A stretch of DNA of 64,000 nt from Paracoccus albus. GTDB taxonomy: Bacteria; Pseudomonadota; Alphaproteobacteria; Rhodobacterales; Rhodobacteraceae. Positions 1-64,000 of this stretch are shown one piece after another; positions within the stretch are counted from its first letter, which is position 1, and each line of letters opens with the position of its first letter. Position numbers and translations under genes: made by a program. The stretch lies in contig NZ_CP115777.1 of assembly GCF_027913035.1 (NCBI RefSeq), positions 1 through 64,000 on the forward strand, given 5' to 3'. The notes under the pieces are model-generated. The model had not been told where the DNA came from and searched no databases. It saw nothing but the letters and a program-made list of their open reading frames with translations.

Positions 1-50
1 CTACAAAATCTCAGTTTTCGCACTTCTGAATGTAGCGTTCTGGCCCCTAC

Positions 51-89
51 CCCGCAAGCGCAAAGCGATTCGCGGGCCCTAGATTTTTT
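51..89 (+). terminator. Attenuator-like hairpin with T-run just upstream of repC
   Basis: A stem pairs CCCGC (51-55) with GCGGG (72-76), with an inner CGC-AAA-GCG hairpin and a six-T run at 84-89. It lies directly before the repC start. In repABC plasmids the repB-repC gap encodes a small antisense RNA whose binding to the leader makes a repC-terminating hairpin. The position and shape fit that element, but repB is outside the window and the antisense promoter was not identified. Confidence 0.55.
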
Positions 90-95
90 GTCTTC

Positions 96-1319
96 GTGGA
101 CATTTTCATGGAGTACACACCAATCTCGCCGTTTATGCGGCCGATTTCCCACGCCCATTTGCGCGTCATTGAGCGACCCGAGGCATCTGTTCCAGCCAGA
201 CCCGTTAACAAGTGGGAACTCCTGCGCGAGCTCTCCAAGGCGCAAGCGGCCTTTGGGGTCTCGGAACGTGATCTGACGGTTTTGCAGGGGCTCCTCAGCT
301 TCTTTCCGGACGATGCGCTTGGCGGGAACGCCGAGATGGTCGTCTTCCCCTCGAACAAGGCGATCTGTGAGCGCCTGAATGGTATGCCCTGCTCCACGAT
401 GCGTCGTCACCTCGCGCGTCTTGTCGAGGCTGGCTTGCTCCAGCGGCGTGATAGCCCCAATGGGAAGCGTTACGTCCGCAAGCACGGCGAAGATCGCGTT
501 GCCTTTGGCTTCGATCTTTCCCCGCTCTACTGTCAGTCCGAGGAGATCGCACGGGCCGCAGAGGCCGTACGTGAGGGTGAGGAGCGCGTCAGGCGCCTGA
601 GAGAGGTCGTAAGCCTCATGCGACGCGATCTCGCGGCCCTCGCCGAGTTCGGAGACGAGATACAACCCGGCCTAGGCTTCTGGGATCAGCTTCGCGACAA
701 GGCTGCACTCACAGCCCGCGCGCTTCGCCGCAAGCTTTCAATTGAGGACCTCGCGGCCTATCGAGCCGACCTTGAAGCTCTCCTTGATCAGGCACGCAAC
801 ATCATTGATGGCCCAGAAACAGAAGAAATGAACACCAATGATGCCCGTTCTGAGCGTCACCATCATAATTCAAATAAAGAATCTATAGATCTTGAACCTG
901 CTTTAGAAAAAAGCGGGGTGGCGGCGGGTGTGCCAGACGTGGACACGGATGAGCCTGTGGCTGACGTCGATGAACAGGACACAAGACACCTGCCAAAGAT
1001 CCCGCTCCACCTGGTGATCGCGGCATGTCCCTCGCTTAAGACCTTCTACCAAGGTGAGATCCGGCATTGGCATCAGCTTTTCGATGCGGCGTGCCATGTG
1101 CGGCCAGCCATGGGGATTAGTGCGTCTGCATGGGAAGAAGCACAGCGGTTCATGGGTCCGGAGCAAGCGTCGATCGTCGTTGCTGCCATGCTGGAACGCT
1201 TCGCCGACATAAGATCGCCTGGTGGATACTTGCGAGCTCTGACTGCCAAAGCTGCGGCAGGCGAGTTTTCCTGTGGCCCAATGGTCATGGCATTGATTGG
1301 CCGGCGGAACGCGGCTTAA
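96..1319 (+). CDS. repC: RepC replication initiator (repABC type)
   Basis: This is a 407-aa protein from the GTG at 96, or 403 aa from the ATG at 108, a normal length for repABC RepC. The N-terminal half carries the winged-helix region (around FPSNKAICERLNGMPCSTMRR, about residues 83-103) followed by the conserved LSPL segment. RepC initiates replication at an origin inside its own gene, and the AT-rich stretch at about 826-890 is the likely oriV. repA and repB should lie left of base 1. No strong ribosome site precedes either start, consistent with the structured leader controlling translation or termination. The stop codon lies inside a parS-like palindrome. Family assignment is firm; the exact start is not. 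Confidence 0.9.
   Translation: MDIFMEYTPISPFMRPISHAHLRVIERPEASVPARPVNKWELLRELSKAQAAFGVSERDLTVLQGLLSFFPDDALGGNAEMVVFPSNKAICERLNGMPCSTMRRHLARLVEAGLLQRRDSPNGKRYVRKHGEDRVAFGFDLSPLYCQSEEIARAAEAVREGEERVRRLREVVSLMRRDLAALAEFGDEIQPGLGFWDQLRDKAALTARALRRKLSIEDLAAYRADLEALLDQARNIIDGPETEEMNTNDARSERHHHNSNKESIDLEPALEKSGVAAGVPDVDTDEPVADVDEQDTRHLPKIPLHLVIAACPSLKTFYQGEIRHWHQLFDAACHVRPAMGISASAWEEAQRFMGPEQASIVVAAMLERFADIRSPGGYLRALTAKAAAGEFSCGPMVMALIGRRNAA
826..890. other. AT-rich segment inside repC, candidate oriV
   Basis: A markedly AT-rich patch (for example AATTCAAATAAAGAATCTAT) interrupts otherwise GC-rich repC coding sequence. RepC-type origins are known to lie in an AT-rich stretch within the gene, so this is the best candidate here. 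No iterons were seen around it. Confidence 0.45.
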
Positions 1320-1330
1320 CAGCTGTTAAA
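1315..1330. promoter_or_regulatory. parS-like palindrome 1 (overlaps repC stop)
   Basis: The 16-mer CTTAACAGCTGTTAAA matches the core of the repABC centromere consensus GTTNNCNGCNGNNAAC at every fixed position except the outermost pair. It overlaps the repC stop codon (1317-1319). A RepB (ParB-type) partition protein would bind it. Confidence 0.7.
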
Positions 1331-1360
1331 CTCCGATCGCGTGCGGCTGGCATGGCAAAA

Positions 1361-1376
1361 CTTAACAGCTGTTAAG
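1361..1376. promoter_or_regulatory. parS-like palindrome 2
   Basis: CTTAACAGCTGTTAAG is a perfect 16-bp palindrome with the same core as the site at 1315-1330, 46 bp away. Two closely spaced copies downstream of repC are typical of some repABC plasmids. Confidence 0.7.
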
Positions 1377-1619
1377 TAGGCTCTCGGCACACAAGCGGTG
1401 TTCGAGAGAAAAAAGTTAGGGGGTTAAGGTGTGGCAGTATTTGAGACCGTGAAAGAGGCTTTCGCCTTCGTCGCGGCAAAGATCTGATGACGAGGGCATC
1501 CCGATCATCATGGTAAGATCTCAGCTGGTGACCATAGCTGCTAGTAGCGCAAAGGCGGCTAGCGAAGAACATACAGAGTGTTGCGCTGCAGCCAACCTAG
1601 GCTCCAGACTCATTGAGTT

Positions 1620-1952
1620 TCAGAGCCAAAAGAGGACTGTCGCGGCCAATGCAATGGCGGAAAGGAAGGTCTCCGGACAGCGGTCATATCGGGTCGCAAC
1701 GCGGCGCCAATCCTTCAGCCGTCCAAACATGATCTCAATCCGATTGCGGCGTTTGTATCGGCGTTTGTCGTATTTCACAGTCTTCTTACGGGACTTTCGA
1801 CCCGGAATGCAAACCTCTATCCCTTTGTCTTTGAATGCTTCTCGCAGCCAGTCGGCATCGTATCCCCGGTCCCCCAGGATCCAATCCGCCTTCGGCAGGC
1901 CGTCCAGCAGGGCCGCCGCACCGGTATAATCGCTCACCTGTCCGGCCGACAT
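1620..1952 (-). CDS. IS427-group transposase, C-terminal part (orfB)
   Basis: 110 aa visible from SAGQVSDY, with LGDRGYDADW carrying the second catalytic Asp and RNRIEIMFGRLKDWRRVATRYD carrying the Glu of the DDE triad. The coding frame probably begins further upstream, near 2040, as the frameshifted extension of orfA. It appears intact to its end, unlike the homologue at 27.8 kb. Confidence 0.8.
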   Translation of the reverse strand: MSAGQVSDYTGAAALLDGLPKADWILGDRGYDADWLREAFKDKGIEVCIPGRKSRKKTVKYDKRRYKRRNRIEIMFGRLKDWRRVATRYDRCPETFLSAIALAATVLFWL

Positions 1953-2026
1953 GAAGAACCGGATTGGCCGGCCCTTCGCATCTGTGACGGCATGCAGCTT
2001 GGTGTTTATGCCACCTTTCGTGCGAC

Positions 2027-2377
2027 CTATCTGTCGCGCGCGCCCCCTTTTTTCACCGCCAAGCTGGAGGCTGTGCGGTGTGCTTTCAGGTAGGTGGCGT
2101 CTATCATGATTGTCTTGGTCTCAGCGCCTTCGGCCGCCAGACCCATCATGATCCGGGCGAACACCCCATTGTCGCTCCAGCGCTTCCAGCGGTTGTATAG
2201 GGTCTTTGCCGGTCCGTATTCCCTCGGCGCGTCGCACCATCGCAACCCATTGCGATTGATGAAGATTATTCCGCTCAGCACACGCCGGTCATCCACCCGG
2301 GGCCGGCCATGCGATTTTGGGAAGTAAGGTTCAAGGCGCGCCATCTGCGCGTCAGTCAGCCAGAAAAGGTTGCTCAT
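2027..2377 (-). CDS. IS427-group transposase, N-terminal part (orfA)
   Basis: 116 aa starting MSNLFWLTDAQMARLEPYFP, the standard opening of IS5/IS427 transposases (DUF4096-type helix-turn-helix region), then FINRNGLRW and MIDATYLKAHR, the latter holding the first catalytic Asp. The frame ends soon after KAHRTASS. The catalytic remainder is in the other frame downstream, so a frameshift is needed for a full DDE transposase. Confidence 0.85.
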   Translation of the reverse strand: MSNLFWLTDAQMARLEPYFPKSHGRPRVDDRRVLSGIIFINRNGLRWCDAPREYGPAKTLYNRWKRWSDNGVFARIMMGLAAEGAETKTIMIDATYLKAHRTASSLAVKKGGARDR

Positions 2378-2441
2378 TGATCAGTCTCCTTACGGAGCCT
2401 GAATCACGCCAAACAACCAAAATCAATGGGTCTGGAACCTA

Positions 2442-3401
2442 CGCAGTTGCTCGCCTCCGCGGCCCCTGCCCTTTTCGATGTCTGAGATCTGATGATGAAT
2501 ACCCTTAACAATTGGCTCTACTCTATCCGGCGCCTGCTGACGGCGATTTGGAACCTGGCCTCGGATATTCGCTTGGCCTTCATCGGTGCTAATGCCTGAG
2601 AGGTAGGTTGTGGATGTCTGTTGCATGATATCGTGGCTACGGGCCGTAGCGCACAAGGAGCAGACGATCGATGGTTGCCAAAACCGTTTGACCAAGGGCT
2701 CGATCCTCGAATTCCAGCGCGCGGGGAAGGGGAGCCGGTAACTTCTCAGTCACTTCGATAATGGCGACATGGCCAGCGAGGCAATCGGTTCCTCAAGCGC
2801 AGCAGCTGGTTGCCAGCGGTCCCGCGTTCCACTGATTTGGTCGTAGTGGACGGCGAGGATATCACGGAACAGCGGGTGCAACTCAATCTCTTGATTTCAT
2901 GACACCCGAACTCTTCAAAAGAGTGCTTTGATGTTGGCTGCGGAATGATCCGATCCATCCGGTGGATGAAAAAGATTTAATAACAATGGGTTATTGTGTT
3001 TTAGTGTTCGCAATGAGAAATTATGTCCATAACAGCCATCATTGACATGGTTTCCCTTTCCAGGGTGCCGATCCGCTACATCGGCGGGAAGCCAAAGCAT
3101 CAGAACGCTTTATGAAGAAGTTGGCAGTTGCGGGCCGATTGAGCGGTTGGGGCAATCTCGTGAAGAAGGAGCCGCCACAGGTCTAGCCGATGGGGCCTGT
3201 GGAAGTTCTGATCCCGTCGTACCAGTACAGTTCGGTGGCGGTTGGGTGTTTCATGGGTTTGGTCCACGAAAAGTAAAAGTGTTCTTCGGGTTTTGTGACT
3301 GACGGATGAGGGCCTTTGGGGTCCCTCAGATGGGTCTGGGCCGGGTTCCGGTCTTCCGATCCTGATGAAGGGCATTCCCATGCAAACAGGTGTCTTGCGC
3401 G
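2442..3401. other. 960-bp stretch without a recognised gene
   Basis: No recognisable family was found on either strand. On the minus strand a short frame (from the Met at about 2626) runs into the IS427 element and reads on in frame on its far side, so a small gene may have been interrupted. The 3100-3400 part looks like inter-IS debris. Confidence 0.4.
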
Positions 3402-4217
3402 GGTGTTGTCACGTTAACCGAAGGGTTGGCTGGCAAGGCCGTAAATGAAGGTCTTAGGCGATGCTGGCTGCTACTTTCCACATGCGGAGAGCTTCCATCC
3501 GGTGGTAGCGAATGGTCAGGGCGGCGCGTCGGCGAGCTGGAACGGAGAAACAATTGCGGACGGCTGAATGGATGGACACGAAGCGTTGCAGGCCGCCTGG
3601 CGAGCGATGACCCTGCATCACGCGCTCTCGCTTTCGGAACGGTAAATGGCTGTTCTCGGCACGATTGTTGAGCCCCTTATGCGACCAGTGATCCAGATCG
3701 GGCAGGAGTTCGCGCTTGGCCGCGCCATATGAGCGGAGCTTGTCCGTTATAATCCGCTTGGGAACAGACCCCGCGCGTTTCATCAGCTTGCGCAAAAGCC
3801 GTTTGGCGGCCCGTTTGTCCCGCCGGGACTGGAGGATCTCGTCCAGAACAACGCCGCGTTGATCAACGGCGCGCCAGAGCCAGAACGTCTTGCCGGAAAT
3901 CTTCACCACGACTTCGTCAAGATGCCAGATGTCGCCGGGGCGGCGCTGGCATCGCCGCAAGTTCCTCGCGATCTGCGGCCCGAATTTGGCCGTCCAGCGC
4001 CGAACCGTTTCATAGGAGACGTCGATGCCACGTTCGAGCAGCATCTCCTCAACCTCCCGCAGGCTCAGATTGAACCGGACGTACAGCCAGACCGCGTGGG
4101 CAATGATCGAAGGCGGGAACCGGTGCCGCTTGTAGCTGATGGAAGGTGTCTGCATCGCCGTGACCTACGTAGCAAACAGCAAGGAGGCAATCGCTACCCG
4201 ATTAACGTGACAACTCC
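3402..4217 (-). mobile_element. IS6 family insertion sequence
   Basis: Terminal repeats GGTGTTGTCACGTTAA (3402) and the reverse complement of TTAACGTGACAACTCC (ending 4217) bracket a single 233-aa transposase. The flanking 8-mers differ, so there is no target duplication, as expected if the copy took part in IS6-mediated replicon fusion or deletion. It ends 162 bp before the second repC start. Confidence 0.85.
3454..4155 (-). CDS. IS6 family transposase
   Basis: 233 aa, typical for the family. It has the N-terminal helix-turn-helix (VRFNLSLREVEEMLLERGIDVSYETVRRW), then the DDE catalytic core with DIWHLDEVVVKI, IITDKLRSYGAA and HLPFRKRERVMQG. All three catalytic motifs are present, so it may be active. 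Confidence 0.92.
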   Translation of the reverse strand: MQTPSISYKRHRFPPSIIAHAVWLYVRFNLSLREVEEMLLERGIDVSYETVRRWTAKFGPQIARNLRRCQRRPGDIWHLDEVVVKISGKTFWLWRAVDQRGVVLDEILQSRRDKRAAKRLLRKLMKRAGSVPKRIITDKLRSYGAAKRELLPDLDHWSHKGLNNRAENSHLPFRKRERVMQGHRSPGGLQRFVSIHSAVRNCFSVPARRRAALTIRYHRMEALRMWKVAASIA

Positions 4218-4379
4218 GGCGGGGGGGCTTAGAACCAAGGTCTACCAAACCTCAGCACCTTCAACTCTTAAGGTCTGTTCTAGCCTCTCCGAACATCGAG
4301 ATCAACGAAAAAACGCGCTTGCGCGAACAATAAGGTCTTGCCCGGACGCCCCGTCTTTCAAAAAGAACGGAGCAGTGAC

Positions 4380-5648
4380 ATGACAATGAACCATGCGGCG
4401 CATGCCGCCCCCAGACCATCCCGGCCCGTGCTGCCTGATGGCATCACGTTCAATCACTTGATCGAGCTGATCGAGCGCCACGCACGCGCAGCATTCGGCC
4501 TCGGCCTTGCACGGCGCGATGCGCTCTTGCGCATGATGCGTGCTACGTCTGTGCACGATTGGACCGATCCGGATCGCGATCCGGTCTGTTTTCGGGCGCA
4601 ACAGGATCTTGCCGCCGAGCTCGGCATCACGGATCGCGCCTTGCGCAATCATGAGCGGCAATTACAAGCCTGTGGGCTGATCGAGATCGACACGGCCGCT
4701 GATGGCCATCGCTCCGGTGTCGAGCTGGCCGGCGGTCGTCGTCTTGGGATCAATTTCGCCCCGCTGATCACCTGCGTCCTCGATCTCGTTAGACTCGACG
4801 CCGCACGCCAAGCGGAACAGCGTCGCTTCCAGGCGCTGCGGCTCGAATGCTCGGCCGCAAAGCGCGATGTTCGCCACGCAATCGAGCGGCTGATCGAGGT
4901 CGACCCCAAGAACGCCATCCTCGCATCCGCATTGCAAGATTTCGCGCGATGGCCCCGCCGCTATGCGTCGTTCCGCAGTATCGAGGCGCTTGAGGACCAT
5001 CTTCAGGAGATCAGCAGAAACCGTGATCTGCTGTTAGAAATGCTGTCATGTCAGGAGAAATCTTCCGGCGTGACGGAATCCCAGGTTCCGGCGATCTTAA
5101 ATACAAGGATAAATATATCTGAATTCTGTAGCGGTTCCTCCGCCAAGATAATACAGACGGCCCGCAAGCGGTCCGACGACAATTATGCCATGCCGATGCC
5201 TATCGGCACCGGCGATTGCAGAGAAAAAGATGATCTTCGGCCGGGCGACGGGCGCAAGCCGGCACTAACAGAGACATTCACGCCGGATCAGCTCTATCGG
5301 ATGGCCTCAGATGACATGCGCCTTTACCTTGATGGGGTCTGTCGACCAGGAGATGCGCTGATAAACCACCATTTCGTCAAAGCAGCCATCACGATCTTGC
5401 CGGATCTCGGGATACACCCGACCGCATGGGATGCCGCCGCTGAAACCATGGGTAATCTCGCTGCCGCCCTGACTGTTCTGGTTATTGACGCCAATCGTTT
5501 CCGCGACGTTGATCCAGTCCGCAAGCCCGGCGCCATGCTGTGTGCCATGACGCGGATCGCGGCGCGCGGCGGGCTGAACCTGCACGGCAGTCTCATCAGG
5601 CTCAAGCAGTGGAAAATCTATGGACAGCGCGACGCAAGAAAGGTCTGA
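4380..5648 (+). CDS. Second, divergent RepC-like replication protein
   Basis: About 422 aa from the ATG at 4380, chosen because GGAG lies 8 bp upstream; an in-frame start at 4338 is less likely. The N-terminal part has the RepC-type winged helix (FRAQQDLAAELGITDRALRNHERQL) and LGINFAPLI corresponds to the LSPL segment of the first RepC. The C-terminal part resembles the RepC C-terminal domain. An AT-rich patch at 5095-5133 may be its own origin. No repA, repB or parS accompanies it, so it is a lone repC paralogue. Whether it drives replication is unknown. The IS6 element just upstream could affect its expression or mark a cointegrate junction. Confidence 0.75.
   Translation: MTMNHAAHAAPRPSRPVLPDGITFNHLIELIERHARAAFGLGLARRDALLRMMRATSVHDWTDPDRDPVCFRAQQDLAAELGITDRALRNHERQLQACGLIEIDTAADGHRSGVELAGGRRLGINFAPLITCVLDLVRLDAARQAEQRRFQALRLECSAAKRDVRHAIERLIEVDPKNAILASALQDFARWPRRYASFRSIEALEDHLQEISRNRDLLLEMLSCQEKSSGVTESQVPAILNTRINISEFCSGSSAKIIQTARKRSDDNYAMPMPIGTGDCREKDDLRPGDGRKPALTETFTPDQLYRMASDDMRLYLDGVCRPGDALINHHFVKAAITILPDLGIHPTAWDAAAETMGNLAAALTVLVIDANRFRDVDPVRKPGAMLCAMTRIAARGGLNLHGSLIRLKQWKIYGQRDARKV
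5095..5133. other. AT-rich patch inside the second repC
   Basis: A run of about 39 bp rich in A and T (including AAATACAAGGATAAATATAT) interrupts GC-rich coding sequence at the same relative position as in the first repC. This suggests an internal origin of replication. Confidence 0.35.
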
Positions 5649-5885
5649 AATGCTAGGTTTCACTGCCTCGGCCATCGAACCTGACGGCCGGCCCAGGAAG
5701 AGCGCATGAAAGCCCGCAGTCTGAAAGCAGACGAGCGGACGCCGAAGCGCCCGCCCTCACCTTCGCAGCCATCGGCGTCCCCGCCTGTACTGCTTCGCCA
5801 GCATATCTGGTGGGAAAATGGCAATCAATTAGGATTACGAAGGCAGTTCTCGCACAGGCTGACGCTCGATACTTGCGTCTCGCTT

Positions 5886-6464
5886 TCAGCCCGTGCTGCC
5901 GGCGACGTTGGTCTTTTCCTTCAGTGCCGCATAGAGGGCAGTTTTCCCGATCTTTACCCGCGCTGCCGCCTCACGCACCGTCAGTCCAGAGGCGATGAGC
6001 TGACGGGCCCGTGCGATCCGTTCTGGTGTGACGACCGCCGGCCGGCCGCCTTTTCGTCCCCTGGCGGCCGCGGCGGCCAGCCCCGCATTCGTCCTTTCCC
6101 GGATAAGATCCCGTTCGAACTCGCCAAGGGCGCCGAAGATGTGGAAAACCAGGCGGCCAGTAGGCGTGGTCGTGTCGATGTTCTCGGTAAGGGACCTGAA
6201 GCCGACACCGCGCTTTTCCAGATCGGCAACGGTTTGCAGCAGATGCGTCATCGAGCGGCCAAGTCGATCGAGCTTCCAGACGATGAGCGTGTCGCCTTCG
6301 CGGAGGAAGCGGAGTGCTTCCGTCAGGCCAGGACGTTCTGTCTTGGAGCCGGATACGCCATGATCGTCAAAAATCCTGGTCGCACCAGCCCCTTGGAGGG
6401 CATCGAGCTGAAGGGCCAGATCCTGACCGACAGTCGAAACGCGGGCGTATCCTATGAGTGGCAT
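5886..6464 (-). CDS. Serine recombinase / resolvase (Tn3 TnpR-like)
   Basis: 192 aa. The N-terminal catalytic domain opens with MPLIGYARVSTVGQDLALQL, where Ser10 is the expected nucleophile. It continues with VWKLDRLGRSMTHLL and GEFERDLIRERT, the conserved arginine-containing motifs, and ends with a helix-turn-helix (LTVREAAARVKIGKTALYAAL). Such enzymes resolve cointegrates or plasmid dimers at a res site. Paired TGTCC-type half sites lie just upstream at 6514-6618. No Tn3 transposase is nearby, so a role in plasmid multimer resolution is likely. Confidence 0.92.
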   Translation of the reverse strand: MPLIGYARVSTVGQDLALQLDALQGAGATRIFDDHGVSGSKTERPGLTEALRFLREGDTLIVWKLDRLGRSMTHLLQTVADLEKRGVGFRSLTENIDTTTPTGRLVFHIFGALGEFERDLIRERTNAGLAAAAARGRKGGRPAVVTPERIARARQLIASGLTVREAAARVKIGKTALYAALKEKTNVAGSTG

Positions 6465-6513
6465 GGCATTCCGATCACAAAGAAGCGCGAGAAACGCATC
6501 AGGTCACTCAAGT

Positions 6514-6618
6514 TGTCCGAAAACCCGTCCGAAAATCAAGTTGTCCGATTACGCGTTGCGGCAAAGGTTTACGGACAGATTGAGAGGGTGTCCACAAAAA
6601 ACACGATTAGCGGACACC
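6514..6618. promoter_or_regulatory. Candidate res site cluster
   Basis: Upstream of the resolvase are inverted half sites: TGTCCG (6542-6547) with CGGACA (6572-6577), and GGTGTCC (6587-6593) with GGACACC (6612-6618), plus extra TGTCCG/CGTCCG copies at 6514-6541. The 36- and 32-bp spans fit resolvase dimer subsites. The promoter of the resolvase gene would lie in the same region, allowing autorepression. Confidence 0.6.
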
Positions 6619-6822
6619 TTCAGACAAGTCGAAATAGACGCTGCCAATCGGGCGGCCAGATCCATCAGTCACTTTGTGATGGCCATCTTCGTACTCGCCC
6701 TGATCCAGTTTGTCGGCTATCCGGCGCAAGGCCGCCGCCGTCCACGAGGCTACTGTCCTCTCGGCCGGGCCAGACACGTTCAGCTCGACATCGCATTTGA
6801 TATGTTGCGTCAGTTCACTCAT
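6607..6822 (-). CDS. Small conserved-looking hypothetical protein, 71 aa
   Basis: Starts at ATG 6822, whose A is the last base of the upstream gene's TGA stop, so the two are translationally coupled. It is mostly polar, beginning MSELTQHIKCDVELNVSG and ending FDLSEGVR, with no membrane segment. No family recognised. Its end overlaps the right edge of the res-like cluster. Confidence 0.6.
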   Translation of the reverse strand: MSELTQHIKCDVELNVSGPAERTVASWTAAALRRIADKLDQGEYEDGHHKVTDGSGRPIGSVYFDLSEGVR

Positions 6823-6983
6823 CAGTCATCCCTCTTACCGGCGAGATCTGCCAGCCTTTCGCGCTCAGCCTGCTCGCCCCATTTCTTCATCTCGGACGCC
6901 CTGTCGAAGCCATACCAGTTGGCCCAAAGGTCCACTTGATCTGCGGCGGCCTGATCCCGGTCCGTTGGTTTATCTGCGATCAT
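6822..6983 (-). CDS. Small hypothetical protein, 53 aa
   Basis: The frame runs from ATG 6983 (MIADKPTDRDQAAADQVDLW) to a TGA at 6824-6822 that overlaps the next gene's start. It is rich in charged residues and tryptophan and probably helical. CTTCAG gives only a weak ribosome site. The overlap with the 71-aa gene supports both as a real two-gene unit. Function unknown. Confidence 0.55.
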   Translation of the reverse strand: MIADKPTDRDQAAADQVDLWANWYGFDRASEMKKWGEQAERERLADLAGKRDD

Positions 6984-7033
6984 TCTGAAGGAGCGCTATC
7001 AGTCGGTTGAGATTTCATCGCCGCATGGTCCTT

Positions 7034-7453
7034 TCAGGCCAGATCTGTCTTTGAAAAATCATTGCCTTTGTAGAGAAGCGCGACCCGATAACCTTTTGCA
7101 CAGGCGTAGGAGAAGCAGTCTCCGAAATTCAGATCGGCCTCGTGCCCAACGGCCTTCCCGTAGGATTGCGCCGCCGCAAGCGCGCCTGTACCGAGAGTAT
7201 CTGAGATCATCACGCTCTTAGCACGGGCTTCCTGAAAAAACAGATCGACAGCAGCCTTTGCTGCCTCGAACTGGTCGCTGTCAGGTGCCTTGTGCTTTCC
7301 TGAACGCGATCTGGCCAGGCTTACAACCGCCTCGTATCGCGCGAGCGGAGAAAACAGTGGAGGCTTGTCACTGGCAGCAAGCCGTTTTGCCAATTCGTCG
7401 GATCCAGGCTCGCGGTTCAGTATCGCCACCACCGCTGACGCATCTATGAACAT
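7034..7453 (-). CDS. vapC: VapC-type PIN domain toxin
   Basis: 139 aa from the ATG at 7453; an upstream in-frame start at 7468 lies inside vapB. PIN residues are visible: Asp in MFIDASAV, Glu in YEAVVS, and LNFGDCFSYACAK with the later acidic residues. VapC toxins are Mg-dependent RNases, often cutting tRNA, neutralised by VapB. The start overlaps the vapB stop by four bases. A toxin-antitoxin pair close to repC is a typical plasmid addiction module. Confidence 0.9.
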   Translation of the reverse strand: MFIDASAVVAILNREPGSDELAKRLAASDKPPLFSPLARYEAVVSLARSRSGKHKAPDSDQFEAAKAAVDLFFQEARAKSVMISDTLGTGALAAAQSYGKAVGHEADLNFGDCFSYACAKGYRVALLYKGNDFSKTDLA

Positions 7454-7701
7454 CAGTAGTCGCCCCACATCGCGTCAGCATCTGCCTTCGCATCGTAGTC
7501 AGGGTTCACTGGTCCGATCTTGTCAGCAATAGCTCTCGCAGATTCAAGACGTTCCAGCAAAGGAACTTGATCCTTTGCCGCGTTGATGGCAGCCTTCAAC
7601 GCAGATCGAACAGCCTCTGTTTTATTATCTGCGCCGGTCAGCCTCATAGCCTCCACAGCAAGCGCGTTAACCGCTTCATCCCTGATGAAAAGTCCCGGCA
7701 T
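7453..7701 (-). CDS. vapB: VapB-type antitoxin (Rv0623-like)
   Basis: 82 aa, MPGLFIRDEAVNALAVEAMRL followed by TKTEAVRSALK-like helical text. This is the ribbon-helix-helix DNA-binding layout of the Rv0623/VapB family, with an acidic C-terminal tail ending MWGDY. It is first in the operon and overlaps vapC. Three GTATATC repeats immediately upstream are probable binding sites for autoregulation. Confidence 0.88.
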   Translation of the reverse strand: MPGLFIRDEAVNALAVEAMRLTGADNKTEAVRSALKAAINAAKDQVPLLERLESARAIADKIGPVNPDYDAKADADAMWGDY

Positions 7702-7704
7702 TGG

Positions 7705-7749
7705 TGTATATCTCTTGTGGTATATCCAGATATTCGATAATGTATATCC
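7705..7749. promoter_or_regulatory. Triple GTATATC repeat, vapBC operator
   Basis: TGTATATC (7705-7712), GGTATATCC (7719-7727) and TGTATATCC (7741-7749) lie 4-48 bp upstream of the vapB start. Each core is the near-palindrome GTATAT. Antitoxins of this fold bind such repeats cooperatively; this is inferred from position. Confidence 0.6.
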
Positions 7750-7827
7750 AGACGTTAGAATGTCAACCAGGACTTGCTTGATGATTGATTAGAACGGCGG
7801 CGACAGGGCGACAGAGGAACCCACAAA

Positions 7828-9024
7828 GTGTCATCGTATCGTATAAACGACTTTGAATTTTCTGCAGACGCTCCGAACTTTCAGACCATTCTCGAACGGG
7901 CCCACAGCCAGAAGCTTCGGCCCTCGTGCCTGTGCTGCCCCGCACACCCGAAAATGTATGTCGCCCTGATTGGCGGCGAATATTACCTGAAGCGCATGCC
8001 AGGAACCGGCCATGCCCATGACCCTGGCTGCGCGTCCTTTGATCCGCCGCCAGAGCTGTCCGGGCTCGGACACGTCACCGGGGCCGCAATCGTCACCGAC
8101 GATGCCGGCGACACGACGTTGCGGCTCGATTTCTCACTGACCATGCGCGGCGGGCGCAGCGTGCCGGCGCCAGGCGCTGACACCGAAACGACCTCCGTCG
8201 TCGCCAATCCCAAGAAGCTGTCTTTGCTCGGCACGCTTCACTATCTCTGGGATGCCGCGGGCCTCACAAAGTGGCGGCCGCAATGGCAGCGCCGGAACTG
8301 GTGGATTATCCATCGCGAGTTGACCGGCGTGGCGCAAAATACCGGGACCAAGGCACATCCCTTCGCTTCCGTTCTCATGGTACCGCCAGTCTACAATCAC
8401 GAGCGCCGAGATGAACTGGCCCTGGAGCGGCGCAGCTGGTTGCGCGGGCTGGCCCCGCAGCGCGGCAAGCCTGTCCCGCTTGGCATTGTCGTCGCAGAGT
8501 TCAAGTCGATCGAGCCGTCACAATATGGCCGCAAGCTGAAGATGAAGCATCTGCCGGATTTTGCCTTCTTCATGGACGATGACCTGGCGGCGCGCTTCGA
8601 CAGGCTTTTTGCGGACAAGATCCATGCCATAGAAGCTGCAGGCGATGGGCATCTGATCCTGATTGCGACCTTCAGCATCCGCAATAACTATGCCGAGATC
8701 CGGGAGATTGCCGGCATGACGGTCAACGAACACTGGATCCCGTTCGACGGCGACCGCGAGCATCAGCTTGTTGAGGCACTGAAGGACCGCGCCTATGCCA
8801 AGTCGCTGAAATACAATCTTCAATCGTCGGCGCCGGTCGCGAATGCCCTCTTACTCGACACCGCCGAGCCAATCGCGCTCTATGTCCCGCCAGACGGGCT
8901 GTCGGCCGACGACGAGGAAACCCTGTATGATATTGCCGAGGACGGCGTTTATCAGCCGTGGTTCTGGCCGGCCGATGAAATCGAGATGCCCGCCTTGCCG
9001 GCCCCGGCTGGCGGCGGTCACTGA
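7828..9024 (+). CDS. DUF1173 family protein
   Basis: 398 aa starting at GTG 7828 with GAGGAA upstream. The N-terminal region contains LRPSCLCCPAHPKMYVALIGGEYYLKRMPGTG and HDPGCASFDPP, a Cys/His pattern that suggests metal binding. The rest has WRPQWQRRNWWIIHREL. These match DUF1173, a family found on alphaproteobacterial plasmids and ICEs. Biochemical role unknown. It overlaps the 3' end of the convergent SRAP gene by seven bases. Confidence 0.85.
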   Translation: MSSYRINDFEFSADAPNFQTILERAHSQKLRPSCLCCPAHPKMYVALIGGEYYLKRMPGTGHAHDPGCASFDPPPELSGLGHVTGAAIVTDDAGDTTLRLDFSLTMRGGRSVPAPGADTETTSVVANPKKLSLLGTLHYLWDAAGLTKWRPQWQRRNWWIIHRELTGVAQNTGTKAHPFASVLMVPPVYNHERRDELALERRSWLRGLAPQRGKPVPLGIVVAEFKSIEPSQYGRKLKMKHLPDFAFFMDDDLAARFDRLFADKIHAIEAAGDGHLILIATFSIRNNYAEIREIAGMTVNEHWIPFDGDREHQLVEALKDRAYAKSLKYNLQSSAPVANALLLDTAEPIALYVPPDGLSADDEETLYDIAEDGVYQPWFWPADEIEMPALPAPAGGGH

Positions 9025-9698
9025 TCCTTGTCAGATGTAATGCCGACGCCCTGTCGCACGATCCGCATTTTTTCGGCTGGATAGGGTCGAAGCAGTTTTC
9101 CGGCCTCGGATTCGGATCCGTCGAGCCAGGCATCGTAATCGCCGGGATCGAGGATCACCGGCATCCGCGTCGGGTGGACTGGCTTGACAAGCTCGTTTGC
9201 CACCGTCGTCACAACCGTATGGGTCAGCCAGTCACCCTCTTCGCCGTCGACGCCTGGCTGGCCGTCGCGCCAGAGACCAGCGAAGGCGAAGGGCGGGCGG
9301 TCGTCATCGGCTTCGGCTGCGAGGCCGAACCAGAAATCCGTTGCTGGATTTCTGCCCTTGGCCTCGCGGAACGCCGAAACCGGCACCAGGCACCGCCGGC
9401 CAGCAAATGACGACTTCCACAGGCCCGAGCTGGCCACCTTGTCGTCTCGCGCATTGTTCCAGGCGTCCGGCTTCAAGGGCCTTCCCGTCTTCGCCGAGGT
9501 CTTGGGCGTCAGAAAGCCCCATTTCATCAGCACCAGCTCACGTTCACCGTCTCCGTCAATGCGCACGACCGGCGCATCATATTTCGGCCAGATGGCTGTG
9601 CGCGGCTGTTCATTGCCGAGCCGGTCGCGCTCAGCCGCGACCTTGAACAGCCCCCGCATTGCCTCCTGCGCCGTCGTATTCGCGTACAAATTGCACAT
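9018..9698 (-). CDS. SOS response-associated peptidase (SRAP, YedK/HMCES-like)
   Basis: 226 aa. The mature protein would start with Cys2 (MCNLYANTTAQEAM), the residue that forms a thiazolidine crosslink with abasic sites in single-stranded DNA. The family motifs WGFLTP, NARDDKVAS, RRCLVPVSAFRE and VKPVHPTRMPVIL are present. SRAP proteins shield abasic sites in ssDNA. Plasmid copies would suit single-stranded transfer or replication. The ATG overlaps the stop of the upstream zinc-ribbon gene, giving an operon of two. Confidence 0.93.
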   Translation of the reverse strand: MCNLYANTTAQEAMRGLFKVAAERDRLGNEQPRTAIWPKYDAPVVRIDGDGERELVLMKWGFLTPKTSAKTGRPLKPDAWNNARDDKVASSGLWKSSFAGRRCLVPVSAFREAKGRNPATDFWFGLAAEADDDRPPFAFAGLWRDGQPGVDGEEGDWLTHTVVTTVANELVKPVHPTRMPVILDPGDYDAWLDGSESEAGKLLRPYPAEKMRIVRQGVGITSDKDQ

Positions 9699-10016
9699 TC
9701 ACGCGTCCTCGTTTCGCCAGATCCACCGCGTCACCTTCCTGACCGGACGCCTTATGGTCAAGCCTGCGGCCAGTTCTGTTGCTGACGGGACGGACCAGGA
9801 CCAATTGATCCATTCCTTCGTCCGGCAGCGCGCGCAGGGAAACGGCGGGATATGGGCCTGGTGGTCGGGCCCGATCACCTCAATCAGGTCCTTCGCCCAA
9901 AACCGAGCAACGCGCCCGCATCCCGTACACTTGACCGTCAGCAGCATCCCGCTCCTCGCCTGATCGCTCAAGCGCGGGTTTCTGAACGGGTTACCTGAAG
10001 GTGATCGGGCGGGCAT
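9699..10016 (-). CDS. Hypothetical protein with four-cysteine zinc ribbon
   Basis: About 105 aa from the ATG at 10016; an in-frame start at 10103 is possible. VKCTGCGRVARFW and FPCARCRTKEW give a CxxC...CxxC zinc ribbon, followed by a basic C-terminal tail (RRPVRKVTRWIWRNEDA). The stop overlaps the SRAP start, so the two are probably coupled. A nucleic-acid-binding role is plausible but not shown. Confidence 0.65.
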   Translation of the reverse strand: MPARSPSGNPFRNPRLSDQARSGMLLTVKCTGCGRVARFWAKDLIEVIGPDHQAHIPPFPCARCRTKEWINWSWSVPSATELAAGLTIRRPVRKVTRWIWRNEDA

Positions 10017-10103
10017 TCTCGGAACATATTGCGAACATATGCCGACGCGCAATGCTCGTGTCGTGAGCTGGCATGGTATCCTCCGCGTATTGCTGGTGGT
10101 CAC

Positions 10104-10875
10104 CTAAACCGACATGCGCGATCAGGGCAGGTCATCGGTTGGCGCCCTTCCGTTCCCCACACTCTTACTCTCAATGAAACTTTTCACAATTTGAACCGCC
10201 CCGGCTTGCCCGGAGGGGCGTTTCGTTCAACGCGGAAAGCTGAAATGGGCTCGATGCGGTCATGCGGCGGCGCGGCGTGCTGGACGCCCAAGCGAGTGGG
10301 TCCGCCCGGCAGAGCGGCCCAGAGCTGCCGTTCGCCAGAGTGGCCATCGCCGCAGCGCGGCTTCCCCATACCTGACCTTCGTGGCACCGTGCAGCATCGT
10401 TCAGGGCTTCAAGGTCAGCAATGCGGGACGGAGCGGGCTTTCGCTGCGGCTGCGTTCTGCAGAGCAAATGCTACCGCTGCATAGACGTGTTGGGCGGGAA
10501 CCGGACCTTCGCCGCACATCGCATGAATGACAGTGATGGTGAAGGATTTCCGATGTGGGCCGCGGTGCAAGGGTGCGGCCTGGTGTGTGGTCGGCCCGCG
10601 TTGGAAATCCTCCCAAGGTGGAAGCCGCGTGGTGCCGGGCGCTGTCTATGGGGAAAGTGTGCCGCGCGATGTGGCGACGGCCGGGTCAGAGCGTCGGCTG
10701 GCAGGGACAGGAAGGCCTCGACGGCTTGCCGGATCGGTTGGTAGTGCTGTTTTGGGAGTCGGCCGGAGCAGATGATGATGCATTTTCAGGCTGATCGCGG
10801 CAGCGGGCAAGCCGGAGGTGATCCGGCCTGCGGTCACGCGCCGGGGCATTTCTCTCGGTAATGACGGGCGCTTCG
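10104..10875. other. Non-coding stretch left of the IS91 transposase
   Basis: No convincing gene on either strand. A GC-rich stem at about 10197-10222 pairs CGCCCC with GGGGCG. The remainder probably belongs to the IS91 element's 3' side or to neighbouring IS debris; the element boundary could not be placed. Confidence 0.4.
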
Positions 10876-12078
10876 TCATGCGGCCTGCTCCCGGGGTGGC
10901 GCGCGCGATTGTGGTTTCTGCCCGCGACGGAAGATTTCGACGATGCGCATCGGGCCGCCGCAGCAGGGGCATGGTTCGCGCAGGGTGAGCGGGGCGGTCT
11001 CCGCATTGGGTGGCGGTGCCTGCTCCGGCGGATTTGCGCCGAGCAGGATCCTGATCGTCGCAATGTTGGCCTTGCGGGTGGCGCTGGCGAGCAGGCCGTA
11101 ATGACGGATGCGGTGGAAGCCATCGGGCAGGACATGGATCAGGAAGCGGCGGATGAACTCGGGCGTGGCCAGGCGCATGACCTTCTGCCGGTCGCCGTGC
11201 TTGATGCGATAATCCTTCCAGCGGAAGGCCACGGTCTCGGCGTCTGCGCTGATCAGGCGGTGGTTCGAGATGGCGATACGATGGGTGTATCGGCTGAGAT
11301 AGGCCAGCACGGCTTCGGGGCCGCCGAAGGGCGGCTTGGCATAGACCACCCATTCGGATTTGCGGAACGGGGCGAGCCAGGCGGTGAAGGTGCGCTCATC
11401 CGTCAGCCCGGCCAGATCGCCGTGGAATACCAACTGACCGGCCCGGTGCAGATCCCTCAGTCCGTCCAGAAACAGGCGTCGGAACAGCCGCGACAGAACC
11501 CGCACATGCAGGAAAAACCCGCGCTTGCAGGCAACCCATCTGGCGCCGTCGAACGACAGACCGCCGCCCGGTACGATCATGTGGATGTGGGGATGATGCG
11601 TCAGCGCCGATCCCCAGGTGTGCAGCACCGCCGTCATGCCGACACGGGCGCCAAGGCGCTTGGGGTCGGCGGCGATGGTCATGACCGTTTCCGCCGATGC
11701 CTTGAACAGCAGCCCATACACCGCCCCTTTGTTCCAGAACGCGACCTGCGCGATCCCGGCCGGCAGGGTGAAGACGACGTGGAAATACTCCACCGGCAGC
11801 AGGTCCACGGCGCGCGCTTCCATCCAGTCGCGCGCCGCTGGTCCCTGACACTTGGGGCAATGCCGGTTCTTGCAGCTGTTATAGGCGATATGGTGGTGGC
11901 CGCACTTGGCACAGCCCGCCACATGCCCGCCAAGCGCTTCGGTCCGGCAGGTCTCGATGGCCGACATCACCTTCAGCTGGGTCAGGCTGACATGCCCGGA
12001 ATTGGCCCGCCGCCACGCGGGGCCGTATCGTCGGAAGATATCAGCGATCTCCAGCCCCGGCCGGGACACGCCCGGCAC
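10876..12078 (-). CDS. IS91 family transposase (HUH Y2 type)
   Basis: About 400 aa from GTG 12078. An N-terminal zinc finger (CAKCGHHHIAYNSCKNRHC) is followed by the HUH motif HHPHIHMIVPGGG and the paired tyrosines in YLSRYTHRIAISN. IS91 enzymes move by rolling-circle transposition and can carry adjacent DNA along. The gene starts four bases after the stop of the tyrosine recombinase and is co-transcribed with it. Confidence 0.93.
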   Translation of the reverse strand: MPGVSRPGLEIADIFRRYGPAWRRANSGHVSLTQLKVMSAIETCRTEALGGHVAGCAKCGHHHIAYNSCKNRHCPKCQGPAARDWMEARAVDLLPVEYFHVVFTLPAGIAQVAFWNKGAVYGLLFKASAETVMTIAADPKRLGARVGMTAVLHTWGSALTHHPHIHMIVPGGGLSFDGARWVACKRGFFLHVRVLSRLFRRLFLDGLRDLHRAGQLVFHGDLAGLTDERTFTAWLAPFRKSEWVVYAKPPFGGPEAVLAYLSRYTHRIAISNHRLISADAETVAFRWKDYRIKHGDRQKVMRLATPEFIRRFLIHVLPDGFHRIRHYGLLASATRKANIATIRILLGANPPEQAPPPNAETAPLTLREPCPCCGGPMRIVEIFRRGQKPQSRAPPREQAA

Positions 12079-12081
12079 CGG

Positions 12082-12969
12082 TCACTCCAGGCTTCGCTTC
12101 ACGGTCTGATCCTGCAACTTCGCCAGCATCTCATAGGGGCTGACGACATCACGGATCGTCTTCGTCGCGACATGGGTATACTGCGCCGTGGTAGTCAGCT
12201 TGGCATGGCCAAGCAGAACCTGGATCACCCGCACGTCCGTGTTCGCCTCCAGCAGATGGGTGGCGAAGCTGTGCCGCAGTGTGTGCAGCGTCGCGGGTTT
12301 GGAGATCCCCGCCATATGCTTGGCGGAGGTGAAGGCCCGGTTCAGCTGGCGCGGCGAGATCGGGTTGATCTTGGGCTTGCCCGGGAACAGCCAGCCCTCC
12401 GGCCGCGCCTCGCGCCACCAGTCGCGCAGCAAGTTCAGCAGGCCCGGCGACAGCATCACCTTGCGGTCTTTCCTGCCCTTGCCCTGCTCGACATGGATCA
12501 GCATCCGGTCGCTGTCGATGTCGCCGATCTTCAGGTTGCAGACCTCGGCGGCCCGCAGACCCGCGCCGTATGAGATGCTGAGCGCCGCTCGATACTTCAG
12601 CCCCGGCCCGGGCGCCGCCATCAGGATGTGAGAGACTTCCTCGACGCTGAAGACCACCGGCAGCTTGCGCGGCTCGGTGCGGAACTGCATGAACCGCTTC
12701 ATATCCTCGCGCCCGCAGGTCATGCCGAAGAAAAACCTCAGCGCCACGATCCGAATATTGAACGTCGACGGCGTGACTCCGGTGTCGGTCATGTACAACT
12801 GATAGGCCCGCAGTTCCTCTGGCGTGGCCGTATCAGGCGAATGCCCGAGAAAGGCCGCGAAATCCCTGATCGCCCGGATATGCGCAGCCTGCGCCTTCTC
12901 GCCCATGCCACGGATGCGCATGTCCTCGATCATCCGCTGGCGCAGCGGTGAAATCCTCTCTTCGCCCAT
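12082..12969 (-). CDS. Tyrosine recombinase (XerD-like) associated with IS91
   Basis: 295 aa. It has an N-terminal SAM-like DNA-binding domain, then a catalytic domain with Arg in GAGLRAAEVCNL, HTLRHSFATHLLE (H-x-x-R) and LGHAKLTTTAQYTHV containing the Tyr nucleophile. AGGAGG lies five bases upstream of the ATG. Some IS91 relatives carry such a recombinase gene in front of tnpA; its role in transposition is unclear. All catalytic residues appear intact. Confidence 0.92.
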   Translation of the reverse strand: MGEERISPLRQRMIEDMRIRGMGEKAQAAHIRAIRDFAAFLGHSPDTATPEELRAYQLYMTDTGVTPSTFNIRIVALRFFFGMTCGREDMKRFMQFRTEPRKLPVVFSVEEVSHILMAAPGPGLKYRAALSISYGAGLRAAEVCNLKIGDIDSDRMLIHVEQGKGRKDRKVMLSPGLLNLLRDWWREARPEGWLFPGKPKINPISPRQLNRAFTSAKHMAGISKPATLHTLRHSFATHLLEANTDVRVIQVLLGHAKLTTTAQYTHVATKTIRDVVSPYEMLAKLQDQTVKRSLE

Positions 12970-12986
12970 GAGAACCTCCTGTCTGT

Positions 12987-13006
12987 CGATTGAGAGGTCT
13001 CAATCG
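12987..13006. repeat. Perfect 9-bp inverted repeat upstream of the recombinase gene
   Basis: CGATTGAGA-GG-TCTCAATCG, 18 bp upstream of the recombinase start codon. It could be an operator or an end-recognition element of the IS91 unit. Confidence 0.5.
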
Positions 13007-13104
13007 TCAGCCAGAAACAGCCGTCGCCAAATGCACCGCGATCAGATTAACGCCAGACGCCAGCCACGGACGACAGTGCCGCGGAGCGGCTTCGTCCTTG
13101 GGCG

Positions 13105-14674
13105 GATGCTGTTGAAAAACTCGCCAGCAGTTTCGGACTGGTTTCCACACTTCGTGTTTTTTCAGTGAGAGTTGATCGATTTGAACGGCGGTGAGATCGG
13201 GTTTCTCAGCCGACCGGCGCCGATGGGGCCGTTGTGGGGCAGAGCTTCGCCAGTTTTCGGAGGTTCTGGGCGGTAGCGGCGAGTGTAAACTCGTCTTTCA
13301 CCCCCAACGGTCCCCTCAACCTGAGACGGTTGAGGCCCAGGATGCGCTTCAGATGCGCAAAGAGCATCTCGACTTTCTTGCGCCGTTTCTGAGCGTTCTC
13401 ATTGAATGCGGAGGCCGTGCAGCTGCGGGCAAAGTCACGCACCATCTCGTATTTCCCGCGCTGGAGGCTGCGCGTGTCGCTGTTGGGGCAGCATTTTGCT
13501 TTCAGAGGGCAGGCCTGACAGTCTGCCTTTTTCGCGCGATACCTGCGCGGTTTCATCTCGGAGGAGACACGCTCCGGATCTGAATAATTCCTTCGCGTGT
13601 GTCGCAGATCCTTACCTTCGGGGCAGATGTAGCGGTCATTCTCATCATCCCAGGTGAAGTCGGAACGCGATAAGGTCCCGTCCGTGCGTTCGCCTTTATC
13701 GATGACCGGGATGAAGGGCAGGATCTGCCGCTTCAGGGCGATCTCGACCAGGCTCTCTTCGGATCCATAGGCTGTATCGGCAACCAGCCAGTCTGGGCGC
13801 AGGCTGAAACGCTGGGCTGTGCGGTCGAGCATTGTAAGGGTAGATCCCACCTCGGCTTGCCGCACCGATCGCGTCGCTTCGACATCCATGATGATCCCGT
13901 GGTCCGTATCGATCAGGTAATTGTCTGAATACGCGAAGAAAGCGGGCCCCTTGCGCGCGGCGGTCCACTGGCTGGCAGGATCAGCATGAGCCGTGAACTT
14001 TGGCTTTACGGGCGTGGCCGCTCCGAAAGCCTCTTCGTCAAGCGTGTCGAGATATTCGCGCACCGCCCTCGGTGCCTCTGACGGGTCGATGGAACCCGCA
14101 TCCCACTTATCCTGACAGCTGGAGCTCTGCGTCTGGACATCCGCGCTGATCAGGCTGGCATCGACAGCAAAGCCGGTGCCGCCGACTAGGCCAAGGGAGA
14201 TACACTGGGCGACCACCCGCTCGAAGACGCGACGGAAGATGTCGCTGTCACGGAATTTTCCATGTCTCAGCTTTGAGAAGGTTGAATGATCAGGCACCTT
14301 GTCCTCGAGGCCCAAACGGCAGAACCAGCGGTAGGCGAGGTTGAGATGCACCTCCTGACACAGGCGCCGCTCGGACCGCAGCCCCATCACATAGCCAACG
14401 ACCAGCATCCGGATCATGAGTTCGGGGTCGATCGAAGGTCGGCCGGTGTGACTGTAAAAGCCGCGCATATCGTCGTGCAGACCATCCAGATCCAGAAAGC
14501 GATCAATTCCCCGGAGAAGATGGTCGGCCGGGATATGCGTCTCGAGATCAAACTCGTAGAACAACCGGGCGTGAACCTTTTGCCTTCCAAGCATCGCAAA
14601 CCCTCCAATTCCCCATAATCCAATGGAATCAGAAGCATTTGCTCTGATCAAGCACAGAGTTTTTCAACAGCATC
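13105..14674 (-). mobile_element. IS1182 family insertion sequence
   Basis: Perfect 18-bp terminal inverted repeats GATGCTGTTGAAAAACTC (13105-13122) and GAGTTTTTCAACAGCATC (14657-14674), flanked by a GGCG duplication (13101-13104 and 14675-14678). It carries a single full-length transposase. This is the cleanest recent insertion in the window. Confidence 0.95.
13206..14594 (-). CDS. IS1182 family transposase
   Basis: 463 aa from the likely ATG at 14594 (MLGRQKVHARLFYEFDLE); an in-frame start further upstream reaches 14651. DDE features include FAVDASLISAD, LVADTAYGSEES and KKVEMLFAHLKRIL. A cysteine cluster (CQACPLKAKCCPNSD) is characteristic of this family. It appears intact. Confidence 0.93.
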   Translation of the reverse strand: MLGRQKVHARLFYEFDLETHIPADHLLRGIDRFLDLDGLHDDMRGFYSHTGRPSIDPELMIRMLVVGYVMGLRSERRLCQEVHLNLAYRWFCRLGLEDKVPDHSTFSKLRHGKFRDSDIFRRVFERVVAQCISLGLVGGTGFAVDASLISADVQTQSSSCQDKWDAGSIDPSEAPRAVREYLDTLDEEAFGAATPVKPKFTAHADPASQWTAARKGPAFFAYSDNYLIDTDHGIIMDVEATRSVRQAEVGSTLTMLDRTAQRFSLRPDWLVADTAYGSEESLVEIALKRQILPFIPVIDKGERTDGTLSRSDFTWDDENDRYICPEGKDLRHTRRNYSDPERVSSEMKPRRYRAKKADCQACPLKAKCCPNSDTRSLQRGKYEMVRDFARSCTASAFNENAQKRRKKVEMLFAHLKRILGLNRLRLRGPLGVKDEFTLAATAQNLRKLAKLCPTTAPSAPVG

Positions 14675-15065
14675 GGCGGAAAGCGGGCATTCGCTGCGGG
14701 TGCGAACGCACCCTCGTCAGAACTTTGAAGCGGACATTCAGCCAGGATCGCGTCGTTGGATACGGCGCACCCTCACAAGGGGCGGATAGCGGACGCTCGC
14801 TACAAATGCTCCACACAGTATCTCGTGTGCCGAAAGCAGACATCGGCCTGCCATGTGATCGGACAACTCAAAATTTACTCCACCGCCTTGTGTGCGCACT
14901 CTTTGACTGGGAAGAGAAGGTGATAGAAGGATGTGTACGGCTGGTCCCGAACGATTTCGCTTGTGTATTTTGCCCACCACTACTGCAACAAGAGAGACGG
15001 GCGAGTTCGCTAGGAACAAGTCCTCGCTGCGTTTGGCGTTCAAGAGGTGGTTTGAAGCGATCCTG

Positions 15066-15227
15066 CCCAGCATCATCGACACCCCGCAGAACCGGGCGGC
15101 CATGCCCGACGCCGACCACACCGCCTGGGTGCGGCCGCGTGAGATCGCCGACGCCATCGCCTTCCTGCTCGCCGAGGATGCCAGCGGCGTCACCGGTGCG
15201 TTCATTCCGGTGTCGGGGCGGGTCTGA
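15066..15227 (+). pseudogene. C-terminal fragment of an SDR family oxidoreductase
   Basis: The last 53 residues match the end of a short-chain dehydrogenase: PSIIDTPQNRAAMPDADHTAWV, PREIADAIAFLLAEDAS, GVTGAFIPVSGRV. The Rossmann fold and the YxxxK catalytic region are missing, so it is a non-functional remnant left by rearrangement near the IS1182 insertion. Confidence 0.75.
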
Positions 15228-15235
15228 GGCTTCGC

Positions 15236-15793
15236 TTAGACAGGCTCGGTCCGGACAAGCCGGACATCGACCTCGCGCTCAACGAAATCCCATTCCCGCG
15301 TCGCTCGCAGCCGCGCCAAAAGCCTGTCGAACGCCGGCTCATCGGCCGGTGCGAACTCGAACCAGGTCAGGAAATCGAACGGCTCGCCGAGGTCGCGGCT
15401 GTGGTGCAGCCGGCGCGCGATCGCCGGAAGGTACTCCATGCCGATCGCCGTGTGCTGCGAGGTCTCTTCGAAGATCGCGCGTCTGTCATCCTGCGCGAGG
15501 TCCCACCAGGCCGCCGACTTTTTGATTGGGATCAGGGCTGCATGGGTCGCCTGTCGGCGGTCGAGGCCCTCCTGGCGCGCCCTCAGGCCGGCCACCTCGT
15601 CTCGCGTCGCATAGCGGAGGTTGCTGACCGTGCCGAGCAGGCGCCAACTTGTAGGGTCATCGATCGGGCCGGGCTCCCAGGGGTGGATGGTCAGGGCCTC
15701 GGCCGGTGCGAGGCCGGCGCCGCGATAGGCCGCGATCGAGGAGATACGCCAGTCTCCGTGCGCTCCGGCGCTGAAGGCATAGGTCGACGCCAT
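15236..15793 (-). CDS. Chlorite dismutase-like (Cld family) protein
   Basis: 185 aa from ATG 15793 (MASTYAFSAGAHGDWR). The C-terminal half shows the Cld-family ferredoxin-like text KSAAWWDLAQDDRRAIFEETS, then MEYLPAIARRLHHSRDLGE with a candidate haem-ligating His, then PFDFLTWFEFAPAD. Cld-family proteins bind haem and act as chlorite dismutases, coproheme decarboxylases or peroxidase-like enzymes. This short form cannot be assigned to one of these from sequence alone. It lies convergent with the SDR remnant and next to IS1380, so it is probably displaced cargo. Confidence 0.65.
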   Translation of the reverse strand: MASTYAFSAGAHGDWRISSIAAYRGAGLAPAEALTIHPWEPGPIDDPTSWRLLGTVSNLRYATRDEVAGLRARQEGLDRRQATHAALIPIKKSAAWWDLAQDDRRAIFEETSQHTAIGMEYLPAIARRLHHSRDLGEPFDFLTWFEFAPADEPAFDRLLARLRATREWDFVEREVDVRLVRTEPV

Positions 15794-15849
15794 GGCGGTC
15801 CCGATCTTGCTAATCACCCGACATTCCCCAAGTGGCCTGCCGCTTGACT

Positions 15850-17470
15850 TCAAGATCGCCTGATTTTGCTCGCTGGGCAAGCGTTTTTCGCCCCGAGCGG
15901 TGTCTGTCGTCGCGCAAACGGCCGAAGTCGGGTGGATCAAGCCTCGAACCCGCAGCATTCTGGCCCGGCAGAGCCGCTTTTCCGCGCGGCAGACGGACCT
16001 GTCCTGCCGCTTTCGTTCAGCTTGGGCATGGATCGTGGTCATGCGCATGACGGAGGCGTTCGAAGACGGCGGATGGCGGCAAGGACGGCCCGCACCATCG
16101 GGCCGGTGACGGCGACCTCGGCCAACTGGAAGGTAATGGCGCGGGCGTGGCGGACGACGCGGGCGCCGATCTTGATCAGCTTGAGTTGCAGGCTGGTCAA
16201 CGACCAGTCCGCCATGGCCTCGGGCAGTTCGATGCAGCGCAGGAAGGTTGCCAGGTTGTAGGCCAGCGCGTGCAGTTGCAGCCGCACCTCGTTGTGCCGG
16301 AACTTCCGGCATGACAGCCGCGTCCAGCGAAAGGCATATTTGCCTTCCTTGATGTGCTGCTCTGCGGTGCCGCGCTGGTTGTAGAACCTCACCACCCAGT
16401 CTGGCTCCATCGGCAGGTTGGTGACGATGAAGCCGACTTTGGGGAACAGCTCGCCCGGATGCCATTCGATCTTGGCGATGACGCGGCGCGGCTTGTCCCA
16501 GGACGCCGCCTGATACTCGAAGTCCTCGAAGAACCGTTTGACCTTGGTCAGCGAAGGCCGTCCCACGGGCCGTGTCAGCCGATGCGCGATCTTCTCGCGC
16601 AAGACGGCGTTGGCGGGCAGACGGATGGCGTAGAAGAACCTGGCTTCTTCCAGCCGCATATAGATCGCGGGGATCGCGTAGGCAGCGTCGGCCCGGAAGA
16701 AGCGTCCACCAAGGTCGCGGCCAGCATATCGGGCAATGACGGGATCAAGGACATCCCGCCAGCCATCGGCGCTGTGGACATTGCCGTTACGCAGGGCGCA
16801 GCGCTCCAGCATGCCAAACTGGTTGAACAAGAAGATGGGGTGATAGCAGGTGCAGTCGAAATGCCCGTTCCAGGCAGTACCTTCCTGATCGCCGTGGGTG
16901 GGGCTGACCGAGCTGTCCATGTCCAGCACGATGTATTTCAACCCGTTGCGGTCATGAAACCGGTCGATCCATTGGCCGTTCAGATCGGCCAGCGCCGCCC
17001 GGTTCGCGGCCAGAGCCAGCGTCTCGGTCTCGAACCGTCCCATCTGCGATGCCGAAGCAGCTTGCGCCTCGACGGCCCTGCCGCCAACGACCTGACGCAT
17101 CACGGGATCGAGGGCCAAGCGGTCGGCATCGTTCACATCCTCGTATCCGGCCAGTCGTCCGAACACCGATTGCCGGAACAATCCGTCAAGCCGATGGAGC
17201 GTGTTCTTCCCGGTGCGGCTGTCTCGCAGCGCCTCCGACGCCAGATTGGACAGGCCGAGCACGTCATCAAGCTCGCGCATCACCAGCAGGCCACCGTCTG
17301 AACTGATCTGCGCACCACGGAACTCCAGACGCACACGGCGGTCGAAATCAACCCGATCTCCCCGCGCCAAGCCCGCACCCTCCAGGTGATCCATGAAACG
17401 CGCCCCTCGCAGCCGTCAACGCCATGATTTATATGCGAAATATCACGATTACGACAGCGAAATCAGCGAC
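15850..17470 (-). mobile_element. IS1380 family insertion sequence (approximate ends)
   Basis: A full-length transposase is bracketed by weakly matching ends: TCGCCTGATTTTGCT near 15853 and the reverse complement of AGCGAAATCAGCGA near 17457-17470. Boundaries are estimated and no target duplication was confirmed. Confidence 0.6.
16039..17394 (-). CDS. IS1380 family transposase
   Basis: 451 aa. Landmarks include EFRGAQISSDGGLLVMRELD near the N-terminus, IVLDMDSSVSPTHGDQEG with the first catalytic Asp, FRADAAYAIPAIYMRLE with the second, and RGTAEQHIKEGKYAFRW with the Glu. Length and motif order are normal for IS1380/ISEcp1-type transposases. Confidence 0.93.
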   Translation of the reverse strand: MDHLEGAGLARGDRVDFDRRVRLEFRGAQISSDGGLLVMRELDDVLGLSNLASEALRDSRTGKNTLHRLDGLFRQSVFGRLAGYEDVNDADRLALDPVMRQVVGGRAVEAQAASASQMGRFETETLALAANRAALADLNGQWIDRFHDRNGLKYIVLDMDSSVSPTHGDQEGTAWNGHFDCTCYHPIFLFNQFGMLERCALRNGNVHSADGWRDVLDPVIARYAGRDLGGRFFRADAAYAIPAIYMRLEEARFFYAIRLPANAVLREKIAHRLTRPVGRPSLTKVKRFFEDFEYQAASWDKPRRVIAKIEWHPGELFPKVGFIVTNLPMEPDWVVRFYNQRGTAEQHIKEGKYAFRWTRLSCRKFRHNEVRLQLHALAYNLATFLRCIELPEAMADWSLTSLQLKLIKIGARVVRHARAITFQLAEVAVTGPMVRAVLAAIRRLRTPPSCA

Positions 17471-17495
17471 TTACTTGGAGAATGTGGGTTGAATA

Positions 17496-18659
17496 TTGGC
17501 GATTAAGAAAAGAGATCGGTCCACTTTGCCAAAAGGGATGAACGAGGATCTTCTCAGAGAGATATCTAAGGAATACCTCCTCCCACTATTTTCGGGCGCG
17601 TCTTTAGACGCGTCTTCTGAACGTTCAAACTCTTCAGAGGCAACTGTCGCCTATCTCAGTCCTCAAAAGATTGGGTTTAAGGTGAACAAATCAGATACAT
17701 ACCGGTTAATATTTCGAAGAGATCAGCCGTTCGCAAAGAAAAAAGACCCTGCCCGAGAAATTCGGGTAGTTGAAGCCTTCTCAAGTATTTTGGCTGAAAT
17801 GAACGACGAACTGAAGGGAGACCTCAAAGGCGATCTGCTCTCGACCTTCCAAAGGCGACTAGTTGCACGAGCGGTCTCTGAAGAATCCATGGAGAAGAAC
17901 GTTCTTACCTTGCTCGATCAGATGTCGAGCTGGTCGACGCGACTTTACGAAGGTACGCCAATAACCGGCGCGATAGGCATCGATCCCTTTGCGAAAACGG
18001 ACACCGGCATCAAATTTGACCTTTTTGCTTCGAACGACATCGGTGCCGTTCTGTCGAACGGGTACAACAGCATGCTGGCATTCGATGAAGGTTTGAGTTT
18101 CATTCAGCACATTTCTCTAAATCATCAGGTCAAAACGGCTCCGGCAAGCCCTTCGATGCAATCGGCGATTTCGAACTGGACCGCAGATCGAGAAGGCAGG
18201 GTTGCAGTTGTACTCAATGGGTATGGAGAGTTGCTAGTCTTTCGCGATGGGCAGCTTCTCTTCTCAAGACGGAATGGGATTTGGCATTTCCTTACCCACA
18301 GTCCGATCTTGGGCCAAATGGCCGTGCCGCGTGATCCGAAGATTCGTAGTGCAATATATGAATCTATTCTCGATGCCTCGTTTGGGAGGCGAGGTGCTTG
18401 CCTAGGAATTGTAGGTTCTGGTCAACGCGAGAGTTGGCACTCGCTGGTATCCGAATTTGACAGGCTGGACCTAAGAATTTCGGAAAAAACAAAAGCGCTT
18501 GGCGCCGTCATACAGAAGCGGCCCTTCCACGAACTGAACCGTACGCTTAGGGAAGAGTTGCTTTCAATCGATGGAGCAACACTACTGGATCATAGGGGTA
18601 ATGTTCTGGCAGTCGGTGCTGTAGTAAGGATCAGTAATGTGCGTCGTCAGATAATTTGA
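17496..18659 (+). pseudogene. DisA-N / DACNV-type nucleotide-cyclase-like gene, 3' truncated by IS3
   Basis: 387 codons from TTG 17496 (an internal ATG at 17538 is an alternative). The C-terminal part resembles a diadenylate cyclase-fold domain: ESILDASFGRRGACLGIV, then LREELLSIDGATLLDHRGNVLAVGAVVRI, which carries the DGA motif of DisA-type domains. The RHR/AA-containing segment that should follow is missing because the stop TGA (18657-18659) is the first three bases of the IS3 element. The domain before it (VVLNGYGELLVFRDGQLLFSRR) fits the DACNV putative sensor family. The gene has visibly lower GC than its neighbours, which suggests separate acquisition. Cyclase activity is doubtful both by family and by truncation. 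Confidence 0.6.
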
Positions 18660-18710
18660 GACATCTGAGCGGTTTTCCGTTTGGAGGCTCTGGCTCATCC
18701 TTGATTGATT

Positions 18711-19691
18711 TTATGCGGTTTCAGTTTTGTGGCGCAAGCGCCGGGTGAGCATTGTTTTTCGTTTGATCTCCTCTCGCTGTTTCAGGATCTGCTCTGCGCG
18801 CCCGTAATAGACGTCAGCGGGCGTCAGGTTCCCAAGGCTCTCATGGTAGCGTTGGTTGTTGTAGTATTCGACGAAGGCCCCGATCTGGCGCTCGAGATCA
18901 CCGGGCAGAAAGTAATGCTCAAGCAGGACACGGTTCTTCATGGTCTGGTGCCACCGTTCGATCTTGCCTTGGGTCTGTGGGTGGTAGGGTGCGCCGCGGA
19001 CATGATCCATGCCCTTTTCGTCGAGGTAATCCGCCAAGTCGCCCGCGATGTAAGAGGCGCCGTTGTCGCTGAGAAGTCTTGGCTTGGCGACCACGGTTGC
19101 GCAGTCACATCCCGAGGCCTCCAGCGCGAGGTCGAGCGTGTCGGTCACGTCCTCGGCCTTCATCGCCGTGCAAAGCTTCCAGGCGATGATGTAGCGGCTG
19201 TAATCATCGAGGATGGTCGACAGGTAGAACCAACCCCAGCCCAAAACCTTCAGATAGGTGAAGTCAGTTTGCCACAGCTCGTTGGGGCGCGTGGTTTTAT
19301 CCCGGAACTCATTGGCAGCCTTCATCACGATATGCGCCGGTGCCGTCACCAGGTCTTCCGCCTTCAGGATGCGGTAAACCGACGATTCCGAGACAAAATA
19401 CTGCTTCTCATCGGTGTACTTCACCGCCAGCTCACGGGGCGTCAGATCCTCATGTTCGAGTGCAAACTCGATAATGTCCGCCCGGGTCTCATCCGGGAGG
19501 CGGTTCCACACAGACCCCGGATGGGACGGCGTGTCCTCAAGCGCGTCAAACCCACCCTCGGACCAGCGGGCATACCAGCGGTAATAGGTCGTGCGTGGAA
19601 TGCCGAGCATGGCCAGCGTCTGACGGGCAGGCAGATGTGAGGCTTCGACGGTGCGGATGATCTCCAGCTTTTCCGATGCAGGATACCTCAT
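18711..19691 (-). CDS. IS3 transposase OrfB (DDE catalytic subunit)
   Basis: 326 aa. It contains an HTH_21-type region then an rve domain: ELWQTDFTYLKV (Asp), LLSDNGASYIAG (Asp) and HPQTQGKIERWHQTMKN (Glu). The start at 19691 overlaps the orfA stop by four bases, typical of the -1 frameshift that makes OrfAB in this family. Confidence 0.93.
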   Translation of the reverse strand: MRYPASEKLEIIRTVEASHLPARQTLAMLGIPRTTYYRWYARWSEGGFDALEDTPSHPGSVWNRLPDETRADIIEFALEHEDLTPRELAVKYTDEKQYFVSESSVYRILKAEDLVTAPAHIVMKAANEFRDKTTRPNELWQTDFTYLKVLGWGWFYLSTILDDYSRYIIAWKLCTAMKAEDVTDTLDLALEASGCDCATVVAKPRLLSDNGASYIAGDLADYLDEKGMDHVRGAPYHPQTQGKIERWHQTMKNRVLLEHYFLPGDLERQIGAFVEYYNNQRYHESLGNLTPADVYYGRAEQILKQREEIKRKTMLTRRLRHKTETA

Positions 19692-20062
19692 GCCTCGTAC
19701 TCCCCATCCCCGACCATGCTTTTTTTGAGCAGACGGTTTTCCAAGGTCAGATCAGCAACGACTTCCTTGAGCGCGGCCGATTCCGAACGCAATTCCTTGA
19801 CCTCAGGCGATGTCGCTTGGCGGGCGGTATCCCCGGCCAGGCGCTGCTTGCCCGCCTCGAGAAATTCCTTCGACCACGTGTAATACAGGCTCTCGCTGAT
19901 ACCCTCACGGCGGCATAGTGCGGCGATACTCTCCTCGCCGCGCAGGCCCGCCAGCACGATCCTGATCTTCTCTTCCGCCGAGTACTGCTTACGCGTCTTG
20001 CGCTTGATCCCTTTGACCAGCTTGTCAGCGGCGTCCTTCGATGTTCCGGATTTCTTGTTCAT
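19688..20062 (-). CDS. IS3 transposase OrfA (helix-turn-helix subunit)
   Basis: 124 aa. YSAEEKIRIVLAGLRGEESIAALCRREGISESLYYTWSKEFL is the HTH_Tnp_1 domain, followed by a leucine-zipper helix (ELRSESAALKEVVADLTLENRLLKK). It provides DNA recognition and multimerisation. Complete. Confidence 0.93.
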   Translation of the reverse strand: MNKKSGTSKDAADKLVKGIKRKTRKQYSAEEKIRIVLAGLRGEESIAALCRREGISESLYYTWSKEFLEAGKQRLAGDTARQATSPEVKELRSESAALKEVVADLTLENRLLKKSMVGDGEYEA

Positions 20063-20130
20063 CTTCGCTCCATGGTGGCTGCGATGAACCAGAAATCCTC
20101 CGTTACGAAAACATCAAATCTGTCCCATAG

Positions 20131-20346
20131 GCGCTGACGTCAGACAACGCAGACCTTAGTGAACTGATCTGGTCGGTGCCGGAGATCATCTCGATCCTGT
20201 CGCATTCGATCACGCTGCAGCCGGGCGATCTGATTATGACCGGTACCCCGGCGGGCGTCGGGGCCATGAACGAGGGGGACACCTGCGTGGTCGAGATCGA
20301 GGACCTTGGCAAGATCGAGACCCCGATCGGCAAACGCGAAGCCTGA
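20131..20346 (+). pseudogene. C-terminal fragment of a fumarylacetoacetate hydrolase family enzyme
   Basis: 71 codons in frame, including SVPEIISILSHSITLQPGDL, IMTGTPAGVGAMNEGDT and VVEIEDLGKIETPIG, which are the FAH-fold C-terminal motifs. Because it is followed by maleylpyruvate isomerase and gentisate dioxygenase genes it was probably fumarylpyruvate hydrolase, the last step of the gentisate route. The 5' portion was removed at the IS3 right end. Confidence 0.82.
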
Positions 20347-20358
20347 AGGGCTTGATAC

Positions 20359-21007
20359 ATGACCCTGAAGTTACATAACTTCTTCCGGTCCTCGACTTCA
20401 ACGCGGCTGCGTGCCGCGTTGAACCTGAAGGGGCTGAGCTATGACTATATCCTCTATGTGCTGAGCACCGGGGAAAACGCGGACGCCCGAGTATCTGGCG
20501 AAGAACCCGCAAGGTCTGGTCCCTACCCTTGAGAAAGAGGACGGCAGCTATCTGACGCAATCTCTGGCCATCATGGAATGGCTGGATGAGACCCATCGGG
20601 GGCCAGCACTTTTGCCCGCGGATGCGGACGGTCGCGCACGTGTACGCGCCCTGTCCTATATGATCGCGCTGGAGATCCACCCACTGAACAATCTGCGCGT
20701 GCTGTTCCGCATTCGCGATCAATTCGGTGCCGATGAAGAGGCGCAGAAAGAATGGTTCACCCATTGGGTTGCTATCACCTTCGATGCGCTTGAAGCCGAG
20801 CTTTCGAGATCGGACGAAACCGGGCTTTACTGCCACGGCCACACACCCACGATGGCTGATTGCTGTGTCTATGCCCAGATATGGAACAACAAGCGCTTTG
20901 GTGTGCCATTGAAAAGCTGGCCGGTGATTTCGCGCATCTATGCGGAACTCGACAAGCCGCCCACCTTCCGGAACGCGGCGCCGCCCAATCAACCAGACGC
21001 CGCCTGA
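20359..21007 (+). pseudogene. Maleylpyruvate isomerase (GST zeta-type), frameshifted
   Basis: The first frame from ATG 20359 gives MTLKLHNFFRSSTSTRLRAALNLKG, the GST-zeta opening with the SS[ST]xR-type glutathione-binding motif. It shifts near 20475-20485, where the sequence continues in the next frame as TPEYLAKNPQGLVPTLEKEDG and runs to the end at 21007. One extra base around GGGGAAAACGCGG explains it. The C-terminal domain (MADCCVYAQIWNNKRF) is otherwise complete. The enzyme isomerises maleylpyruvate to fumarylpyruvate. This is either a real recent pseudogene or a sequencing error. Confidence 0.82.
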
Positions 21008-21064
21008 CGCGCCGAGCCCCACATGCACGCACCCGAGACGTGACAAAAACCGGAGGAACTCACC

Positions 21065-22171
21065 ATGTCGACCGAAGATCGTAACCACGACACCGTTGCG
21101 CACGGTATGCAGCCGGAAGACACACCGGAACTACGCGCGCTTTACAAAGGTTTCGAAGAGCAGAACCTGCTGCCGCTCTGGACCCAACTCGGCGACCTGA
21201 TGCCGATGACGCCCAAGTCCAAGGCCGTGGCGCATGTCTGGCGTTGGGCCGATCTTCTGCCGCTGGCGGAAAAATCCGGTGAGCTGGTGCCGGTCGGTCG
21301 CGGTGGCGAACGCCGTGCCATCGGGCTTGCCAACCCCGGTCTCGGTGGCAATGCCTATGTCTCGCCGACGCTCTGGGCCGCGATCCAGTATCTCTGTCCG
21401 GGCGAGAACGCGCCGGAACACCGACACTCGCAGAACGCCTTCCGTTTCGTTGTCGAGGGAGACGGCGTCTGGACCGTAGTCAATGGCGATCCGGTGCGCA
21501 TGTCGCGCGGGGATTTACTGCTGACGCCCGGTTGGAATTTTCATGGCCACCACAATGTCGCCAATGAGCCGATGGCCTGGATCGATGGCCTGGACATTCC
21601 GTTCAGCCAGCAGATGGATGTCGGCTTTTTTGAGTTTGGCTCCGACCGGGTGACCGATAATGCCACGCCGGATTATTCCCGTGGTGAGCGTCTTTGGTGT
21701 CATCCGGGTTTGCGTCCGCTATCACAGCTGCAAAATACCGCATCTTCGCCGATCGGTGTCTATCGCTGGGAATTTACCGACCGCGCGCTGACCGAGCAGC
21801 TGCTTCTGGAGGACGAAGGCCAGCCCGCCACGGTCGAGCAAGGCCACGCGGCAATCCGCTATGTCAACCCGACCACCGGCGGCGATGTCATGCCGACGAT
21901 CCGTTGCGAGTTTCACCGCCTGCGGGCAGGGACCGAAACCGTGACGCGTCACGAGGTTGGCTCCACGGTGTTCCAGGTCTTTGACGGCTCGGGCGCCGTG
22001 GTAATGAACGGTGTCGAGTACGGGCTTGAAAAGGGCGACATGTTCGTTGTGCCAAGCTGGGTGCCATGGTCCTTGCGGGCGCAGAACCAATTCGATCTCT
22101 TCCGTTTTTCGGATGCGCCGATCATGGAACGTCTGGGCTTCATGCGTCAGATGATCGACGGCCAGTCGTAA
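21065..22171 (+). CDS. Gentisate 1,2-dioxygenase
   Basis: 368 aa, normal length, preceded by CGGAGG. A bicupin: the N-terminal cupin has the metal site CPGENAPEHRHSQNAFRFVVEGDGVW and GWNFHGHHN, and the C-terminal cupin has TRHEVGSTVFQVFDGSG. It cleaves gentisate between C1 and C2 to maleylpyruvate using Fe(II). It is the only intact enzyme of the gentisate route here; both downstream steps are damaged, so the pathway probably no longer works from this locus alone. Confidence 0.93.
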   Translation: MSTEDRNHDTVAHGMQPEDTPELRALYKGFEEQNLLPLWTQLGDLMPMTPKSKAVAHVWRWADLLPLAEKSGELVPVGRGGERRAIGLANPGLGGNAYVSPTLWAAIQYLCPGENAPEHRHSQNAFRFVVEGDGVWTVVNGDPVRMSRGDLLLTPGWNFHGHHNVANEPMAWIDGLDIPFSQQMDVGFFEFGSDRVTDNATPDYSRGERLWCHPGLRPLSQLQNTASSPIGVYRWEFTDRALTEQLLLEDEGQPATVEQGHAAIRYVNPTTGGDVMPTIRCEFHRLRAGTETVTRHEVGSTVFQVFDGSGAVVMNGVEYGLEKGDMFVVPSWVPWSLRAQNQFDLFRFSDAPIMERLGFMRQMIDGQS

Positions 22172-22470
22172 TGCTTCCGGCAGAGACGGATCTGGCCGCC
22201 CGCGAGGCGCTGAAAGCCCGCGTAGGCAAGGGGGCGCGCTTCGATGCCCCCAACGCGCCTGCCGAGGACCTGCTTCTTGCGCGGCGCGGCACCGCCTATT
22301 TCGCTCGCAAGCTAATGGAACTCAGCGACGAGGCGCTCTATGAACCCGCCGCGATCGACGGCCTGAGCCGCGCCTATGTAGTTGCTCGGTTGAGCTGTGG
22401 GGCCCAGCATCAGGCGCTGGAGGCATTGGACAACAACATGGTCCCCGAACTTCCCGAAGAACTGCCTTAG
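22171..22470 (+). pseudogene. Maleylpyruvate isomerase N-terminal (DinB-like) family, truncated
   Basis: The ATG at 22171 overlaps the TAA stop of the dioxygenase gene. About 99 aa are left, with EDLLLARRGTAYFARKLMELSDEALYEP typical of the MDMPI_N/DinB-like fold of mycothiol- or glutathione-dependent isomerases. The frame ends where the IS427 remnant begins (22470), so roughly the C-terminal half is missing. Confidence 0.65.
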
Positions 22471-22640
22471 GATCAGTATTCATAACCAATAGATGACGAC
22501 AGCCGCGAGGGCGATGGCTGAGAGGAACACCTTTGGGCATCGGTCATAGCGGGTCGCGACGCGCCTCCAGTCCTTTAGCCTGCCGAACATGATCTCGATC
22601 CGGTTGCGCCGCTTGTAGCGTCGCTTATCGTATTTGACCG
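22470..22640 (-). mobile_element. IS427-group remnant (end fragment)
   Basis: The sequence is nearly the same as the left end of the element at 27761, starting GGATCAGTATTCATAACCAA. It stops at the junction with the IS66 region after CGCTTATCGTATTTGACCG. The same 19 bp reappear at 25229-25247, so the IS66 segment lies between two pieces of one IS427-type element. Confidence 0.8.
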
Positions 22641-22649
22641 TAAGCGCCC

Positions 22650-22951
22650 GATAGCCACCGCAGTTTCATGTCCTTTACGCGTGCGATGATGTCTGGATCG
22701 CCGACGAAGTCCTCGAGGAAGCCTTGCCATTCCTCTGTCGATATCCGGGCAGCCCTGAGCATGTCGCGAAGTTCGCCGATGCCGTCGTCGGTGAGGGCAG
22801 TCTGGTAGGTTTCTTGGTTGACTTAGACACTGACGATATTGCCGTAGGTTAGGTTGTCGTCGTTGCTGACGATGGCTTCGAGGAGGTCCAGATCCTCCCC
22901 AAGCAGGTTGGCGAGGCGACTGAGCATACAGACGGAGGTGGTCGTCGCCAT
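22650..22951 (-). pseudogene. Small IS66-associated frame with internal stop
   Basis: Starts at ATG 22951 overlapping the tnpC stop (MATTTSVCMLSRLANLLGED). It has an in-frame TAA after about 42 codons, then continues in frame as TYQTALTDDGIGELRDMLRA and EEWQGFLEDFVGDPD. The readable text on both sides of the stop suggests a former passenger gene of the element. Function unknown. Confidence 0.55.
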
Positions 22952-24564
22952 CAGGCAGCCTCGCTGCTGGGCTGACGTTTCGCTTGCCACAACCAAGGCA
23001 GCAGCTCGTCGATCCGGTTGATTTTGTGATCATGGATGCGGTCGAGGATATCGGCCAGCCAAGCCTGCGGATCGAGCCCGTTCATCTTGGCGGTTTCGAT
23101 GAGCGTCATGGCCCGGGCCAGCGTTTCGCCACCGCTGTCGGAGCCCGCGAAGAGCCAATTCTTCCGCCCGATGCCGATCGGGCGCATGGCACGCTCGGCC
23201 GGGTTGTTATCGATGCCGACGCGGCCGTCTTCGAGGAAGAGCTCGAAGGAGGGCCAGCGGCTGAGGCCGTAACGGATGGCCTTGGCGAGATCGCTCTTCC
23301 CCGGAATGCGCAGCAGCTGGGCCTCGGCCCATGCTTTGAAGCCATCCACCATGGGGCGGGAATGCTGCTGACGCGTAGCCTGGCGCAGTGCCGCCGGCTG
23401 GCCGGCAATCTCGCGCTCGACGTCGTAGATCTTGCCGATCCGGTCGAGGGCCTCCCGCGCAATCTCGGACTTCGTGGTTTCCCAGACATCGTGGAAGTCG
23501 CGCCGCAAGTGCGCCCAGCACGCGGCCTCTCGGAACTGGCCGCTGCCATCCGCGCGCTGTTCGTAGAGCGGATTGAAGCCGGCATAGGCATCTGCCTGAA
23601 GGATGCCACGGCTGGCTTGTAGGTGGCGCTGCGGATGCTCCCCCTTCCGATCCGGGGAGAAGCGGTAGACGACGCCGGGTGGCGCCATGCCGGCCCAAGG
23701 TCGTTGGTCAGAGACATAGGCCCAGATCCGGCCTTGTTTGACACCCTTGCCGAGACCGCGGTCCCGACGTGACCGGTCCAGCACGCGGATCGGGGTGTCA
23801 TCTGCATGCAGCACCGGCGCGGACATCACCTCGGCCTCGATCCGCTCGATGACGGGAGCGAGCACCTTCATGGCGCGCCCGCACCAATCCAGAAGCGTGC
23901 TGTCAGGGATGTCGGCGCCCATGCGGGCGTAGATCTCGTGCTGACGATACAATGGAAGATGGTCGTCGAACTTCGAGACGAGGATTTGAGCCAGCAGCCC
24001 CGGACCAGCCATGCTGCCGGGGATTGGACGGCTCGGGGCCGCAGGCTGCACCATCTTCTCACACCGGCGGCAGGACTTCTTCACCCGCGCAATCTGAATG
24101 ACCTTCATCTGCGCCGCGACCAGGTCTAGAAGCTCGCTGACGTCCTCACCCACCACTCGCAGGTCACCCCCACAATCGGGGCAACAGGAGCCAGGGTCGA
24201 GCTCCCGGCGTTCGCGGGGCGTTGCCTCCGACACGCGCGGCCTGCGTCGCGGCTCTGCCTCGGCAACAGGAGCATCGGTCGCGGCAGGCTCATCGTCCTC
24301 GGTCGACCCGTCGTGTTGTTCGGCGGCCGCGACCAGCAGATCCTCCAGCGCCAGCTCCAGCTGGGCGATCTCGCGCTCGATCTTTTTCCGAAGACTTGCC
24401 GAAGGCCTGTTTCTGCAACTTGGCGATCCGCAGGCGCAAGGCCTGAACCAGTTGCTCGTGGGCCTGGAGCGTGGCCGACATGCGCGCATTCTCTGCCTGA
24501 AGCGCGGCAATCATCGCCTTCAGGACTGCGGGGTCGTCAGAGAGAATATGGGCATCATCGGACA
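22951..24564 (-). pseudogene. IS66 transposase TnpC, frameshifted
   Basis: The N-terminus is at about 24564 ([20 protein letters not shown]) and reads to FGKSSEK. A five-A run (complement of 24383-24387) shifts the frame, and the protein resumes as [17 protein letters not shown]. The rest is normal TnpC: a zinc-binding [10 protein letters not shown] segment, a DDE core ([25 protein letters not shown]) and the C-terminal [20 protein letters not shown]. Loss of one A would restore it. Confidence 0.85.
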
Positions 24565-24684
24565 TGCCGACTGATACCATGCGCAGGCATGTGAGGCCAA
24601 TAAAACAAGGAGATTCAGAGGGATAATCTACCCGACCCGGGCGGGCGGTGCGCCCCAGTCCGGACGCCGCCAGTCTATCCCCTC

Positions 24685-24975
24685 TCACAGCATCGCCAAC
24701 TGGGCGGAGGTCAGCCGCGCCACCCCGGCTTCGGGGTTCGGCCAGGGAAAGCGCCCGCGCTCGAGGACCTTGTAGTAGAGGCAGAAGCCTTGGCCATCCC
24801 AGTAGAGCAGCTTCAGACGATCCCCCTTGCGCCCCCGGAAAGCAAAAACCGCACCGCTGGTTGGCTTCTGGCGCAACACGTCCTGAGCCAGGGCCGAAAG
24901 GCCGGCAATTCCCTTCCGCATGTCAGTTGCGCCGCAGGCCAAGTAGACGCGAACGCCAGTGCCCGGGCCGATCAT
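24685..24975 (-). pseudogene. IS66 TnpB with premature stop
   Basis: 96 codons starting MIGPGTGVRVYLACGATDMRKG, ending TSAQLAML then TGA. In the same frame the usual C-terminus continues beyond the stop as EGIDWRRPDW, so a Trp codon has probably become TGA. The start overlaps the end of the tnpA remnant. Confidence 0.8.
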
Positions 24976-25142
24976 GCCGCTTCCATCGCGCGGATCAGCC
25001 GGGTCAGCGCCTCGCCATCCATGCTGCTGTCAAAACGAAGGCAACGACCATTGGAAAGCCGCAGTTCCACAAGAACAGGCCGAGAGGGTGCAGGGGATTG
25101 TGCGGGTTCAGAATGCGGCCCGAACCTCGCCCAGTATAGCAT
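24972..25142 (-). pseudogene. IS66 TnpA, C-terminal fragment
   Basis: About 57 codons (RPVLVELRLSNGRCLRFDSS, MDGEALTRLIRAMEAA) matching the end of the small IS66 TnpA protein. The 5' part is missing at the junction near 25142. The TGA overlaps the tnpB start by four bases. Confidence 0.6.
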
Positions 25143-25149
25143 CTCCCAC

Positions 25150-25189
25150 TAAGACACGTGCATAACTACGTCTTTATGCATGTGTCTTA
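25150..25189. repeat. 16-bp inverted repeat (one mismatch)
   Basis: TAAGACACGTGCATAA (25150-25165) and TTATGCATGTGTCTTA (25174-25189) pair around an 8-bp loop. It sits between the IS66 remnant and the second IS427 remnant and may be a terminator or an orphan IS end. Confidence 0.6.
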
Positions 25190-25228
25190 GCTCACCCAGC
25201 CTTCTTCAGGCAGGCGGCACCAATCGGA

Positions 25229-25415
25229 CGCTTATCGTATTTGACCGGCGTCTTCCGCTGTTTTCGACCGGGGATGCAGGCGCGTATACCCTTGTCCTGC
25301 AATGCTTTTCGGAGCCAGTCGGCATCATGGCCGCGATCACCGAGCAGCCATTGGTTCGCCCGATCAGGCGGCCACGCCCCCTTTTTCACGGCCACGCTGG
25401 TCGCCGGTCGGTGGG
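25229..25415 (-). mobile_element. IS427-group internal remnant with deletion
   Basis: On the minus strand it encodes KAHRPATSVAVKKGAWPPDRANQ joined directly to WLLGDRGHDADWLRKALQDK. The middle of the transposase is therefore deleted compared with the copy at 27.8-28.5 kb. Sequence right of about 25415 no longer matches the element. Confidence 0.75.
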
Positions 25416-25878
25416 CCTTCAGCGGGACAAACGTAGGTGGCGTCGCGGCGTAAAGCTCGCCATTCCGATACTGCCGCCGCCACATAGTCAGCAGGAAGCG
25501 CGATACCATGCCGACGTGTCGTTACCGCCACCTCACGTCGCCCGACGAAGCTCCCCTCCACGATCTGGAGGTTGTCCGCATCACCCCAGTATCGCCGCCG
25601 CGGCACGTGCCCGTCATTCCCACGCTTGACAGCATAGGTTTTACGGCTAACAATCCAAAAGCGCGAATTTCGGATATTGTTCGAATAACGAACATCGGTT
25701 TTTTTGAGAATGAAGCTACCTAAAACGGCGAAGAGCCAGGATCTACCGGCGACGCGACGGAGGATGCGTTTCGGTAGAGGGTTGCTGGAGCAATTAAGGG
25801 CATTCGCCGCCCGCTGTGCGAGTGCGTTTGATTTGTTGAAGCGATTCCGGGGTGCGCAGGAGTGACAAAATGGAGGAG
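25416..25878. other. Gene-free stretch upstream of the tannase gene
   Basis: No supported coding sequence. It contains a candidate operator at 25679-25693 and an AT-rich region (25620-25730) that probably holds the promoter of the esterase gene. Confidence 0.4.
25679..25693. promoter_or_regulatory. Palindromic candidate operator GTTCGAATAACGAAC
   Basis: A perfect 5+5 inverted repeat with a 5-bp spacer, about 190 bp upstream of the tannase start. It resembles 15-bp sites recognised by IclR-type regulators of aromatic-acid genes. No such regulator is encoded nearby. Confidence 0.4.
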
Positions 25879-25883
25879 AGTAA

Positions 25884-27638
25884 ATGCCAATTATCAGATC
25901 AACTACGGCCCTTGCAGCAATCGCGAGCGGTTTCTTCTTGACGGGTGTGGATCATGCCGATGCCGCTGTCGCCGGAGATTTTCCCAATCAGTTTCTATCT
26001 TGCTTTGACGCGGCGAATCTCACGGAGATTGAGCTTCCAGCGGATGTCCAAGGTTTTCGCCTGATCGAAATTGCAGAGCATGCCGGAGATAAGGGTATGC
26101 CGGCGCATTGTGAAATTGTCGGTGCGATCAATGATCGGATCAGCCCTGTGGACGGGCAACATTATTCGATCAAGTTTCGACTCAGGTTGCCGCAGGACTG
26201 GAATGGCCGCTTCTACATGGAGGGGGGCAGCGGCTCGAACGGCGTATTGAAAGACGCCATGGGGCCGACGGGGCTCAACCAAGAGGATTCTGCTCTTGAG
26301 CGTGGCTTTGCGGTCGTGACAACAGATTCAGGCCATGACAATGACACCAACTCCGACAGCAATGCCTCGGGGCGCTCCGCATTCGGCATGGATCCGCAGG
26401 CGCGGCTTGATTTCGGCTACATGTCCTATGATATTGTGACACGTGTAGGGAAGGCAATTGTCGAGAAATATTATGGTGCTGCACCTGAAAAGTCCTATTT
26501 CATCGGTTGTTCGGAAGGCGGACGCGAAGCTTTGCTGATGACGCAGCGCTATCCCGATCTGTATGATGGTATTGCGGCCGGTGCACCGGGGATCCGCTTC
26601 TCATACTCGGCAGCCTATGCGCCGTTTCTGCTCAGAATCTTTGGGAACCTGGCGGAAACGCGGAACCAGTTGGGGCCTGACGGAATCCCGCTGCTGAACA
26701 AGCTTTATTCGGACAACGACATTCAACTGATCGCTGACGCGGTTGTTGGTGCCTGCGATGCGCTGGACGGGTTGGAGGACCGGATGTCCAATAATATTGA
26801 GGCCTGTACGACTGTTACAGTGCTTCCGCGACTGAGAGCACTTACTTGTTCTGGTGCAAAGGAAGAAGGTTGCCTGCTGGAGGATCAGATCGACGCCTTT
26901 GTCGCCGGGATGGCCGGACCCGTGACATCAGACGGGACAAGGCTGTATCCCGGCCATCCCTGGGATCCCGGTATCGGCGGGCGGATCGGCGACAGCGTGA
27001 ATGACGGATTCCGGTCGTGGTGGTTCGGTTCCTATGACAGCGACCAAAACAATGCCCGCAAAGTGACCCTCAGCACTCCGCAACACGCAATGCTCTGGCA
27101 GACCCCACCGGTGCCTCTGCGCCCGGATGAATATGTGCGGTTCGAGATGAACTTCAACATAGACGAGACGCCGGCGCTCGCCTATGCGACTACCGATCTT
27201 TACCCCGTCTCGTCGGCCGAACTTGGTAACGCGGATTCGCCGGACCTTTCCGATTTCGCATCCCGCGGCGGAAAGCTCGTGATCTATCACGGAGCGGCAG
27301 ACGCAGCATTTTCCGCACTTGATACGATCAAGTACTGGAATGCCGTCAACGAGACAGCCGATGGTCAGGCAGCGGACTTTGCGCGGCTATTTATTATCCC
27401 CGGGATGAACCATTGCCAGGGAGGTCCGGCAACAGACGATGTCGACCTGCTGACCCCGCTGATGGCTTGGGTCGAGGACGATCTTCCCATCGAACGGCTT
27501 GAAGCCACGGTGTCCAACCCGGACTATTTTGGCGGCAAGAATCTTTCGCGTCCTCTGTGTCCGTACCCGCTCTATGCCGAGTACGATGGGGAAGGAGATC
27601 CGTCGAGCGCAGAGAGCTTCACCTGCGTCGCCAACTGA
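25884..27638 (+). CDS. Secreted tannase / feruloyl esterase family hydrolase
   Basis: 584 aa with GGAGGAG before the ATG. A hydrophobic signal peptide (ALAAIASGFFLTG) ends around ADAA at residue 28. The family's serine motif is GCSEGG (Ser210), the catalytic Asp is in YHGAADAAF, and His is in GMNHCQGG. Cys209 next to the Ser and the Cys after the His fit the disulphide that staples the active site in this family. An Asp-rich loop (DDRMSNNIEAC region) could bind calcium. These periplasmic enzymes hydrolyse aromatic-acid esters such as gallate or ferulate esters; the MHETase fold is related. Substrate cannot be told here. The neighbouring gentisate genes point to aromatic catabolism. Confidence 0.9.
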   Translation: MPIIRSTTALAAIASGFFLTGVDHADAAVAGDFPNQFLSCFDAANLTEIELPADVQGFRLIEIAEHAGDKGMPAHCEIVGAINDRISPVDGQHYSIKFRLRLPQDWNGRFYMEGGSGSNGVLKDAMGPTGLNQEDSALERGFAVVTTDSGHDNDTNSDSNASGRSAFGMDPQARLDFGYMSYDIVTRVGKAIVEKYYGAAPEKSYFIGCSEGGREALLMTQRYPDLYDGIAAGAPGIRFSYSAAYAPFLLRIFGNLAETRNQLGPDGIPLLNKLYSDNDIQLIADAVVGACDALDGLEDRMSNNIEACTTVTVLPRLRALTCSGAKEEGCLLEDQIDAFVAGMAGPVTSDGTRLYPGHPWDPGIGGRIGDSVNDGFRSWWFGSYDSDQNNARKVTLSTPQHAMLWQTPPVPLRPDEYVRFEMNFNIDETPALAYATTDLYPVSSAELGNADSPDLSDFASRGGKLVIYHGAADAAFSALDTIKYWNAVNETADGQAADFARLFIIPGMNHCQGGPATDDVDLLTPLMAWVEDDLPIERLEATVSNPDYFGGKNLSRPLCPYPLYAEYDGEGDPSSAESFTCVAN

Positions 27639-27770
27639 CAAGCAACGAGAGGTGGGCGGCACAGCATATGCCGCCCACCGTGTCCTTGAGCCATCCGATG
27701 GCGGCCGACGGGGTGAACTGCCATCCCGCCAAATAACAGCAGCTATCGTTGCTGGCATTGGGGTCAGGAT

Positions 27771-28160
27771 TCATAACCAATAGATGACGACAGCCGCGAG
27801 GGCGATGGCTGAGAGGAGCACCTTTGGGCATCGGTCATAGCGGGTCGCGACGCGCCTCTAGTCCTTTAGCCTGCCGAACATGATCTCGATCCGGTTGGGC
27901 CGCTTGTGGCGTCGCTTATCGTATTTGACCGGCGTCTTCCGCTGTTTTCGACCGGGGATGCAGGCGCGTATGCCCTTGTCCTGCAATGCTTTTCGGAGCC
28001 AGTCGGCATCATAGCCGCGATCACCGAGCAGCCATTTGAAGTTTGGCAGGCCGCTGAGCAGGGCCCGTGCGCCGATGTAATCGCTCACCTGTCCCGCAGT
28101 GACGAACAGGTCGATCGGTCGTCCCTGACTGTCACAGATGGCGTGAAGTTTAGTGTTCAT
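27771..28160 (-). pseudogene. IS427-group transposase OrfB with nonsense codon
   Basis: Reads MNTKLHAICDSQGRPIDLFV through LLGDRGYDADWLRKALQDK and NRIEIMFGRLKD, then hits TAG at 27858 where the 1.6-kb relative has Trp (GRLKDWRR). The frame continues after it as RRVATRYDRCPKVLLSAIA. The catalytic Glu precedes the stop, so the loss is of the C-terminal tail. Confidence 0.8.
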
Positions 28161-28527
28161 GCCGCCTTTGGTTCGCCCGATCAGGCGGCCACGCCCCCAT
28201 TTTGACGGCCATGCTGGTCGCCGTTCGGTGGGCCTTCAGCAATGTCGCATCGATCATCACGGTCGTCTCTTCGCCGTGTGCCGCCGCTAGCCCGACCATC
28301 ATCCGCGCGAAGATCCCCTTTTCGCTCCATCGCTTCCAGCGGCTGTAAAGCGTCTTGTGTGGATCATAGGCGGAAGGCGCATCTCGCCAGCGTAAGCCAT
28401 TGCGGTTGATGAAGATAATCCCACTCAGCACGCGTCTGTCGTCGACCCGAGGCTTACCGTGAGACTTGGGAAAGAAACGGGCCAGACGTGCCATCTGCGC
28501 GTCGGTCAGCCAGAAGAGATCGCTCAT
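28150..28527 (-). CDS. IS427-group transposase OrfA
   Basis: 125 aa from ATG 28527 (MSDLFWLTDAQMARLARFFP). It has the same domain layout as the copy at 2.0-2.4 kb, with FINRNGLRWRDAP and MIDATLLKAHR. It ends in the overlap with OrfB at 28150-28160. Confidence 0.85.
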   Translation of the reverse strand: MSDLFWLTDAQMARLARFFPKSHGKPRVDDRRVLSGIIFINRNGLRWRDAPSAYDPHKTLYSRWKRWSEKGIFARMMVGLAAAHGEETTVMIDATLLKAHRTATSMAVKMGAWPPDRANQRRHEH

Positions 28528-28617
28528 TTCAACGCTCCGTTTTCGGAGCCGTGAATCATGCTGTGCAACCGAAATCAATGCATCCTGACCCTTCTGTATC
28601 GTAGATCTGCTAGCGTG

Positions 28618-28655
28618 ACCCCGTCACGTGTCCCGGCCAGGACCCGTGACGGGGT
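28618..28655. ncRNA. Strong hairpin in the IS110 5' region, candidate bridge RNA segment
   Basis: A perfect 11-bp inverted repeat, ACCCCGTCACG (28618-28628) and CGTGACGGGGT (28645-28655), sits about 125 bp upstream of the IS110 transposase start in its non-coding end. IS110-group elements express a structured bridge RNA from this region. The fit is positional only; target- and donor-binding loops were not resolved. Confidence 0.35.
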
Positions 28656-28779
28656 GGTGCGCGACGTCTGACCCTTGTGGCATGGCCACGCTTCTTAGCC
28701 TGTCGGCACCGCCTCTCCTTCATTGTCTCGAACAGTTGCCAGCGGCCCTCGTGGGACCGCGTATCAGAAGGAGGAGAGC

Positions 28780-29738
28780 ATGGAGAAGGTAACACACGGT
28801 CGGATCATCGGGATAGATGTGAGCCGAGACTGGCTCGATATTCACTGCCTTCCGGACGGTCAGCGTCATCGCATCCCCAATACCGATAATGGCCATGTCG
28901 CGGTGTCCGATCTCGCTCACGACCAGAGAGCCGTCGTCTGTTTCGAAGCGACGGGTGGGCAGGAATGGCGGCTCTGGTCCTATCTTCAGGATGCAGGCGT
29001 CGAGGCCCGCCAAGTGCCGCCGGCCCAGGTCAAGGCCTTCGCGCGCAGCCTTGGAACCCGAGCAAAGACCGACAGGATCGATGCCGAACTCATAGCGCGC
29101 TTCTTGGTCTTCAGACCCGAGGCAGGACGAACACTTCCCGCCGAACATCTACGTCTTCTCAGGGCCTTGACCACCAGACGGGTACAGGTGGTCGAGATGC
29201 GAAAGCGGCTTCTGGCGCAGATCCGGGCGCATCAGAAATCGGGAACGGCAGAGCTGTTCGAGGATATCGATGTGGAGTTGAAGGAGAGTTGGATGTTGCG
29301 ATCACCGAGTTGGAAAGCAGAATTTCAGAGCTTTTGGGGCGCTACAGGCATCTCGCGGACACCGCGCGGATCCTTCGTTCCGTTCCCGGCATCGGACCAG
29401 TCGCCAGCTCAACGCTGATCGCCGAACTTCCCGAACTCGGCGCTCTCACCGGCGAAGAAGCTGCGGCCCTGACCGGTTTGGCACCAGTGGCGCAGGACAG
29501 CGGAACGTTGCGTGGCAAGCGCGCAATCGCCGGTGGTAGACGCGCCCTACGACATGTCATGTTCCAGGCAGCGCTGGTTGCCTCGCATCATAACCCGACA
29601 CTCAAAGCGTTCGCTGATCGGCTCCGTAAAGCCGGGAAACCACACAAGGTCATCGTCACGGCCGTCGCGCGCAAGCTCGTCATCATCGCCAATGCTCTGT
29701 GCAAAAGCCGACGGGAATGGGAGCACAGACACCCCTGA
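28780..29738 (+). pseudogene. IS110 family transposase, frameshifted
   Basis: ATG 28780 follows a strong AAGGAGGAG. The N-terminal DEDD (RuvC-like) domain is clear (GIDVSRDWLDIHCL, VCFEATGGQEWRLW, KTDRIDAELIARFL). Near 29285 the frame breaks and the C-terminal domain continues in another frame: GELDVAITELESRISELLGRY, RSVPGIGPVASSTLIAELPE and the serine-containing APVAQDSGTLRGKRAIAGGR. A single-base indel explains the break. Confidence 0.88.
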
Positions 29739-29746
29739 AAGATACA

Positions 29747-30586
29747 GTTGCTAGAGAACGATTGCAGGGCCGCTCGGCGGACGGATCGCGCGAGCCGGTG
29801 CGGATCATCGAGCATCCCGACGTGCGCAAGATGCTGTTGACTGGCCAGGCTCTCACCAAGGCCGGGCGGGCGCTGGCGGTCTTCACAGCCTTGCAGATGG
29901 ATGTCGCCGAGCGCCACCCGGACCAGGACCGGAGGCGGAAGGCCGAGGGGCTTGTGGCGCTTCTGACGTCGGTGGTAAAGGCGGCCTTCACGGATTTCGG
30001 CTTCGAGATCACGGTACAATCCCAGCACGTGTTCGGCGGTCACGGATACATTCGCGAGTGGGGAATGGAGCAGTATGTGCGCGACGCCCGGATCGCTCAG
30101 ATCTACGAAGGGACCAACGGGGTTCAGGCGATGGATCTGGTTTCCCGCAAACTGCCGCTGGAAGATGGCGCGGTCGCCCGCGGTTTTTTTGACCTGATGC
30201 GCGCAGATATCGTGAGAGCGAAGGGGGTGCCGCAGTTCGACAGCACCATACAGGCCGTCGAGGGAGCGCTCGGCAGGCTGGAGAAGCTGACCGACGAGCT
30301 TGTTGCCAAACGGGGCGACGCTGTGGAACTGGGTGCAAGCGCGACCGATTACCTGGGGTTCGTCGCGCTGGTGAGCTTCGCCTGGATGTGGGTCCGCATG
30401 GCGGCAAGCTGCGACCGGGATACTTCGGCGAAGCCACATTGCCGCAGCATATCCGCTTTAGCTCGGTTTTTCGCTGCAAGAGTCCTTCCTCAGACCCAGG
30501 CTTTGGACGCTGCAATCCACTCCGGCGCCACCGAAACAATGGCGCTGGCGGACGAACTACTCCGAGCGGACCAAAGCCGTCGATAA
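29747..30586 (+). pseudogene. Acyl-CoA dehydrogenase (DmdC-type) C-terminal remnant
   Basis: About 279 codons from VARERLQGRSADGSREPV onward. IIEHPDVRKMLLTGQALTKA, FGGHGYIREWGMEQYVRDAR and IAQIYEGTNGVQAMDLVSRKL are the acyl-CoA dehydrogenase C-terminal domain with the catalytic-base region of the 3-methylmercaptopropionyl-CoA dehydrogenase-like subgroup. The FAD-binding N-terminal half is absent because the IS110 element abuts it. The tail after about 30380 is less convincing and may include a second shift. Confidence 0.8.
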
Positions 30587-30905
30587 AGCCAGACCCCTGG
30601 GCAGGTCCGCTTAGTCGAGCCGCTTAACCCACTAGCGAACTCCATCCGAAGGCCGTGCCGTAAGGCAAATTTCACTTCCCTTGAAGCAAGACTTTTCGGG
30701 ACTTTCATCGTTCAACTCTGCATCCGCGAAGTTGACATCACGCCTCAAAATGCACAAAAATAGGGAAAATGTAAATTTTTCACGGTGGCAGAATATGGGG
30801 GAAACTAAGGGGTATCCGGATTATCTGGTTGGTATGCGAGAGAGAAAGGTGGCCGACAAACTCAACCCACAACGGATTAGCTGGTTGATGGCTCGCTCAG
30901 TACGC
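30587..30905. other. Gene-free junction between the dehydrogenase remnant and the mer region
   Basis: No coding signal. The part from about 30690 is AT-rich compared with its surroundings. The outer end of a mercury transposon would be expected here, but no Tn21/Tn3-type 38-bp end was recognised. Confidence 0.4.
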
Positions 30906-31040
30906 TCACTTGCTAGAGAGCAGATACTTCACCAAACAGGCGATGCCCAGGACCAGCAGCAATAGTAGGGCAATTCCGATCACTGGCATTATCCAGCCCA
31001 TCGCCCCCATCATCCCGCAATCGGGTAGTGTCGTGTTCAT
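30906..31040 (-). CDS. 44-aa single-pass membrane protein at the end of the mer operon
   Basis: MNTTLPDCGMMGAMGWIMPV followed by IGIALLLLLVLGIACLVKYL and SSK. It has one transmembrane helix with a Met/Cys-rich N-terminus (CGMMGAMG) and a Cys in the membrane. It lies 81 bp after merA on the same strand with GGGAGCT upstream of the ATG. The methionine/cysteine pattern suggests metal handling, but the protein is not MerE by sequence and no function can be assigned. Confidence 0.6.
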   Translation of the reverse strand: MNTTLPDCGMMGAMGWIMPVIGIALLLLLVLGIACLVKYLLSSK

Positions 31041-31121
31041 CGTGACAGAGCTCCCTGTGGTGTCCATGCCCAAAACCCGTGGTGCCGCCGCCCAGTGGCA
31101 CCACGGTCGCGCTCATATCGT

Positions 31122-33003
<1,882 letters not shown>

Positions 33004-33076
33004 GCTTATTCCTTCACCGTGGCGGGCAAGCTCGTAAACAACTCACCCGATGACCGCGATGTGCAGCTGCTTGATG

Positions 33077-33334
33077 TCACTCAGGGGGCGTATTCCTTGA
33101 TTTGATAGAGCCGTTGTCACAACAGGCGTCGAACTGCTTCTTACGCCAAATCGCATAAATGGTCAGGCCGATGAAGAAGGCCAGGGCCGGCAATAACACA
33201 ACGTCGAGATAGCCCGTCAGCCCCGCCAGGCCCACCGTGCCAAGCAGGATCACCAGGATCGGCGTAAAGCAGCACAATGCCACCAGGACGGTGCCGATCA
33301 CGCTCACGCGCAGCAGGGGCTTGGGATTCTTCAT
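33077..33334 (-). CDS. merF: MerF mercury transporter, classical copy
   Basis: 85 aa from ATG 33334 (MKNPKPLLRVSVIGTVLVAL); a GTG at 33340 is in frame. It has two helices with ALCCFTP in the first and AFFIGLTIYAIWRKKQFDACC in the second, giving both cysteine pairs of canonical MerF. It starts two bases after the merP stop. Confidence 0.92.
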   Translation of the reverse strand: MKNPKPLLRVSVIGTVLVALCCFTPILVILLGTVGLAGLTGYLDVVLLPALAFFIGLTIYAIWRKKQFDACCDNGSIKSRNTPPE

Positions 33335-33336
33335 GA

Positions 33337-33633
33337 TCACTCTCGATCCGCTTGCGAGGATGTCGGGGTTGATGGATACCCAGCGTTGATGGTGGCCTCG
33401 GTCAATGCCTCCACCGACGTTCGGGCGTCGTCAAAGGTGACCACGGCCTCGAGATCCGCGTAGCTCACGTCGACTTGCGAGACGCCGTCCACCTTGTTGA
33501 GGGCGGCCTTGACGGTGATCGGGCAGGCGGCACAGGTCATGCCCGGCACCGACAGCGTCACGGTCTGCAGGGCCGCTAAGGCGGGCGTGCTGAGCAGGGC
33601 GAGTAGCGCGATGAAGGCGAAACGAGCTTTCAT
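33337..33633 (-). CDS. merP: Periplasmic mercury-binding protein MerP
   Basis: 98 aa with a signal peptide (FAFIALLALLSTPALA) and the ferredoxin-like HMA domain, VPGMTCAACPITVKAALNKV carrying the CxxC Hg(II)-binding motif. It passes Hg(II) from the periplasm to the MerT/MerF transporters. Confidence 0.95.
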   Translation of the reverse strand: MKARFAFIALLALLSTPALAALQTVTLSVPGMTCAACPITVKAALNKVDGVSQVDVSYADLEAVVTFDDARTSVEALTEATINAGYPSTPTSSQADRE

Positions 33634-33646
33634 GGTAGATCTCCTT

Positions 33647-33997
33647 TTAATAGAACAGGGGCAAGATGTAGGGGAATACCAGGGCGATTAGCACCAGCAG
33701 CGATACGAGCCAGAAGATCGCCTTGTAGCCCGTCCTGACCCGTGGCACGGCACACACCTCTCCCGGCTGGCACTTTTCCACTGGCCGAAAGACGCGACGC
33801 CAGGCGAAGAACATCGCCACCAGCGCGACGCCGATAAAGAGCGGGCGATAGGGCTCCAACGCCGCCAGATTGCTGATCCAGGCGCCGGAAACGCCCAGCG
33901 TGATCAGCACCAGCGGGCCGAGGCAACACGCCGAGGCCAGGAGGGCCGCGACTCCTCCGGCGGCCAGGGGCCCTCGCCCCGTTTTAGATGTCCGCAT
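33647..33997 (-). CDS. merT: Mercuric transporter MerT
   Basis: 116 aa, three predicted helices. AALLASACCLGPLVLITLGV carries the CC pair in helix 1 and the cytoplasmic loop holds EKCQPGEVC. It is first gene of the operon, with merP 13 bp downstream. It imports Hg(II) across the inner membrane. Confidence 0.95.
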   Translation of the reverse strand: MRTSKTGRGPLAAGGVAALLASACCLGPLVLITLGVSGAWISNLAALEPYRPLFIGVALVAMFFAWRRVFRPVEKCQPGEVCAVPRVRTGYKAIFWLVSLLVLIALVFPYILPLFY

Positions 33998-34034
33998 TGA
34001 CGATTCTCCTTTCGGGATGGGGGGAGCTACGATA

Positions 34035-34065
34035 AGGTTACTTCCGTAGCTTGGTACGGAGTCAA
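34035..34065 (-). promoter_or_regulatory. mer promoter/operator
   Basis: Read on the minus strand, TTGACT (34065-34060) and TAACCT (34040-34035) are separated by 19 bp, the overlong spacer of MerR-activated promoters. Within the spacer CCGTA (44-48) and TACGG (55-59) form the MerR dyad. It lies between merT and the divergent merR. Confidence 0.88.
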
Positions 34066-34070
34066 GCATC

Positions 34071-34517
34071 ATGAAGAGACATGCAGATAAAGTGGCGGAC
34101 ACCATGACCATTGGCGGCCTGGCCAAGGCGGCCGGCGTCAATGTCGAGACAATCCGCTATTACCAGCGACGAGGGCTATTATCGGAGCCCGAACGACCTC
34201 CCGGAGGTATTCGACGCTATAGTGCCGCCGATATCGACAGGTTGACGTTCGTGAAAACGGCGCAGCAGCTGGGCTTTAGTCTGGATGAGATCAGTGACCT
34301 ACTTCGGCTGGAAGATGGCGCCCACTGTCAAGAAGCCAGTGCTCTCGCAGAGCACAAGTTAGGGGACGTTCGCGAGAAGATCGACAGGCTTGAAAGAATT
34401 GAGAAGGTGCTGAGCGAAATGGTCGACAGATGCCATGCACAACAAGGCAATATCACTTGCCCGCTAATTGCGTCATTGCATGAAGGGCTCAGAGAAGCAG
34501 AAGACCCAAGGGAGTAA
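34071..34517 (+). CDS. merR: Mercury-responsive regulator MerR
   Basis: 148 aa. N-terminal winged helix ([21 protein letters not shown]), a dimerisation coil, and Hg(II)-binding cysteines at 86, 121 and 130. Their spacing (35 and 9) is identical to the three ligands of Tn501 MerR. It represses and, with Hg(II), activates the divergent operon by untwisting the 19-bp spacer. Confidence 0.96.
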
Positions 34518-34595
34518 CTCACCTTCAGTTCGTTGAAAACAACGCGGTCAAAGAGTCGCGATCATCTATGGACCATGTCGACAAGGAAAGTTTGC

Positions 34596-35897
34596 ATGAC
34601 TAGCTTGCCTGACAACATCCTTCACCTTCCCGAGTACCACGTCCTAGGCACCAAGATGGAAGAGCATGATCTCCACTACCAGGTCGAAGCTCCTGAGCCT
34701 CTAGCTTGCGAGGAATGCGGCGTTGAGAGTGAGTTTGTCAGGTTCGGCAAGCGCGATGTGGCCTATCGCGACCTACCCATCCACGGAAAGCGGGTCACCC
34801 TCTGGGTGGTCCGTCGCCGCTACACCTGCCGGGCGTGTGGAAGGACGTTCCGGCCAGCTCTTCCGGAAATGGTAGACGATCACCGCATGACGCGGAGGCT
34901 TTACAACCACGTCGAGAAGGAAGCCTTCAATCACCCCTACGCCTACGTGGCTGATACCACGGGCCTCGACGAGAAGACTGTCCGCGAGATATTCAAGAAG
35001 AAGGCTGAGTTCCTGGCAGCCTGGCATCGTTTCGAGACACCCCGCTGCCTGGGGATCGACGAGCTGTACCTGAACCGCCGCTACCGCTGCATCCTGACCA
35101 ACCTGGAGGAGCGTACCCTACTGGACCTGCTGCCCGGTCGCCAGCAGGACGCGGTGACGAGGCGCCTCATGAGCATGACCGAGCGCCACCAGGTCGAGAT
35201 CGTCAGCATGGATATGTGGAAACCCTACCGCCGTGCTGTCCAGGCGGTACTGCCGCAGGCTCGCATTGTGGTCGATAAGTTCCATGTGGTGCGGATGGCC
35301 AACGAAGCCCTGGAGAAGGTGCGTAAGGGACTCAGGAAGGATCTGAAGCCAAACCAGCGGCGGACCCTCAAGGGCGATAGGAAGATCCTGCTGAAGCGTG
35401 CCCACGACGTTTCAGATCGCGAGCGGCTTATCATGGAGACATGGACAGGGGCCTTCCCTCAGCTCCTGGCGGCCTACGAGCACAAGGAGCGGTTCTACCA
35501 CATCTGGGACAGCACCACCCGGCGTGATGCCGAAAAGGCGCTGGCCCGCTGGATTGACGACATTCCACAGGGGCAGAAAGAGGTGTGGAAGGATCTCGTC
35601 AGCGCCGTCAGCGGATGGCGCGAGGAGGTGCTGGCCTACTTCGAAACCGACACCCCAATCACCAACGCCTTCACGGAGTCGATCAATCGGCTGGCCAAGG
35701 ACAAGAACCGCGATGGCCGGGGCTACTCATTCGAGGTGATGCGGGCCCGGATGCTCTACACCACCAAGCACAAGAAGAAGGTGCCGCAGATCAAGGAATC
35801 CCCCTTCCTGGGCAAGGCCACCATGACCTACAGCATGGGTCTTCCCGAGCCTGAGAAAAACTACGGCGTCGATCTATCAACCTTCTGGGAGAGTTAA
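34596..35897 (+). CDS. ISL3 family transposase
   Basis: About 433 aa from ATG 34596, chosen for the AAGGAAAG seven bases upstream; longer in-frame starts exist. An N-terminal zinc finger (CEECGVESEFVRFGKR, YTCRACGRTFRP) precedes the DDE domain: CLGIDELYLNRRYRCILTNL, VDKFHVVRMANEALEKVRKG and TNAFTESINRLAKDKNRDGRG. It appears intact. Element ends were not identified with confidence. It lies between merR and the CBASS effector, and the effector's 3' end is missing at its edge. Confidence 0.92.
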   Translation: MTSLPDNILHLPEYHVLGTKMEEHDLHYQVEAPEPLACEECGVESEFVRFGKRDVAYRDLPIHGKRVTLWVVRRRYTCRACGRTFRPALPEMVDDHRMTRRLYNHVEKEAFNHPYAYVADTTGLDEKTVREIFKKKAEFLAAWHRFETPRCLGIDELYLNRRYRCILTNLEERTLLDLLPGRQQDAVTRRLMSMTERHQVEIVSMDMWKPYRRAVQAVLPQARIVVDKFHVVRMANEALEKVRKGLRKDLKPNQRRTLKGDRKILLKRAHDVSDRERLIMETWTGAFPQLLAAYEHKERFYHIWDSTTRRDAEKALARWIDDIPQGQKEVWKDLVSAVSGWREEVLAYFETDTPITNAFTESINRLAKDKNRDGRGYSFEVMRARMLYTTKHKKKVPQIKESPFLGKATMTYSMGLPEPEKNYGVDLSTFWES

Positions 35898-35908
35898 GGG
35901 TTCGAAGG

Positions 35909-36436
35909 AGCAAGGGGGCTCCATCTACCACTTAATCCGGATACCCCGTTTTTGTAGACATATGTGAGCGTGAACCGACCCGACTCGCGGTCTTTTCTCG
36001 GCTCGACTACAAGCGTGTTCGAGGTCGAGTACCTGTCATCGGCATCAAAACGGATGTAGAGCCTGAACCAGTCCTGAACGATCTCGAATTGCCCGGGCAC
36101 CAGTGTATTGATGGTTTGCGGGTCGGTGCTCGCAAAATCCGGATGATGCGCTGCCATCGCGGCGATGTTTGAGTGGATTTCAGTTTGCCAGCGCCCGTTT
36201 AGATCGGGGAAAACCCAGCTGTTTAGCAGCGGGAAAAACCCCCAAAGCTTGCGCCACAGAGGGGTTGCTCCAAGCACCAGGCTAATGAGCCCGAAGGTGG
36301 CCGGGGTCGTGTAGATGACACGCATGAGTTCCGAGGCCGTCTCCGGCCAGATCAGCACCGCGTTGACGGCCAGGCTTACCCCGAACAGGATGAACAGAAC
36401 CCAATTCAACGCCGTTTTATCTAAGACTCTGTACAA
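35909..36436 (-). pseudogene. CBASS effector, 2TM plus beta-barrel (Cap15 / S-2TMbeta type), 3' truncated
   Basis: About 175 codons from TTG 36436 with GAGG upstream. Two N-terminal membrane helices (WVLFILFGVSLAVNAVLIW and TTPATFGLISLVLGATPLW) are followed by VFPDLNGRWQTEIHS, the start of the beta-barrel found in Cap15, then beta-rich text up to RFTLTYVYKNG. Beyond about 35930 the protein diverges into GLSGRWSPLAPSNP and stops at the ISL3 side, where Cap15 proteins would have further strands. Cap15 binds a cyclic dinucleotide and disrupts the inner membrane. It is encoded divergently from the CD-NTase, with 86 bp between starts. Truncation by the insertion is inferred; a naturally short variant is possible. 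Confidence 0.7.
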
Positions 36437-36460
36437 CCGCGAGATTCCTCAAGATCTGGT

Positions 36461-36489
36461 TTGTTTTTCGCCCGTCCATCCTATATCAT
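36461..36489 (+). promoter_or_regulatory. Probable promoter of the CBASS operon
   Basis: TTGTTT (36461-36466) and TATCAT (36484-36489) with exactly 17 bp between them, 34 bp before the CD-NTase ATG, in the intergenic region shared with the divergent effector. Confidence 0.5.
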
Positions 36490-36522
36490 GTGGGATGTGA
36501 TGTCACGAACCCGGTGGGTCCT

Positions 36523-37737
36523 ATGTCAACTATGAATGCCCATGCTCTGTTTCTCGGCGCGAACACGAGCGCGTCCTACCATCAGGCGATCTTGCTGCCG
36601 GATGAGACGCGCCGCGCCCTTTTGCAGGCCGACCGGAAGCTTCGCGCCGCTATCCGCCGCGCCGCCGCCGAGGCCGTTCAGTTCGGCAAGCAGATGGCGC
36701 TCGCCACCGATGCCTACCGCGCCTCCAAGCAAGCGCCGCCGACCCTTGATGTTCGCTTCCTTCTTCAAGGGGGCCTTGCCTATGACACCGCCGTCGAACC
36801 GGCCTTCATGCCGCCGCAGCAATGCGACCGCGACACGGGCGTCTATGTAAAGACTTCGTTCTTGGCCCGTCAGGAACCTGGTCTTGCCGCTAAGAAATTC
36901 TTCGAACTGGTCGAGACGGCCATCAAGCCTCTGTGTGATGCCGAAGGCTGGACCATCAAGAAGAAGAGTACCTGTGTGCGGGTCGAGATCAGCCCGTTCA
37001 TGCATATCGATTACCCGCTCTACGCGATCCCTGATGAAGCCTTCGAGACCTTGGAAAAGAGCCTTCGCGATGCGACGGGGGAAACGCTGGTGACCGCCGC
37101 ATCCCAGATGCTTACTCTGATGGACCGTCATCGCACGCTTCGCATCCCTTCCGACCGGATCATGCTCGCACACCGCGAAGAGGGCTGGGTGCAGTCCGAT
37201 CCCCGCGCCCTTCATGACTGGTTCGAAGAACAGTTCTCACGCTACGGGCCCCAGGTCCGGCGTCAGAGCCGATACTTCAAGGGATGGCGCGATTTTGCAT
37301 TCGAACAGGGCGGGCCATCTTCGGTTGCCCTCATGGTCTGTATCGCCAACTGCTACCGCGAAGGCTTTGTCTCTGCCGACGAGGCGCGAGACGATTTGGC
37401 GTTTCATCAGGTCGCAGGCGCGCTTTCCAATTTTATGCGCGATCCTATCCAGAACCCGGTCTTGGACGTTCCGAGCGCCCTCAACGACTGGGACGACATC
37501 GAGCGTGCCCGCTATCGCAGCGCCGCTAACCAACTGCACGAGACGGTCGGGACCGCGCTGAACGGGCATTACTTGCAAGACCTGACCGTGCAGCGCCTTC
37601 AGAAAGCGCTCGGGCGGCGCGTGCCGAACCGCCCCGATCTTGTCAAAGCTCATAGCAAGGTGCCCGAGATCGCCGCCCCTGCGGCGGTTATCTCCAGCGC
37701 ACCGCTCAAGACCACGGCGCGCACGACTTCGGGGTGA
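36523..37737 (+). CDS. CBASS cyclic-oligonucleotide synthase (CD-NTase, DncV/CdnC-like)
   Basis: 404 aa from ATG 36523. The nucleotidyltransferase core is FLLQGGLAYDTAV (Gly83-Gly84 where most have Gly-Ser) followed by PPQQCDRDTGVYV, giving the metal ligands Asp102 and Asp104, and HIDYPLYAIP with the third Asp (163). Motif order and the PPQxxDxDxGVY phrase match DncV-group enzymes. These make a cyclic di- or trinucleotide upon phage infection to activate the effector. The stop overlaps the start of cap2 by four bases. Confidence 0.9.
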   Translation: MSTMNAHALFLGANTSASYHQAILLPDETRRALLQADRKLRAAIRRAAAEAVQFGKQMALATDAYRASKQAPPTLDVRFLLQGGLAYDTAVEPAFMPPQQCDRDTGVYVKTSFLARQEPGLAAKKFFELVETAIKPLCDAEGWTIKKKSTCVRVEISPFMHIDYPLYAIPDEAFETLEKSLRDATGETLVTAASQMLTLMDRHRTLRIPSDRIMLAHREEGWVQSDPRALHDWFEEQFSRYGPQVRRQSRYFKGWRDFAFEQGGPSSVALMVCIANCYREGFVSADEARDDLAFHQVAGALSNFMRDPIQNPVLDVPSALNDWDDIERARYRSAANQLHETVGTALNGHYLQDLTVQRLQKALGRRVPNRPDLVKAHSKVPEIAAPAAVISSAPLKTTARTTSG

Positions 37738-39389
37738 TGAACACTTGGGAGCGCGTGCGTGAGGTTCTTGCCGGACACGGGTTTACCCTCGTGCCAGGCT
37801 CCGGGCGGGATCGGTATCAAGGCCAAGTTAAGATTGGCACGGTATCAGTATCCTTAGAGATCGAGATCACCGATTACGACTTTTTAGACCTGCCGAAAAT
37901 CCGGGTGCTAAAGCGCGACGCTCTTCCCAAGCGCCTCACCGCTCATATCGTCAGCGACGGTACCCTGTGCTATGCGGAAAAAGCCACGTTCTTGCTCGAC
38001 CGCTACCAGCCAGATCGCAGCGTTGCATCCTGTCTTGAGCAGGCCCGCACAACGCTCAACACATTGCTTCACGGCAACCCGAGCTCAGCCTACATGACCG
38101 AGCTGGCTGCCTATTGGAGCGCCACGCCCTATTGCCTTATCGATGAACAGTCGGGATTAACGCGCTGCGTGTTCGGAGTATGTACGTTTCAAAACGGTCC
38201 ACAAATCCTCATTGCAGGAAAGAGCGAAGAGCGCCTTCAAGCTTGGACCAAAAAGGCCGGGGGGACATTCAGCAAGACCTTCGAAGCGCCGGTGGTGCAC
38301 GCGATTGATGCGATCCGTCCGCCATCATCCGGCACGCTTACGCTGGAAGGCGCGACCAACTGGCTTCAGTCTCAAACGGGAAGCGCGCGATCATTGGTCG
38401 ATCTAGCCATTGGCACGGCCAAGGAACGACCCTCGCTCCTCATTGCAGCTTCGAATGCGATAATCGGGTTCCGCGCGGAAAAGACTGCGCTGATCAAGAA
38501 ATCGGAGCAAGGGGGATTTAGGGCGTCTGCGCTGCCCGGTCTTTGGAAAAAAGAGGCCGGACGTGCGCGCTTGGAGACCTTCCACTGCGTACCTGCCAGC
38601 CATGATGAAATCATGGCGCGCAATCTCGATAGAGCAGCGCCGCTAACGGGGAAGCGGCTGGCCATGATCGGGTGTGGAACCATTGGCGGCTATCTCGCCC
38701 GTGCCCTTGTCCAGCTTGGTGCGGGGCAAGGTGCCGCGTTGCTGCTTATCGACCATGACGATCTCAAGCCGGAAAATCTCGGGCGGCACATCCTGGGCGC
38801 TCGCCATCTTTGGCGGAATAAGGCCGTGGCCTTGGCTGATCTACTCGGAAGCGATTTTCCGGACGCGCAGCTTGAGGCTGTCGCCGCGCAGGCGCAGGGC
38901 ACTTTTGATCGCCTTGCAGGCTATGATCTGGTCATCGATGCAACGGGCGATGAGCAGTTCTCCGAGGCGCTGAATGGCTTCGCGCTCACGCGGATAGGTG
39001 GTGCTGAGCCCTTTCCGCCGACGCTATTTACCATGCTCTTTGGCAATGGCCTTGCTGCACAAAGCTATCTTGCCCGCTGGGAAAAAGGCAGAGCTTGCTA
39101 TCGCTGTCTGAAGCCGCGCTTCGAGGGCGAGTGGCGCTTTAATCCACTCAAGCCGGAGGCCAGGGAAACCGGCACAGCCATTCGGCCTTGTGCGCAAGGT
39201 TCATTCATTCCCTATGCTGTCCCTGCATCTATGCAGGCGGCAGCATTGGCCGCGACCCATGCAAGTGAAGTCTTCTTGGATCGATACGATTATGATTTGC
39301 GTACGGTTCAGGTAGTCCCGTCAGCTACTACCCAAGTTCCATTAAAAAACGTTGAACGAGCAAAAACTTGTCCAGCCTGCTCTACTTGA
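37734..39389 (+). CDS. cap2: Cap2, E2-E1 ubiquitin-transfer-like CBASS regulator
   Basis: 551 aa. The N-terminal E2-like domain has HIVSDGTLCYAEK with Cys79 as the likely catalytic cysteine. The C-terminal ThiF/E1 domain has the nucleotide-binding MIGCGTIGGYLARALVQLGAG and LLIDHDDLKPENLGRH, a CYRC...CPAC zinc site, and Cys in RPCAQGSFIPY as candidate E1 nucleophile. Cap2 conjugates the CD-NTase C-terminus to targets and so primes it. The upstream CD-NTase ends in a flexible tail (KTTARTTSG) with a C-terminal Gly, as needed for conjugation. No Cap3 deconjugase follows. Confidence 0.9.
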   Translation: MMNTWERVREVLAGHGFTLVPGSGRDRYQGQVKIGTVSVSLEIEITDYDFLDLPKIRVLKRDALPKRLTAHIVSDGTLCYAEKATFLLDRYQPDRSVASCLEQARTTLNTLLHGNPSSAYMTELAAYWSATPYCLIDEQSGLTRCVFGVCTFQNGPQILIAGKSEERLQAWTKKAGGTFSKTFEAPVVHAIDAIRPPSSGTLTLEGATNWLQSQTGSARSLVDLAIGTAKERPSLLIAASNAIIGFRAEKTALIKKSEQGGFRASALPGLWKKEAGRARLETFHCVPASHDEIMARNLDRAAPLTGKRLAMIGCGTIGGYLARALVQLGAGQGAALLLIDHDDLKPENLGRHILGARHLWRNKAVALADLLGSDFPDAQLEAVAAQAQGTFDRLAGYDLVIDATGDEQFSEALNGFALTRIGGAEPFPPTLFTMLFGNGLAAQSYLARWEKGRACYRCLKPRFEGEWRFNPLKPEARETGTAIRPCAQGSFIPYAVPASMQAAALAATHASEVFLDRYDYDLRTVQVVPSATTQVPLKNVERAKTCPACST

Positions 39390-39775
39390 GTGGAGCACCC
39401 CTTCACTCTCAAGTCATTTTAGAATTAGATTCAGGTTAAGTCACCAACTAGCTGTGGACTAGCCACCGCTCGTCAATGTCCGCTTCTGGGAAGCTGCAGT
39501 GCAGCAACCAATAACACCGTCAAAGTCTGGTTGGGGCCGACCGTTCGCTCTGCAACTGTATTCGCTCCGGTCAGTCCGAACGTCGCTAAGGGCTCGGAGC
39601 AGACATGCGGCGCCGCAGCGGGTCGAACAGCCGGCAGGCATCAGCGGACGTCGCTCCCGGCCCAATCCTGCCTTTCATCGAAGTTTCAGATGCTGCGGCG
39701 CGGCCCGTCGAACCTGCCATTCGCTGCGATTACGAACAACGCACTTCGGCGTGGCACTCAAAGGCCGCGCTAACC
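39390..39775. other. Gene-free stretch after cap2
   Basis: No frame resembling the Cap3 JAB/MPN protease was found on either strand. The sequence from about 39500 looks like intergenic IS debris. A deletion that removed cap3 could end here, but no IS end was recognised. Confidence 0.4.
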
Positions 39776-40057
39776 CTGGTAGGAAGGAGTCAGGCCTATC
39801 CACTGGCCGGACGCTTCGGCGCGGGCATGGGCCTGGCTGCGACCTTCGTTCTGATGTCGCTGATCGGGCTGGGAGGCGTGCTTCTGGCGATGCGCCTATG
39901 GCCCGCAGGCGACCCGAGCGATATCGCCCATGATCACCCCGACCTGCCCGACGACCACCCGCATCTGCGCGAACACGGTGTGCAAGGGCACCACCACGCG
40001 CTGATCATGGACGATCTGCACCGGCATTGGCCCTATCAGGTCAATCCCGCCAAATAG
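39776..40057 (+). pseudogene. C-terminal remnant of an MFS transporter
   Basis: One hydrophobic helix (GMGLAATFVLMSLIGLGGVLLAM) followed by a His-rich cytoplasmic tail (HDHPDLPDDHPHLREHG, HHHALIMDDLHRHWP). The eleven preceding helices of a major-facilitator protein are absent. The His-rich tail suggests a metal-related transporter. It overlaps the 3' end of chrA by 22 bp. Confidence 0.6.
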
Positions 40058-41430
40058 AGCAGGACACCAGCGGCGGCGGAGGCGGCCAGAACGGTCGTCA
40101 TTCCCAGCTTCAACCGGAAGACCGCAACGACCGCCAGAACGGTCAACGCCGCCGCCGCCCAGTTGATCGACGCCAGTTTCGGAAGTTCCAGCGACAGCGG
40201 GCCGAGATCGACCCGCGCGACCTCGCGCCAGATGACATGAATGGCGAACCAGATCGCCAGATTCAGGATGACACCCACCACCGCCGCCGTCACTGCGGTC
40301 AGGGCGGCAGAGATCGACCGATTGTTGCGCAATCGCTCCATCCACGGCGCACCAAGAAAGATCCACGCAAAGCAAGGTGCAAAGGTGACCGAGGTCGCAA
40401 GCAGCCCGCCCGCCGTCCCGGCCAGCAGACCACCTGCTTCGCGATAAGCCGCCATGAAGCCCACAAATTGCAGAACCATGATCAGCGGGCCGGGCGTCGT
40501 TTCGGCCATGCCCAACCCGTCCAGCATCTCGCCGGGGCGCAGCCAGCCATAGGTGCCCACGGCCTCTTGCGCGACATAGGCCAGAACCGCATAGGCACCG
40601 CCGAAGGTCGCGACCGCCATTTTTGAAAAGAAGGTGGCAATGTCAGTAAAGACATTCCCCGCACCCAAGGACACGACCAGCAGTCCGACCGGCAGAAGCC
40701 ACAGCGCCAGTGCCGCGATTCCCGCAATCAGCACCGCGCGCCGTTCGGATGCGGGCATCACGATCATTTCCGCACCAAGCACTGTATCGGCATCGTTAAC
40801 ATGAACCGAACCCACTGCCCCATGCCCGCCACCCGGCTTGAACGCCGCCAGCCCGGCCCTTGCGCCCAGCCAGCCCACAAGCGCCGCGACAGCGATAATC
40901 AGCGGGAACGGTGCGGCGAAGGCAAAGATCGCGACAAAGGACAGCGCCGCGATGGCGCGCATCGCATCGTTCTTCAGCGCCCGCTTGCCGATCCGTACCA
41001 GCGCCTGCAGCACGATGGCCAGCACCGCCGCCTTCAGCCCGAAGAACATCGCCGAGACGATCCCGACATCGCCCCAGATAGCATAGATCCAGCTAAGCGC
41101 CATGATCGAGACGACGCCCGGCAGAATGAACAGCCCACCCGCGATGATCGCACCGCGAACGCCATGCATCAGCCAGCCGATATAAGTGGCAAGCTGCTGC
41201 GCCTCGGGGCCGGGCAGCAGCATGCAGAAATTCAGCGCATGCAGGAAGCGGTCGTCGCCCAGCCAGCGCTTTTCCTCGACTACAATGCGGTGCATGACTG
41301 CGATCTGCCCGGCAGGCCCGCCAAATGAGAGGACCGCGACCCGTGCCCAGACTTTTGTGGCCTCGGCCAGTGTCGGAAACTCACGACCGGAAGTGGATCG
41401 AGCTATGGCTTGTCCCTGACGGTTACTCAT
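40036..41430 (-). CDS. chrA: Chromate efflux transporter ChrA (long form)
   Basis: 464 aa with two homologous halves, each with CHR-family motifs: VLSFGGPAGQIAVMHRIVVEEKRWL and LLPGPEAQQLATYIGW in the first, VATFGGAYAVLAYV and TPGPLIMVLQFVGFMAAY in the second. It exports chromate by proton motive force. The start overlaps the chrB stop by four bases. Confidence 0.95.
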   Translation of the reverse strand: MSNRQGQAIARSTSGREFPTLAEATKVWARVAVLSFGGPAGQIAVMHRIVVEEKRWLGDDRFLHALNFCMLLPGPEAQQLATYIGWLMHGVRGAIIAGGLFILPGVVSIMALSWIYAIWGDVGIVSAMFFGLKAAVLAIVLQALVRIGKRALKNDAMRAIAALSFVAIFAFAAPFPLIIAVAALVGWLGARAGLAAFKPGGGHGAVGSVHVNDADTVLGAEMIVMPASERRAVLIAGIAALALWLLPVGLLVVSLGAGNVFTDIATFFSKMAVATFGGAYAVLAYVAQEAVGTYGWLRPGEMLDGLGMAETTPGPLIMVLQFVGFMAAYREAGGLLAGTAGGLLATSVTFAPCFAWIFLGAPWMERLRNNRSISAALTAVTAAVVGVILNLAIWFAIHVIWREVARVDLGPLSLELPKLASINWAAAALTVLAVVAVFRLKLGMTTVLAASAAAGVLLYLAGLT

Positions 41431-42263
41431 GCCGCACCACCTGGCTTGTTCGTCGGCCAGTTATGCGTCTCGGATGTTGCATCGCGGCACCAACGGTAGA
41501 AGGCGTCGTAAAGCGCCAGCCCGGCCTCAAGTTGCTCCAGATCGTCGGAATACATCCGCGACAGCCCCAGCGAGGCCGCCAGCAGCCCCGGAACCTCGGG
41601 CGCAAGATCCGGCCGCGCCGTGTCAGCCCCACGAACGATTGCTGCAAGCCGGTCGAGCGCGGGCAGCTTTAGACCAAATTCCTGCAACATGATATCGAAT
41701 GTGCAAAGCTCGCCGCGATGGCTCCAGAAGCAATCCTCGACATCGAAGGGCATGGCACCAAAGGTGTTGGCGACATCGGCAACCTCTGCTGGCGCCACGA
41801 ACAGGAACACAGCGCGCGGATCAACAAAACGGCGGATCAGCCATGGGCAAGCGATGCGGTCGATCTTCGGGCGCGACCGTGTCACCCAAACACTGCGGCC
41901 CTCTGCATCTCTCGCGGTAATCTTGGTCGGGTCGATCACCGGTAAGCCCGCCGCGCGCCACGCTGCGAAGCCACCTTCCAGATATTCGGCGGCAATCCCC
42001 CTGCTGCGCAGCAGAGCTGCCAACCCCTGACTGCGGGCATGACCTTCGGCGCAGACGGTCACGACAGGTCCGCTCATGCGTTCGATCAGTGATTTAAGTC
42101 TTTCCGGTGTCATCTCTTCATCGCTCAGCGCATTTGCGCCGGGCACTAGGAAGGGGTCTTTGGCGCGAACGACTTCGCGCTGGCTGTCCAGAATTATCGG
42201 GCAGCGTGACGTGCCAATCAGCTTCGACAGCTTGTCTGCGGTTATCGCATCAGGCGCAGGCAT
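41427..42263 (-). CDS. chrB: Rhodanese-ChrB fusion chromate resistance protein
   Basis: 278 aa. Residues 1-110 are a rhodanese domain with an active-site loop CAEGHARS (Cys and Arg retained). The remainder is the ChrB C-terminal domain (VWVTRSRPKIDRIACPWLIRRFVDP, FDVEDCFWSHRGELCTFD). ChrB proteins act as chromate sensors or resistance accessories. The rhodanese fusion occurs in alphaproteobacteria; its substrate is not established. It is first gene of the chrBA operon. Confidence 0.88.
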   Translation of the reverse strand: MPAPDAITADKLSKLIGTSRCPIILDSQREVVRAKDPFLVPGANALSDEEMTPERLKSLIERMSGPVVTVCAEGHARSQGLAALLRSRGIAAEYLEGGFAAWRAAGLPVIDPTKITARDAEGRSVWVTRSRPKIDRIACPWLIRRFVDPRAVFLFVAPAEVADVANTFGAMPFDVEDCFWSHRGELCTFDIMLQEFGLKLPALDRLAAIVRGADTARPDLAPEVPGLLAASLGLSRMYSDDLEQLEAGLALYDAFYRWCRDATSETHNWPTNKPGGAA

Positions 42264-42670
42264 ATGCGTTCCTCCGATTCAACGGTCGTTTTCTGGAACG
42301 CGAGCTTCAGCTGTCGCCTCGTGGGGAGATCGCGGATCCCCATAGCGACTATCTTCACGATACCACTAGGGGTGTCAACCGGCGCGGCTTCTGCGAACTA
42401 TCAAGCAGAACAACGCCAGTAGCAAATGGCTGCTTCGACTTTATGCTGCACATGCTCCGCCGCAATGCCGCAAGTCGGCTCACCGCCCGTCGTGGCGATG
42501 CCAGGCTCGTGCGTGGCTCAGGGAACTGGAGCCGGGCCTCCGGCGCTTGATGCCTGAATTGACGGTATCTGACTGAAACTTTGTGGAGTCTCACAACAAC
42601 CGCTCCCGCCGCACAACGCCGGCTAGCTCTGCCTATGCGTGATGATTAACGTGTCGATCAGCAGCGTATC
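42264..42670. other. Gene-free stretch upstream of chrB and leader copy 1
   Basis: No supported gene. It should contain the chrBA promoter on the minus strand near 42264-42380. A plausible-looking 79-aa minus-strand frame (42355-42594) has the low-complexity, Arg/Ser/Leu-rich look of a spurious frame. Confidence 0.4.
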
Positions 42671-43423
42671 TCACCTTCGTCAAATATGCTCGGGGTGAGC
42701 CGCGTCAGCGGCGAGGGGCAGACAGCCCCTTTTCTTTCTGCTTGTCGGTTACCGTATTGTGGATAGCGTTTTGCGGGTTCAGATGTGGGTGCCGGAAACT
42801 CCTTTGTGCGGCTCCCCGTCCCTTGTCCGGGGACCGTGCCCTAATCTCGGCCGCTGCGCGCCCTCGATCCGAGCCAGTCAGGGCGATGCGACCGGCTGCG
42901 GCTTCTGCGGTCTGTCTCGTCCCGAGCCAGATCCTCGCGCGCCGGTCCTGGTCGCCCTGCCCTGCCCGTCTCGGCCCATCCGGGTCACGGTCACTGGCGC
43001 GGGTGCCAATGGCGATCGCATCGCCCTGCAACTACTGCCGATCAGGATCTGGTAGCCCGCGCCGGGGCGCGGGCTGCTGTCGGCCGGGGGATTCGGCCAA
43101 AGGCCGAACGCCCCGGCTTTGCCTGGGCCACGTCGCGCGTGCGCGCCGCATCCTGGATTGAGGGCCTGTTCCGGCCCTCTTTCCAAGGGGTGGGTCCTCG
43201 CCATGCTCGCTTCCTCCACCTGCGCCTGGCGGCTTGGTTCCGTGCTGCTGCGCGTGGCTCCGGTCCCGGCTGCGCCGCCCTTGGAAATTCACCGACCCGG
43301 TTCGCCACCTGGCAAGGCTTCAGGAGAGGGCGCGCTGCGCGCTTCTCGCCTGAAACCTTCGCCCATTATGGGCACCCCGACCGAGGCAAAGACCAAGGCG
43401 GGAATGTCGCGAAAAAGGAGAGC
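42671..43423 (+). repeat. Structured leader repeat, copy 1 (full length)
   Basis: 753 bp ending at the ribosome site of the DUF3768 gene, near-identical over most of its length to 59220-59981. It opens with a terminator hairpin (GGGGC-AGACA-GCCCC-TTTTCTTT, 42715-42737). Later stems include AGCCCGCGC/GCGCGGGCT (43054-43075, loop CGGG), a nested GCCGGGG/CCCCGGC helix (about 43080-43115), GAGGGCC/GGCCCTC, and the long-range TTTCCAAGGG/CCCTTGGAAA pair (43180-43189 with 43278-43287). Confidence 0.85.
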
Positions 43424-43894
43424 ATGATGCTCGACACCGATAAACTGACCTACGCTTGCCGGGCCTGCTGGCATATCTTCGACGCCATCGAACAGCCGGA
43501 ACAGTGCCCAAAATGCGCCGCCAACGGCCAGCCGCGTGACTTTCCGACGCTCGAAACCGACCTTATTGCCCGGCAGAACGACGCTTTCCGCAAGGGGATG
43601 ATCGATGGACTGCCCCGCGACATGCTTGGCCTGATCGTCAGCACGCCGGGCGTTCGTGCCATGGGACGCGATTTTGAAACCGCCGCCTATGTCTCTGTCT
43701 CCAAAGACACGGTTTTCAGTGAGGCCAATGACCCTTGGGGCGCGCGTGATTTCGGGACCGTGATCGTCAACGGCACGAAGGTCTGGTGGAAGATCGACCT
43801 GTACAACAACGACTTTGACGCGGGCTCCGAAGCGCCTTGCGATCTCGCGCAGACCCGCCGCCTCGTCACCATCCTCTTGCCGTCAGAATACTGA
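43424..43894 (+). CDS. DUF3768 protein with N-terminal zinc ribbon
   Basis: 156 aa from ATG 43424 (another ATG follows at once), preceded by AAAAAGGAG. The first 35 residues contain YACRACWHIFDAIEQPEQCPKC, a rubredoxin-like CxxC...CxxC. The rest matches DUF3768 (RQNDAFRKGM, DNDPWGARDFGT-like ANDPWGARDFGTV, KVWWKIDLYNNDF, RRLVTILLPSEY). The family is common on alphaproteobacterial conjugative plasmids near ardC and parB-like genes. Function unknown. Confidence 0.85.
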   Translation: MMLDTDKLTYACRACWHIFDAIEQPEQCPKCAANGQPRDFPTLETDLIARQNDAFRKGMIDGLPRDMLGLIVSTPGVRAMGRDFETAAYVSVSKDTVFSEANDPWGARDFGTVIVNGTKVWWKIDLYNNDFDAGSEAPCDLAQTRRLVTILLPSEY

Positions 43895-44013
43895 CCCCCG
43901 GATCGGCCCGCTCCGCTCCGTGCGGGCCGAGGTTGGCCTGTCGAGCAGGCCCAACGGGGAGGGACGGCCAACGTCCCCCCCACCCATCCCGAACCTGAAA
44001 GGAGGTGAGACGA

Positions 44014-44121
44014 ATGGATGAATGGCTGCAAGCGCGTATCGCGGAAGCATGGGCGCTTGTCAGGAAGGGCGACACCTTTGGCATTGGACGCCGCTTCCTG
44101 ATTCAGCACGGGGCAATCTGA
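44014..44121 (+). CDS. 35-aa small protein
   Basis: MDEWLQARIAEAWALVRKG followed by DTFGIGRRFLIQHGAI. It has a perfect AAAGGAGGTGAG ribosome site, which is the main support. An amphipathic helix is likely. It sits between the DUF3768 and ParB-like genes in the same orientation. Function unknown. Confidence 0.6.
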   Translation: MDEWLQARIAEAWALVRKGDTFGIGRRFLIQHGAI

Positions 44122-44127
44122 TTGCCC

Positions 44128-44154
44128 GCTCTGTCCCCCAAAAGGGGGCAGAGC
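44128..44154 (+). promoter_or_regulatory. Strong hairpin upstream of the ParB-like gene
   Basis: GCTCTG-T-CCCCC (44128-44139) pairs with GGGGG-CAGAGC (44144-44154) around an AAAA loop. It ends 42 bp before the ATG and overlaps the region right after the 35-aa gene. It could be a terminator without a T-run or an mRNA or ssDNA structural element. Confidence 0.55.
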
Positions 44155-44196
44155 ACCAATAACACAAACCAACTTCGCGAAAAAAGGATAATCACC

Positions 44197-46065
44197 ATGA
44201 AAACCGAAAAGAACGTCGTCGCCGCCCCGGTCCAGTATTTCCCGCTTGATCGGCTCTATCTGTCGGATATGAACCCGCGTCAGGACGCGGATGCCGAGCG
44301 CATTGACCTGCTGGCTGACAGCATCATTGCCTGCGGCCTGATCCAGAACCTTGCCGGGCTTGCCGATGCCGATGGACGCATTGCTATCGTCGCCGGGGGC
44401 CGCCGCCTTCGCGCCCTGATCCGCGCATTCGAAAAGCAGCCCGATCTGCTGGACCGCCGCCCGGAACTGGCCGAAATTCCCGTCAGGATTGCGCCCGACG
44501 ACGCGACCGCCCGTGCATGGGCGAATGTCGAAAATGCCGTCCGCGAGGCGCTGAACCCCGCCGATGAAATCCGCGCCTTCGCCAAGATGCGGGATGCTGG
44601 CGCAGATGTGCCCACCATCGCCAAAACCTTCGCCACGAGCGAGGCCGCAATCTATCGCCGTCTCGCCCTATCGGACCTGCCTGCGCCGGTTCTGGCCGCT
44701 CTGAAAGCGGGAAAAATCACCCTGAATATCGCCAAAGCGTTCACCGTCGCAAATGATCCTGACCTTGCGCTTGAGGTGCTGGCCGAGGTTGAGGGCAACC
44801 CTCATGCTTCCGAGCACCGCGTCAAGGCAAGGTTACAGCCGGAGGCTGTCAAGCTGACCGACCGCCGTGCTGCCTTTGTCGGTCTGGATGCCTATACCGC
44901 CGCAGGCGGCGAAGTCACCCGTGATCTGTTCGAGGAAAACGGCACCTATCTGCAAAACCCCGACCTTCTCGACCGCCTGTTTGCGGAGAAGCTGGAAGAT
45001 GCCGCCACCGCAATCGAGGCCGAAGGCTGGAAATGGATTGAAGTCATTCCCGAAAGCTATGTCAGCTACAATATCATCGAAAAGCTGACGCGGCTCTACA
45101 AGGTCGAGGTCGAACTGACCGAGGAACAGGCCGAGCGGTATGATGAACTGGCCGAACTCTATCAGGCCGATGCGCTTGATGAAGAAGGCGGAGCCGAACT
45201 TGAAGCTTTGCAGGAACTGGCCGAGGGCGACTATACCGACGAACAGCGTCAGCACGCAGGCGCTTACGTCTATGTGAATAGCAGCGGCATGGTTGACGCC
45301 TCGCGCGGCTATGTCCGCCCCGAGGACCACGCCGCTGCCGTCGAGGCCAAAATCCTGACCGGCTTCGCCGCGTCCAGCGGCCATGCTGGCAGTGCCGACG
45401 ACACGCCGAAATCGCCCTATAATGCGGCACTGGTCGAGGACATGCGCCGCGCCCGCCTTCACGCCGTTCAGGCGGCGCTGCTGGCAAAGCCGGAACTCGC
45501 TCTCGACCTGCTGGCCTTCGGCCTGTCGGCGCAAAGTGGCCATGACAGCGTGTTCAATATCCGCCCGGATCGCGCCAACATCACCCCCGAGAAGGCCAAT
45601 GGCCTGACCCCGGAGCCGCGCCTGTCGGGTGACGGCGAACATCACCGCTGGCTTGACGACGAAGAACGCCTCACGGCCTTCACCGACTTCCAAGCCGAAG
45701 GCAAGAAGGCCCGCAATGCCGCACTGACCGAGGGGCTGGCCCGGACCCTGCCCTATCCGATGCAGAAAAGCGCACTGTTCGACCACATCGAGGCCAGCAC
45801 CGGCGCCGACCTGCGCCAAGTCTGGACCCCAACCGCCGAGGGCTTTTTCAAGCGCGTGAATGCCGACTATCTCGACAGCCTCATGCTGGACCTGACCGGC
45901 TGCAATCCGACCAGGAACGGCTTCAAATCGTGGAAGGCGATGAAGAAGTCCGCAAAGGCCGACGCCCTCGAAAAGCTGTTCACCGATCCCGACTATCAGA
46001 AGGCGTGGCACATCGACGTCGAGAAAAAGGCACGGATCGACGCATGGCGTCCCGGCTGCATCTGA
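44197..46065 (+). CDS. ParB/RepB/Spo0J-family plasmid protein
   Basis: 622 aa from ATG 44197. Residues 10-110 form the ParB N-terminal domain (FPLDRLYLSDMNPRQDADAE, VAGGRRLRALIRAF, the GGRR-type CTP-binding motif, and RAWANVENAVREALNPADE). A KorB/HTH-like domain follows (VPTIAKTFATSEAAIYRRLAL). The long remainder is specific to large plasmid ParB-like proteins and contains an acidic middle segment. The protein is not next to a ParA, so it may be a leading-region regulator or nuclease-type ParB rather than a partition protein. TCGCGAAAAAAGGA before the start is shared with the repeated leaders. Confidence 0.85.
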   Translation: MKTEKNVVAAPVQYFPLDRLYLSDMNPRQDADAERIDLLADSIIACGLIQNLAGLADADGRIAIVAGGRRLRALIRAFEKQPDLLDRRPELAEIPVRIAPDDATARAWANVENAVREALNPADEIRAFAKMRDAGADVPTIAKTFATSEAAIYRRLALSDLPAPVLAALKAGKITLNIAKAFTVANDPDLALEVLAEVEGNPHASEHRVKARLQPEAVKLTDRRAAFVGLDAYTAAGGEVTRDLFEENGTYLQNPDLLDRLFAEKLEDAATAIEAEGWKWIEVIPESYVSYNIIEKLTRLYKVEVELTEEQAERYDELAELYQADALDEEGGAELEALQELAEGDYTDEQRQHAGAYVYVNSSGMVDASRGYVRPEDHAAAVEAKILTGFAASSGHAGSADDTPKSPYNAALVEDMRRARLHAVQAALLAKPELALDLLAFGLSAQSGHDSVFNIRPDRANITPEKANGLTPEPRLSGDGEHHRWLDDEERLTAFTDFQAEGKKARNAALTEGLARTLPYPMQKSALFDHIEASTGADLRQVWTPTAEGFFKRVNADYLDSLMLDLTGCNPTRNGFKSWKAMKKSAKADALEKLFTDPDYQKAWHIDVEKKARIDAWRPGCI

Positions 46066-46077
46066 CGAAAATGGCAA

Positions 46078-46096
46078 GGGCGGCTTGCGCCGCCCC
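46078..46096. terminator. Hairpin after the ParB-like gene
   Basis: AGGGCGGC-TTGC-GCCGCCCC type stem directly after the stop codon. Similar GGGCGGC stems follow other genes in this region (55029, 59197, 61080). No T-run, so termination strength is uncertain. Confidence 0.45.
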
Positions 46097-46124
46097 TGCC
46101 TGTCCGAACAGGGAGATTTCCACG

Positions 46125-46358
46125 ATGCCCGACTTTACCACTCATCGCCACCCGGTTCTGGCCGTTGGGTGCCCGACCTGCTGTAAGCCGCCGGGGGTGT
46201 GGTGCCGCCGCCCGAGCGGCCACCGCGCGGGCGATCTTCACCAGGGTCGAAAGGCCGAGGCTGACCGCGTGTTCATCGCACAGCATGGCGACACTGCCAG
46301 CATCCTGCGTACCGCCGCCGGCTGGCAAATCGACCCGCGCGGCCGCATTCGCGATTAG
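46125..46358 (+). CDS. 77-aa zinc-finger-like protein
   Basis: MPDFTTHRHPVLAVGCPTCC, then KPPGVWCRRPSGHRAGDLHQ, then GRKAEADRVF. The CPxC...PGxxC...H...R pattern is a small zinc-binding fold found on plasmids and phages of this group. GGGAGA lies ahead of the ATG. Its 3' end overlaps the convergent nuclease gene by four bases. Function unknown. Confidence 0.65.
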   Translation: MPDFTTHRHPVLAVGCPTCCKPPGVWCRRPSGHRAGDLHQGRKAEADRVFIAQHGDTASILRTAAGWQIDPRGRIRD

Positions 46359-46762
46359 CCACACCATCCGGGCCGGGCGCCGCCGTCATATGGTCGCGCA
46401 TGTCCCACACGGATCATTGCCCTTGCCACGTCCTCGCCATCGAGGGCGAGCCTTGCCAGACCGCGCCCATATCGGTCCAGTTCCGGCGCGATCCTCAATT
46501 CTGCCCGCTGCGCGGCAGCGAGGCGCCCGCGCAGCGCATCTCTTGCCGCCCGCGCCGCCGCCAGTTCAGCCGGGCATTGCGGGCTGAACAGTTCGGGAGT
46601 ATCCAGTCCTTGCAGCCGGATGCGCTGACCCTGCCATCGGATCGTGTCCCCATCGACTACCTGAATTTCGGCAGGGTCAACGCCCATTGGTGCCCGACAG
46701 CCGGTGACAGCCAGGGCCAGCCCTGTCATCATCACCACTGTCTTGACCCATCCGCCGCTCAT
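46355..46762 (-). CDS. Thermonuclease (SNase-like) lipoprotein
   Basis: 135 aa. The N-terminal lipobox MTGLALAVTGC predicts a lipid-anchored periplasmic protein. The SNase fold motifs are IQVVDGDTIRWQGQRIRLQG, DTPEL and ELDRYGRGLARLAL. These are calcium-dependent DNA/RNA nucleases. Plasmid copies are often entry-exclusion or transfer accessory proteins (as in ParB/YncB types). The catalytic Arg and Glu positions are at least partly present (RLQGLDTPE, ELDRYGR). Confidence 0.88.
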   Translation of the reverse strand: MSGGWVKTVVMMTGLALAVTGCRAPMGVDPAEIQVVDGDTIRWQGQRIRLQGLDTPELFSPQCPAELAAARAARDALRGRLAAAQRAELRIAPELDRYGRGLARLALDGEDVARAMIRVGHARPYDGGARPGWCG

Positions 46763-47142
46763 TACTGCATCCTCTCAAGCCCTGGCTGTCACCATTTGCC
46801 CGGATTTCGGGCTGGTCGTCGAAGCCAACCACCCCAAAATCCGGGCCGGCCCTTCGGGCCGAGCCGCGCTTCGCGCGGCGATCGCCAGCCCATCATCAAA
46901 GATCGCGCCCGGCTGTTAACCTGGCCGTCGCTGCCGCGCCGGCCAGGGCCGGGCAGCACACCACATACGGTCTTGTCATTCTACCATGCGGTTCAAGGAC
47001 GGCGCCGGGCAAGCCCGGCTTGCAAGCGCCCGTGCCGGGCGTCCCTGACCTCGCATGTCCGTCTGCCGGCGACCGTGCGCGGCGGGCATTTGCCTTTCGC
47101 GGGACACGGTTTCATCCTATATTACCATCAAGGAGACCATTC
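46763..47142. other. Hairpin-rich gene-free stretch
   Basis: Contains several stems with short loops, including GGCCC-TTC-GGGCC (about 46850), GCCGCGC-TTC-GCGCGGC (about 46862) and GCCGGGC-AA-GCCCGGC (about 47012). The style resembles the structured leaders elsewhere in this half of the window. No coding signal. Confidence 0.45.
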
Positions 47143-47346
47143 ATGACCGACGCCGATGCAATCAAGCACGAAGCCGAAATCGCAAACCTGAATGCGAACA
47201 CCGCAAAGCTTCAGGCCGAAATGTCGAAACTGCTGGCCGAAGGCAAGCAGATCAAGGTCAGCACCTTCCTTGCCCCCTTCCTGGCCGCCGCGGCCGTCAT
47301 GGGCGGCGGCGCCGCCCTCGCCCGCCTTTTCTTCATCGGCTCATGA
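47143..47346 (+). CDS. 67-aa coiled-coil and membrane-anchor protein
   Basis: AAGGAG precedes the ATG at 47143. Residues 5-40 are a helical heptad-like region (AIKHEAEIANLNANTAKLQA, EMSKLLAEGKQ) and 44-65 one hydrophobic segment (LAPFLAAAAVMGGGAALARLF). Small membrane proteins with this layout occur near phage-like lysis or transfer genes. Not otherwise recognised. Confidence 0.6.
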   Translation: MTDADAIKHEAEIANLNANTAKLQAEMSKLLAEGKQIKVSTFLAPFLAAAAVMGGGAALARLFFIGS

Positions 47347-47572
47347 ACTCAGCGGCTTCGCGGTCTGATCCGTCCAGATCCAGCAGTCTGCGCGACCGCA
47401 GGAGCCGCTTGCGGCAGAAAATCCTTGTCTAGCAATCGGATACAGGCGATCTTCACCTCGAACGACACGCCACCTGGGGAATGCAGGTTCATGGTCTTGC
47501 CTCCCGGGTGTTTGCCGGAACACAATCACATCCGGGTCGGCGCGTTAAGTGCCTGCATGCGAGGACAAGCCA

Positions 47573-48496
47573 ATGGCGATCGATTTGAGCGAAGACAGGA
47601 CCATTGCGCTGAAGCGAAATGGCAAGAAGCTCTGGTCCTGGAAGGGCAGCGATCCAGATGTCGTCGAGATCGCAGTGCTCCATTACCTGCGCGATCACGG
47701 ATGGGACGGGTTTTTCACCGGTCGGGAAGATTATTATGGGCTGATCATCGCCCTGGCCGGCTGGCCGGGAAAGGTATCGAACAAGATGAACCCGGCCTTC
47801 ACCCCGAGCTTCGTCTATTTCCGCGGCACGGACGGCTTGTTTCGCCAGCATCGCTATTCATACGACAAGACGATGCGCTTCATGAGGTCGATCACGCTGG
47901 CTGAAATGGAGGAGCGGCTGCGCGTCGTCTGCGCCGGAAAGAAGTGGAAGCGCGCCTATTATTCGACGAATAATCAACAGCCGGATCACCTCATCTCCTT
48001 TCTGCATGCGGTAGGCATGGATAAAATCCGCGAGATCGTCGAAAGCAATTATACAAAGGAGAAACTGGCGGCACAGAAGACGCTTGGTGAACTCGACTAC
48101 AGCCTCGATCATTTGAGATGGCCGAAAATTGGCGATAATTATCCCGAAGCGAGAAGCACGGGCGAATTTCCCCGATTGGAATGGGCTGTTCGTGACTACG
48201 AATTCGGTGAGCGCGACCTGATCGCCCAAGCCAGGGCTTTCGCCAGCCATCTGCCCTCCGAGGTGCGGCAAGTTGCATCGTCAGCCATTGATTTCGCGGA
48301 GGCTTACCGACAAGGGATCTGGGACAGCGATACCGGATCAGCACTCGATCTGAAGTTGTGGAACGCCAAAGGCCTTGCGATCGCCGAGGTCAAGGCACCG
48401 AACGATCGCCTCAGGCCACGTCAGAGGAAGACTATTGACCATGCCCGCAGCCAAGGCTCCCAGGCATGCGTGATATCGGTCGTCGAGGACGTCTAG
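47573..48496 (+). CDS. VRR-NUC domain protein
   Basis: 307 aa from ATG 47573 with GAGGA upstream. The C-terminal 60 residues match a VRR-NUC (FAN1/phage-type) nuclease: GSALDLKLWNAKGLAIAEVKAPNDRL with the D...E-x-K catalytic set, then PRQRKTIDHARSQGSQACVISV. The N-terminal part (DVVEIAVLHYLRDHGWDGFF and a long helical middle) is family-typical. It probably cleaves DNA structures. Plasmid copies could act in repair or defence; substrate unknown. A cell-intrinsic promoter was not identified. Confidence 0.8.
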   Translation: MAIDLSEDRTIALKRNGKKLWSWKGSDPDVVEIAVLHYLRDHGWDGFFTGREDYYGLIIALAGWPGKVSNKMNPAFTPSFVYFRGTDGLFRQHRYSYDKTMRFMRSITLAEMEERLRVVCAGKKWKRAYYSTNNQQPDHLISFLHAVGMDKIREIVESNYTKEKLAAQKTLGELDYSLDHLRWPKIGDNYPEARSTGEFPRLEWAVRDYEFGERDLIAQARAFASHLPSEVRQVASSAIDFAEAYRQGIWDSDTGSALDLKLWNAKGLAIAEVKAPNDRLRPRQRKTIDHARSQGSQACVISVVEDV

Positions 48497-48516
48497 CGAA
48501 AATTATTCGCAAAGCT

Positions 48517-48725
48517 ACTTGTTGCCACTCGCCGGCACGTTCTCGACCTGGCCAGCCTGCGATCCAGCGTCCTTCGATCCATCCTCGCCATCCTTCCCGG
48601 CAGCCGCACCGCTTTCCTTCTCCGCCTTGCCACCGTGGATCACCGTCAGGTTGGTGCCGCGCCGGATGCGGCCATAGGCCTGCTCGACGCCGAGATCGTC
48701 GAGCGTCTCGGCGATCCGCTCTAAT
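48517..48725 (-). pseudogene. C-terminal fragment of an unrecognised protein
   Basis: The minus strand reads LERIAETLDDLGVEQAYGRI, RRGTNLTVIHGGKAEKESGA and AGKDGEDGSKDAG to a TAG, with no start codon and a hydrophilic tail. The 5' part is missing beyond 48725. The full-length family could not be named; a conjugation-associated protein is a guess only. Confidence 0.4.
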
Positions 48726-48751
48726 GTGACGACTTGTGATGGATCTGGCTT

Positions 48752-48949
48752 CTAACCTTTGTCTGTATATTGATGCGCGGCCATCAGGTTCTTGCGCAGG
48801 AATGCGATTGCAACCTCCAGCTTTTTGGGCCGCCAGTTGCTGGCCGGCCAGATCAGGTGAAAATCGGCACAAGTCGTCACATTAGAACATCCGCCCGCCA
48901 TGAAGGCGCAGGTCAAGCAAAGAATGCCGATGCTGTAAAATTCATACAA
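48752..48949 (-). CDS. 65-aa putative small lipoprotein
   Basis: MYEFYSIGILCLTCAFMAGGC is a short hydrophobic signal with an AGGC lipobox (Cys21), followed by a polar 44-residue tail (NLMAAHQYTDKG end). The size and lipobox resemble Rz1-like or entry-exclusion lipoproteins. No clear ribosome site, so support is limited. Confidence 0.4.
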   Translation of the reverse strand: MYEFYSIGILCLTCAFMAGGCSNVTTCADFHLIWPASNWRPKKLEVAIAFLRKNLMAAHQYTDKG

Positions 48950-48966
48950 AAGTCCGGTGAAATTCC

Positions 48967-49173
48967 GATGCGCCTCCCCGTCCTCTGTCCGGGGACCGTG
49001 CCCTAGGCTTGTCCGGCAAGCCGGCCTGCGCCCCGAGCCGTTCAGGGCGATGCGACCGGCTGCGGCTTCTGCGGTCTGTCTCGTCCCGAGCCAGATCCTC
49101 GCGCGCCGGTCCTGGTCGCCCTGCCCTGCCCGTCTCGGCCCATTCGGGTGACGGTCACTGGCGCGGGCGGGGG
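48967..49173 (+). repeat. Structured leader repeat, copy 2 (partial)
   Basis: 207 bp matching about 42795-43005 of copy 1, including the nearly invariant block CGATGCGACCGGCTGCGGCT through GGTCACTGGCGCGGG. One internal stem-forming stretch is replaced by another (GGCTTG-TCCGG-CAAGCC). It lacks the 3' half and is followed by no intact plus-strand gene, so it is probably a decayed copy. Confidence 0.75.
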
Positions 49174-49680
49174 CACGAAGCGGCGCCAGAGTCTGCAGTC
49201 GCTGCCCTGCCTGCCCTCCAGATCGTCATCCCGCCGCCGGGCCATGCCGTCATTCGGGAAGATGCGACTGTTGCCTGCGCCTGGTGATTTCCCCGGCCTC
49301 GTTGGATCGAGCGATGCGCCTGCACAACCGCCAGTTCCTGCCGTCTTTTTCGTACGATTGACAGGGATGACGGTCCCGAAGCCATGCGTTCCGTTCATGT
49401 GGTTTTTCTATCTGATGAAACCTAGCAGGCAGTCGGGGCAGACCGGCACATGCTGCCATGCGGCATGTGCCTTCAACGACTAATTTCCCCTGGCCTGCGG
49501 CCATTCCTCGCGTGTAGATTCGCAAGATGATTTGCCGCGCCACGGTGCATGAACTTCGAAAAGCACCGACAACGTGTCAGGCATTCTTGCTTCATCTGCC
49601 ACGCAATCTTGCCGCTACAAGGTCGCGGCCGCTGTTCGGCTGCGGTTCATACATCTCTTTCGAAGCCCCATGTCTGTCTT
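49174..49680. other. Degenerate stretch with gene and palindrome remnants
   Basis: The minus strand at about 49270-49400 aligns patchily with the small gene at 54823 (shared EKDG and NEAGEIT, plus FPN in another frame) but has shifts, so it is a dead copy. At 49445-49512 lies a hairpin (GGCACATGC/GCATGTGCC) followed by a partial copy of the nested palindrome found upstream of nrdH. Confidence 0.55.
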
Positions 49681-50595
49681 TCAGTTAGCTGCTTCGGCTG
49701 GTCGTGCAGCCTGCTGACATAGAACAGGCACCGTCTTGGCATTGAGGAGGATGCTAAGCGTCTCGGCTTCCGGGGAACCGTCCTCCATCTTTACAGGATG
49801 GACGGCCCAAATTGGCTTCTCCAAATCTACGCCCTTGATAGAAACTTCACAAAGTTGACCCGAAGCCAGTTCATCGAGAACCGTGCTTTTCATCACCAAC
49901 GATACGCCTAGTCTCGCTCTGACCGCACGCTTCACCCCTTCAGTGCTTCCGGTTGTGTGGCTGATCGATAGCTGATCTGCTTTTTGACCGAAGGCACGGC
50001 GGAGAATAGTGCCCGTCCCGGTTCCACGCTCGCCTCCGATCAGCGACTCCGTGAAAAGTTCAGACGAGTCTATCGAACCCTTGCTTGCCCACCGGTGATC
50101 CGGGGAAACAATCAAAATGAGCTTCTCGGTGCGCCACAGGCTGGCCTCGTATCCATTCCGGCCGTCCCACCACTCCATGAAAGCAAGATCAACTTCCTTT
50201 CTCTGGAGTTTTTCTAAGATCTCCAGGTTGGAGGCGATTACCAAGTTGGCAGAGCGCCCTTTGGCACCATGCAGGCGCTTCAGATGCTCCGGCATGAGGT
50301 AGATACCGATGTTGCTGCTCGCACCCAGTTGAATTTGTTCCATGTGCAAGCGGTCAAAGGCACGTGCAGAAACCGTCAGCAGGCTCTTGGCAAATGGCAA
50401 GAATATGGCTCCGTGCCGCGTCGGAACACAGCGATCGTTCCCTCTATCTACCAGTTGCACCCCTAGGATATCCTCAAGGCGCCTGACGCTGTTCGAAACC
50501 GTAGGCTGCGAGATTTGCAGCCGTCGCGATGCCGCACGAAAATTTCCCGTCTCGATGACTTCAACGAAGGCAGCGACATGAGACAGATGATACAT
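49681..50595 (-). CDS. ptxE: LysR-type regulator of the phosphite operon
   Basis: 304 aa from ATG 50595. N-terminal HTH (FRAASRRLQISQPTVSNSVRRLEDILG) and a LysR substrate domain. It is last gene of ptxABCDE, as in the known phosphite operons. Role in regulation is inferred from position; LysR proteins often respond to pathway substrates. Confidence 0.85.
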   Translation of the reverse strand: MYHLSHVAAFVEVIETGNFRAASRRLQISQPTVSNSVRRLEDILGVQLVDRGNDRCVPTRHGAIFLPFAKSLLTVSARAFDRLHMEQIQLGASSNIGIYLMPEHLKRLHGAKGRSANLVIASNLEILEKLQRKEVDLAFMEWWDGRNGYEASLWRTEKLILIVSPDHRWASKGSIDSSELFTESLIGGERGTGTGTILRRAFGQKADQLSISHTTGSTEGVKRAVRARLGVSLVMKSTVLDELASGQLCEVSIKGVDLEKPIWAVHPVKMEDGSPEAETLSILLNAKTVPVLCQQAARPAEAAN

Positions 50596-50608
50596 GCAGG
50601 ATACCTTG

Positions 50609-51607
50609 TTAGAGAACAGACGCGGGCTCATTGATAGCGGCTCGCGGTCTGCGGCCTTCAAGAAGATCAATGATGTTGTCAGCCGCCTCATGCTCGATCG
50701 CAAGGCGAGTCTTGGTAACCGCCGAGCCGATATGGGGTGTCAGCAAGGTGTCCGTGCGACGCTGCACCAAGCCAGGATGGACAGCTTCAGGTCGATCCGG
50801 CCGCGCCCAGTCCTCCATCTCGTAGACATCTGCGGCGTAACCCGCCAGATGTCCCGCCTCCAGCGCAGCCACCACGGCCCCTTCGTCCACAACGCTCCCA
50901 CGTGATGGATTGATCAGAAGCGTCCCCTTCCGCATCTTCGCAACTTCCAGTGCGCCGAGCAGATGCTGCGTGTCGTTGGCGAGCGGAAGGGCACACACTA
51001 CGAAATCCGAAGTGGAAAGAAGCCGTTCGAAATCCGTGAACGTAACCTTGAGCCTTTCTTCATCATCAGAACCGAGCTCGCGCCTGTCCCAATAGCTCAC
51101 TTGCGTTCCAAAGCCCGTGAGCCGTTCAGCAATGGACTTGCCGATCGCTCCCATGCCTAAGATGCCAACCGCTGCGCCCTTCAGGCCCACGCCGTAGAAA
51201 CGCGGTCTCCACCCCTTGTAGCCAATTCTGACAGCTTCATCCCCCGGCAGGATGTGCCGCCCCAAGCCAATCATCAAGCCGATGGTCAGTTCTGCGGTCG
51301 GATCAGTCAGAAGATCGGACACGATGGAGACATGGACCCCTCGTGCCGTGCAGGCAGCAACATCAAAGTTGTCGAAACCCTTCAACGCGCAAGCTACAAG
51401 CCGCAGGCTAGGAGCGTGGCTCAGAACCGTAGCGTCGATCCGATCCGGCATGAAAGCCATCATCGCAGTCGCATCACTGAGTTCTGCCAAAAGCCTGTCA
51501 TGCGCCCAAGTATCGTCCGACTCGTTGACGCTGACGCGGGCATAAGGCGCCAGCTTGGTCAGGATCTCGTCATGGACTTTGTGCGTGATAACGATCTTGG
51601 GCAACAT
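50609..51607 (-). CDS. ptxD: Phosphite dehydrogenase PtxD
   Basis: 332 aa. A D-2-hydroxyacid dehydrogenase fold with the PtxD-specific opening MLPKIVITHKVHDEILTKLA and CALKGFDNFDVAACTARGV, where Lys76 is at the same number as the phosphite-binding Lys of the characterised enzyme. NAD-binding GILGMGAIGKSIAERL, catalytic Arg in NPSRGSVVDE, Glu in VYEMEDWARPDRPE, His in TPHIGSAV. It oxidises phosphite to phosphate with NAD+. All key residues are present. Confidence 0.96.
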   Translation of the reverse strand: MLPKIVITHKVHDEILTKLAPYARVSVNESDDTWAHDRLLAELSDATAMMAFMPDRIDATVLSHAPSLRLVACALKGFDNFDVAACTARGVHVSIVSDLLTDPTAELTIGLMIGLGRHILPGDEAVRIGYKGWRPRFYGVGLKGAAVGILGMGAIGKSIAERLTGFGTQVSYWDRRELGSDDEERLKVTFTDFERLLSTSDFVVCALPLANDTQHLLGALEVAKMRKGTLLINPSRGSVVDEGAVVAALEAGHLAGYAADVYEMEDWARPDRPEAVHPGLVQRRTDTLLTPHIGSAVTKTRLAIEHEAADNIIDLLEGRRPRAAINEPASVL

Positions 51608-51628
51608 GTCGCGCTCCCTGTTGTTGTT

Positions 51629-52435
51629 TTATTGAAGTTGGCGGCGAAGAAGAGCGCCGACCTGATCGACCACGGTGACCATCAGAAGAACGACCAGCAT
51701 GATGGCAAGAACCTCCTGATAATTCATAATCCGAAGAGAGGTCATCAGCTCAAAGCCGATGCCGCCGGCTCCGACCGTGCCAAGGATGGTGGAGGCGCGG
51801 AAGTTATACTCCCAACGGTAGATCGTGACATCGGCCAGTTGAGGCAGGACTTGCGGCAGGATTGCGCGCGTGACGATCTGGAAGGGTGAAGCACCGGCGG
51901 CCCGCGCCGCCTCGATTGGCGCATTGTCACAATGCTCGATGGCTTCTGCAAAGAACTTTCCGACCATGCCAACGGAGTGAAGGCCTAGAGCAAGAACGCC
52001 GGGCAGAGCCCCGAAGCCTACCGCTGCAACGAAAACGATACCCATGATCAACTCAGGGATCGAGCGCAGGCCGTTCAGCAGGCCGCGGGCGATCATGTAG
52101 ATAACGCGGTTTGGCGCTGTTTTTCGCGAAGCGCAAAAGCCAACGGGAAGCGAAATCAGAACCGCGATTGCCGTCCCGGCGATGCTCATGGCAAGAGTAT
52201 CAACCAAGGGGCCGATCCACTCCATCCCACGGCTGAAATCGGGCGGAACCATTTCACTTCCCAACTGCCAAAGCGAAGGAAGGCCGGAACCAAGCCGCTC
52301 CAGATCAAGCAAGCCGGAGTGGTAGCTGCTGACAATGATGACGCCAGCGATGATCACCGCGATCACGGCAGCGCGCTTCCAAGCTCTACTTTGGCGCTGA
52401 AGGATGCTGTCGAAACTTTGGGAAAGCGCTGTCAT
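51629..52435 (-). CDS. ptxC: Phosphite ABC transporter permease PtxC
   Basis: 268 aa with about six membrane segments and the EAA loop EAARAAGASPFQIVTRAILPQ of binding-protein-dependent permeases. It belongs to the PhnE/PtxC branch. It sits 21 bp upstream of ptxD. Confidence 0.92.
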   Translation of the reverse strand: MTALSQSFDSILQRQSRAWKRAAVIAVIIAGVIIVSSYHSGLLDLERLGSGLPSLWQLGSEMVPPDFSRGMEWIGPLVDTLAMSIAGTAIAVLISLPVGFCASRKTAPNRVIYMIARGLLNGLRSIPELIMGIVFVAAVGFGALPGVLALGLHSVGMVGKFFAEAIEHCDNAPIEAARAAGASPFQIVTRAILPQVLPQLADVTIYRWEYNFRASTILGTVGAGGIGFELMTSLRIMNYQEVLAIMLVVLLMVTVVDQVGALLRRQLQ

Positions 52436-52502
52436 TGACGTGCTCCTGAAAAGTGAGGCGCAGACTTCGCCTGCGCCCGCAATGAATGGCGGTTGATATG
52501 TC

Positions 52503-53351
52503 TTATTTGCTGAGGTCGAGGTTCAGCATCTTACCGAGATCCCGCACGACATCGTAAGCCTTGTCGTTGATCGGCGCGAAACCATCTGCCTTGAACGTCG
52601 CCAGCACTTCCTCATCGTTCAGGTTGATGAACGCGTCGGTGATGGCTTGCTTCAGGTTCGGATCGAGGTCAGAGCGCATCGTCCAAGGATACTGCGGAAA
52701 CGGATCGGACTCTTCGAGCGCAACAACTTTCGCGGGGTCGATCGTGCCGCGAGCAACCATAGCGTTGAAGATGGGCAGCGAAAGACCACCAACCTGGGCA
52801 TTGCCGTTTTGCACCGCCAGCGCCACGGCATCATGGGAGCCGACGTAGTTCTCACTGTAATCCGTCTCTGCTTCTAGACCCGCTTTAAGCAGCATGGATT
52901 TCGGGATCAGGTGGCTGGAAGTAGATGCCACGTCACCCCATGCCACATCGTGGCCGGCAGCATCCGCAATAGTCTCAATGCCGGCTTCAGCGTTGCCGAT
53001 GACAACGGCGCGGTAAGTTGTCTCGCCGTCTTTCATCAGTGCCGCAAAGGGTTCGATCTCGGCCTTCGTCTTGGCCAACGTGTAGGAAAGCGGACCGAAA
53101 TATGCGAGTTCAAGCCGACCGAACCGCATCGCCTCGATCATCGAGGAGTAGTCGGTGGTCACGATCAGCTCGATGTCGCGGTCAAGAGTTTCTTCAAGAT
53201 ACTCTTCCAGCGGACGATTGTTTTTGATCACTGTGGCGGCGTTCTCGTCGGGCAACAGCGCCACGCGCAGAGTTTCTGGATTTGCCTCCGCATGCACTGC
53301 GGAGCCGCAGCCGAGAGCAGCGAGAACGACAACGGGGAGCAACTTCTTCAT
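52503..53351 (-). CDS. ptxB: Phosphite-binding periplasmic protein PtxB
   Basis: 282 aa from ATG 53351. Signal peptide MKKLLPVVVLAALGCGSAVHA. The PhnD-type fold has DYSSMIEAMRFGRLELAYFG and FGPLSYTLA in the ligand pocket, DVASTSSHLIPKSML, and VGSHDAVALAVQNGNAQVGG. It binds phosphite or a related oxyanion for PtxAC. The ATG overlaps the ptxA stop. Confidence 0.93.
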   Translation of the reverse strand: MKKLLPVVVLAALGCGSAVHAEANPETLRVALLPDENAATVIKNNRPLEEYLEETLDRDIELIVTTDYSSMIEAMRFGRLELAYFGPLSYTLAKTKAEIEPFAALMKDGETTYRAVVIGNAEAGIETIADAAGHDVAWGDVASTSSHLIPKSMLLKAGLEAETDYSENYVGSHDAVALAVQNGNAQVGGLSLPIFNAMVARGTIDPAKVVALEESDPFPQYPWTMRSDLDPNLKQAITDAFINLNDEEVLATFKADGFAPINDKAYDVVRDLGKMLNLDLSK

Positions 53352-54163
53352 AGGGCGGCCTCCATGGCAGCAACAGGTTGTGGTTGGGAGTGGGATGAAT
53401 GGTGATGCGCTTGCTGCGAACTCCGGCCTGAAGCTTCGCTGCGGTAGATCGAGGCGCACATCTGATCTGTCAGTTCATCAACGGACGCATCTGCGACTAC
53501 AGAGCCATCACGCATGGCGATGACCCGATCACCAAAGCGCCTCGCCAAGTCGATCTGGTGCAGGCTGATGACAGCCGTTATGCCATCCGTCGTGCAAATG
53601 TGGCGGAGTTGCGAAAGGACTTCGACGGCTGTTTCCGGATCGAGGCTGGCCACAGGTTCGTCAGCCAGTATCAATCGGGGCTGCTGAACCAGAGCACGGG
53701 CGATGCCGACACGTTGCTGTTGGCCGCCCGACAACTGGTCAGCCCTCACCAAGGCTTTGTCGAGCAAGCCAACCCGAGCAAGACATTCCAGCCCAAGTTG
53801 CCGGTCAGAACGCGGAAGAGGAAAGAGGGTTCGAAAGGATGAGTGATAGCCCAAGCGACCGGTCATCACATTATCAAGCGCGCTCAAGCGCCCGATGAGC
53901 TGGTGCTGCTGGAAAATCATCCCGGTGCGCCTGCGGTGCACTCGGAGCGCCCGCTCTCCGTCCAGAGATCCAACGCCATCAGCGATAATCGAACCGGACG
54001 TAGGAGCAACTAAGCCGTTAAGGGTGCGGATGAGTGTGGATTTACCCGCGCCAGAGCGGCCCAAAAGGACGACAAACTGCCCCTGCGCGAGCTTCAGCGA
54101 GGTCGGTTTTAGAGCTTGTGTGCCATTCCCATAGGTCACGGCAACCCTGTTCAAAGCCAACAT
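53348..54163 (-). CDS. ptxA: Phosphite ABC transporter ATPase PtxA
   Basis: 271 aa. Walker A GRSGAGKST, Q-loop near IFQQHQLI, signature LSGGQQQRVGIARAL, Walker B RLILADEPVASLD and the H-loop in ISLHQIDLA. It closely follows PhnC/PtxA. First gene of the operon. The C-terminus has an unusual His/Gln/Ser-rich tail (QQAHHHSSHSQPQP) overlapping the ptxB signal-peptide start. Confidence 0.93.
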   Translation of the reverse strand: MLALNRVAVTYGNGTQALKPTSLKLAQGQFVVLLGRSGAGKSTLIRTLNGLVAPTSGSIIADGVGSLDGERALRVHRRRTGMIFQQHQLIGRLSALDNVMTGRLGYHSSFRTLFPLPRSDRQLGLECLARVGLLDKALVRADQLSGGQQQRVGIARALVQQPRLILADEPVASLDPETAVEVLSQLRHICTTDGITAVISLHQIDLARRFGDRVIAMRDGSVVADASVDELTDQMCASIYRSEASGRSSQQAHHHSSHSQPQPVAAMEAAL

Positions 54164-54214
54164 GATGATGCATCTTTCTAATCGTTCTGCGGTCGCGATA
54201 GGATGGGTCGATCA

Positions 54215-54262
54215 CTAGGCGCGCAATATGACGACTACTTTTCAGGTGGATGACATAATCAT
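54215..54262 (-). promoter_or_regulatory. Possible PHO-box half sites upstream of ptxA
   Basis: On the minus strand TGTCAT and CGTCAT occur 22 bp apart (two 11-bp periods), about 60-90 bp before the ptxA start. PhoB binds 11-bp direct repeats of this kind. The match is short and no middle repeat is convincing. Confidence 0.3.
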
Positions 54263-54322
54263 GATAATGCACATCGATGCTTATGCTGCACTCTACCTAA
54301 AATCCTTGGAAGCGGACGCGGT

Positions 54323-54344
54323 GATCGCGGTTATGGCCGCGATC
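54323..54344. repeat. 8-bp inverted repeat near the start of the ptx operon
   Basis: GATCGCGG (54323-54330) and CCGCGATC (54337-54344) around TTATGG. It may be a terminator or operator. It marks the outer side of the ptx segment. Confidence 0.4.
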
Positions 54345-54822
54345 GCTGATCGGAAGGACAGCCGCGCCTCCGCTCCGCTCTGGCACGTCCGACACCTTTC
54401 CGTTTGCTAGGTCCGCCTGCCATCCGGCCGGCGCTCTGAACACGGGCTCTGGTGCCGCTGCGCGTCAGCCTCCACGGAGAAATCCGGTTCCTCCCGCGCC
54501 AGGGCGCGGGCCCCTCCCAATTTCACCGCTCCGGCCCCGTGTGTCAGATCACCGTCCGGCCGCAGGTCGGGCTGCGCCCACCCTGCTTTGCCCTTCGGAT
54601 GACATGAGGTCATCCAAAGTGAAAAGCACGGATGGCTTCGCCACTCGGCGGATCAGAAGGGCACGAACGGGAAATGTCGGAAACACACGCACGAGGTAGT
54701 TTCGTGACGCAAAAGGCAGTTTTGCGCAGTGTTCACATCGCGAAAGAAATTAGCCGCTGACAGCCCCTTTCCCTACCCACTCTGTCGTTTTCATCGAAAA
54801 ACCCATGGAAAGGAACTTCAAG
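54345..54822. other. Gene-free junction between ptx and the plasmid backbone
   Basis: No gene supported. GC-rich left half. At 54755-54769 AAATTAGCCGCTGAC resembles the right arm of the nested palindrome at 58862-58919. The remainder is leader for the small gene at 54823. Confidence 0.4.
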
Positions 54823-55017
54823 ATGGCTTCTCAAAACTTCACCCTCAAAGTCAAAGCCGGCGAAAAAGACGGCACGACCTTCTGGGATCGCTGCGGCGTG
54901 GTCTTCGTGAACACCAACGAGGCCGGGGAAATCACCTCCATCAGCGTTCGTCACAACATGTTCCCGAATGTCGACATGGTGGCCTTCCCGCGTCGGGAAA
55001 AAGACGAGCAGGAATAA
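54823..55017 (+). CDS. 64-aa conserved plasmid protein
   Basis: The start at ATG 54823 is preferred over 54805 because AAGGAA lies 8 bp upstream. Beta-rich text: MASQNFTLKVKAGEKDGTTF, WDRCGVVFVNTNEAGEITSI, SVRHNMFPNVDMVAFPRREK. A degenerate second copy lies on the other strand near 49.3 kb, showing the gene belongs to the repeated backbone module. Function unknown. Confidence 0.7.
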   Translation: MASQNFTLKVKAGEKDGTTFWDRCGVVFVNTNEAGEITSISVRHNMFPNVDMVAFPRREKDEQE

Positions 55018-55028
55018 GGGCAGGCAAA

Positions 55029-55048
55029 GGGGCGGCGCAAGCCGCCCC
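55029..55048 (+). terminator. Hairpin after the 64-aa gene
   Basis: GGGGCGGC (55029-55036), GCAA loop, GCCGCCCC (55041-55048), starting 11 bp after the stop codon. Strong stem without T-run. Confidence 0.5.
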
Positions 55049-55075
55049 TGGACCGTTTCACGAGCCCAGGTCGGA

Positions 55076-55453
55076 AGCCCGCGCTGATGCGCGGGCTGCT
55101 GTCGGCCGGGGGATTCGGCCAGAGGCCGAACGCCCCGGCTATGCGTGGGCCACGTCACGCTGACGCGCGCCGCGTCCTGGATAAAGGGCCTGTTCCGGCC
55201 CTCTTTCCAAGGGGTGGGTCCTCGCCATGCTCGCTTCCTCCACCTGCGCCTGGCGGCTTCGGTTCCGTGCAGCTGCGCGTGGCTCCGGTCCCGGCTTCGC
55301 CGCCCTTGGAAATTCACCGGCCCGGTTCGCCACCTGGCAAGGCTTCAGGAGAGGGCGCGCTGCGCGCTTCTCGCCTGAAACCTTCGCCCATTATGGGCAC
55401 CCCGACCGAGGCAAAAGACCAAGGCGGGAACGTCGCGAAAAAAGGAGATTAGA
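55076..55453 (+). repeat. Structured leader repeat, copy 3 (3' half)
   Basis: 378 bp matching 43054-43423 and 59604-59981. The same stems are present: AGCCCGCGC/GCGCGGGCT with loop TGAT, the nested GCCGGGG/CCCCGGC helix, GGGCC-TGTTCC-GGCCC, the TTTCCAAGGG/CCCTTGGAAA pair (55204-55213 with 55303-55312), and GCCCAT/ATGGGC near the end. It ends in TCGCGAAAAAAGGAGATTAGA before the start codon. Confidence 0.85.
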
Positions 55454-55720
55454 ATGGTTCTCTTTGAATTTTACGCCATGACCGACGATTTCGGCATCTG
55501 CCGCGATGCCTGCGATGATCTGGAAAGCTGGATCGCGGCCAATGACGCCGAAATCACCGGCTATGTCGATGATCCCCTCGCCAGCAAGGAATTGCAGGGA
55601 CTGCCGAAGCTCAGCGGCTGGATCGGCCCGATTGTCGGCCCCAATGCCTTCGGCCTGACCCCGGTTATTCAATATGCCGATACCTGGGCCGTCCGCGAAA
55701 TCGACCGCGTGGGGGCATGA
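55454..55720 (+). CDS. 88-aa hypothetical protein, first gene of the leader-3 operon
   Basis: MVLFEFYAMTDDFGICRDAC begins an acidic protein with two Cys (C17, C21) and DDLESWIAANDAEITGYVDD. GGAG precedes the ATG directly after leader copy 3. Its stop overlaps the next start. Not recognised. Confidence 0.75.
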   Translation: MVLFEFYAMTDDFGICRDACDDLESWIAANDAEITGYVDDPLASKELQGLPKLSGWIGPIVGPNAFGLTPVIQYADTWAVREIDRVGA

Positions 55721-55926
55721 ACATGGCCGCTTTCGACAAGCCCATCACCGCCAGCTTTGACCTGGCCGAGATCTCGGCCATCCTCGCTGGCCTGCGGTTG
55801 CTTCAAGGTTCCAACCGGGTGCCGGCGCCGATCACCGAGATCATGACCAATGGCGGCGACATTGACCCGCTATCGCTGGATGAGATCGACGCGCTTTGCG
55901 AGCGCATCAACGGCGGGGATATGTGA
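55717..55926 (+). CDS. 69-aa hypothetical protein
   Basis: MNMAAFDKPITASFDLAEISAILAGLRLL continues into an acidic C-terminus (SLDEIDALCERINGGDM). Coupled by four-base overlap with the previous gene and one-base overlap with the next. Probably helical. No family recognised. Confidence 0.7.
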   Translation: MNMAAFDKPITASFDLAEISAILAGLRLLQGSNRVPAPITEIMTNGGDIDPLSLDEIDALCERINGGDM

Positions 55927-56399
55927 TGATCCCCTATTCCGTCCTTCAATCCGATCATCAGCCCGGCGCTTTCGTAATCACTGTGGTCAGCGCACGCGCG
56001 GCCCAGATCTATGCCCGCCTGCTGGCCGAACGCTTTCCCGGCAACAAATTCGCCATTCAGGAAGGCGGTGCATGGGGCGCGCCCGATTGCCACCCTTCCA
56101 TCCGCGATAGCGCCCGTTCGTTCGAGGTGGAACGTCTCGCGGCGACCATGCTCAAGCGGGACGCAGAAACCAACCCCGAAGGGCTGGCGAAGTGGCACGT
56201 CTATTTCCTTCGCCGCCCCGATACCGCAGCGACAACCCGCTGTCGCGCATATGCCGACCATGACACGCCGATGCGGAGCCGCACGTTTTCAAGCCCCGAT
56301 TATATCGGAACCGCAATTTTCTATGGCGATCTGCCAACCCCGCATGACCTCGGCGTCATGCTGGAGGATTTCCAAGCCAGCAAGGAGGCCATCGCATGA
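55926..56399 (+). CDS. 157-aa hypothetical protein
   Basis: MIPYSVLQSDHQPGAFVITVVSARAAQIYARLLAERFPG. Mixed alpha/beta composition, with RRPDTAATTRCRAYADHDTP in the middle. Sits in the tightly overlapping operon 55454-58281. No family recognised. Confidence 0.7.
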   Translation: MIPYSVLQSDHQPGAFVITVVSARAAQIYARLLAERFPGNKFAIQEGGAWGAPDCHPSIRDSARSFEVERLAATMLKRDAETNPEGLAKWHVYFLRRPDTAATTRCRAYADHDTPMRSRTFSSPDYIGTAIFYGDLPTPHDLGVMLEDFQASKEAIA

Positions 56400-56848
56400 G
56401 CCCCATTTCCTTCAACGGACTTTCGGCGGGGGATAGCCCCGCCAGCTTCCGGCGCTTCTGTGTTTCGCCCGTGCGGATCGAGCGCGGCAACCACTATGAT
56501 GAGGCCATCGAGGTTTGCCCCCCTGCGGAACGCGCCTTCTGGTCGATCTATGGCGACACCGGCCAAGGCTGGCAGCTTGTCCATGATGCCCAGGACGGCG
56601 AGGCTGGCCGCGCCCTGCTGGCGCTTGAGGTCGCGACCGGCGCACCCGTCCACTATGTCGATTGCGACTGGCGCAGTACCGGCGGGACTGTCGCGGGGCT
56701 GGCCGACCGACTGGCCGAGCGCATCCATGACGAGATCCCCGGATATGATGGCCCCGAGGATTTCCGCGATGACGATTTCGAAAATCATCCGCTGGCCGAG
56801 CTGCGCGAACTGCTGCTGGATGCCACCAACGGGGAGGATCAGAAATGA
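56396..56848 (+). CDS. 150-aa hypothetical protein
   Basis: Acidic protein, MSPISFNGLSAGDSPASFRR, with ERAFWSIYGDTGQGWQLVHD and a strongly acidic tail (GYDGPEDFRDDDFENHPLAE). Acidic small proteins in leading regions can be DNA mimics, but nothing here proves that. Overlaps both neighbours by four bases. Confidence 0.7.
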   Translation: MSPISFNGLSAGDSPASFRRFCVSPVRIERGNHYDEAIEVCPPAERAFWSIYGDTGQGWQLVHDAQDGEAGRALLALEVATGAPVHYVDCDWRSTGGTVAGLADRLAERIHDEIPGYDGPEDFRDDDFENHPLAELRELLLDATNGEDQK

Positions 56849-58281
56849 ACGCCCCGCTGTCCTTCAATGCAGGGGCGCTTGTCGCGCCCCTCAACATCGA
56901 GGCCATTTGCATGATGCGCGAACGCGCGCTGTCCGAGATGGAAGAGGCTATTGCCGCTATTGCGAAGGGCTACGCCCTCGCGCGCGGCGCGGCCGAGACC
57001 GCCAAGGGCGCGACCGCCGGTCACGCCTCTTACCTGCACTACGACGACAACCAGACCGTCGAAAAATCCCTCTATCCCGATTTCGACACCGAAAAGACCT
57101 TCGCCACCTACAAGCGCACCCTGGATGCCGCAATCTGGCGCCGCATCGTCGAGGAAACCCGCCTCAAGGAAATCATGGACCGCACCGAACGCGACCAGCT
57201 CGACAAGCAGATGGCCGCAAACGACATGCCGGAACCGACATTCGAGACGATCCGGGCCACCCTCGCCCGCCTGACCGGCGAGGCCAACCTGATCTTTCAG
57301 CGCGGCGTGGCGCGCGCCTTCGCGTCACTGTCGCCCGCCTTCAAGAGCCACGACGCCTTCAAGATCAACAAGCGCATGATCTTCGAATGGGTGTTCAGCG
57401 AAGGGGGGTACTGGTCCTATTCTGGACATGGCGAACAGATGCGCCGCACCTTGGCCGACGTTGAGCGGGTGTTTTCGCAGCTTGCCGGCAACCGGACCTA
57501 TGGCGCGCTTGAGCACGCCATCGAGGTTAGCCGACGCGGCCGCTACGGCGCACGGCAGGGCGAGGTCGAAAGCGAATATTTCCTCGCCCGCACCTTCAAG
57601 AATGGAAACCTGCATCTCTGGATCAAGGATGAAACCCTGTTGCGGAAGGTGAACCGCGTGCTGGCCGATTATTACGGCGAGGTGCTGCCCGACGCCGCCG
57701 GCGCCGAGGCGCAGCCCGCCGATTTCTGGCCGGGCACCGCGCTTGCAAAGGATCTGGCCTTCTATCCGACCCCGGCCGAAGTCGTCGACTACCTGCTTGA
57801 CGGGCTGCGGATCGAACCGGGCGCGCGGATCCTGGAACCAAGCGCCGGCGTCGGCGCGCTCGTCCGCCCCCTGCTGGCGCAGGGCGCGAACGTCGACGCG
57901 ATCGAGGTCCATCCCGACCGGACCGAGGCTCTGCGCGGCATCGCCCACCCCGCCCTGAGCGTGAAATGCGCGAACTTCCTGAAGCTGCCCGCCCGGCCGG
58001 TCTATGATTATGTCGTCATGAACCCGCCGTTCGCCGGGACACATTTCATGAATCATCTGAGGCATGCCTTCGACTTCCTGAAGCCGGGCGGCGAGCTGCG
58101 CGCGATCCTGCCCGCCTCTGCCGAGGTCGGCAGCACCGCAAAGCACGAACGCTTTCGGGCATGGGCCGAGAGCCATGCCCCGCGCGGCTGGCGGCGCGGT
58201 CTCTGGCGAGACCTGCCGGCCGAGAGCTTCGCCAGTGTCGGCGTGCGCATCAATACGGTGGTCCTCACCCTGACAAAGTGA
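56845..58281 (+). CDS. DUF4942 protein with N6-adenine-type methyltransferase domain
   Basis: 478 aa. Residues about 1-280 are the DUF4942 region (INKRMIFEWVFSEGGYWSYS, ADVERVFSQLAGNRTYGALE). The C-terminal domain is a methyltransferase: FYPTPAEVVDYLLDGLRI, ILEPSAGVGALVRPLLAQGA for SAM binding, and YVVMNPPFAGTHFM with the NPPF catalytic motif. A plasmid-borne orphan methyltransferase probably modifies incoming DNA to avoid host restriction. Last gene of the operon, followed by a terminator. Confidence 0.88.
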   Translation: MNAPLSFNAGALVAPLNIEAICMMRERALSEMEEAIAAIAKGYALARGAAETAKGATAGHASYLHYDDNQTVEKSLYPDFDTEKTFATYKRTLDAAIWRRIVEETRLKEIMDRTERDQLDKQMAANDMPEPTFETIRATLARLTGEANLIFQRGVARAFASLSPAFKSHDAFKINKRMIFEWVFSEGGYWSYSGHGEQMRRTLADVERVFSQLAGNRTYGALEHAIEVSRRGRYGARQGEVESEYFLARTFKNGNLHLWIKDETLLRKVNRVLADYYGEVLPDAAGAEAQPADFWPGTALAKDLAFYPTPAEVVDYLLDGLRIEPGARILEPSAGVGALVRPLLAQGANVDAIEVHPDRTEALRGIAHPALSVKCANFLKLPARPVYDYVVMNPPFAGTHFMNHLRHAFDFLKPGGELRAILPASAEVGSTAKHERFRAWAESHAPRGWRRGLWRDLPAESFASVGVRINTVVLTLTK

Positions 58282-58319
58282 TACCGTTCCCTAACCTTTT
58301 TTCGCGAAAAGGCACTTTA

Positions 58320-58344
58320 GCCCCGCTTCGGCGGGGCATTTTTC
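58320..58344 (+). terminator. Rho-independent terminator
   Basis: GCCCCGC (58320-58326), TTCG loop, GCGGGGC (58331-58337), then ATTTTTC. It ends the 55454-58281 operon. Confidence 0.85.
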
Positions 58345-58358
58345 TTTGGAGGCGTTTC

Positions 58359-58616
58359 ATGATGATTTTCGTATTTCTCGTTGGCACAGCGGTTGCGCTG
58401 CTTGGTTTGTGGCTCACCTGGAAAAGCCCTGACAAAACAAAGGCTCCAAAGTACATTGCAGTTATCGGGCTGGTGATGATGTGTATTCCGTTGGCCGACT
58501 GGCTTTTGACAGATGATCAGGGCCATGGAGCCACCAGCACGGGTTATGACGAGTGCATAGCTGACGGAGGCTCCTGGCTAGGAGGATCATGTATGCCAAT
58601 GGTCGGGTCCGACTGA
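58359..58616 (+). CDS. 85-aa two-helix membrane protein
   Basis: GGAGG lies seven bases before ATG 58359. Two hydrophobic helices (MMIFVFLVGTAVALLGLWLT and YIAVIGLVMMCIPLADWLL) are followed by a Gly/Cys-rich tail (ECIADGGSWLGGSCMPM). Possible entry-exclusion or envelope protein. Not recognised. Confidence 0.65.
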   Translation: MMIFVFLVGTAVALLGLWLTWKSPDKTKAPKYIAVIGLVMMCIPLADWLLTDDQGHGATSTGYDECIADGGSWLGGSCMPMVGSD

Positions 58617-58834
58617 CCTTGCTCGCAGACAGTGCCCGGCACCTGAAATCACCACCCGCCGACCGCCGCTTTCCGTGGCATGTCGTCGTCTTCGGTCAGG
58701 TCAACAGCGAACGGCCGCGCGCTTTGCCGGGCGGTGGCGGTGCATTGCCGTCGCAGCTGGATCCGGCGTCACATGGCTGTTCTCCTTTGCTTCCCAACTG
58801 TGACCCTGGCCGAAGCGGCTGGTGGGCGGTGCGC

Positions 58835-58919
58835 ATCATGCCCTTGGCATGATTCACCCCTTCAACAGCTAATTTCCCCTGGCCTATGGCCATTCCTCGC
58901 GAGGCAAATTAGCTGTTGA
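58835..58919. repeat. Hairpin plus 58-bp nested palindrome upstream of nrdH
   Basis: A first stem ATCATGCC-CTT-GGCATGAT (58835-58853) is followed by a perfect 14-bp outer stem, TCAACAGCTAATTT (58862-58875) with AAATTAGCTGTTGA (58906-58919). The outer stem encloses two smaller palindromes, TGGCC-TAT-GGCCA (58880-58892) and CCTCGCGAGG (58895-58904). Folded, it is a three-way junction. The right arm contains TTGAC, a possible -35 element. A decayed copy with the same preceding hairpin layout is at 49445-49512. Confidence 0.85.
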
Positions 58920-58975
58920 CCACCACCCTGATGCTTCGACCCAAAACAGGTTCACAGAAGCAAAGGAGAACAGCC

Positions 58976-59194
58976 ATGAGCATCACCGTCTATTCCAAGC
59001 CCGCCTGCGTGCAATGCACCGCCACCACCCGCAGCCTCGACGCAAAAGGCGTCGCCTATACGGTTGTTGACCTGACCGAAGACGACGACGCGCTGCGCTT
59101 CGTTGAAAGCCTGGGCTATCGGCAGGCCCCCGTGGTGATTTCAGGTGCCGACCACTGGTCCGGCTTCCGCCCCGATCGCATCGCCGCCCTCTAG
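58976..59194 (+). CDS. nrdH: NrdH-like glutaredoxin
   Basis: 72 aa, AAAGGAG before the ATG. Redox CxxC in SKPACVQCTATTR and the NrdH-specific WSGFRPD near the C-terminus. NrdH donates electrons to class Ib ribonucleotide reductase. No nrdEF is nearby, so here it may support dNTP supply or general redox in the recipient after transfer. A GGGCGGC-type hairpin follows the stop. Confidence 0.85.
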   Translation: MSITVYSKPACVQCTATTRSLDAKGVAYTVVDLTEDDDALRFVESLGYRQAPVVISGADHWSGFRPDRIAAL

Positions 59195-59219
59195 GGCGGC
59201 TTTGCCGTCCCTTCGCCCA

Positions 59220-59981
59220 TCACCTACTTCAAATATCCTCGGGGTGAGCCGCATATGCGGCGAGGGGCAGACAGCCCCTTTTCTTTCTGCTTGTCGGTTA
59301 CCGTATTGTGGATAGCGTTTTGCGGGTTCTGATGTGCCTGCCGGAAAACTCCTTTCTGCGCCTCCCCCTCCTTCGTCCGGGAACCGTGCCCTAATCTCGG
59401 CCGCTGCGCGCCCTCGATCCGAGCCATTCAGGGAGATGCGACCGGCTGCGGCTTCTGCGGTCTGTCTCGTCCCGAGCCAGATCCTCGCGCGCCGGTCCTG
59501 GTCGCCCTGCCCTGCCCGTCTCGGCCCATTCGGGTGACGGTCACTGGCGCGGGCGCCAATGGCGATCGCATCGCCCTGCAACTACTGCCGATCAGGATCT
59601 GGTAGCCCGCGCCTATGCGCGGGCTGCCGTCGGCCGGAGGATTCGTCCGGAGGCCGAACGCCCCGGCTTTGCCTGGGCCACGTCACGCTGGCGCGCGCCG
59701 CGTCCTGGATTGAGGGCCTGTTCCGGCCCTCTTTCCAAAGGGTGGGTCCTCGCCATGCTCGCTTCCTCCACCTTCGCCTGCGGCTTCGGTTCCGTGCAGC
59801 TGCGCGTGGCTCCGGTCCCGGCTGCGCCGCCTTTGGAAATTCACCGGCCCGGTTCGCCACCTGGCAAGGCTTCAGGAGAGGGCGCGCTGCGCGCTTCTCG
59901 CCTGAAACCTTCGCCCATTATGGGCACCCCGACCGAGGCAAAAGACCAAGGCGGGATCGTCGCGAAAAAAGGAGGCCACAA
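59220..59981 (+). repeat. Structured leader repeat, copy 4 (full length)
   Basis: 762 bp homologous end to end with 42671-43423. Terminator stem GGGGC-AGACA-GCCCC-TTTTCTTT at 59264-59286. AGCCCGCGC/GCGCGGGCT at 59604-59625 with loop CTAT. TTTCCAAAGG (59732-59741) pairs with CCTTTGGAAA (59830-59839), a compensated G-C to A-T change against copy 1. It ends in TCGCGAAAAAAGGAGG before ardC. Confidence 0.87.
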
Positions 59982-60881
59982 ATGGCAACTTTCGATCTTT
60001 ACCAGACCATCACCGACCAGATCATCCGCAGCATTGAGGCAGGTACGCCCGCATGGCGCAAACCATGGACCGGAGAAGCGGGCGGCGCACCTTTTCCGCG
60101 CCGCGCCAATGGCGAATATTATCGCGGCATCAATGTGCTGATGCTCTGGCTGGCCGCCGAGGAAAACGGCTATCGCAGCGCCTATTGGTTCACCTATCGC
60201 CAAGCGCAGGAGGCAGGCGGGCAGGTCCGCAAGGGCGAGAAATCATCAACCGTTGTGAAATATGGCACGGTTGATCGCAAGGACGAGGACACCGGCGCAG
60301 ACAAGCGCGTTCCATATCTGAAAGCCTATCGTGTTTTCAACGCCGAGCAGATCGACGGATTGCCGGCGGATTTTCAGGCGAAGCCTGCCGATCCTGCCCG
60401 CGACCTTGGCACCGAAGCCGATGCCGAGCTTGACGCATTCTTTGCCGGGACGGGTGCCGATATTCGCCACAGTGACGAGCCACGCGCCTATTACGTCCCC
60501 GGCGAGGATTACATCCACATGCCGCCCGTCGCGACGTTCCACAGCGCAAGCGGATATTATGCGACCCTTGCCCATGAGGCGACGCACTGGACCGGCCATA
60601 AGTCGCGGCTTGATCGCTTTGGCCGCTTCAATGACCGGAAAGCTTATGCGTTCGAAGAACTGATTGCCGAGATCGGAAATTGCATGGTTTGCGCGAGCCT
60701 TGGCCTCACGCCCGATTTCGACCAGTCAGCCGCTTATCTGAAAAGTTGGTTGCGCGCATTGGCCGACGACAAGCGCCTGATCTTCAAAGCTGCATCAGAA
60801 GCACAGAAGGCCGCAGATTGGCTGCTGAAAGCCAAGCCAACTGTTGAGACCGACGCCACCGAAGACAGGGCCGCCGCGTGA
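59982..60881 (+). CDS. ardC: Antirestriction protein ArdC
   Basis: 299 aa from ATG 59982. The N-terminal ssDNA-binding domain (TITDQIIRSIEAGTPAWRKPW, YRGINVLMLWLAAEENGY) is followed by a zinc metallopeptidase-like domain with LAHEATHWTGHKSRLDR (HExxH). ArdC proteins bind ssDNA and protect incoming plasmid from restriction. They are typically among the first genes transferred. Expressed behind leader copy 4 with the 55-aa gene. Confidence 0.95.
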   Translation: MATFDLYQTITDQIIRSIEAGTPAWRKPWTGEAGGAPFPRRANGEYYRGINVLMLWLAAEENGYRSAYWFTYRQAQEAGGQVRKGEKSSTVVKYGTVDRKDEDTGADKRVPYLKAYRVFNAEQIDGLPADFQAKPADPARDLGTEADAELDAFFAGTGADIRHSDEPRAYYVPGEDYIHMPPVATFHSASGYYATLAHEATHWTGHKSRLDRFGRFNDRKAYAFEELIAEIGNCMVCASLGLTPDFDQSAAYLKSWLRALADDKRLIFKAASEAQKAADWLLKAKPTVETDATEDRAAA

Positions 60882-60903
60882 GCGGCCCATCGGAGGTAAA
60901 GCC

Positions 60904-61071
60904 ATGTTCTATGAATTACGCGACCATCCCGAAGATCTGCCGATCCAGTGCGCGACGCTGGCCGAGGCCAGACGCCGCGCGCGCATCCGTGTCGAGAAGT
61001 TCGGATTTTCGGTCCTGATCTATGAGGTGAACCCTTTCACTGGCGAGAAGCTTCTCGAAGAGATCGGCTGA
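60904..61071 (+). CDS. 55-aa hypothetical protein downstream of ardC
   Basis: GGAGG then ATG 60904. MFYELRDHPEDLPIQCATLA, EARRRARIRVEKFGFSVLIY, ending LLEEIG. Mixed helix/strand, probably co-transcribed with ardC (22 bp gap). A CCGCCGCC-TTCG-GGCGGCGG hairpin follows. Not recognised. Confidence 0.7.
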   Translation: MFYELRDHPEDLPIQCATLAEARRRARIRVEKFGFSVLIYEVNPFTGEKLLEEIG

Positions 61072-61169
61072 CAAGTACCGCCGCCTTCGGGCGGCGGGCT
61101 CGCCTTCGGCCTCGCCAAGTGGCCAGGTCAGCGCCGGCGTCTGCCGCGTCCTCGTCCGCCCTGCCCCGT

Positions 61170-61523
61170 TCAGGCCGTGCCAGACGTTTGAATGTCCTGA
61201 AGTTCCAACAATGCCGCTACGCGATCCTCTGGCGACAGTTCGGCGAGCATCCTTTTCGCCAGCCGCGACGCGCCTTTTCGGCCGAGCGGATATTCCGCCA
61301 GCTGCCGACCGGCGGCAATGAAATAGGCGCGCAGCTCATCGAATGTCGCCAGCGCGGCCCAGGACGCCGCCTCATCTTCATCATCGACAAAGGCCACCAG
61401 CGGAACGCCGGCACGCCATTCTTCCAGAATGACGCCCATCACCACCACCGCATCCGTTGGATCAGCATCATAGACTGCCTTCACCAATTGCTGCACTTTG
61501 ATCAGTCGCTCCGACATGTGCAT
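61170..61523 (-). CDS. 117-aa hypothetical protein
   Basis: MHMSERLIKVQQLVKAVYDA, then DPTDAVVVMGVILEEWRAGVPL. Mostly helical and acidic, with no membrane segment. Frame length and codon use support it as a gene. It is transcribed away from virC2 and preceded by an unusually long hairpin at 61557-61596. Function unknown. Confidence 0.65.
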   Translation of the reverse strand: MHMSERLIKVQQLVKAVYDADPTDAVVVMGVILEEWRAGVPLVAFVDDEDEAASWAALATFDELRAYFIAAGRQLAEYPLGRKGASRLAKRMLAELSPEDRVAALLELQDIQTSGTA

Positions 61524-61556
61524 TTCGTCCCTCCGTCCGCTATGGGCGCGGCCTTT

Positions 61557-61596
61557 CGCTTTGCCCGGAAAACCTCAGGTTTTTCCGGGCAAAGCG
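61557..61596. repeat. 40-bp near-perfect inverted repeat
   Basis: CGCTTTGCCCGGAAAACCT (61557-61575) and AGGTTTTTCCGGGCAAAGCG (61577-61596) pair over 19 bp with a single extra T. It lies 34 bp upstream of the minus-strand gene's start, within its leader. Confidence 0.8.
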
Positions 61597-61947
61597 GGAG
61601 GGCGAAGCCCTGCCCGCGGCCTTGGGGCTGTCGGTCAAGGGGTCTGGAAGGCGGGGTGGTGCGGCCCGCAGCCGCTTGCGGCGAGGACACGGCACGCCTG
61701 GAAGACGACGCCGAAGGCGGCGCTCGCCCCTTGACGGGCAGAACCGGGGGTGCTGGGCGGACAACTCATGTATATGAACGATCGTCGCGACGGGGGTGAG
61801 CACGGGCATCGCCCGTGTCGATCCCCCGGCGCGTCACCCGATCACCGCGGGCCGCGCTGACGCGCGGACCTCACAAGCATCTATTGTCGACACTAGCACC
61901 GCAATCGCCAGCCAAGACGGCATCTGGGGCCACTTCGCCTCGTTCGA
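61597..61947. other. Structured gene-free stretch
   Basis: No gene supported. It includes CACGGGC-ATC-GCCCGTG (about 61801-61817) and CCGCGC-TGAC-GCGCGG (about 61853-61868), which resembles one stem of the repeated leaders. Confidence 0.4.
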
Positions 61948-62628
61948 CTAGTGACCTTTGGATGATAACCATGCGTCGAAATGCGGCAGAAATTGTGCCC
62001 GCGCCCATCGTGACATGGGGGCTTCGATGCCGGTCATTGCCTCCGGATCGATCTCTTTCGCCAGCCGGTCATAGGCGGCCTGGCTGATCATCATGGATGT
62101 GTCAAACGGGTGGCTGGCATCCGTCATCCGCTCGCTTGGCACTTCTGTGTATTCGATGCCCGCCTCGATCCGCTCAATCAGCTGCGGACGCAACTCGCCC
62201 ATGGCCTTGCGGAAGACCGCGCTGACCGGACAGCGGGCTTTTTCCGCACAGGCTGTTGCCCGTTCGGCCAGGTCGGTCGGGCAACGGAATGTGACGCGCA
62301 GCTTGACATTCGGCCCCCTGTCCGCTTCGACCGTCGCCTTCATGTCCTCAGTGGTCTTGCGAGGCTCTTGAGTTGTTGAACTATCAGGGGCTGATTTTGG
62401 TTCAGATGCCGTGATCGGTGCGGAAACCACTGTACGCTGCGCCAGCTCCTTCGGTTTTTCGGCTGGCTTCGGTGTCGGAGCTGATGCTTCCGCCGATTTC
62501 TTCGCTGGCGGCTTGGGCGCGGGTTTTTCGGCCGGGCGCGGGGCTTCCACTGGCTTTGCAACATCGAGACGAGCCGCAAAACTGTCATCGCGCTTGAGAA
62601 CCATGCCACGATCCTTGAGTTTAGCCAT
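61948..62628 (-). CDS. virC2: VirC2-like ribbon-helix-helix protein
   Basis: 226 aa. A long Pro/Ala/Lys-rich disordered N-terminal half (PAEKPAPKPPAKKSAEASAP) precedes a C-terminal domain with KLRVTFRCPTDLAERATACA and EKARCPVSAVFRKAMGELRP, consistent with the VirC2 tandem RHH fold. VirC2 binds DNA next to the T-DNA border or oriT and with VirC1 raises transfer-strand production. The ATG overlaps the virC1 stop. Confidence 0.68.
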   Translation of the reverse strand: MAKLKDRGMVLKRDDSFAARLDVAKPVEAPRPAEKPAPKPPAKKSAEASAPTPKPAEKPKELAQRTVVSAPITASEPKSAPDSSTTQEPRKTTEDMKATVEADRGPNVKLRVTFRCPTDLAERATACAEKARCPVSAVFRKAMGELRPQLIERIEAGIEYTEVPSERMTDASHPFDTSMMISQAAYDRLAKEIDPEAMTGIEAPMSRWARAQFLPHFDAWLSSKGH

Positions 62629-63344
62629 CAGCTGTTCTCCTTGATGATGGTATCAAACTGATCGAGCAATTCGCCCATTTCGGTCAGGCCTGGTGCGATT
62701 GATTGCACGAGGCTTCGGTTCGGGTGCTTGTCACGGATGACGCCCAGAAGCCCGGTGTCGTTCATGCGCTCGTAGCAGGCCCGGTCCAGCACGAAATCTT
62801 CAAGTGTCGGCAGCGTCTCGAACATGATCGCGATCTGCGTCTTCGCGGATTCGCTGATCGATTTGCCGACATGGCTTCCGACCACACGAAATGGCGGCAC
62901 ATGATCGGGATCATCGACGCGGGTCTTCAGTTTTTCATGCCAGATGCCGGTTGAAGTGGTGTCGCGCACATCCTGCGATGACAGGCGGCAGGGCGAGACG
63001 ATCAGATGCGCGGTCATCGCCATTTCGTCATGCGCTTCTGATCCACCGCCGAAAGTATCGATCAGGATCAGGTGATTCTCGTCCGGCCCTTCGTATAGTG
63101 ACTGAATGTCCTCAAGCACCTTCTCGGCGCTCAATGTGCCGATCACATTGATCCGGTCATGCCAATAGCCCTGGCTGCGCGCTTCGTTCATCCATTCAGC
63201 GATGCCCTGGTTGCTGTCAGTGTCGAAGATCGTCACACGCTCGCCTCGGTCGATGGCCACAGAAGCAAGACCGCGCACGAGCGTCGATTTTCCGCAGCCA
63301 CCTTTCTTGTTCATGACTGCGATGATTCGTCTGCCTGTGCCCAT
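62628..63344 (-). CDS. virC1: VirC1/ParA-like ATPase
   Basis: 238 aa. Deviant Walker A (MNKKGGCGKSTLVRGLA), FDTDSNQGIAEWM as the A' motif, and LILIDTFGGGSEAHDE as Walker B. A MinD/ParA-family enzyme. Pairing with a VirC2-like RHH gene rather than a ParB favours the VirC1 role in relaxosome assembly at oriT. A plasmid-partition ParA is the alternative. Confidence 0.78.
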   Translation of the reverse strand: MGTGRRIIAVMNKKGGCGKSTLVRGLASVAIDRGERVTIFDTDSNQGIAEWMNEARSQGYWHDRINVIGTLSAEKVLEDIQSLYEGPDENHLILIDTFGGGSEAHDEMAMTAHLIVSPCRLSSQDVRDTTSTGIWHEKLKTRVDDPDHVPPFRVVGSHVGKSISESAKTQIAIMFETLPTLEDFVLDRACYERMNDTGLLGVIRDKHPNRSLVQSIAPGLTEMGELLDQFDTIIKENS

Positions 63345-63630
63345 GATGCGCTATCCGTTCTGCGTGATGCGGTGTCCTTGATGCGTAACACGATAACCGA
63401 AAAGCGACAAGCGCTGTACCGCAAACGCGATACAGTCTCCTAGATACGCAATACGTTAAGAAATATGCCGCATGCGGGATACGTGCTCCAATTTGCGAAC
63501 TGCTACAAACGACCTGCGCGGTGCAACAAACGTTATGCGCGATGCGTGATGCGATATAAAATGGCAGGCGCTGAGCAAAAGTGGCTGCAACATACGACAT
63601 ACGAAATCCAACAAGCAACATCCGTAAACC
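63345..63630. repeat. Cluster of short GATGCG/TACG repeats upstream of virC1
   Basis: GATGCG occurs at 63345, 63366, 63379 and twice in ATGCGCGATGCGTGATGCGATA (63535-63556). GATACGCAATACG, GGGATACG and CATACGACATACG occur between. The density of YGATGCG and ATACG words is far above that of surrounding DNA. It may be a virC operator, a partition site or part of oriT. Confidence 0.55.
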
Positions 63631-63810
63631 GTACTGCGCGATCCGTTGTTGGTGCCGGAGCTAGGTCGCACGGAGAGGGCGCGTGGGGCCTGCTGGCGGG
63701 GTTTGGCTATCACCCCTGCGGCTTGGTCCTGAATGGCCCTCTGACGGCGCTCTGCGCGCGCCTGAAGCGGTGTCGCGATGGCGACACTCCCTTGGGGGTA
63801 AGCAAACGGA

Positions 63811-63919
63811 CCATATGTGCCGCACCGAGCAACCGCTGCGATCGCCTCAATCGACGCAGCCTACGGCCGCGATTTCCGATTGTTTGGTGGGCGATCTTGG
63901 GTTACTCTGGCACATATGG
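63811..63919. other. 11-bp inverted repeat in the terminal non-coding region, oriT candidate
   Basis: CCATATGTGCC (63811-63821) and GGCACATATGG (63909-63919) are perfect inverted copies 87 bp apart. The segment lies between virC1 and a rightward gene starting at 63984, the usual place for an oriT. No known nick-site consensus was identified. Confidence 0.35.
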
Positions 63920-63983
63920 GGAAGTGGCAGGAAATGCGGAATGTTTACAAAAAAGTCTCGCGGCCATCGTCAGGAGAATGTTA

Positions 63984-64000
63984 ATGGCGCGTAAATCGCT
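63984..64000 (+). CDS. Start of a rightward gene cut by the window end
   Basis: ATG at 63984 after CAGGAG (MARKS...). Only five codons are visible. Given its position opposite virC1 it could encode a relaxosome or relaxase protein, which cannot be judged here. Confidence 0.4.

Follow-up and report, generated by a model that had tools for sequence, protein, structure and literature searches.

Folded leaders in the leading region of a Paracoccus plasmid and the strand on which their fold is selected

Three long leaders precede genes of a plasmid-like Paracoccus contig, and their selection as folded nucleic acid is strongly supported. The fold seems to be selected on the strand complementary to the mRNA, rather than in the mRNA, which is a new result; statistical support was obtained for the complementary strand as the folded one. 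We give an even chance to an interpretation in which each leader is a bipartite folded element within the leading region, with a functional fold that lies in the transferred single strand and acts as an RNA start specific to single-stranded DNA. The analysed stretch of 64,000 nucleotides (hereafter the window) is part of a 111.6-kb contig.

Extent and parts of the leaders

The leaders are composed of module A (~170 nt) followed by module B (~370 nt), which runs up to the ribosome-binding site (Table 1). Alignment of 42671-43420 with 59220-59973 revealed 94% identity from end to end, and the 3' part recurs at 55073-55447 (95% identity) and an internal part at 48969-49169 (90% identity), in agreement with the homology that a preliminary description had proposed for 42671-43423 and 59220-59981, a 3' half and an internal part. 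Its claim of a common 3' end before unrelated genes was also borne out, the three complete 3' ends all terminating at GTCGCGAAAAA(A)GGAG, with DUF3768 starting behind the first (43424), the 88-aa ORF behind the second (55454) and ArdC behind the third (59982). The variable loops on a constant stem were found again, with CGGG, TGAT and CTAT on the AGCCCGCGC/GCGCGGGCT stem, as was the compensatory double change of TTTCCAAGGG/CCCTTGGAAA to TTTCCAAAGG/CCTTTGGAAA among the leader copies. The number of copies had to be corrected: there are three leaders and not four, the supposed copies 2 and 3 being halves of leader 2 that a 64-aa ORF and an insertion separate. This insertion measures 5,225 bp and carries genes of the phosphite/phosphonate-uptake type. 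Comparison with three relatives (P. sediminicola p1 and two genomes of the genus, G015 and G036) showed leader 2 without this interruption; there, copy 2 continues into copy 3 with an A-to-B spacing of 673 nt; positions 54738-55500 share 98-99.9% identity with these relatives.

Table 1. Leaders, neighbouring genes and nic-like site in the window
Feature	Position	Strand	Remarks
Leader 1, 5' part M1	42671..42798	+	terminator-like hairpin GGGGCAGACAGCCCC-TTTT at 42713-42732
Leader 1, module A	42833..43003	+	covariance-model core 42868-42995
Leader 1, module B	43051..43421	+	terminates at ribosome-binding site of DUF3768 gene
DUF3768 protein (PF12599), first gene past leader 1	43424..43894	+	Pfam
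ParB-like protein (ParB_N, HTH_ParB), downstream of leader 1, same strand	44122..46065	+	domain match
Leader 2, module A	48995..49167	+	core 49032-49159
Insertion in leader 2	49513..54737	.	5-bp duplication TCGCG at 49508-49512 and 54738-54742
64-aa ORF between leader 2 modules A and B	54823..55017	+	no Pfam match
Leader 2, module B	55073..55447	+	
88-aa protein, first gene past leader 2	55454..55720	+	no Pfam match
DUF4942 protein (PF13708), downstream of leader 2, same strand	56845..58281	+	Pfam
Leader 3, 5' part M1	59220..59347	+	terminator-like hairpin 59262-59281
Leader 3, module A	59383..59554	+	core 59418-59545
Leader 3, module B	59601..59974	+	terminates at ribosome-binding site of ardC
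ArdC anti-restriction protein (ArdcN, MPTase-PolyVal)	59982..60881	+	domain match
VirC1/ParA-like protein adjoining presumed transfer origin	62628..63344	-	domain match
nic-like site	63925..63937	-	TGGCAGGAAATGC on +, reads GCATTTCCTGCCA on -

Long open frames extend over the leaders (for example 42742-43161, 43139-43894, 55087-55452 and 59559-60881). We rejected them as coding because start and frame differ between copies, and they were taken as by-products of high GC. Short pieces related to M1 occur on the chromosome too.

Covariation and distribution of the family

After one divergent row of 47 (A) and two of 39 (B) had been dropped from the alignments, covariance models were built on 24 and 18 non-redundant sequences, respectively. 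The models returned 149 (A) and 166 (B) matches, of which 108 and 71 were used; excluded were duplicate locus ids, truncated or weak matches, and weak opposite-strand matches at the same places, such as 42870-42973 (-) in the window (29.1 bits vs 142.6). The preliminary description had claimed selection on a folded nucleic acid and had asked for covariation in a wider alignment. This covariation was present: in 37 divergent A sequences with a mean column identity of 69%, 36 of 42 pairs showed changes on both sides. Paired cells made up 85.3% of the module A alignment vs 67.8% in shuffles, and none of 500 shuffles equalled the real alignment on any covariation measure, strongly supporting the claim.

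BLAST matches to the leaders were obtained in 82 of 125 genomes of the genus, including the plasmid's own, although some match the dispersed 5' part alone. Module A was detected in 44 of the 125, and module B in 11 further genera of the family (E<1e-6); two weak B matches (39-40 bits) lie on contigs of 0.6-1.3 Mb (G354:C1 and G508:C1). Model R2, run against 289 genomes of the class, matched the plasmid's own genome and gave weak matches in two others. The modules are not always paired: among copies with room for the partner, A was not detected with 22 of 65 B copies, nor B with 42 of 85 A copies. A search of the whole window against Rfam at the gathering score gave no match to the leaders and only chrB-a at 42261-42346, outside them, and a search of 42400-60200 at E up to 10 gave nothing credible. 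A phage origin of the leaders was considered and rejected, as the phage collection gave no match.

The strand that folds

We then compared the non-canonical pairs that evolution has tolerated in the helices. Parsimony on 89 A and 64 B sequences (after redundancy cut) gave Watson-Crick-to-GU vs Watson-Crick-to-AC events on the coding strand of 36:58 for A and 51:77 for B, and of 87:39 for RNase P and 26:8 for the cobalamin riboswitch, the two RNA controls. Pooled A·C:G·U events were 135:87 in the leaders vs 47:113 in the controls (Fisher p=1.3e-9), and each module alone reached p=0.03. The signature of an mRNA leader, with G-U allowed and A-C avoided on the coding strand, was absent from both A and B. 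G-U still occurs in the helices, with 70 GU and 92 AC in A and 98 GU and 174 AC in B (counted in 59/102 A and 48/68 B sequences after redundancy cut). Mutation bias was rejected as the source of the surplus of A·C: at unpaired positions, the rates of G>A and C>T hardly differ (A: 2.79 and 2.95 per 100; B: 2.85 and 3.06), and A>G is more frequent than T>C, which would push towards G·U rather than A·C. At unpaired positions of RNase P, C>T reached 5.98 and G>A 3.62; given these base-specific rates, the G-U excess of this control may be partly rate-driven.

Folding energies pointed to the same strand. The raw minimum energy was lower for the complement in 32 of 41 A (RNA energies) and 40 of 41 (DNA energies), and in 24 and 25 of 25 B; the corresponding numbers for RNase P were 1 and 0 of 30. 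Since raw minimum energies depend on composition, a shuffle-corrected test was run on the same 41 A and 25 B sequences left by the redundancy cut. The corrected z was lower for the complement in 30/41 A and 19/25 B with RNA energies (RNase P 3/30), and in 38/41 A and 21/25 B with DNA energies (RNase P 8/30). For A, the two strands are told apart better with DNA than with RNA energies, and for B there is no such clear gain. For the cobalamin riboswitches, of which 30 rows were oriented by table strand (at least one being empty) and 16 entered the raw-energy test, the coding strand was chosen in 6/16 with RNA and 10/16 with DNA energies, and the alifold energy was -66.2 for the coding strand vs -68.4 for the complement. 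The energy test is therefore less strong than the wobble test.

Loops were surveyed in 81 A and 53 B sequences after redundancy cut. On the complement, the P4 loops of A were GAAT (12), GGAT (10), GAA (8) and GCA (4) among 54 parsed of 81 tried, and the P3 tip was GGA in 57 of 81. In B the loops give a mixed picture: GNA triloops numbered 22 (complement) vs 3 (coding), of 123, but all 6 GNAB tetraloops belonged to the coding strand and none to the complement. Perfect hairpins of the coding strand were free of GNRA loops in both modules and showed two UNCG loops in A. Loops of the complement are often of the DNA types GNA/GNAB and seldom GNRA; GNA loops form exceptionally stable DNA minihairpins (PMC6479982).

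Orientation towards transfer and proposed mode of action

The preliminary description had linked the leaders to plasmid transfer, and the orientation of module A strongly supported this link. Among the matches listed, relaxase and A lay on the same strand in all 32 contigs holding both; in 24 of these 32 the relaxase was no more than 20 kb downstream of A (median 6.6 kb), and in the other 8 it was not within that distance. Where a contig had more than one A copy, all of them shared a strand (28 of 28 contigs). The repeats were not found before genes unrelated to transfer on the annotated plasmids examined, with the exception of one isolated fragment, but many downstream proteins have no assigned function. 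The window holds a nic-like site which we take to resemble a T-DNA border. Its motif, TGGCA[AG]GAAATGC upstream of a mobC-like ORF, is shared by the window plasmid with 7 of 20 others and was not found in the remaining 13; in a Leisingera plasmid, the - strand has an exact TATCCTGC ahead of mobC. The site is a variant of the MOBP nick consensus (PMC3772185). From its orientation the transferred strand was taken as the - strand, which suggests that the template strand of the leader genes is the one transferred.

Single-stranded promoters of the Frpo/ssi kind were reportedly described by Masai and Arai (1997). Those of F and ColIb-P9 are folded DNA in several copies upstream of leading-region anti-defence genes, which are read from the transferred strand (PMC11541004). 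Compared by description, the Paracoccus leaders agree in that the transferred strand would be the template (by the nic-like site and the A/relaxase co-orientation) and in that this strand, by covariation and the strand tests, folds. They differ in being ~550-750 nt long and two-module, and scans for sigma-70-like sites found no -35 and -10 in a stem. Neither strand of leaders 1 and 3 in the window contained a sigma-70-like promoter, a sigma-70 PWM scored no higher upstream of A than in shuffles (8.07 vs 8.17), and within A and B it showed no excess, the coding strand of both scoring below shuffles. We accordingly rejected a duplex promoter of the sigma-70 type within the leaders. The preliminary choice between a regulatory RNA and an Frpo-like promoter shifts towards single-stranded DNA, but without a -35/-10 signal above shuffled background.

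By its published description, the closest analogue appears to be EGeRS1 (establishment gene regulatory sequences type 1) of the Bacillus plasmid pLS20. These five conserved structured sequences of 420-750 bp have a GC content above the plasmid's, lie immediately ahead of ribosome-binding sites in establishment operons, ardC among them, comprise ~325 nt conserved just upstream of that site plus a less constant upstream part, and lack a recognisable promoter (PMC8708921). The Paracoccus leaders are likewise several, long, structured and directly before ribosome-binding sites, including that of ardC, but belong to another phylum. It is the non-template strand that pLS20 transfers, and the authors of that study hence judged a single-strand promoter highly unlikely, the mechanism being stated as not known (PMC8708921); in Paracoccus the nic-like site would make it the template, and the family is deep enough for a strand test. 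The STAXI motif (RF01728) is structured and repeated as well, is located close to genes for anti-restriction and single-strand-binding proteins, and was considered to function possibly as single-stranded DNA, but it consists of enterobacterial pseudoknot repeats, often with UUCG loops (PMC2864571), and the Rfam searches of the window gave no STAXI match.

The family, its covariation, its orientation towards mobilization genes and the gene start right after B were seen directly, and we propose the following. The relaxase would nick just upstream of mobC, and the - strand would enter the recipient 5' end first, so that ardC, the 88-aa/DUF4942 group and DUF3768-ParB arrive early as single-stranded template. 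A and B would fold on the entered strand, and the folded DNA would most likely offer RNA synthesis a start that is specific to single strands and leads into the adjoining gene, like Frpo/ssi. ArdC and its partners would be produced only until second-strand synthesis. We infer the nicked strand from the nic-like motif, and RNA polymerase recruitment and the timing of expression are likewise inferred; possibly, the fold of the incoming strand turns on early genes before a second strand exists.

A fold acting in the mRNA, as a cis-regulatory leader, is rather unlikely in our judgement. Module B does reach the ribosome-binding site, and in 67 of 71 copies an ORF of 40 aa or longer opens with ATG within 36 nt after B; the sense strand beats dinucleotide shuffles, its mean z under RNA energies being -1.9 (A) and -4.0 (B), and EGeRS1-B in its native orientation blocks read-through in B. 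subtilis (PMC8708921). However, A-C is tolerated above G-U, opposite to both RNA controls, the complement folds better once composition is corrected for, hairpins of the coding strand lack GNRA loops with just two UNCG in A, and no Rfam family matched. Transferred single-stranded DNA is favoured over mRNA because wobble asymmetry, corrected energy and loop types point to the complement, which the nic-like site would make the transferred strand.

The same strand and fold evidence would also suit ssi/sso-type sites, where primase or RNA polymerase would be brought to the folded transferred strand chiefly for second-strand priming, with expression secondary, and the window copies cover ~21 kb adjoining the presumed transfer origin. 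We regard this as unlikely; the copies are located at gene starts (67/71 B), which priming alone does not require. A structured antisense RNA from the leader complement is highly improbable. The wobble and energy tests alone cannot separate complementary RNA from complementary DNA, but leaders 1 and 3 have no promoter-like site on either strand, and their sole terminator-like site on the - strand (43432-43420) lies at the gene end, the place for such an RNA to begin and not to end. The complement's preference for GNA/GNAB over GNRA loops and, for A, the better separation of strands by DNA than by RNA energies also argue against it.

More tentatively than the reading of the leaders as starts on the transferred strand, we suggest that they represent a new class of regulatory element in single-stranded DNA. 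Such elements would comprise two folded modules over ~0.5 kb, would be under selection as DNA of the transferred strand, and may activate leading-region genes of Rhodobacteraceae MOBP plasmids without an embedded sigma-70 promoter. To our knowledge, the expression of anti-defence genes before second-strand synthesis has been worked out for few conjugative plasmids. This leader family is abundant and divergent enough for a sequence test of the folding strand, whose outcome favours the DNA strand that is transferred, and it offers concrete elements for assay in a mobilisable laboratory plasmid. If the reading as a new class is true, the G-T-vs-A-C strand test would separate folds of transferred-strand DNA from mRNA folds by sequence data alone.

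Leaders, modules and the split copy

We re-examined the folded leaders that precede the DUF3768 gene (leader 1), the 88-aa ORF (leader 2) and ardC (leader 3), and found the repeats, conserved stems, varying loops and matched double change of the preliminary description all present. Its four copies, however, reduced to three leaders. BLAST of the matching stretches against three relatives revealed that copies 2 and 3 are one leader, contiguous in the relatives with a 5 bp overlap and split in the window by an insertion. This insertion carries LysR, 2-hydroxyacid dehydrogenase and phosphonate-type ABC transporter genes, a set that looks like a phosphite-use operon, and none of the five ORFs checked in it was a transposase.

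Features of the leader region and its surroundings
Feature	Position	Strand	Remarks
chrB-a RNA (RF03078)	42261-42346	-	62.4 bits; directly upstream of leader 1
Short M1 element (AAATAT-CTCGGGG...GGGGCAGACAGCCCC)	42671-42730; 59220-59280		5' end of two leaders
Leader 2, stretches on either side of the insertion	48868-49512; 54738-55500	+	BLAST vs three relatives
43-nt repeat	49470-49512; 58859-58901		91% identity; first copy stops exactly at insertion point
Insertion splitting leader 2	49513-54737		5,225 bp; 5-bp duplication TCGCG; BLAST vs relatives
VirC1-like gene	62628-63344		adjoins nic-like site
nic-like site	63925-63937	-	
Relaxase PF03432	64823-65107	+	domain match; just past window end

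Two modules, A (about 170 nt; covariance model R1) and B (about 370 nt; model R2), were conserved separately. Scoring the window's split leader as a miss and leaving weak B matches outside the list, we detected B within 2.5 kb after A in 43 of the 85 A copies with room, and A before B in 43 of the 65 B copies with room. Module B ends at the ribosome-binding site: in 67 of 71 copies an ORF of 40 aa or more began with ATG within 36 nt, mostly 5-7 nt past the model end. The downstream proteins formed 25 k-mer clusters, the largest of which (21 proteins) looks ArdC-like, the Pfam check covering window proteins only. Behind leader 1 lie the DUF3768 gene and a ParB-like gene; leader 2 is followed by the 88-aa protein and, at a greater distance, a DUF4942 protein, and leader 3 by ArdC. 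A third, 5' part with a terminator-like hairpin, M1, occurs in two of the window's leaders; its short element has relatives on the chromosome (C1:1871331, 466274 and 2469084) and in other genus genomes.

Covariation and the folding strand

We checked covariation in a structure-free alignment of 37 divergent A sequences. Double changes were found in 21 of 26 RNAalifold pairs, and both sides changed in 36 of the 42 pairs of a RIBOSUM-scored structure. None of 500 shuffles matched any measure, and every slid version scored far lower, although the RIBOSUM-scored structure was taken from the same alignment, which biases the slide control in its favour. These results bear out the earlier claim of selection on a folded nucleic acid. 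The A fold consists of a long interrupted hairpin and a small constant hairpin, P4; wider alignments add a closing stem, CCGCGC/GCGCGG, and one further hairpin. Module B was folded by alifold (48 sequences), and the shuffle test of covariation covered A.

To assign the fold to a strand, we compared wobble changes: an RNA fold of the coding (mRNA-like) strand tolerates G-C to G·T, and a fold of the complement tolerates G-C to A·C, which is G·T there. Among pairs common to both strands' folds, raw GU versus AC counts were 70 versus 92 in A and 98 versus 174 in B, against 109 versus 49 in same-family RNase P. Counted as events on a tree, GU:AC was 36:58 in A and 51:77 in B (P = 0.03 for each), compared with 87:39 in RNase P and 26:8 in the cobalamin riboswitch (leaders vs. 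controls, Fisher P = 1.3e-9). The sign of the asymmetry was the same with either strand's fold, and unpaired columns of A and B showed no mutation bias toward A·C.

Alignment-free z scores against dinucleotide shuffles were lower on the complement in 30/41 A and 19/25 B copies with RNA energies and in 38/41 and 21/25 with DNA energies, versus 3/30 and 8/30 for RNase P. Energies are the weaker strand test, because raw energies miss the coding strand of cobalamin riboswitches, choosing it in 6/16 (RNA) and 10/16 (DNA). On the complement, the P3 tip loop was GGA in 57 of 81 sequences, and the P4 loop, parsed in 54 of the 81 tried, was a tetraloop (GAAT or GGAT) in 22 and a triloop (GAA or GCA) in 12. 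Perfect hairpins of B held 22 GNA triloops on the complement versus 3 on the coding strand; GNAB tetraloops, also a DNA loop type, gave a contrary count in B, with 6 on the coding strand versus 0 on the complement. In RNase P, all 39 GNRA loops fell on the coding strand. GNA loops are described as forming exceptionally stable DNA minihairpins (PMC6479982, citing Yoshizawa 1997).

Plasmid setting, presumed transferred strand and distribution

The window spans bases 1-64000 of contig C3, which is 111,649 bp long in a genome of five contigs. All leaders lie on the + strand at 42.7-60.0 kb, oriented toward the PF03432 relaxase. Relatives keep much of this arrangement: the annotations of P. sediminicola p1, P. 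tegillarcae pBM152 and P. aestuarii p60130 show all or most of the order DUF3768, ParB, small ORFs, DUF4942, ArdC, ParA-like gene (other strand), mobC and relaxase. A related order, together with a weak module A match (31.3 bits), occurs in Leisingera sp. M658.

Upstream of mobC, the window plasmid, p1 and pBM152 share a block with TGGCAGGAAATGC; the P. aestuarii variant is TGGCAAGAAATGC, and the Leisingera plasmid has an exact TATCCTGC on the same (-) strand immediately upstream of mobC. In 7 of 20 further plasmids, one of the 20 being a twin of pBM152, the nic-like motif lay close to where the mobC-like ORF begins; in the other 13 it was not found, and exact consensus sites there had no consistent place. 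The complement of the motif, GCATTTCCTGCCA, resembles the T-DNA border, which together with the VirC1-like gene hints at a VirD2-like transfer origin. It also resembles, without equalling, the MOBP nick consensus (C/T)ATCCTG(C/T) given in PMC3772185. A - strand cut at the nic-like site would enter the recipient with the leaders first and be the template for the + strand genes. The contig-wide orientation agrees with this: among the relaxases listed, A copies and relaxase shared a strand in 32 of 32 contigs, with the relaxase at most 20 kb downstream of A in 24.

Of 125 genus genomes, the window's own among them, 82 gave leader BLAST matches, some in M1 only. With 8-27 candidates scored per genome, R1 and R2 counts are lower bounds, and the E-values of these models are rough: A was in at least 44/125 genus and 13/394 family genomes, B in at least 23/394 family genomes at E <= 0.001 (at least 12, own included, at E < 1e-6) and at least 3/289 across the class, two of the three weak. 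PLSDB gave matches in 32 plasmid records, 23 of Paracoccus and some in M1 alone, and a search of the phage collection for leaders found none. Roseomonas mucosa pTT14-4, from another order of Alphaproteobacteria, carries about 100 nt like module B (8001-8090, 75%) on the same strand as ssb and the relaxase gene. An isolated B fragment in P. sediminicola p1 (locus 127000-139000; record positions 133080-133219) lies on the opposite strand, near transposase genes and far from the leading region.

Proposed action of the leaders

The literature search, with most subscription papers and bioRxiv preprints outside its scope, turned up no account of elements of this kind from Alphaproteobacteria, and the words Alphaproteobacteria and Paracoccus are absent from the main text of PMC11541004. 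A rival action, in mRNA, is suggested by EGeRS1 of pLS20, described in PMC8708921 as lacking a constitutive promoter and blocking read-through in native orientation. Wobble pairs, z scores and loops favour the single-stranded-DNA reading raised earlier, with the fold on the presumed transferred strand, but promoter scans found no -35/-10 elements in the leaders. Our guess, as the economical proposal, is promoter-like action, favoured by the contact of B with the ribosome-binding site and by the transferred strand being the probable template. On our reading, the leaders would be folds of the transferred strand that may act on the adjoining gene during the plasmid's single-stranded phase.
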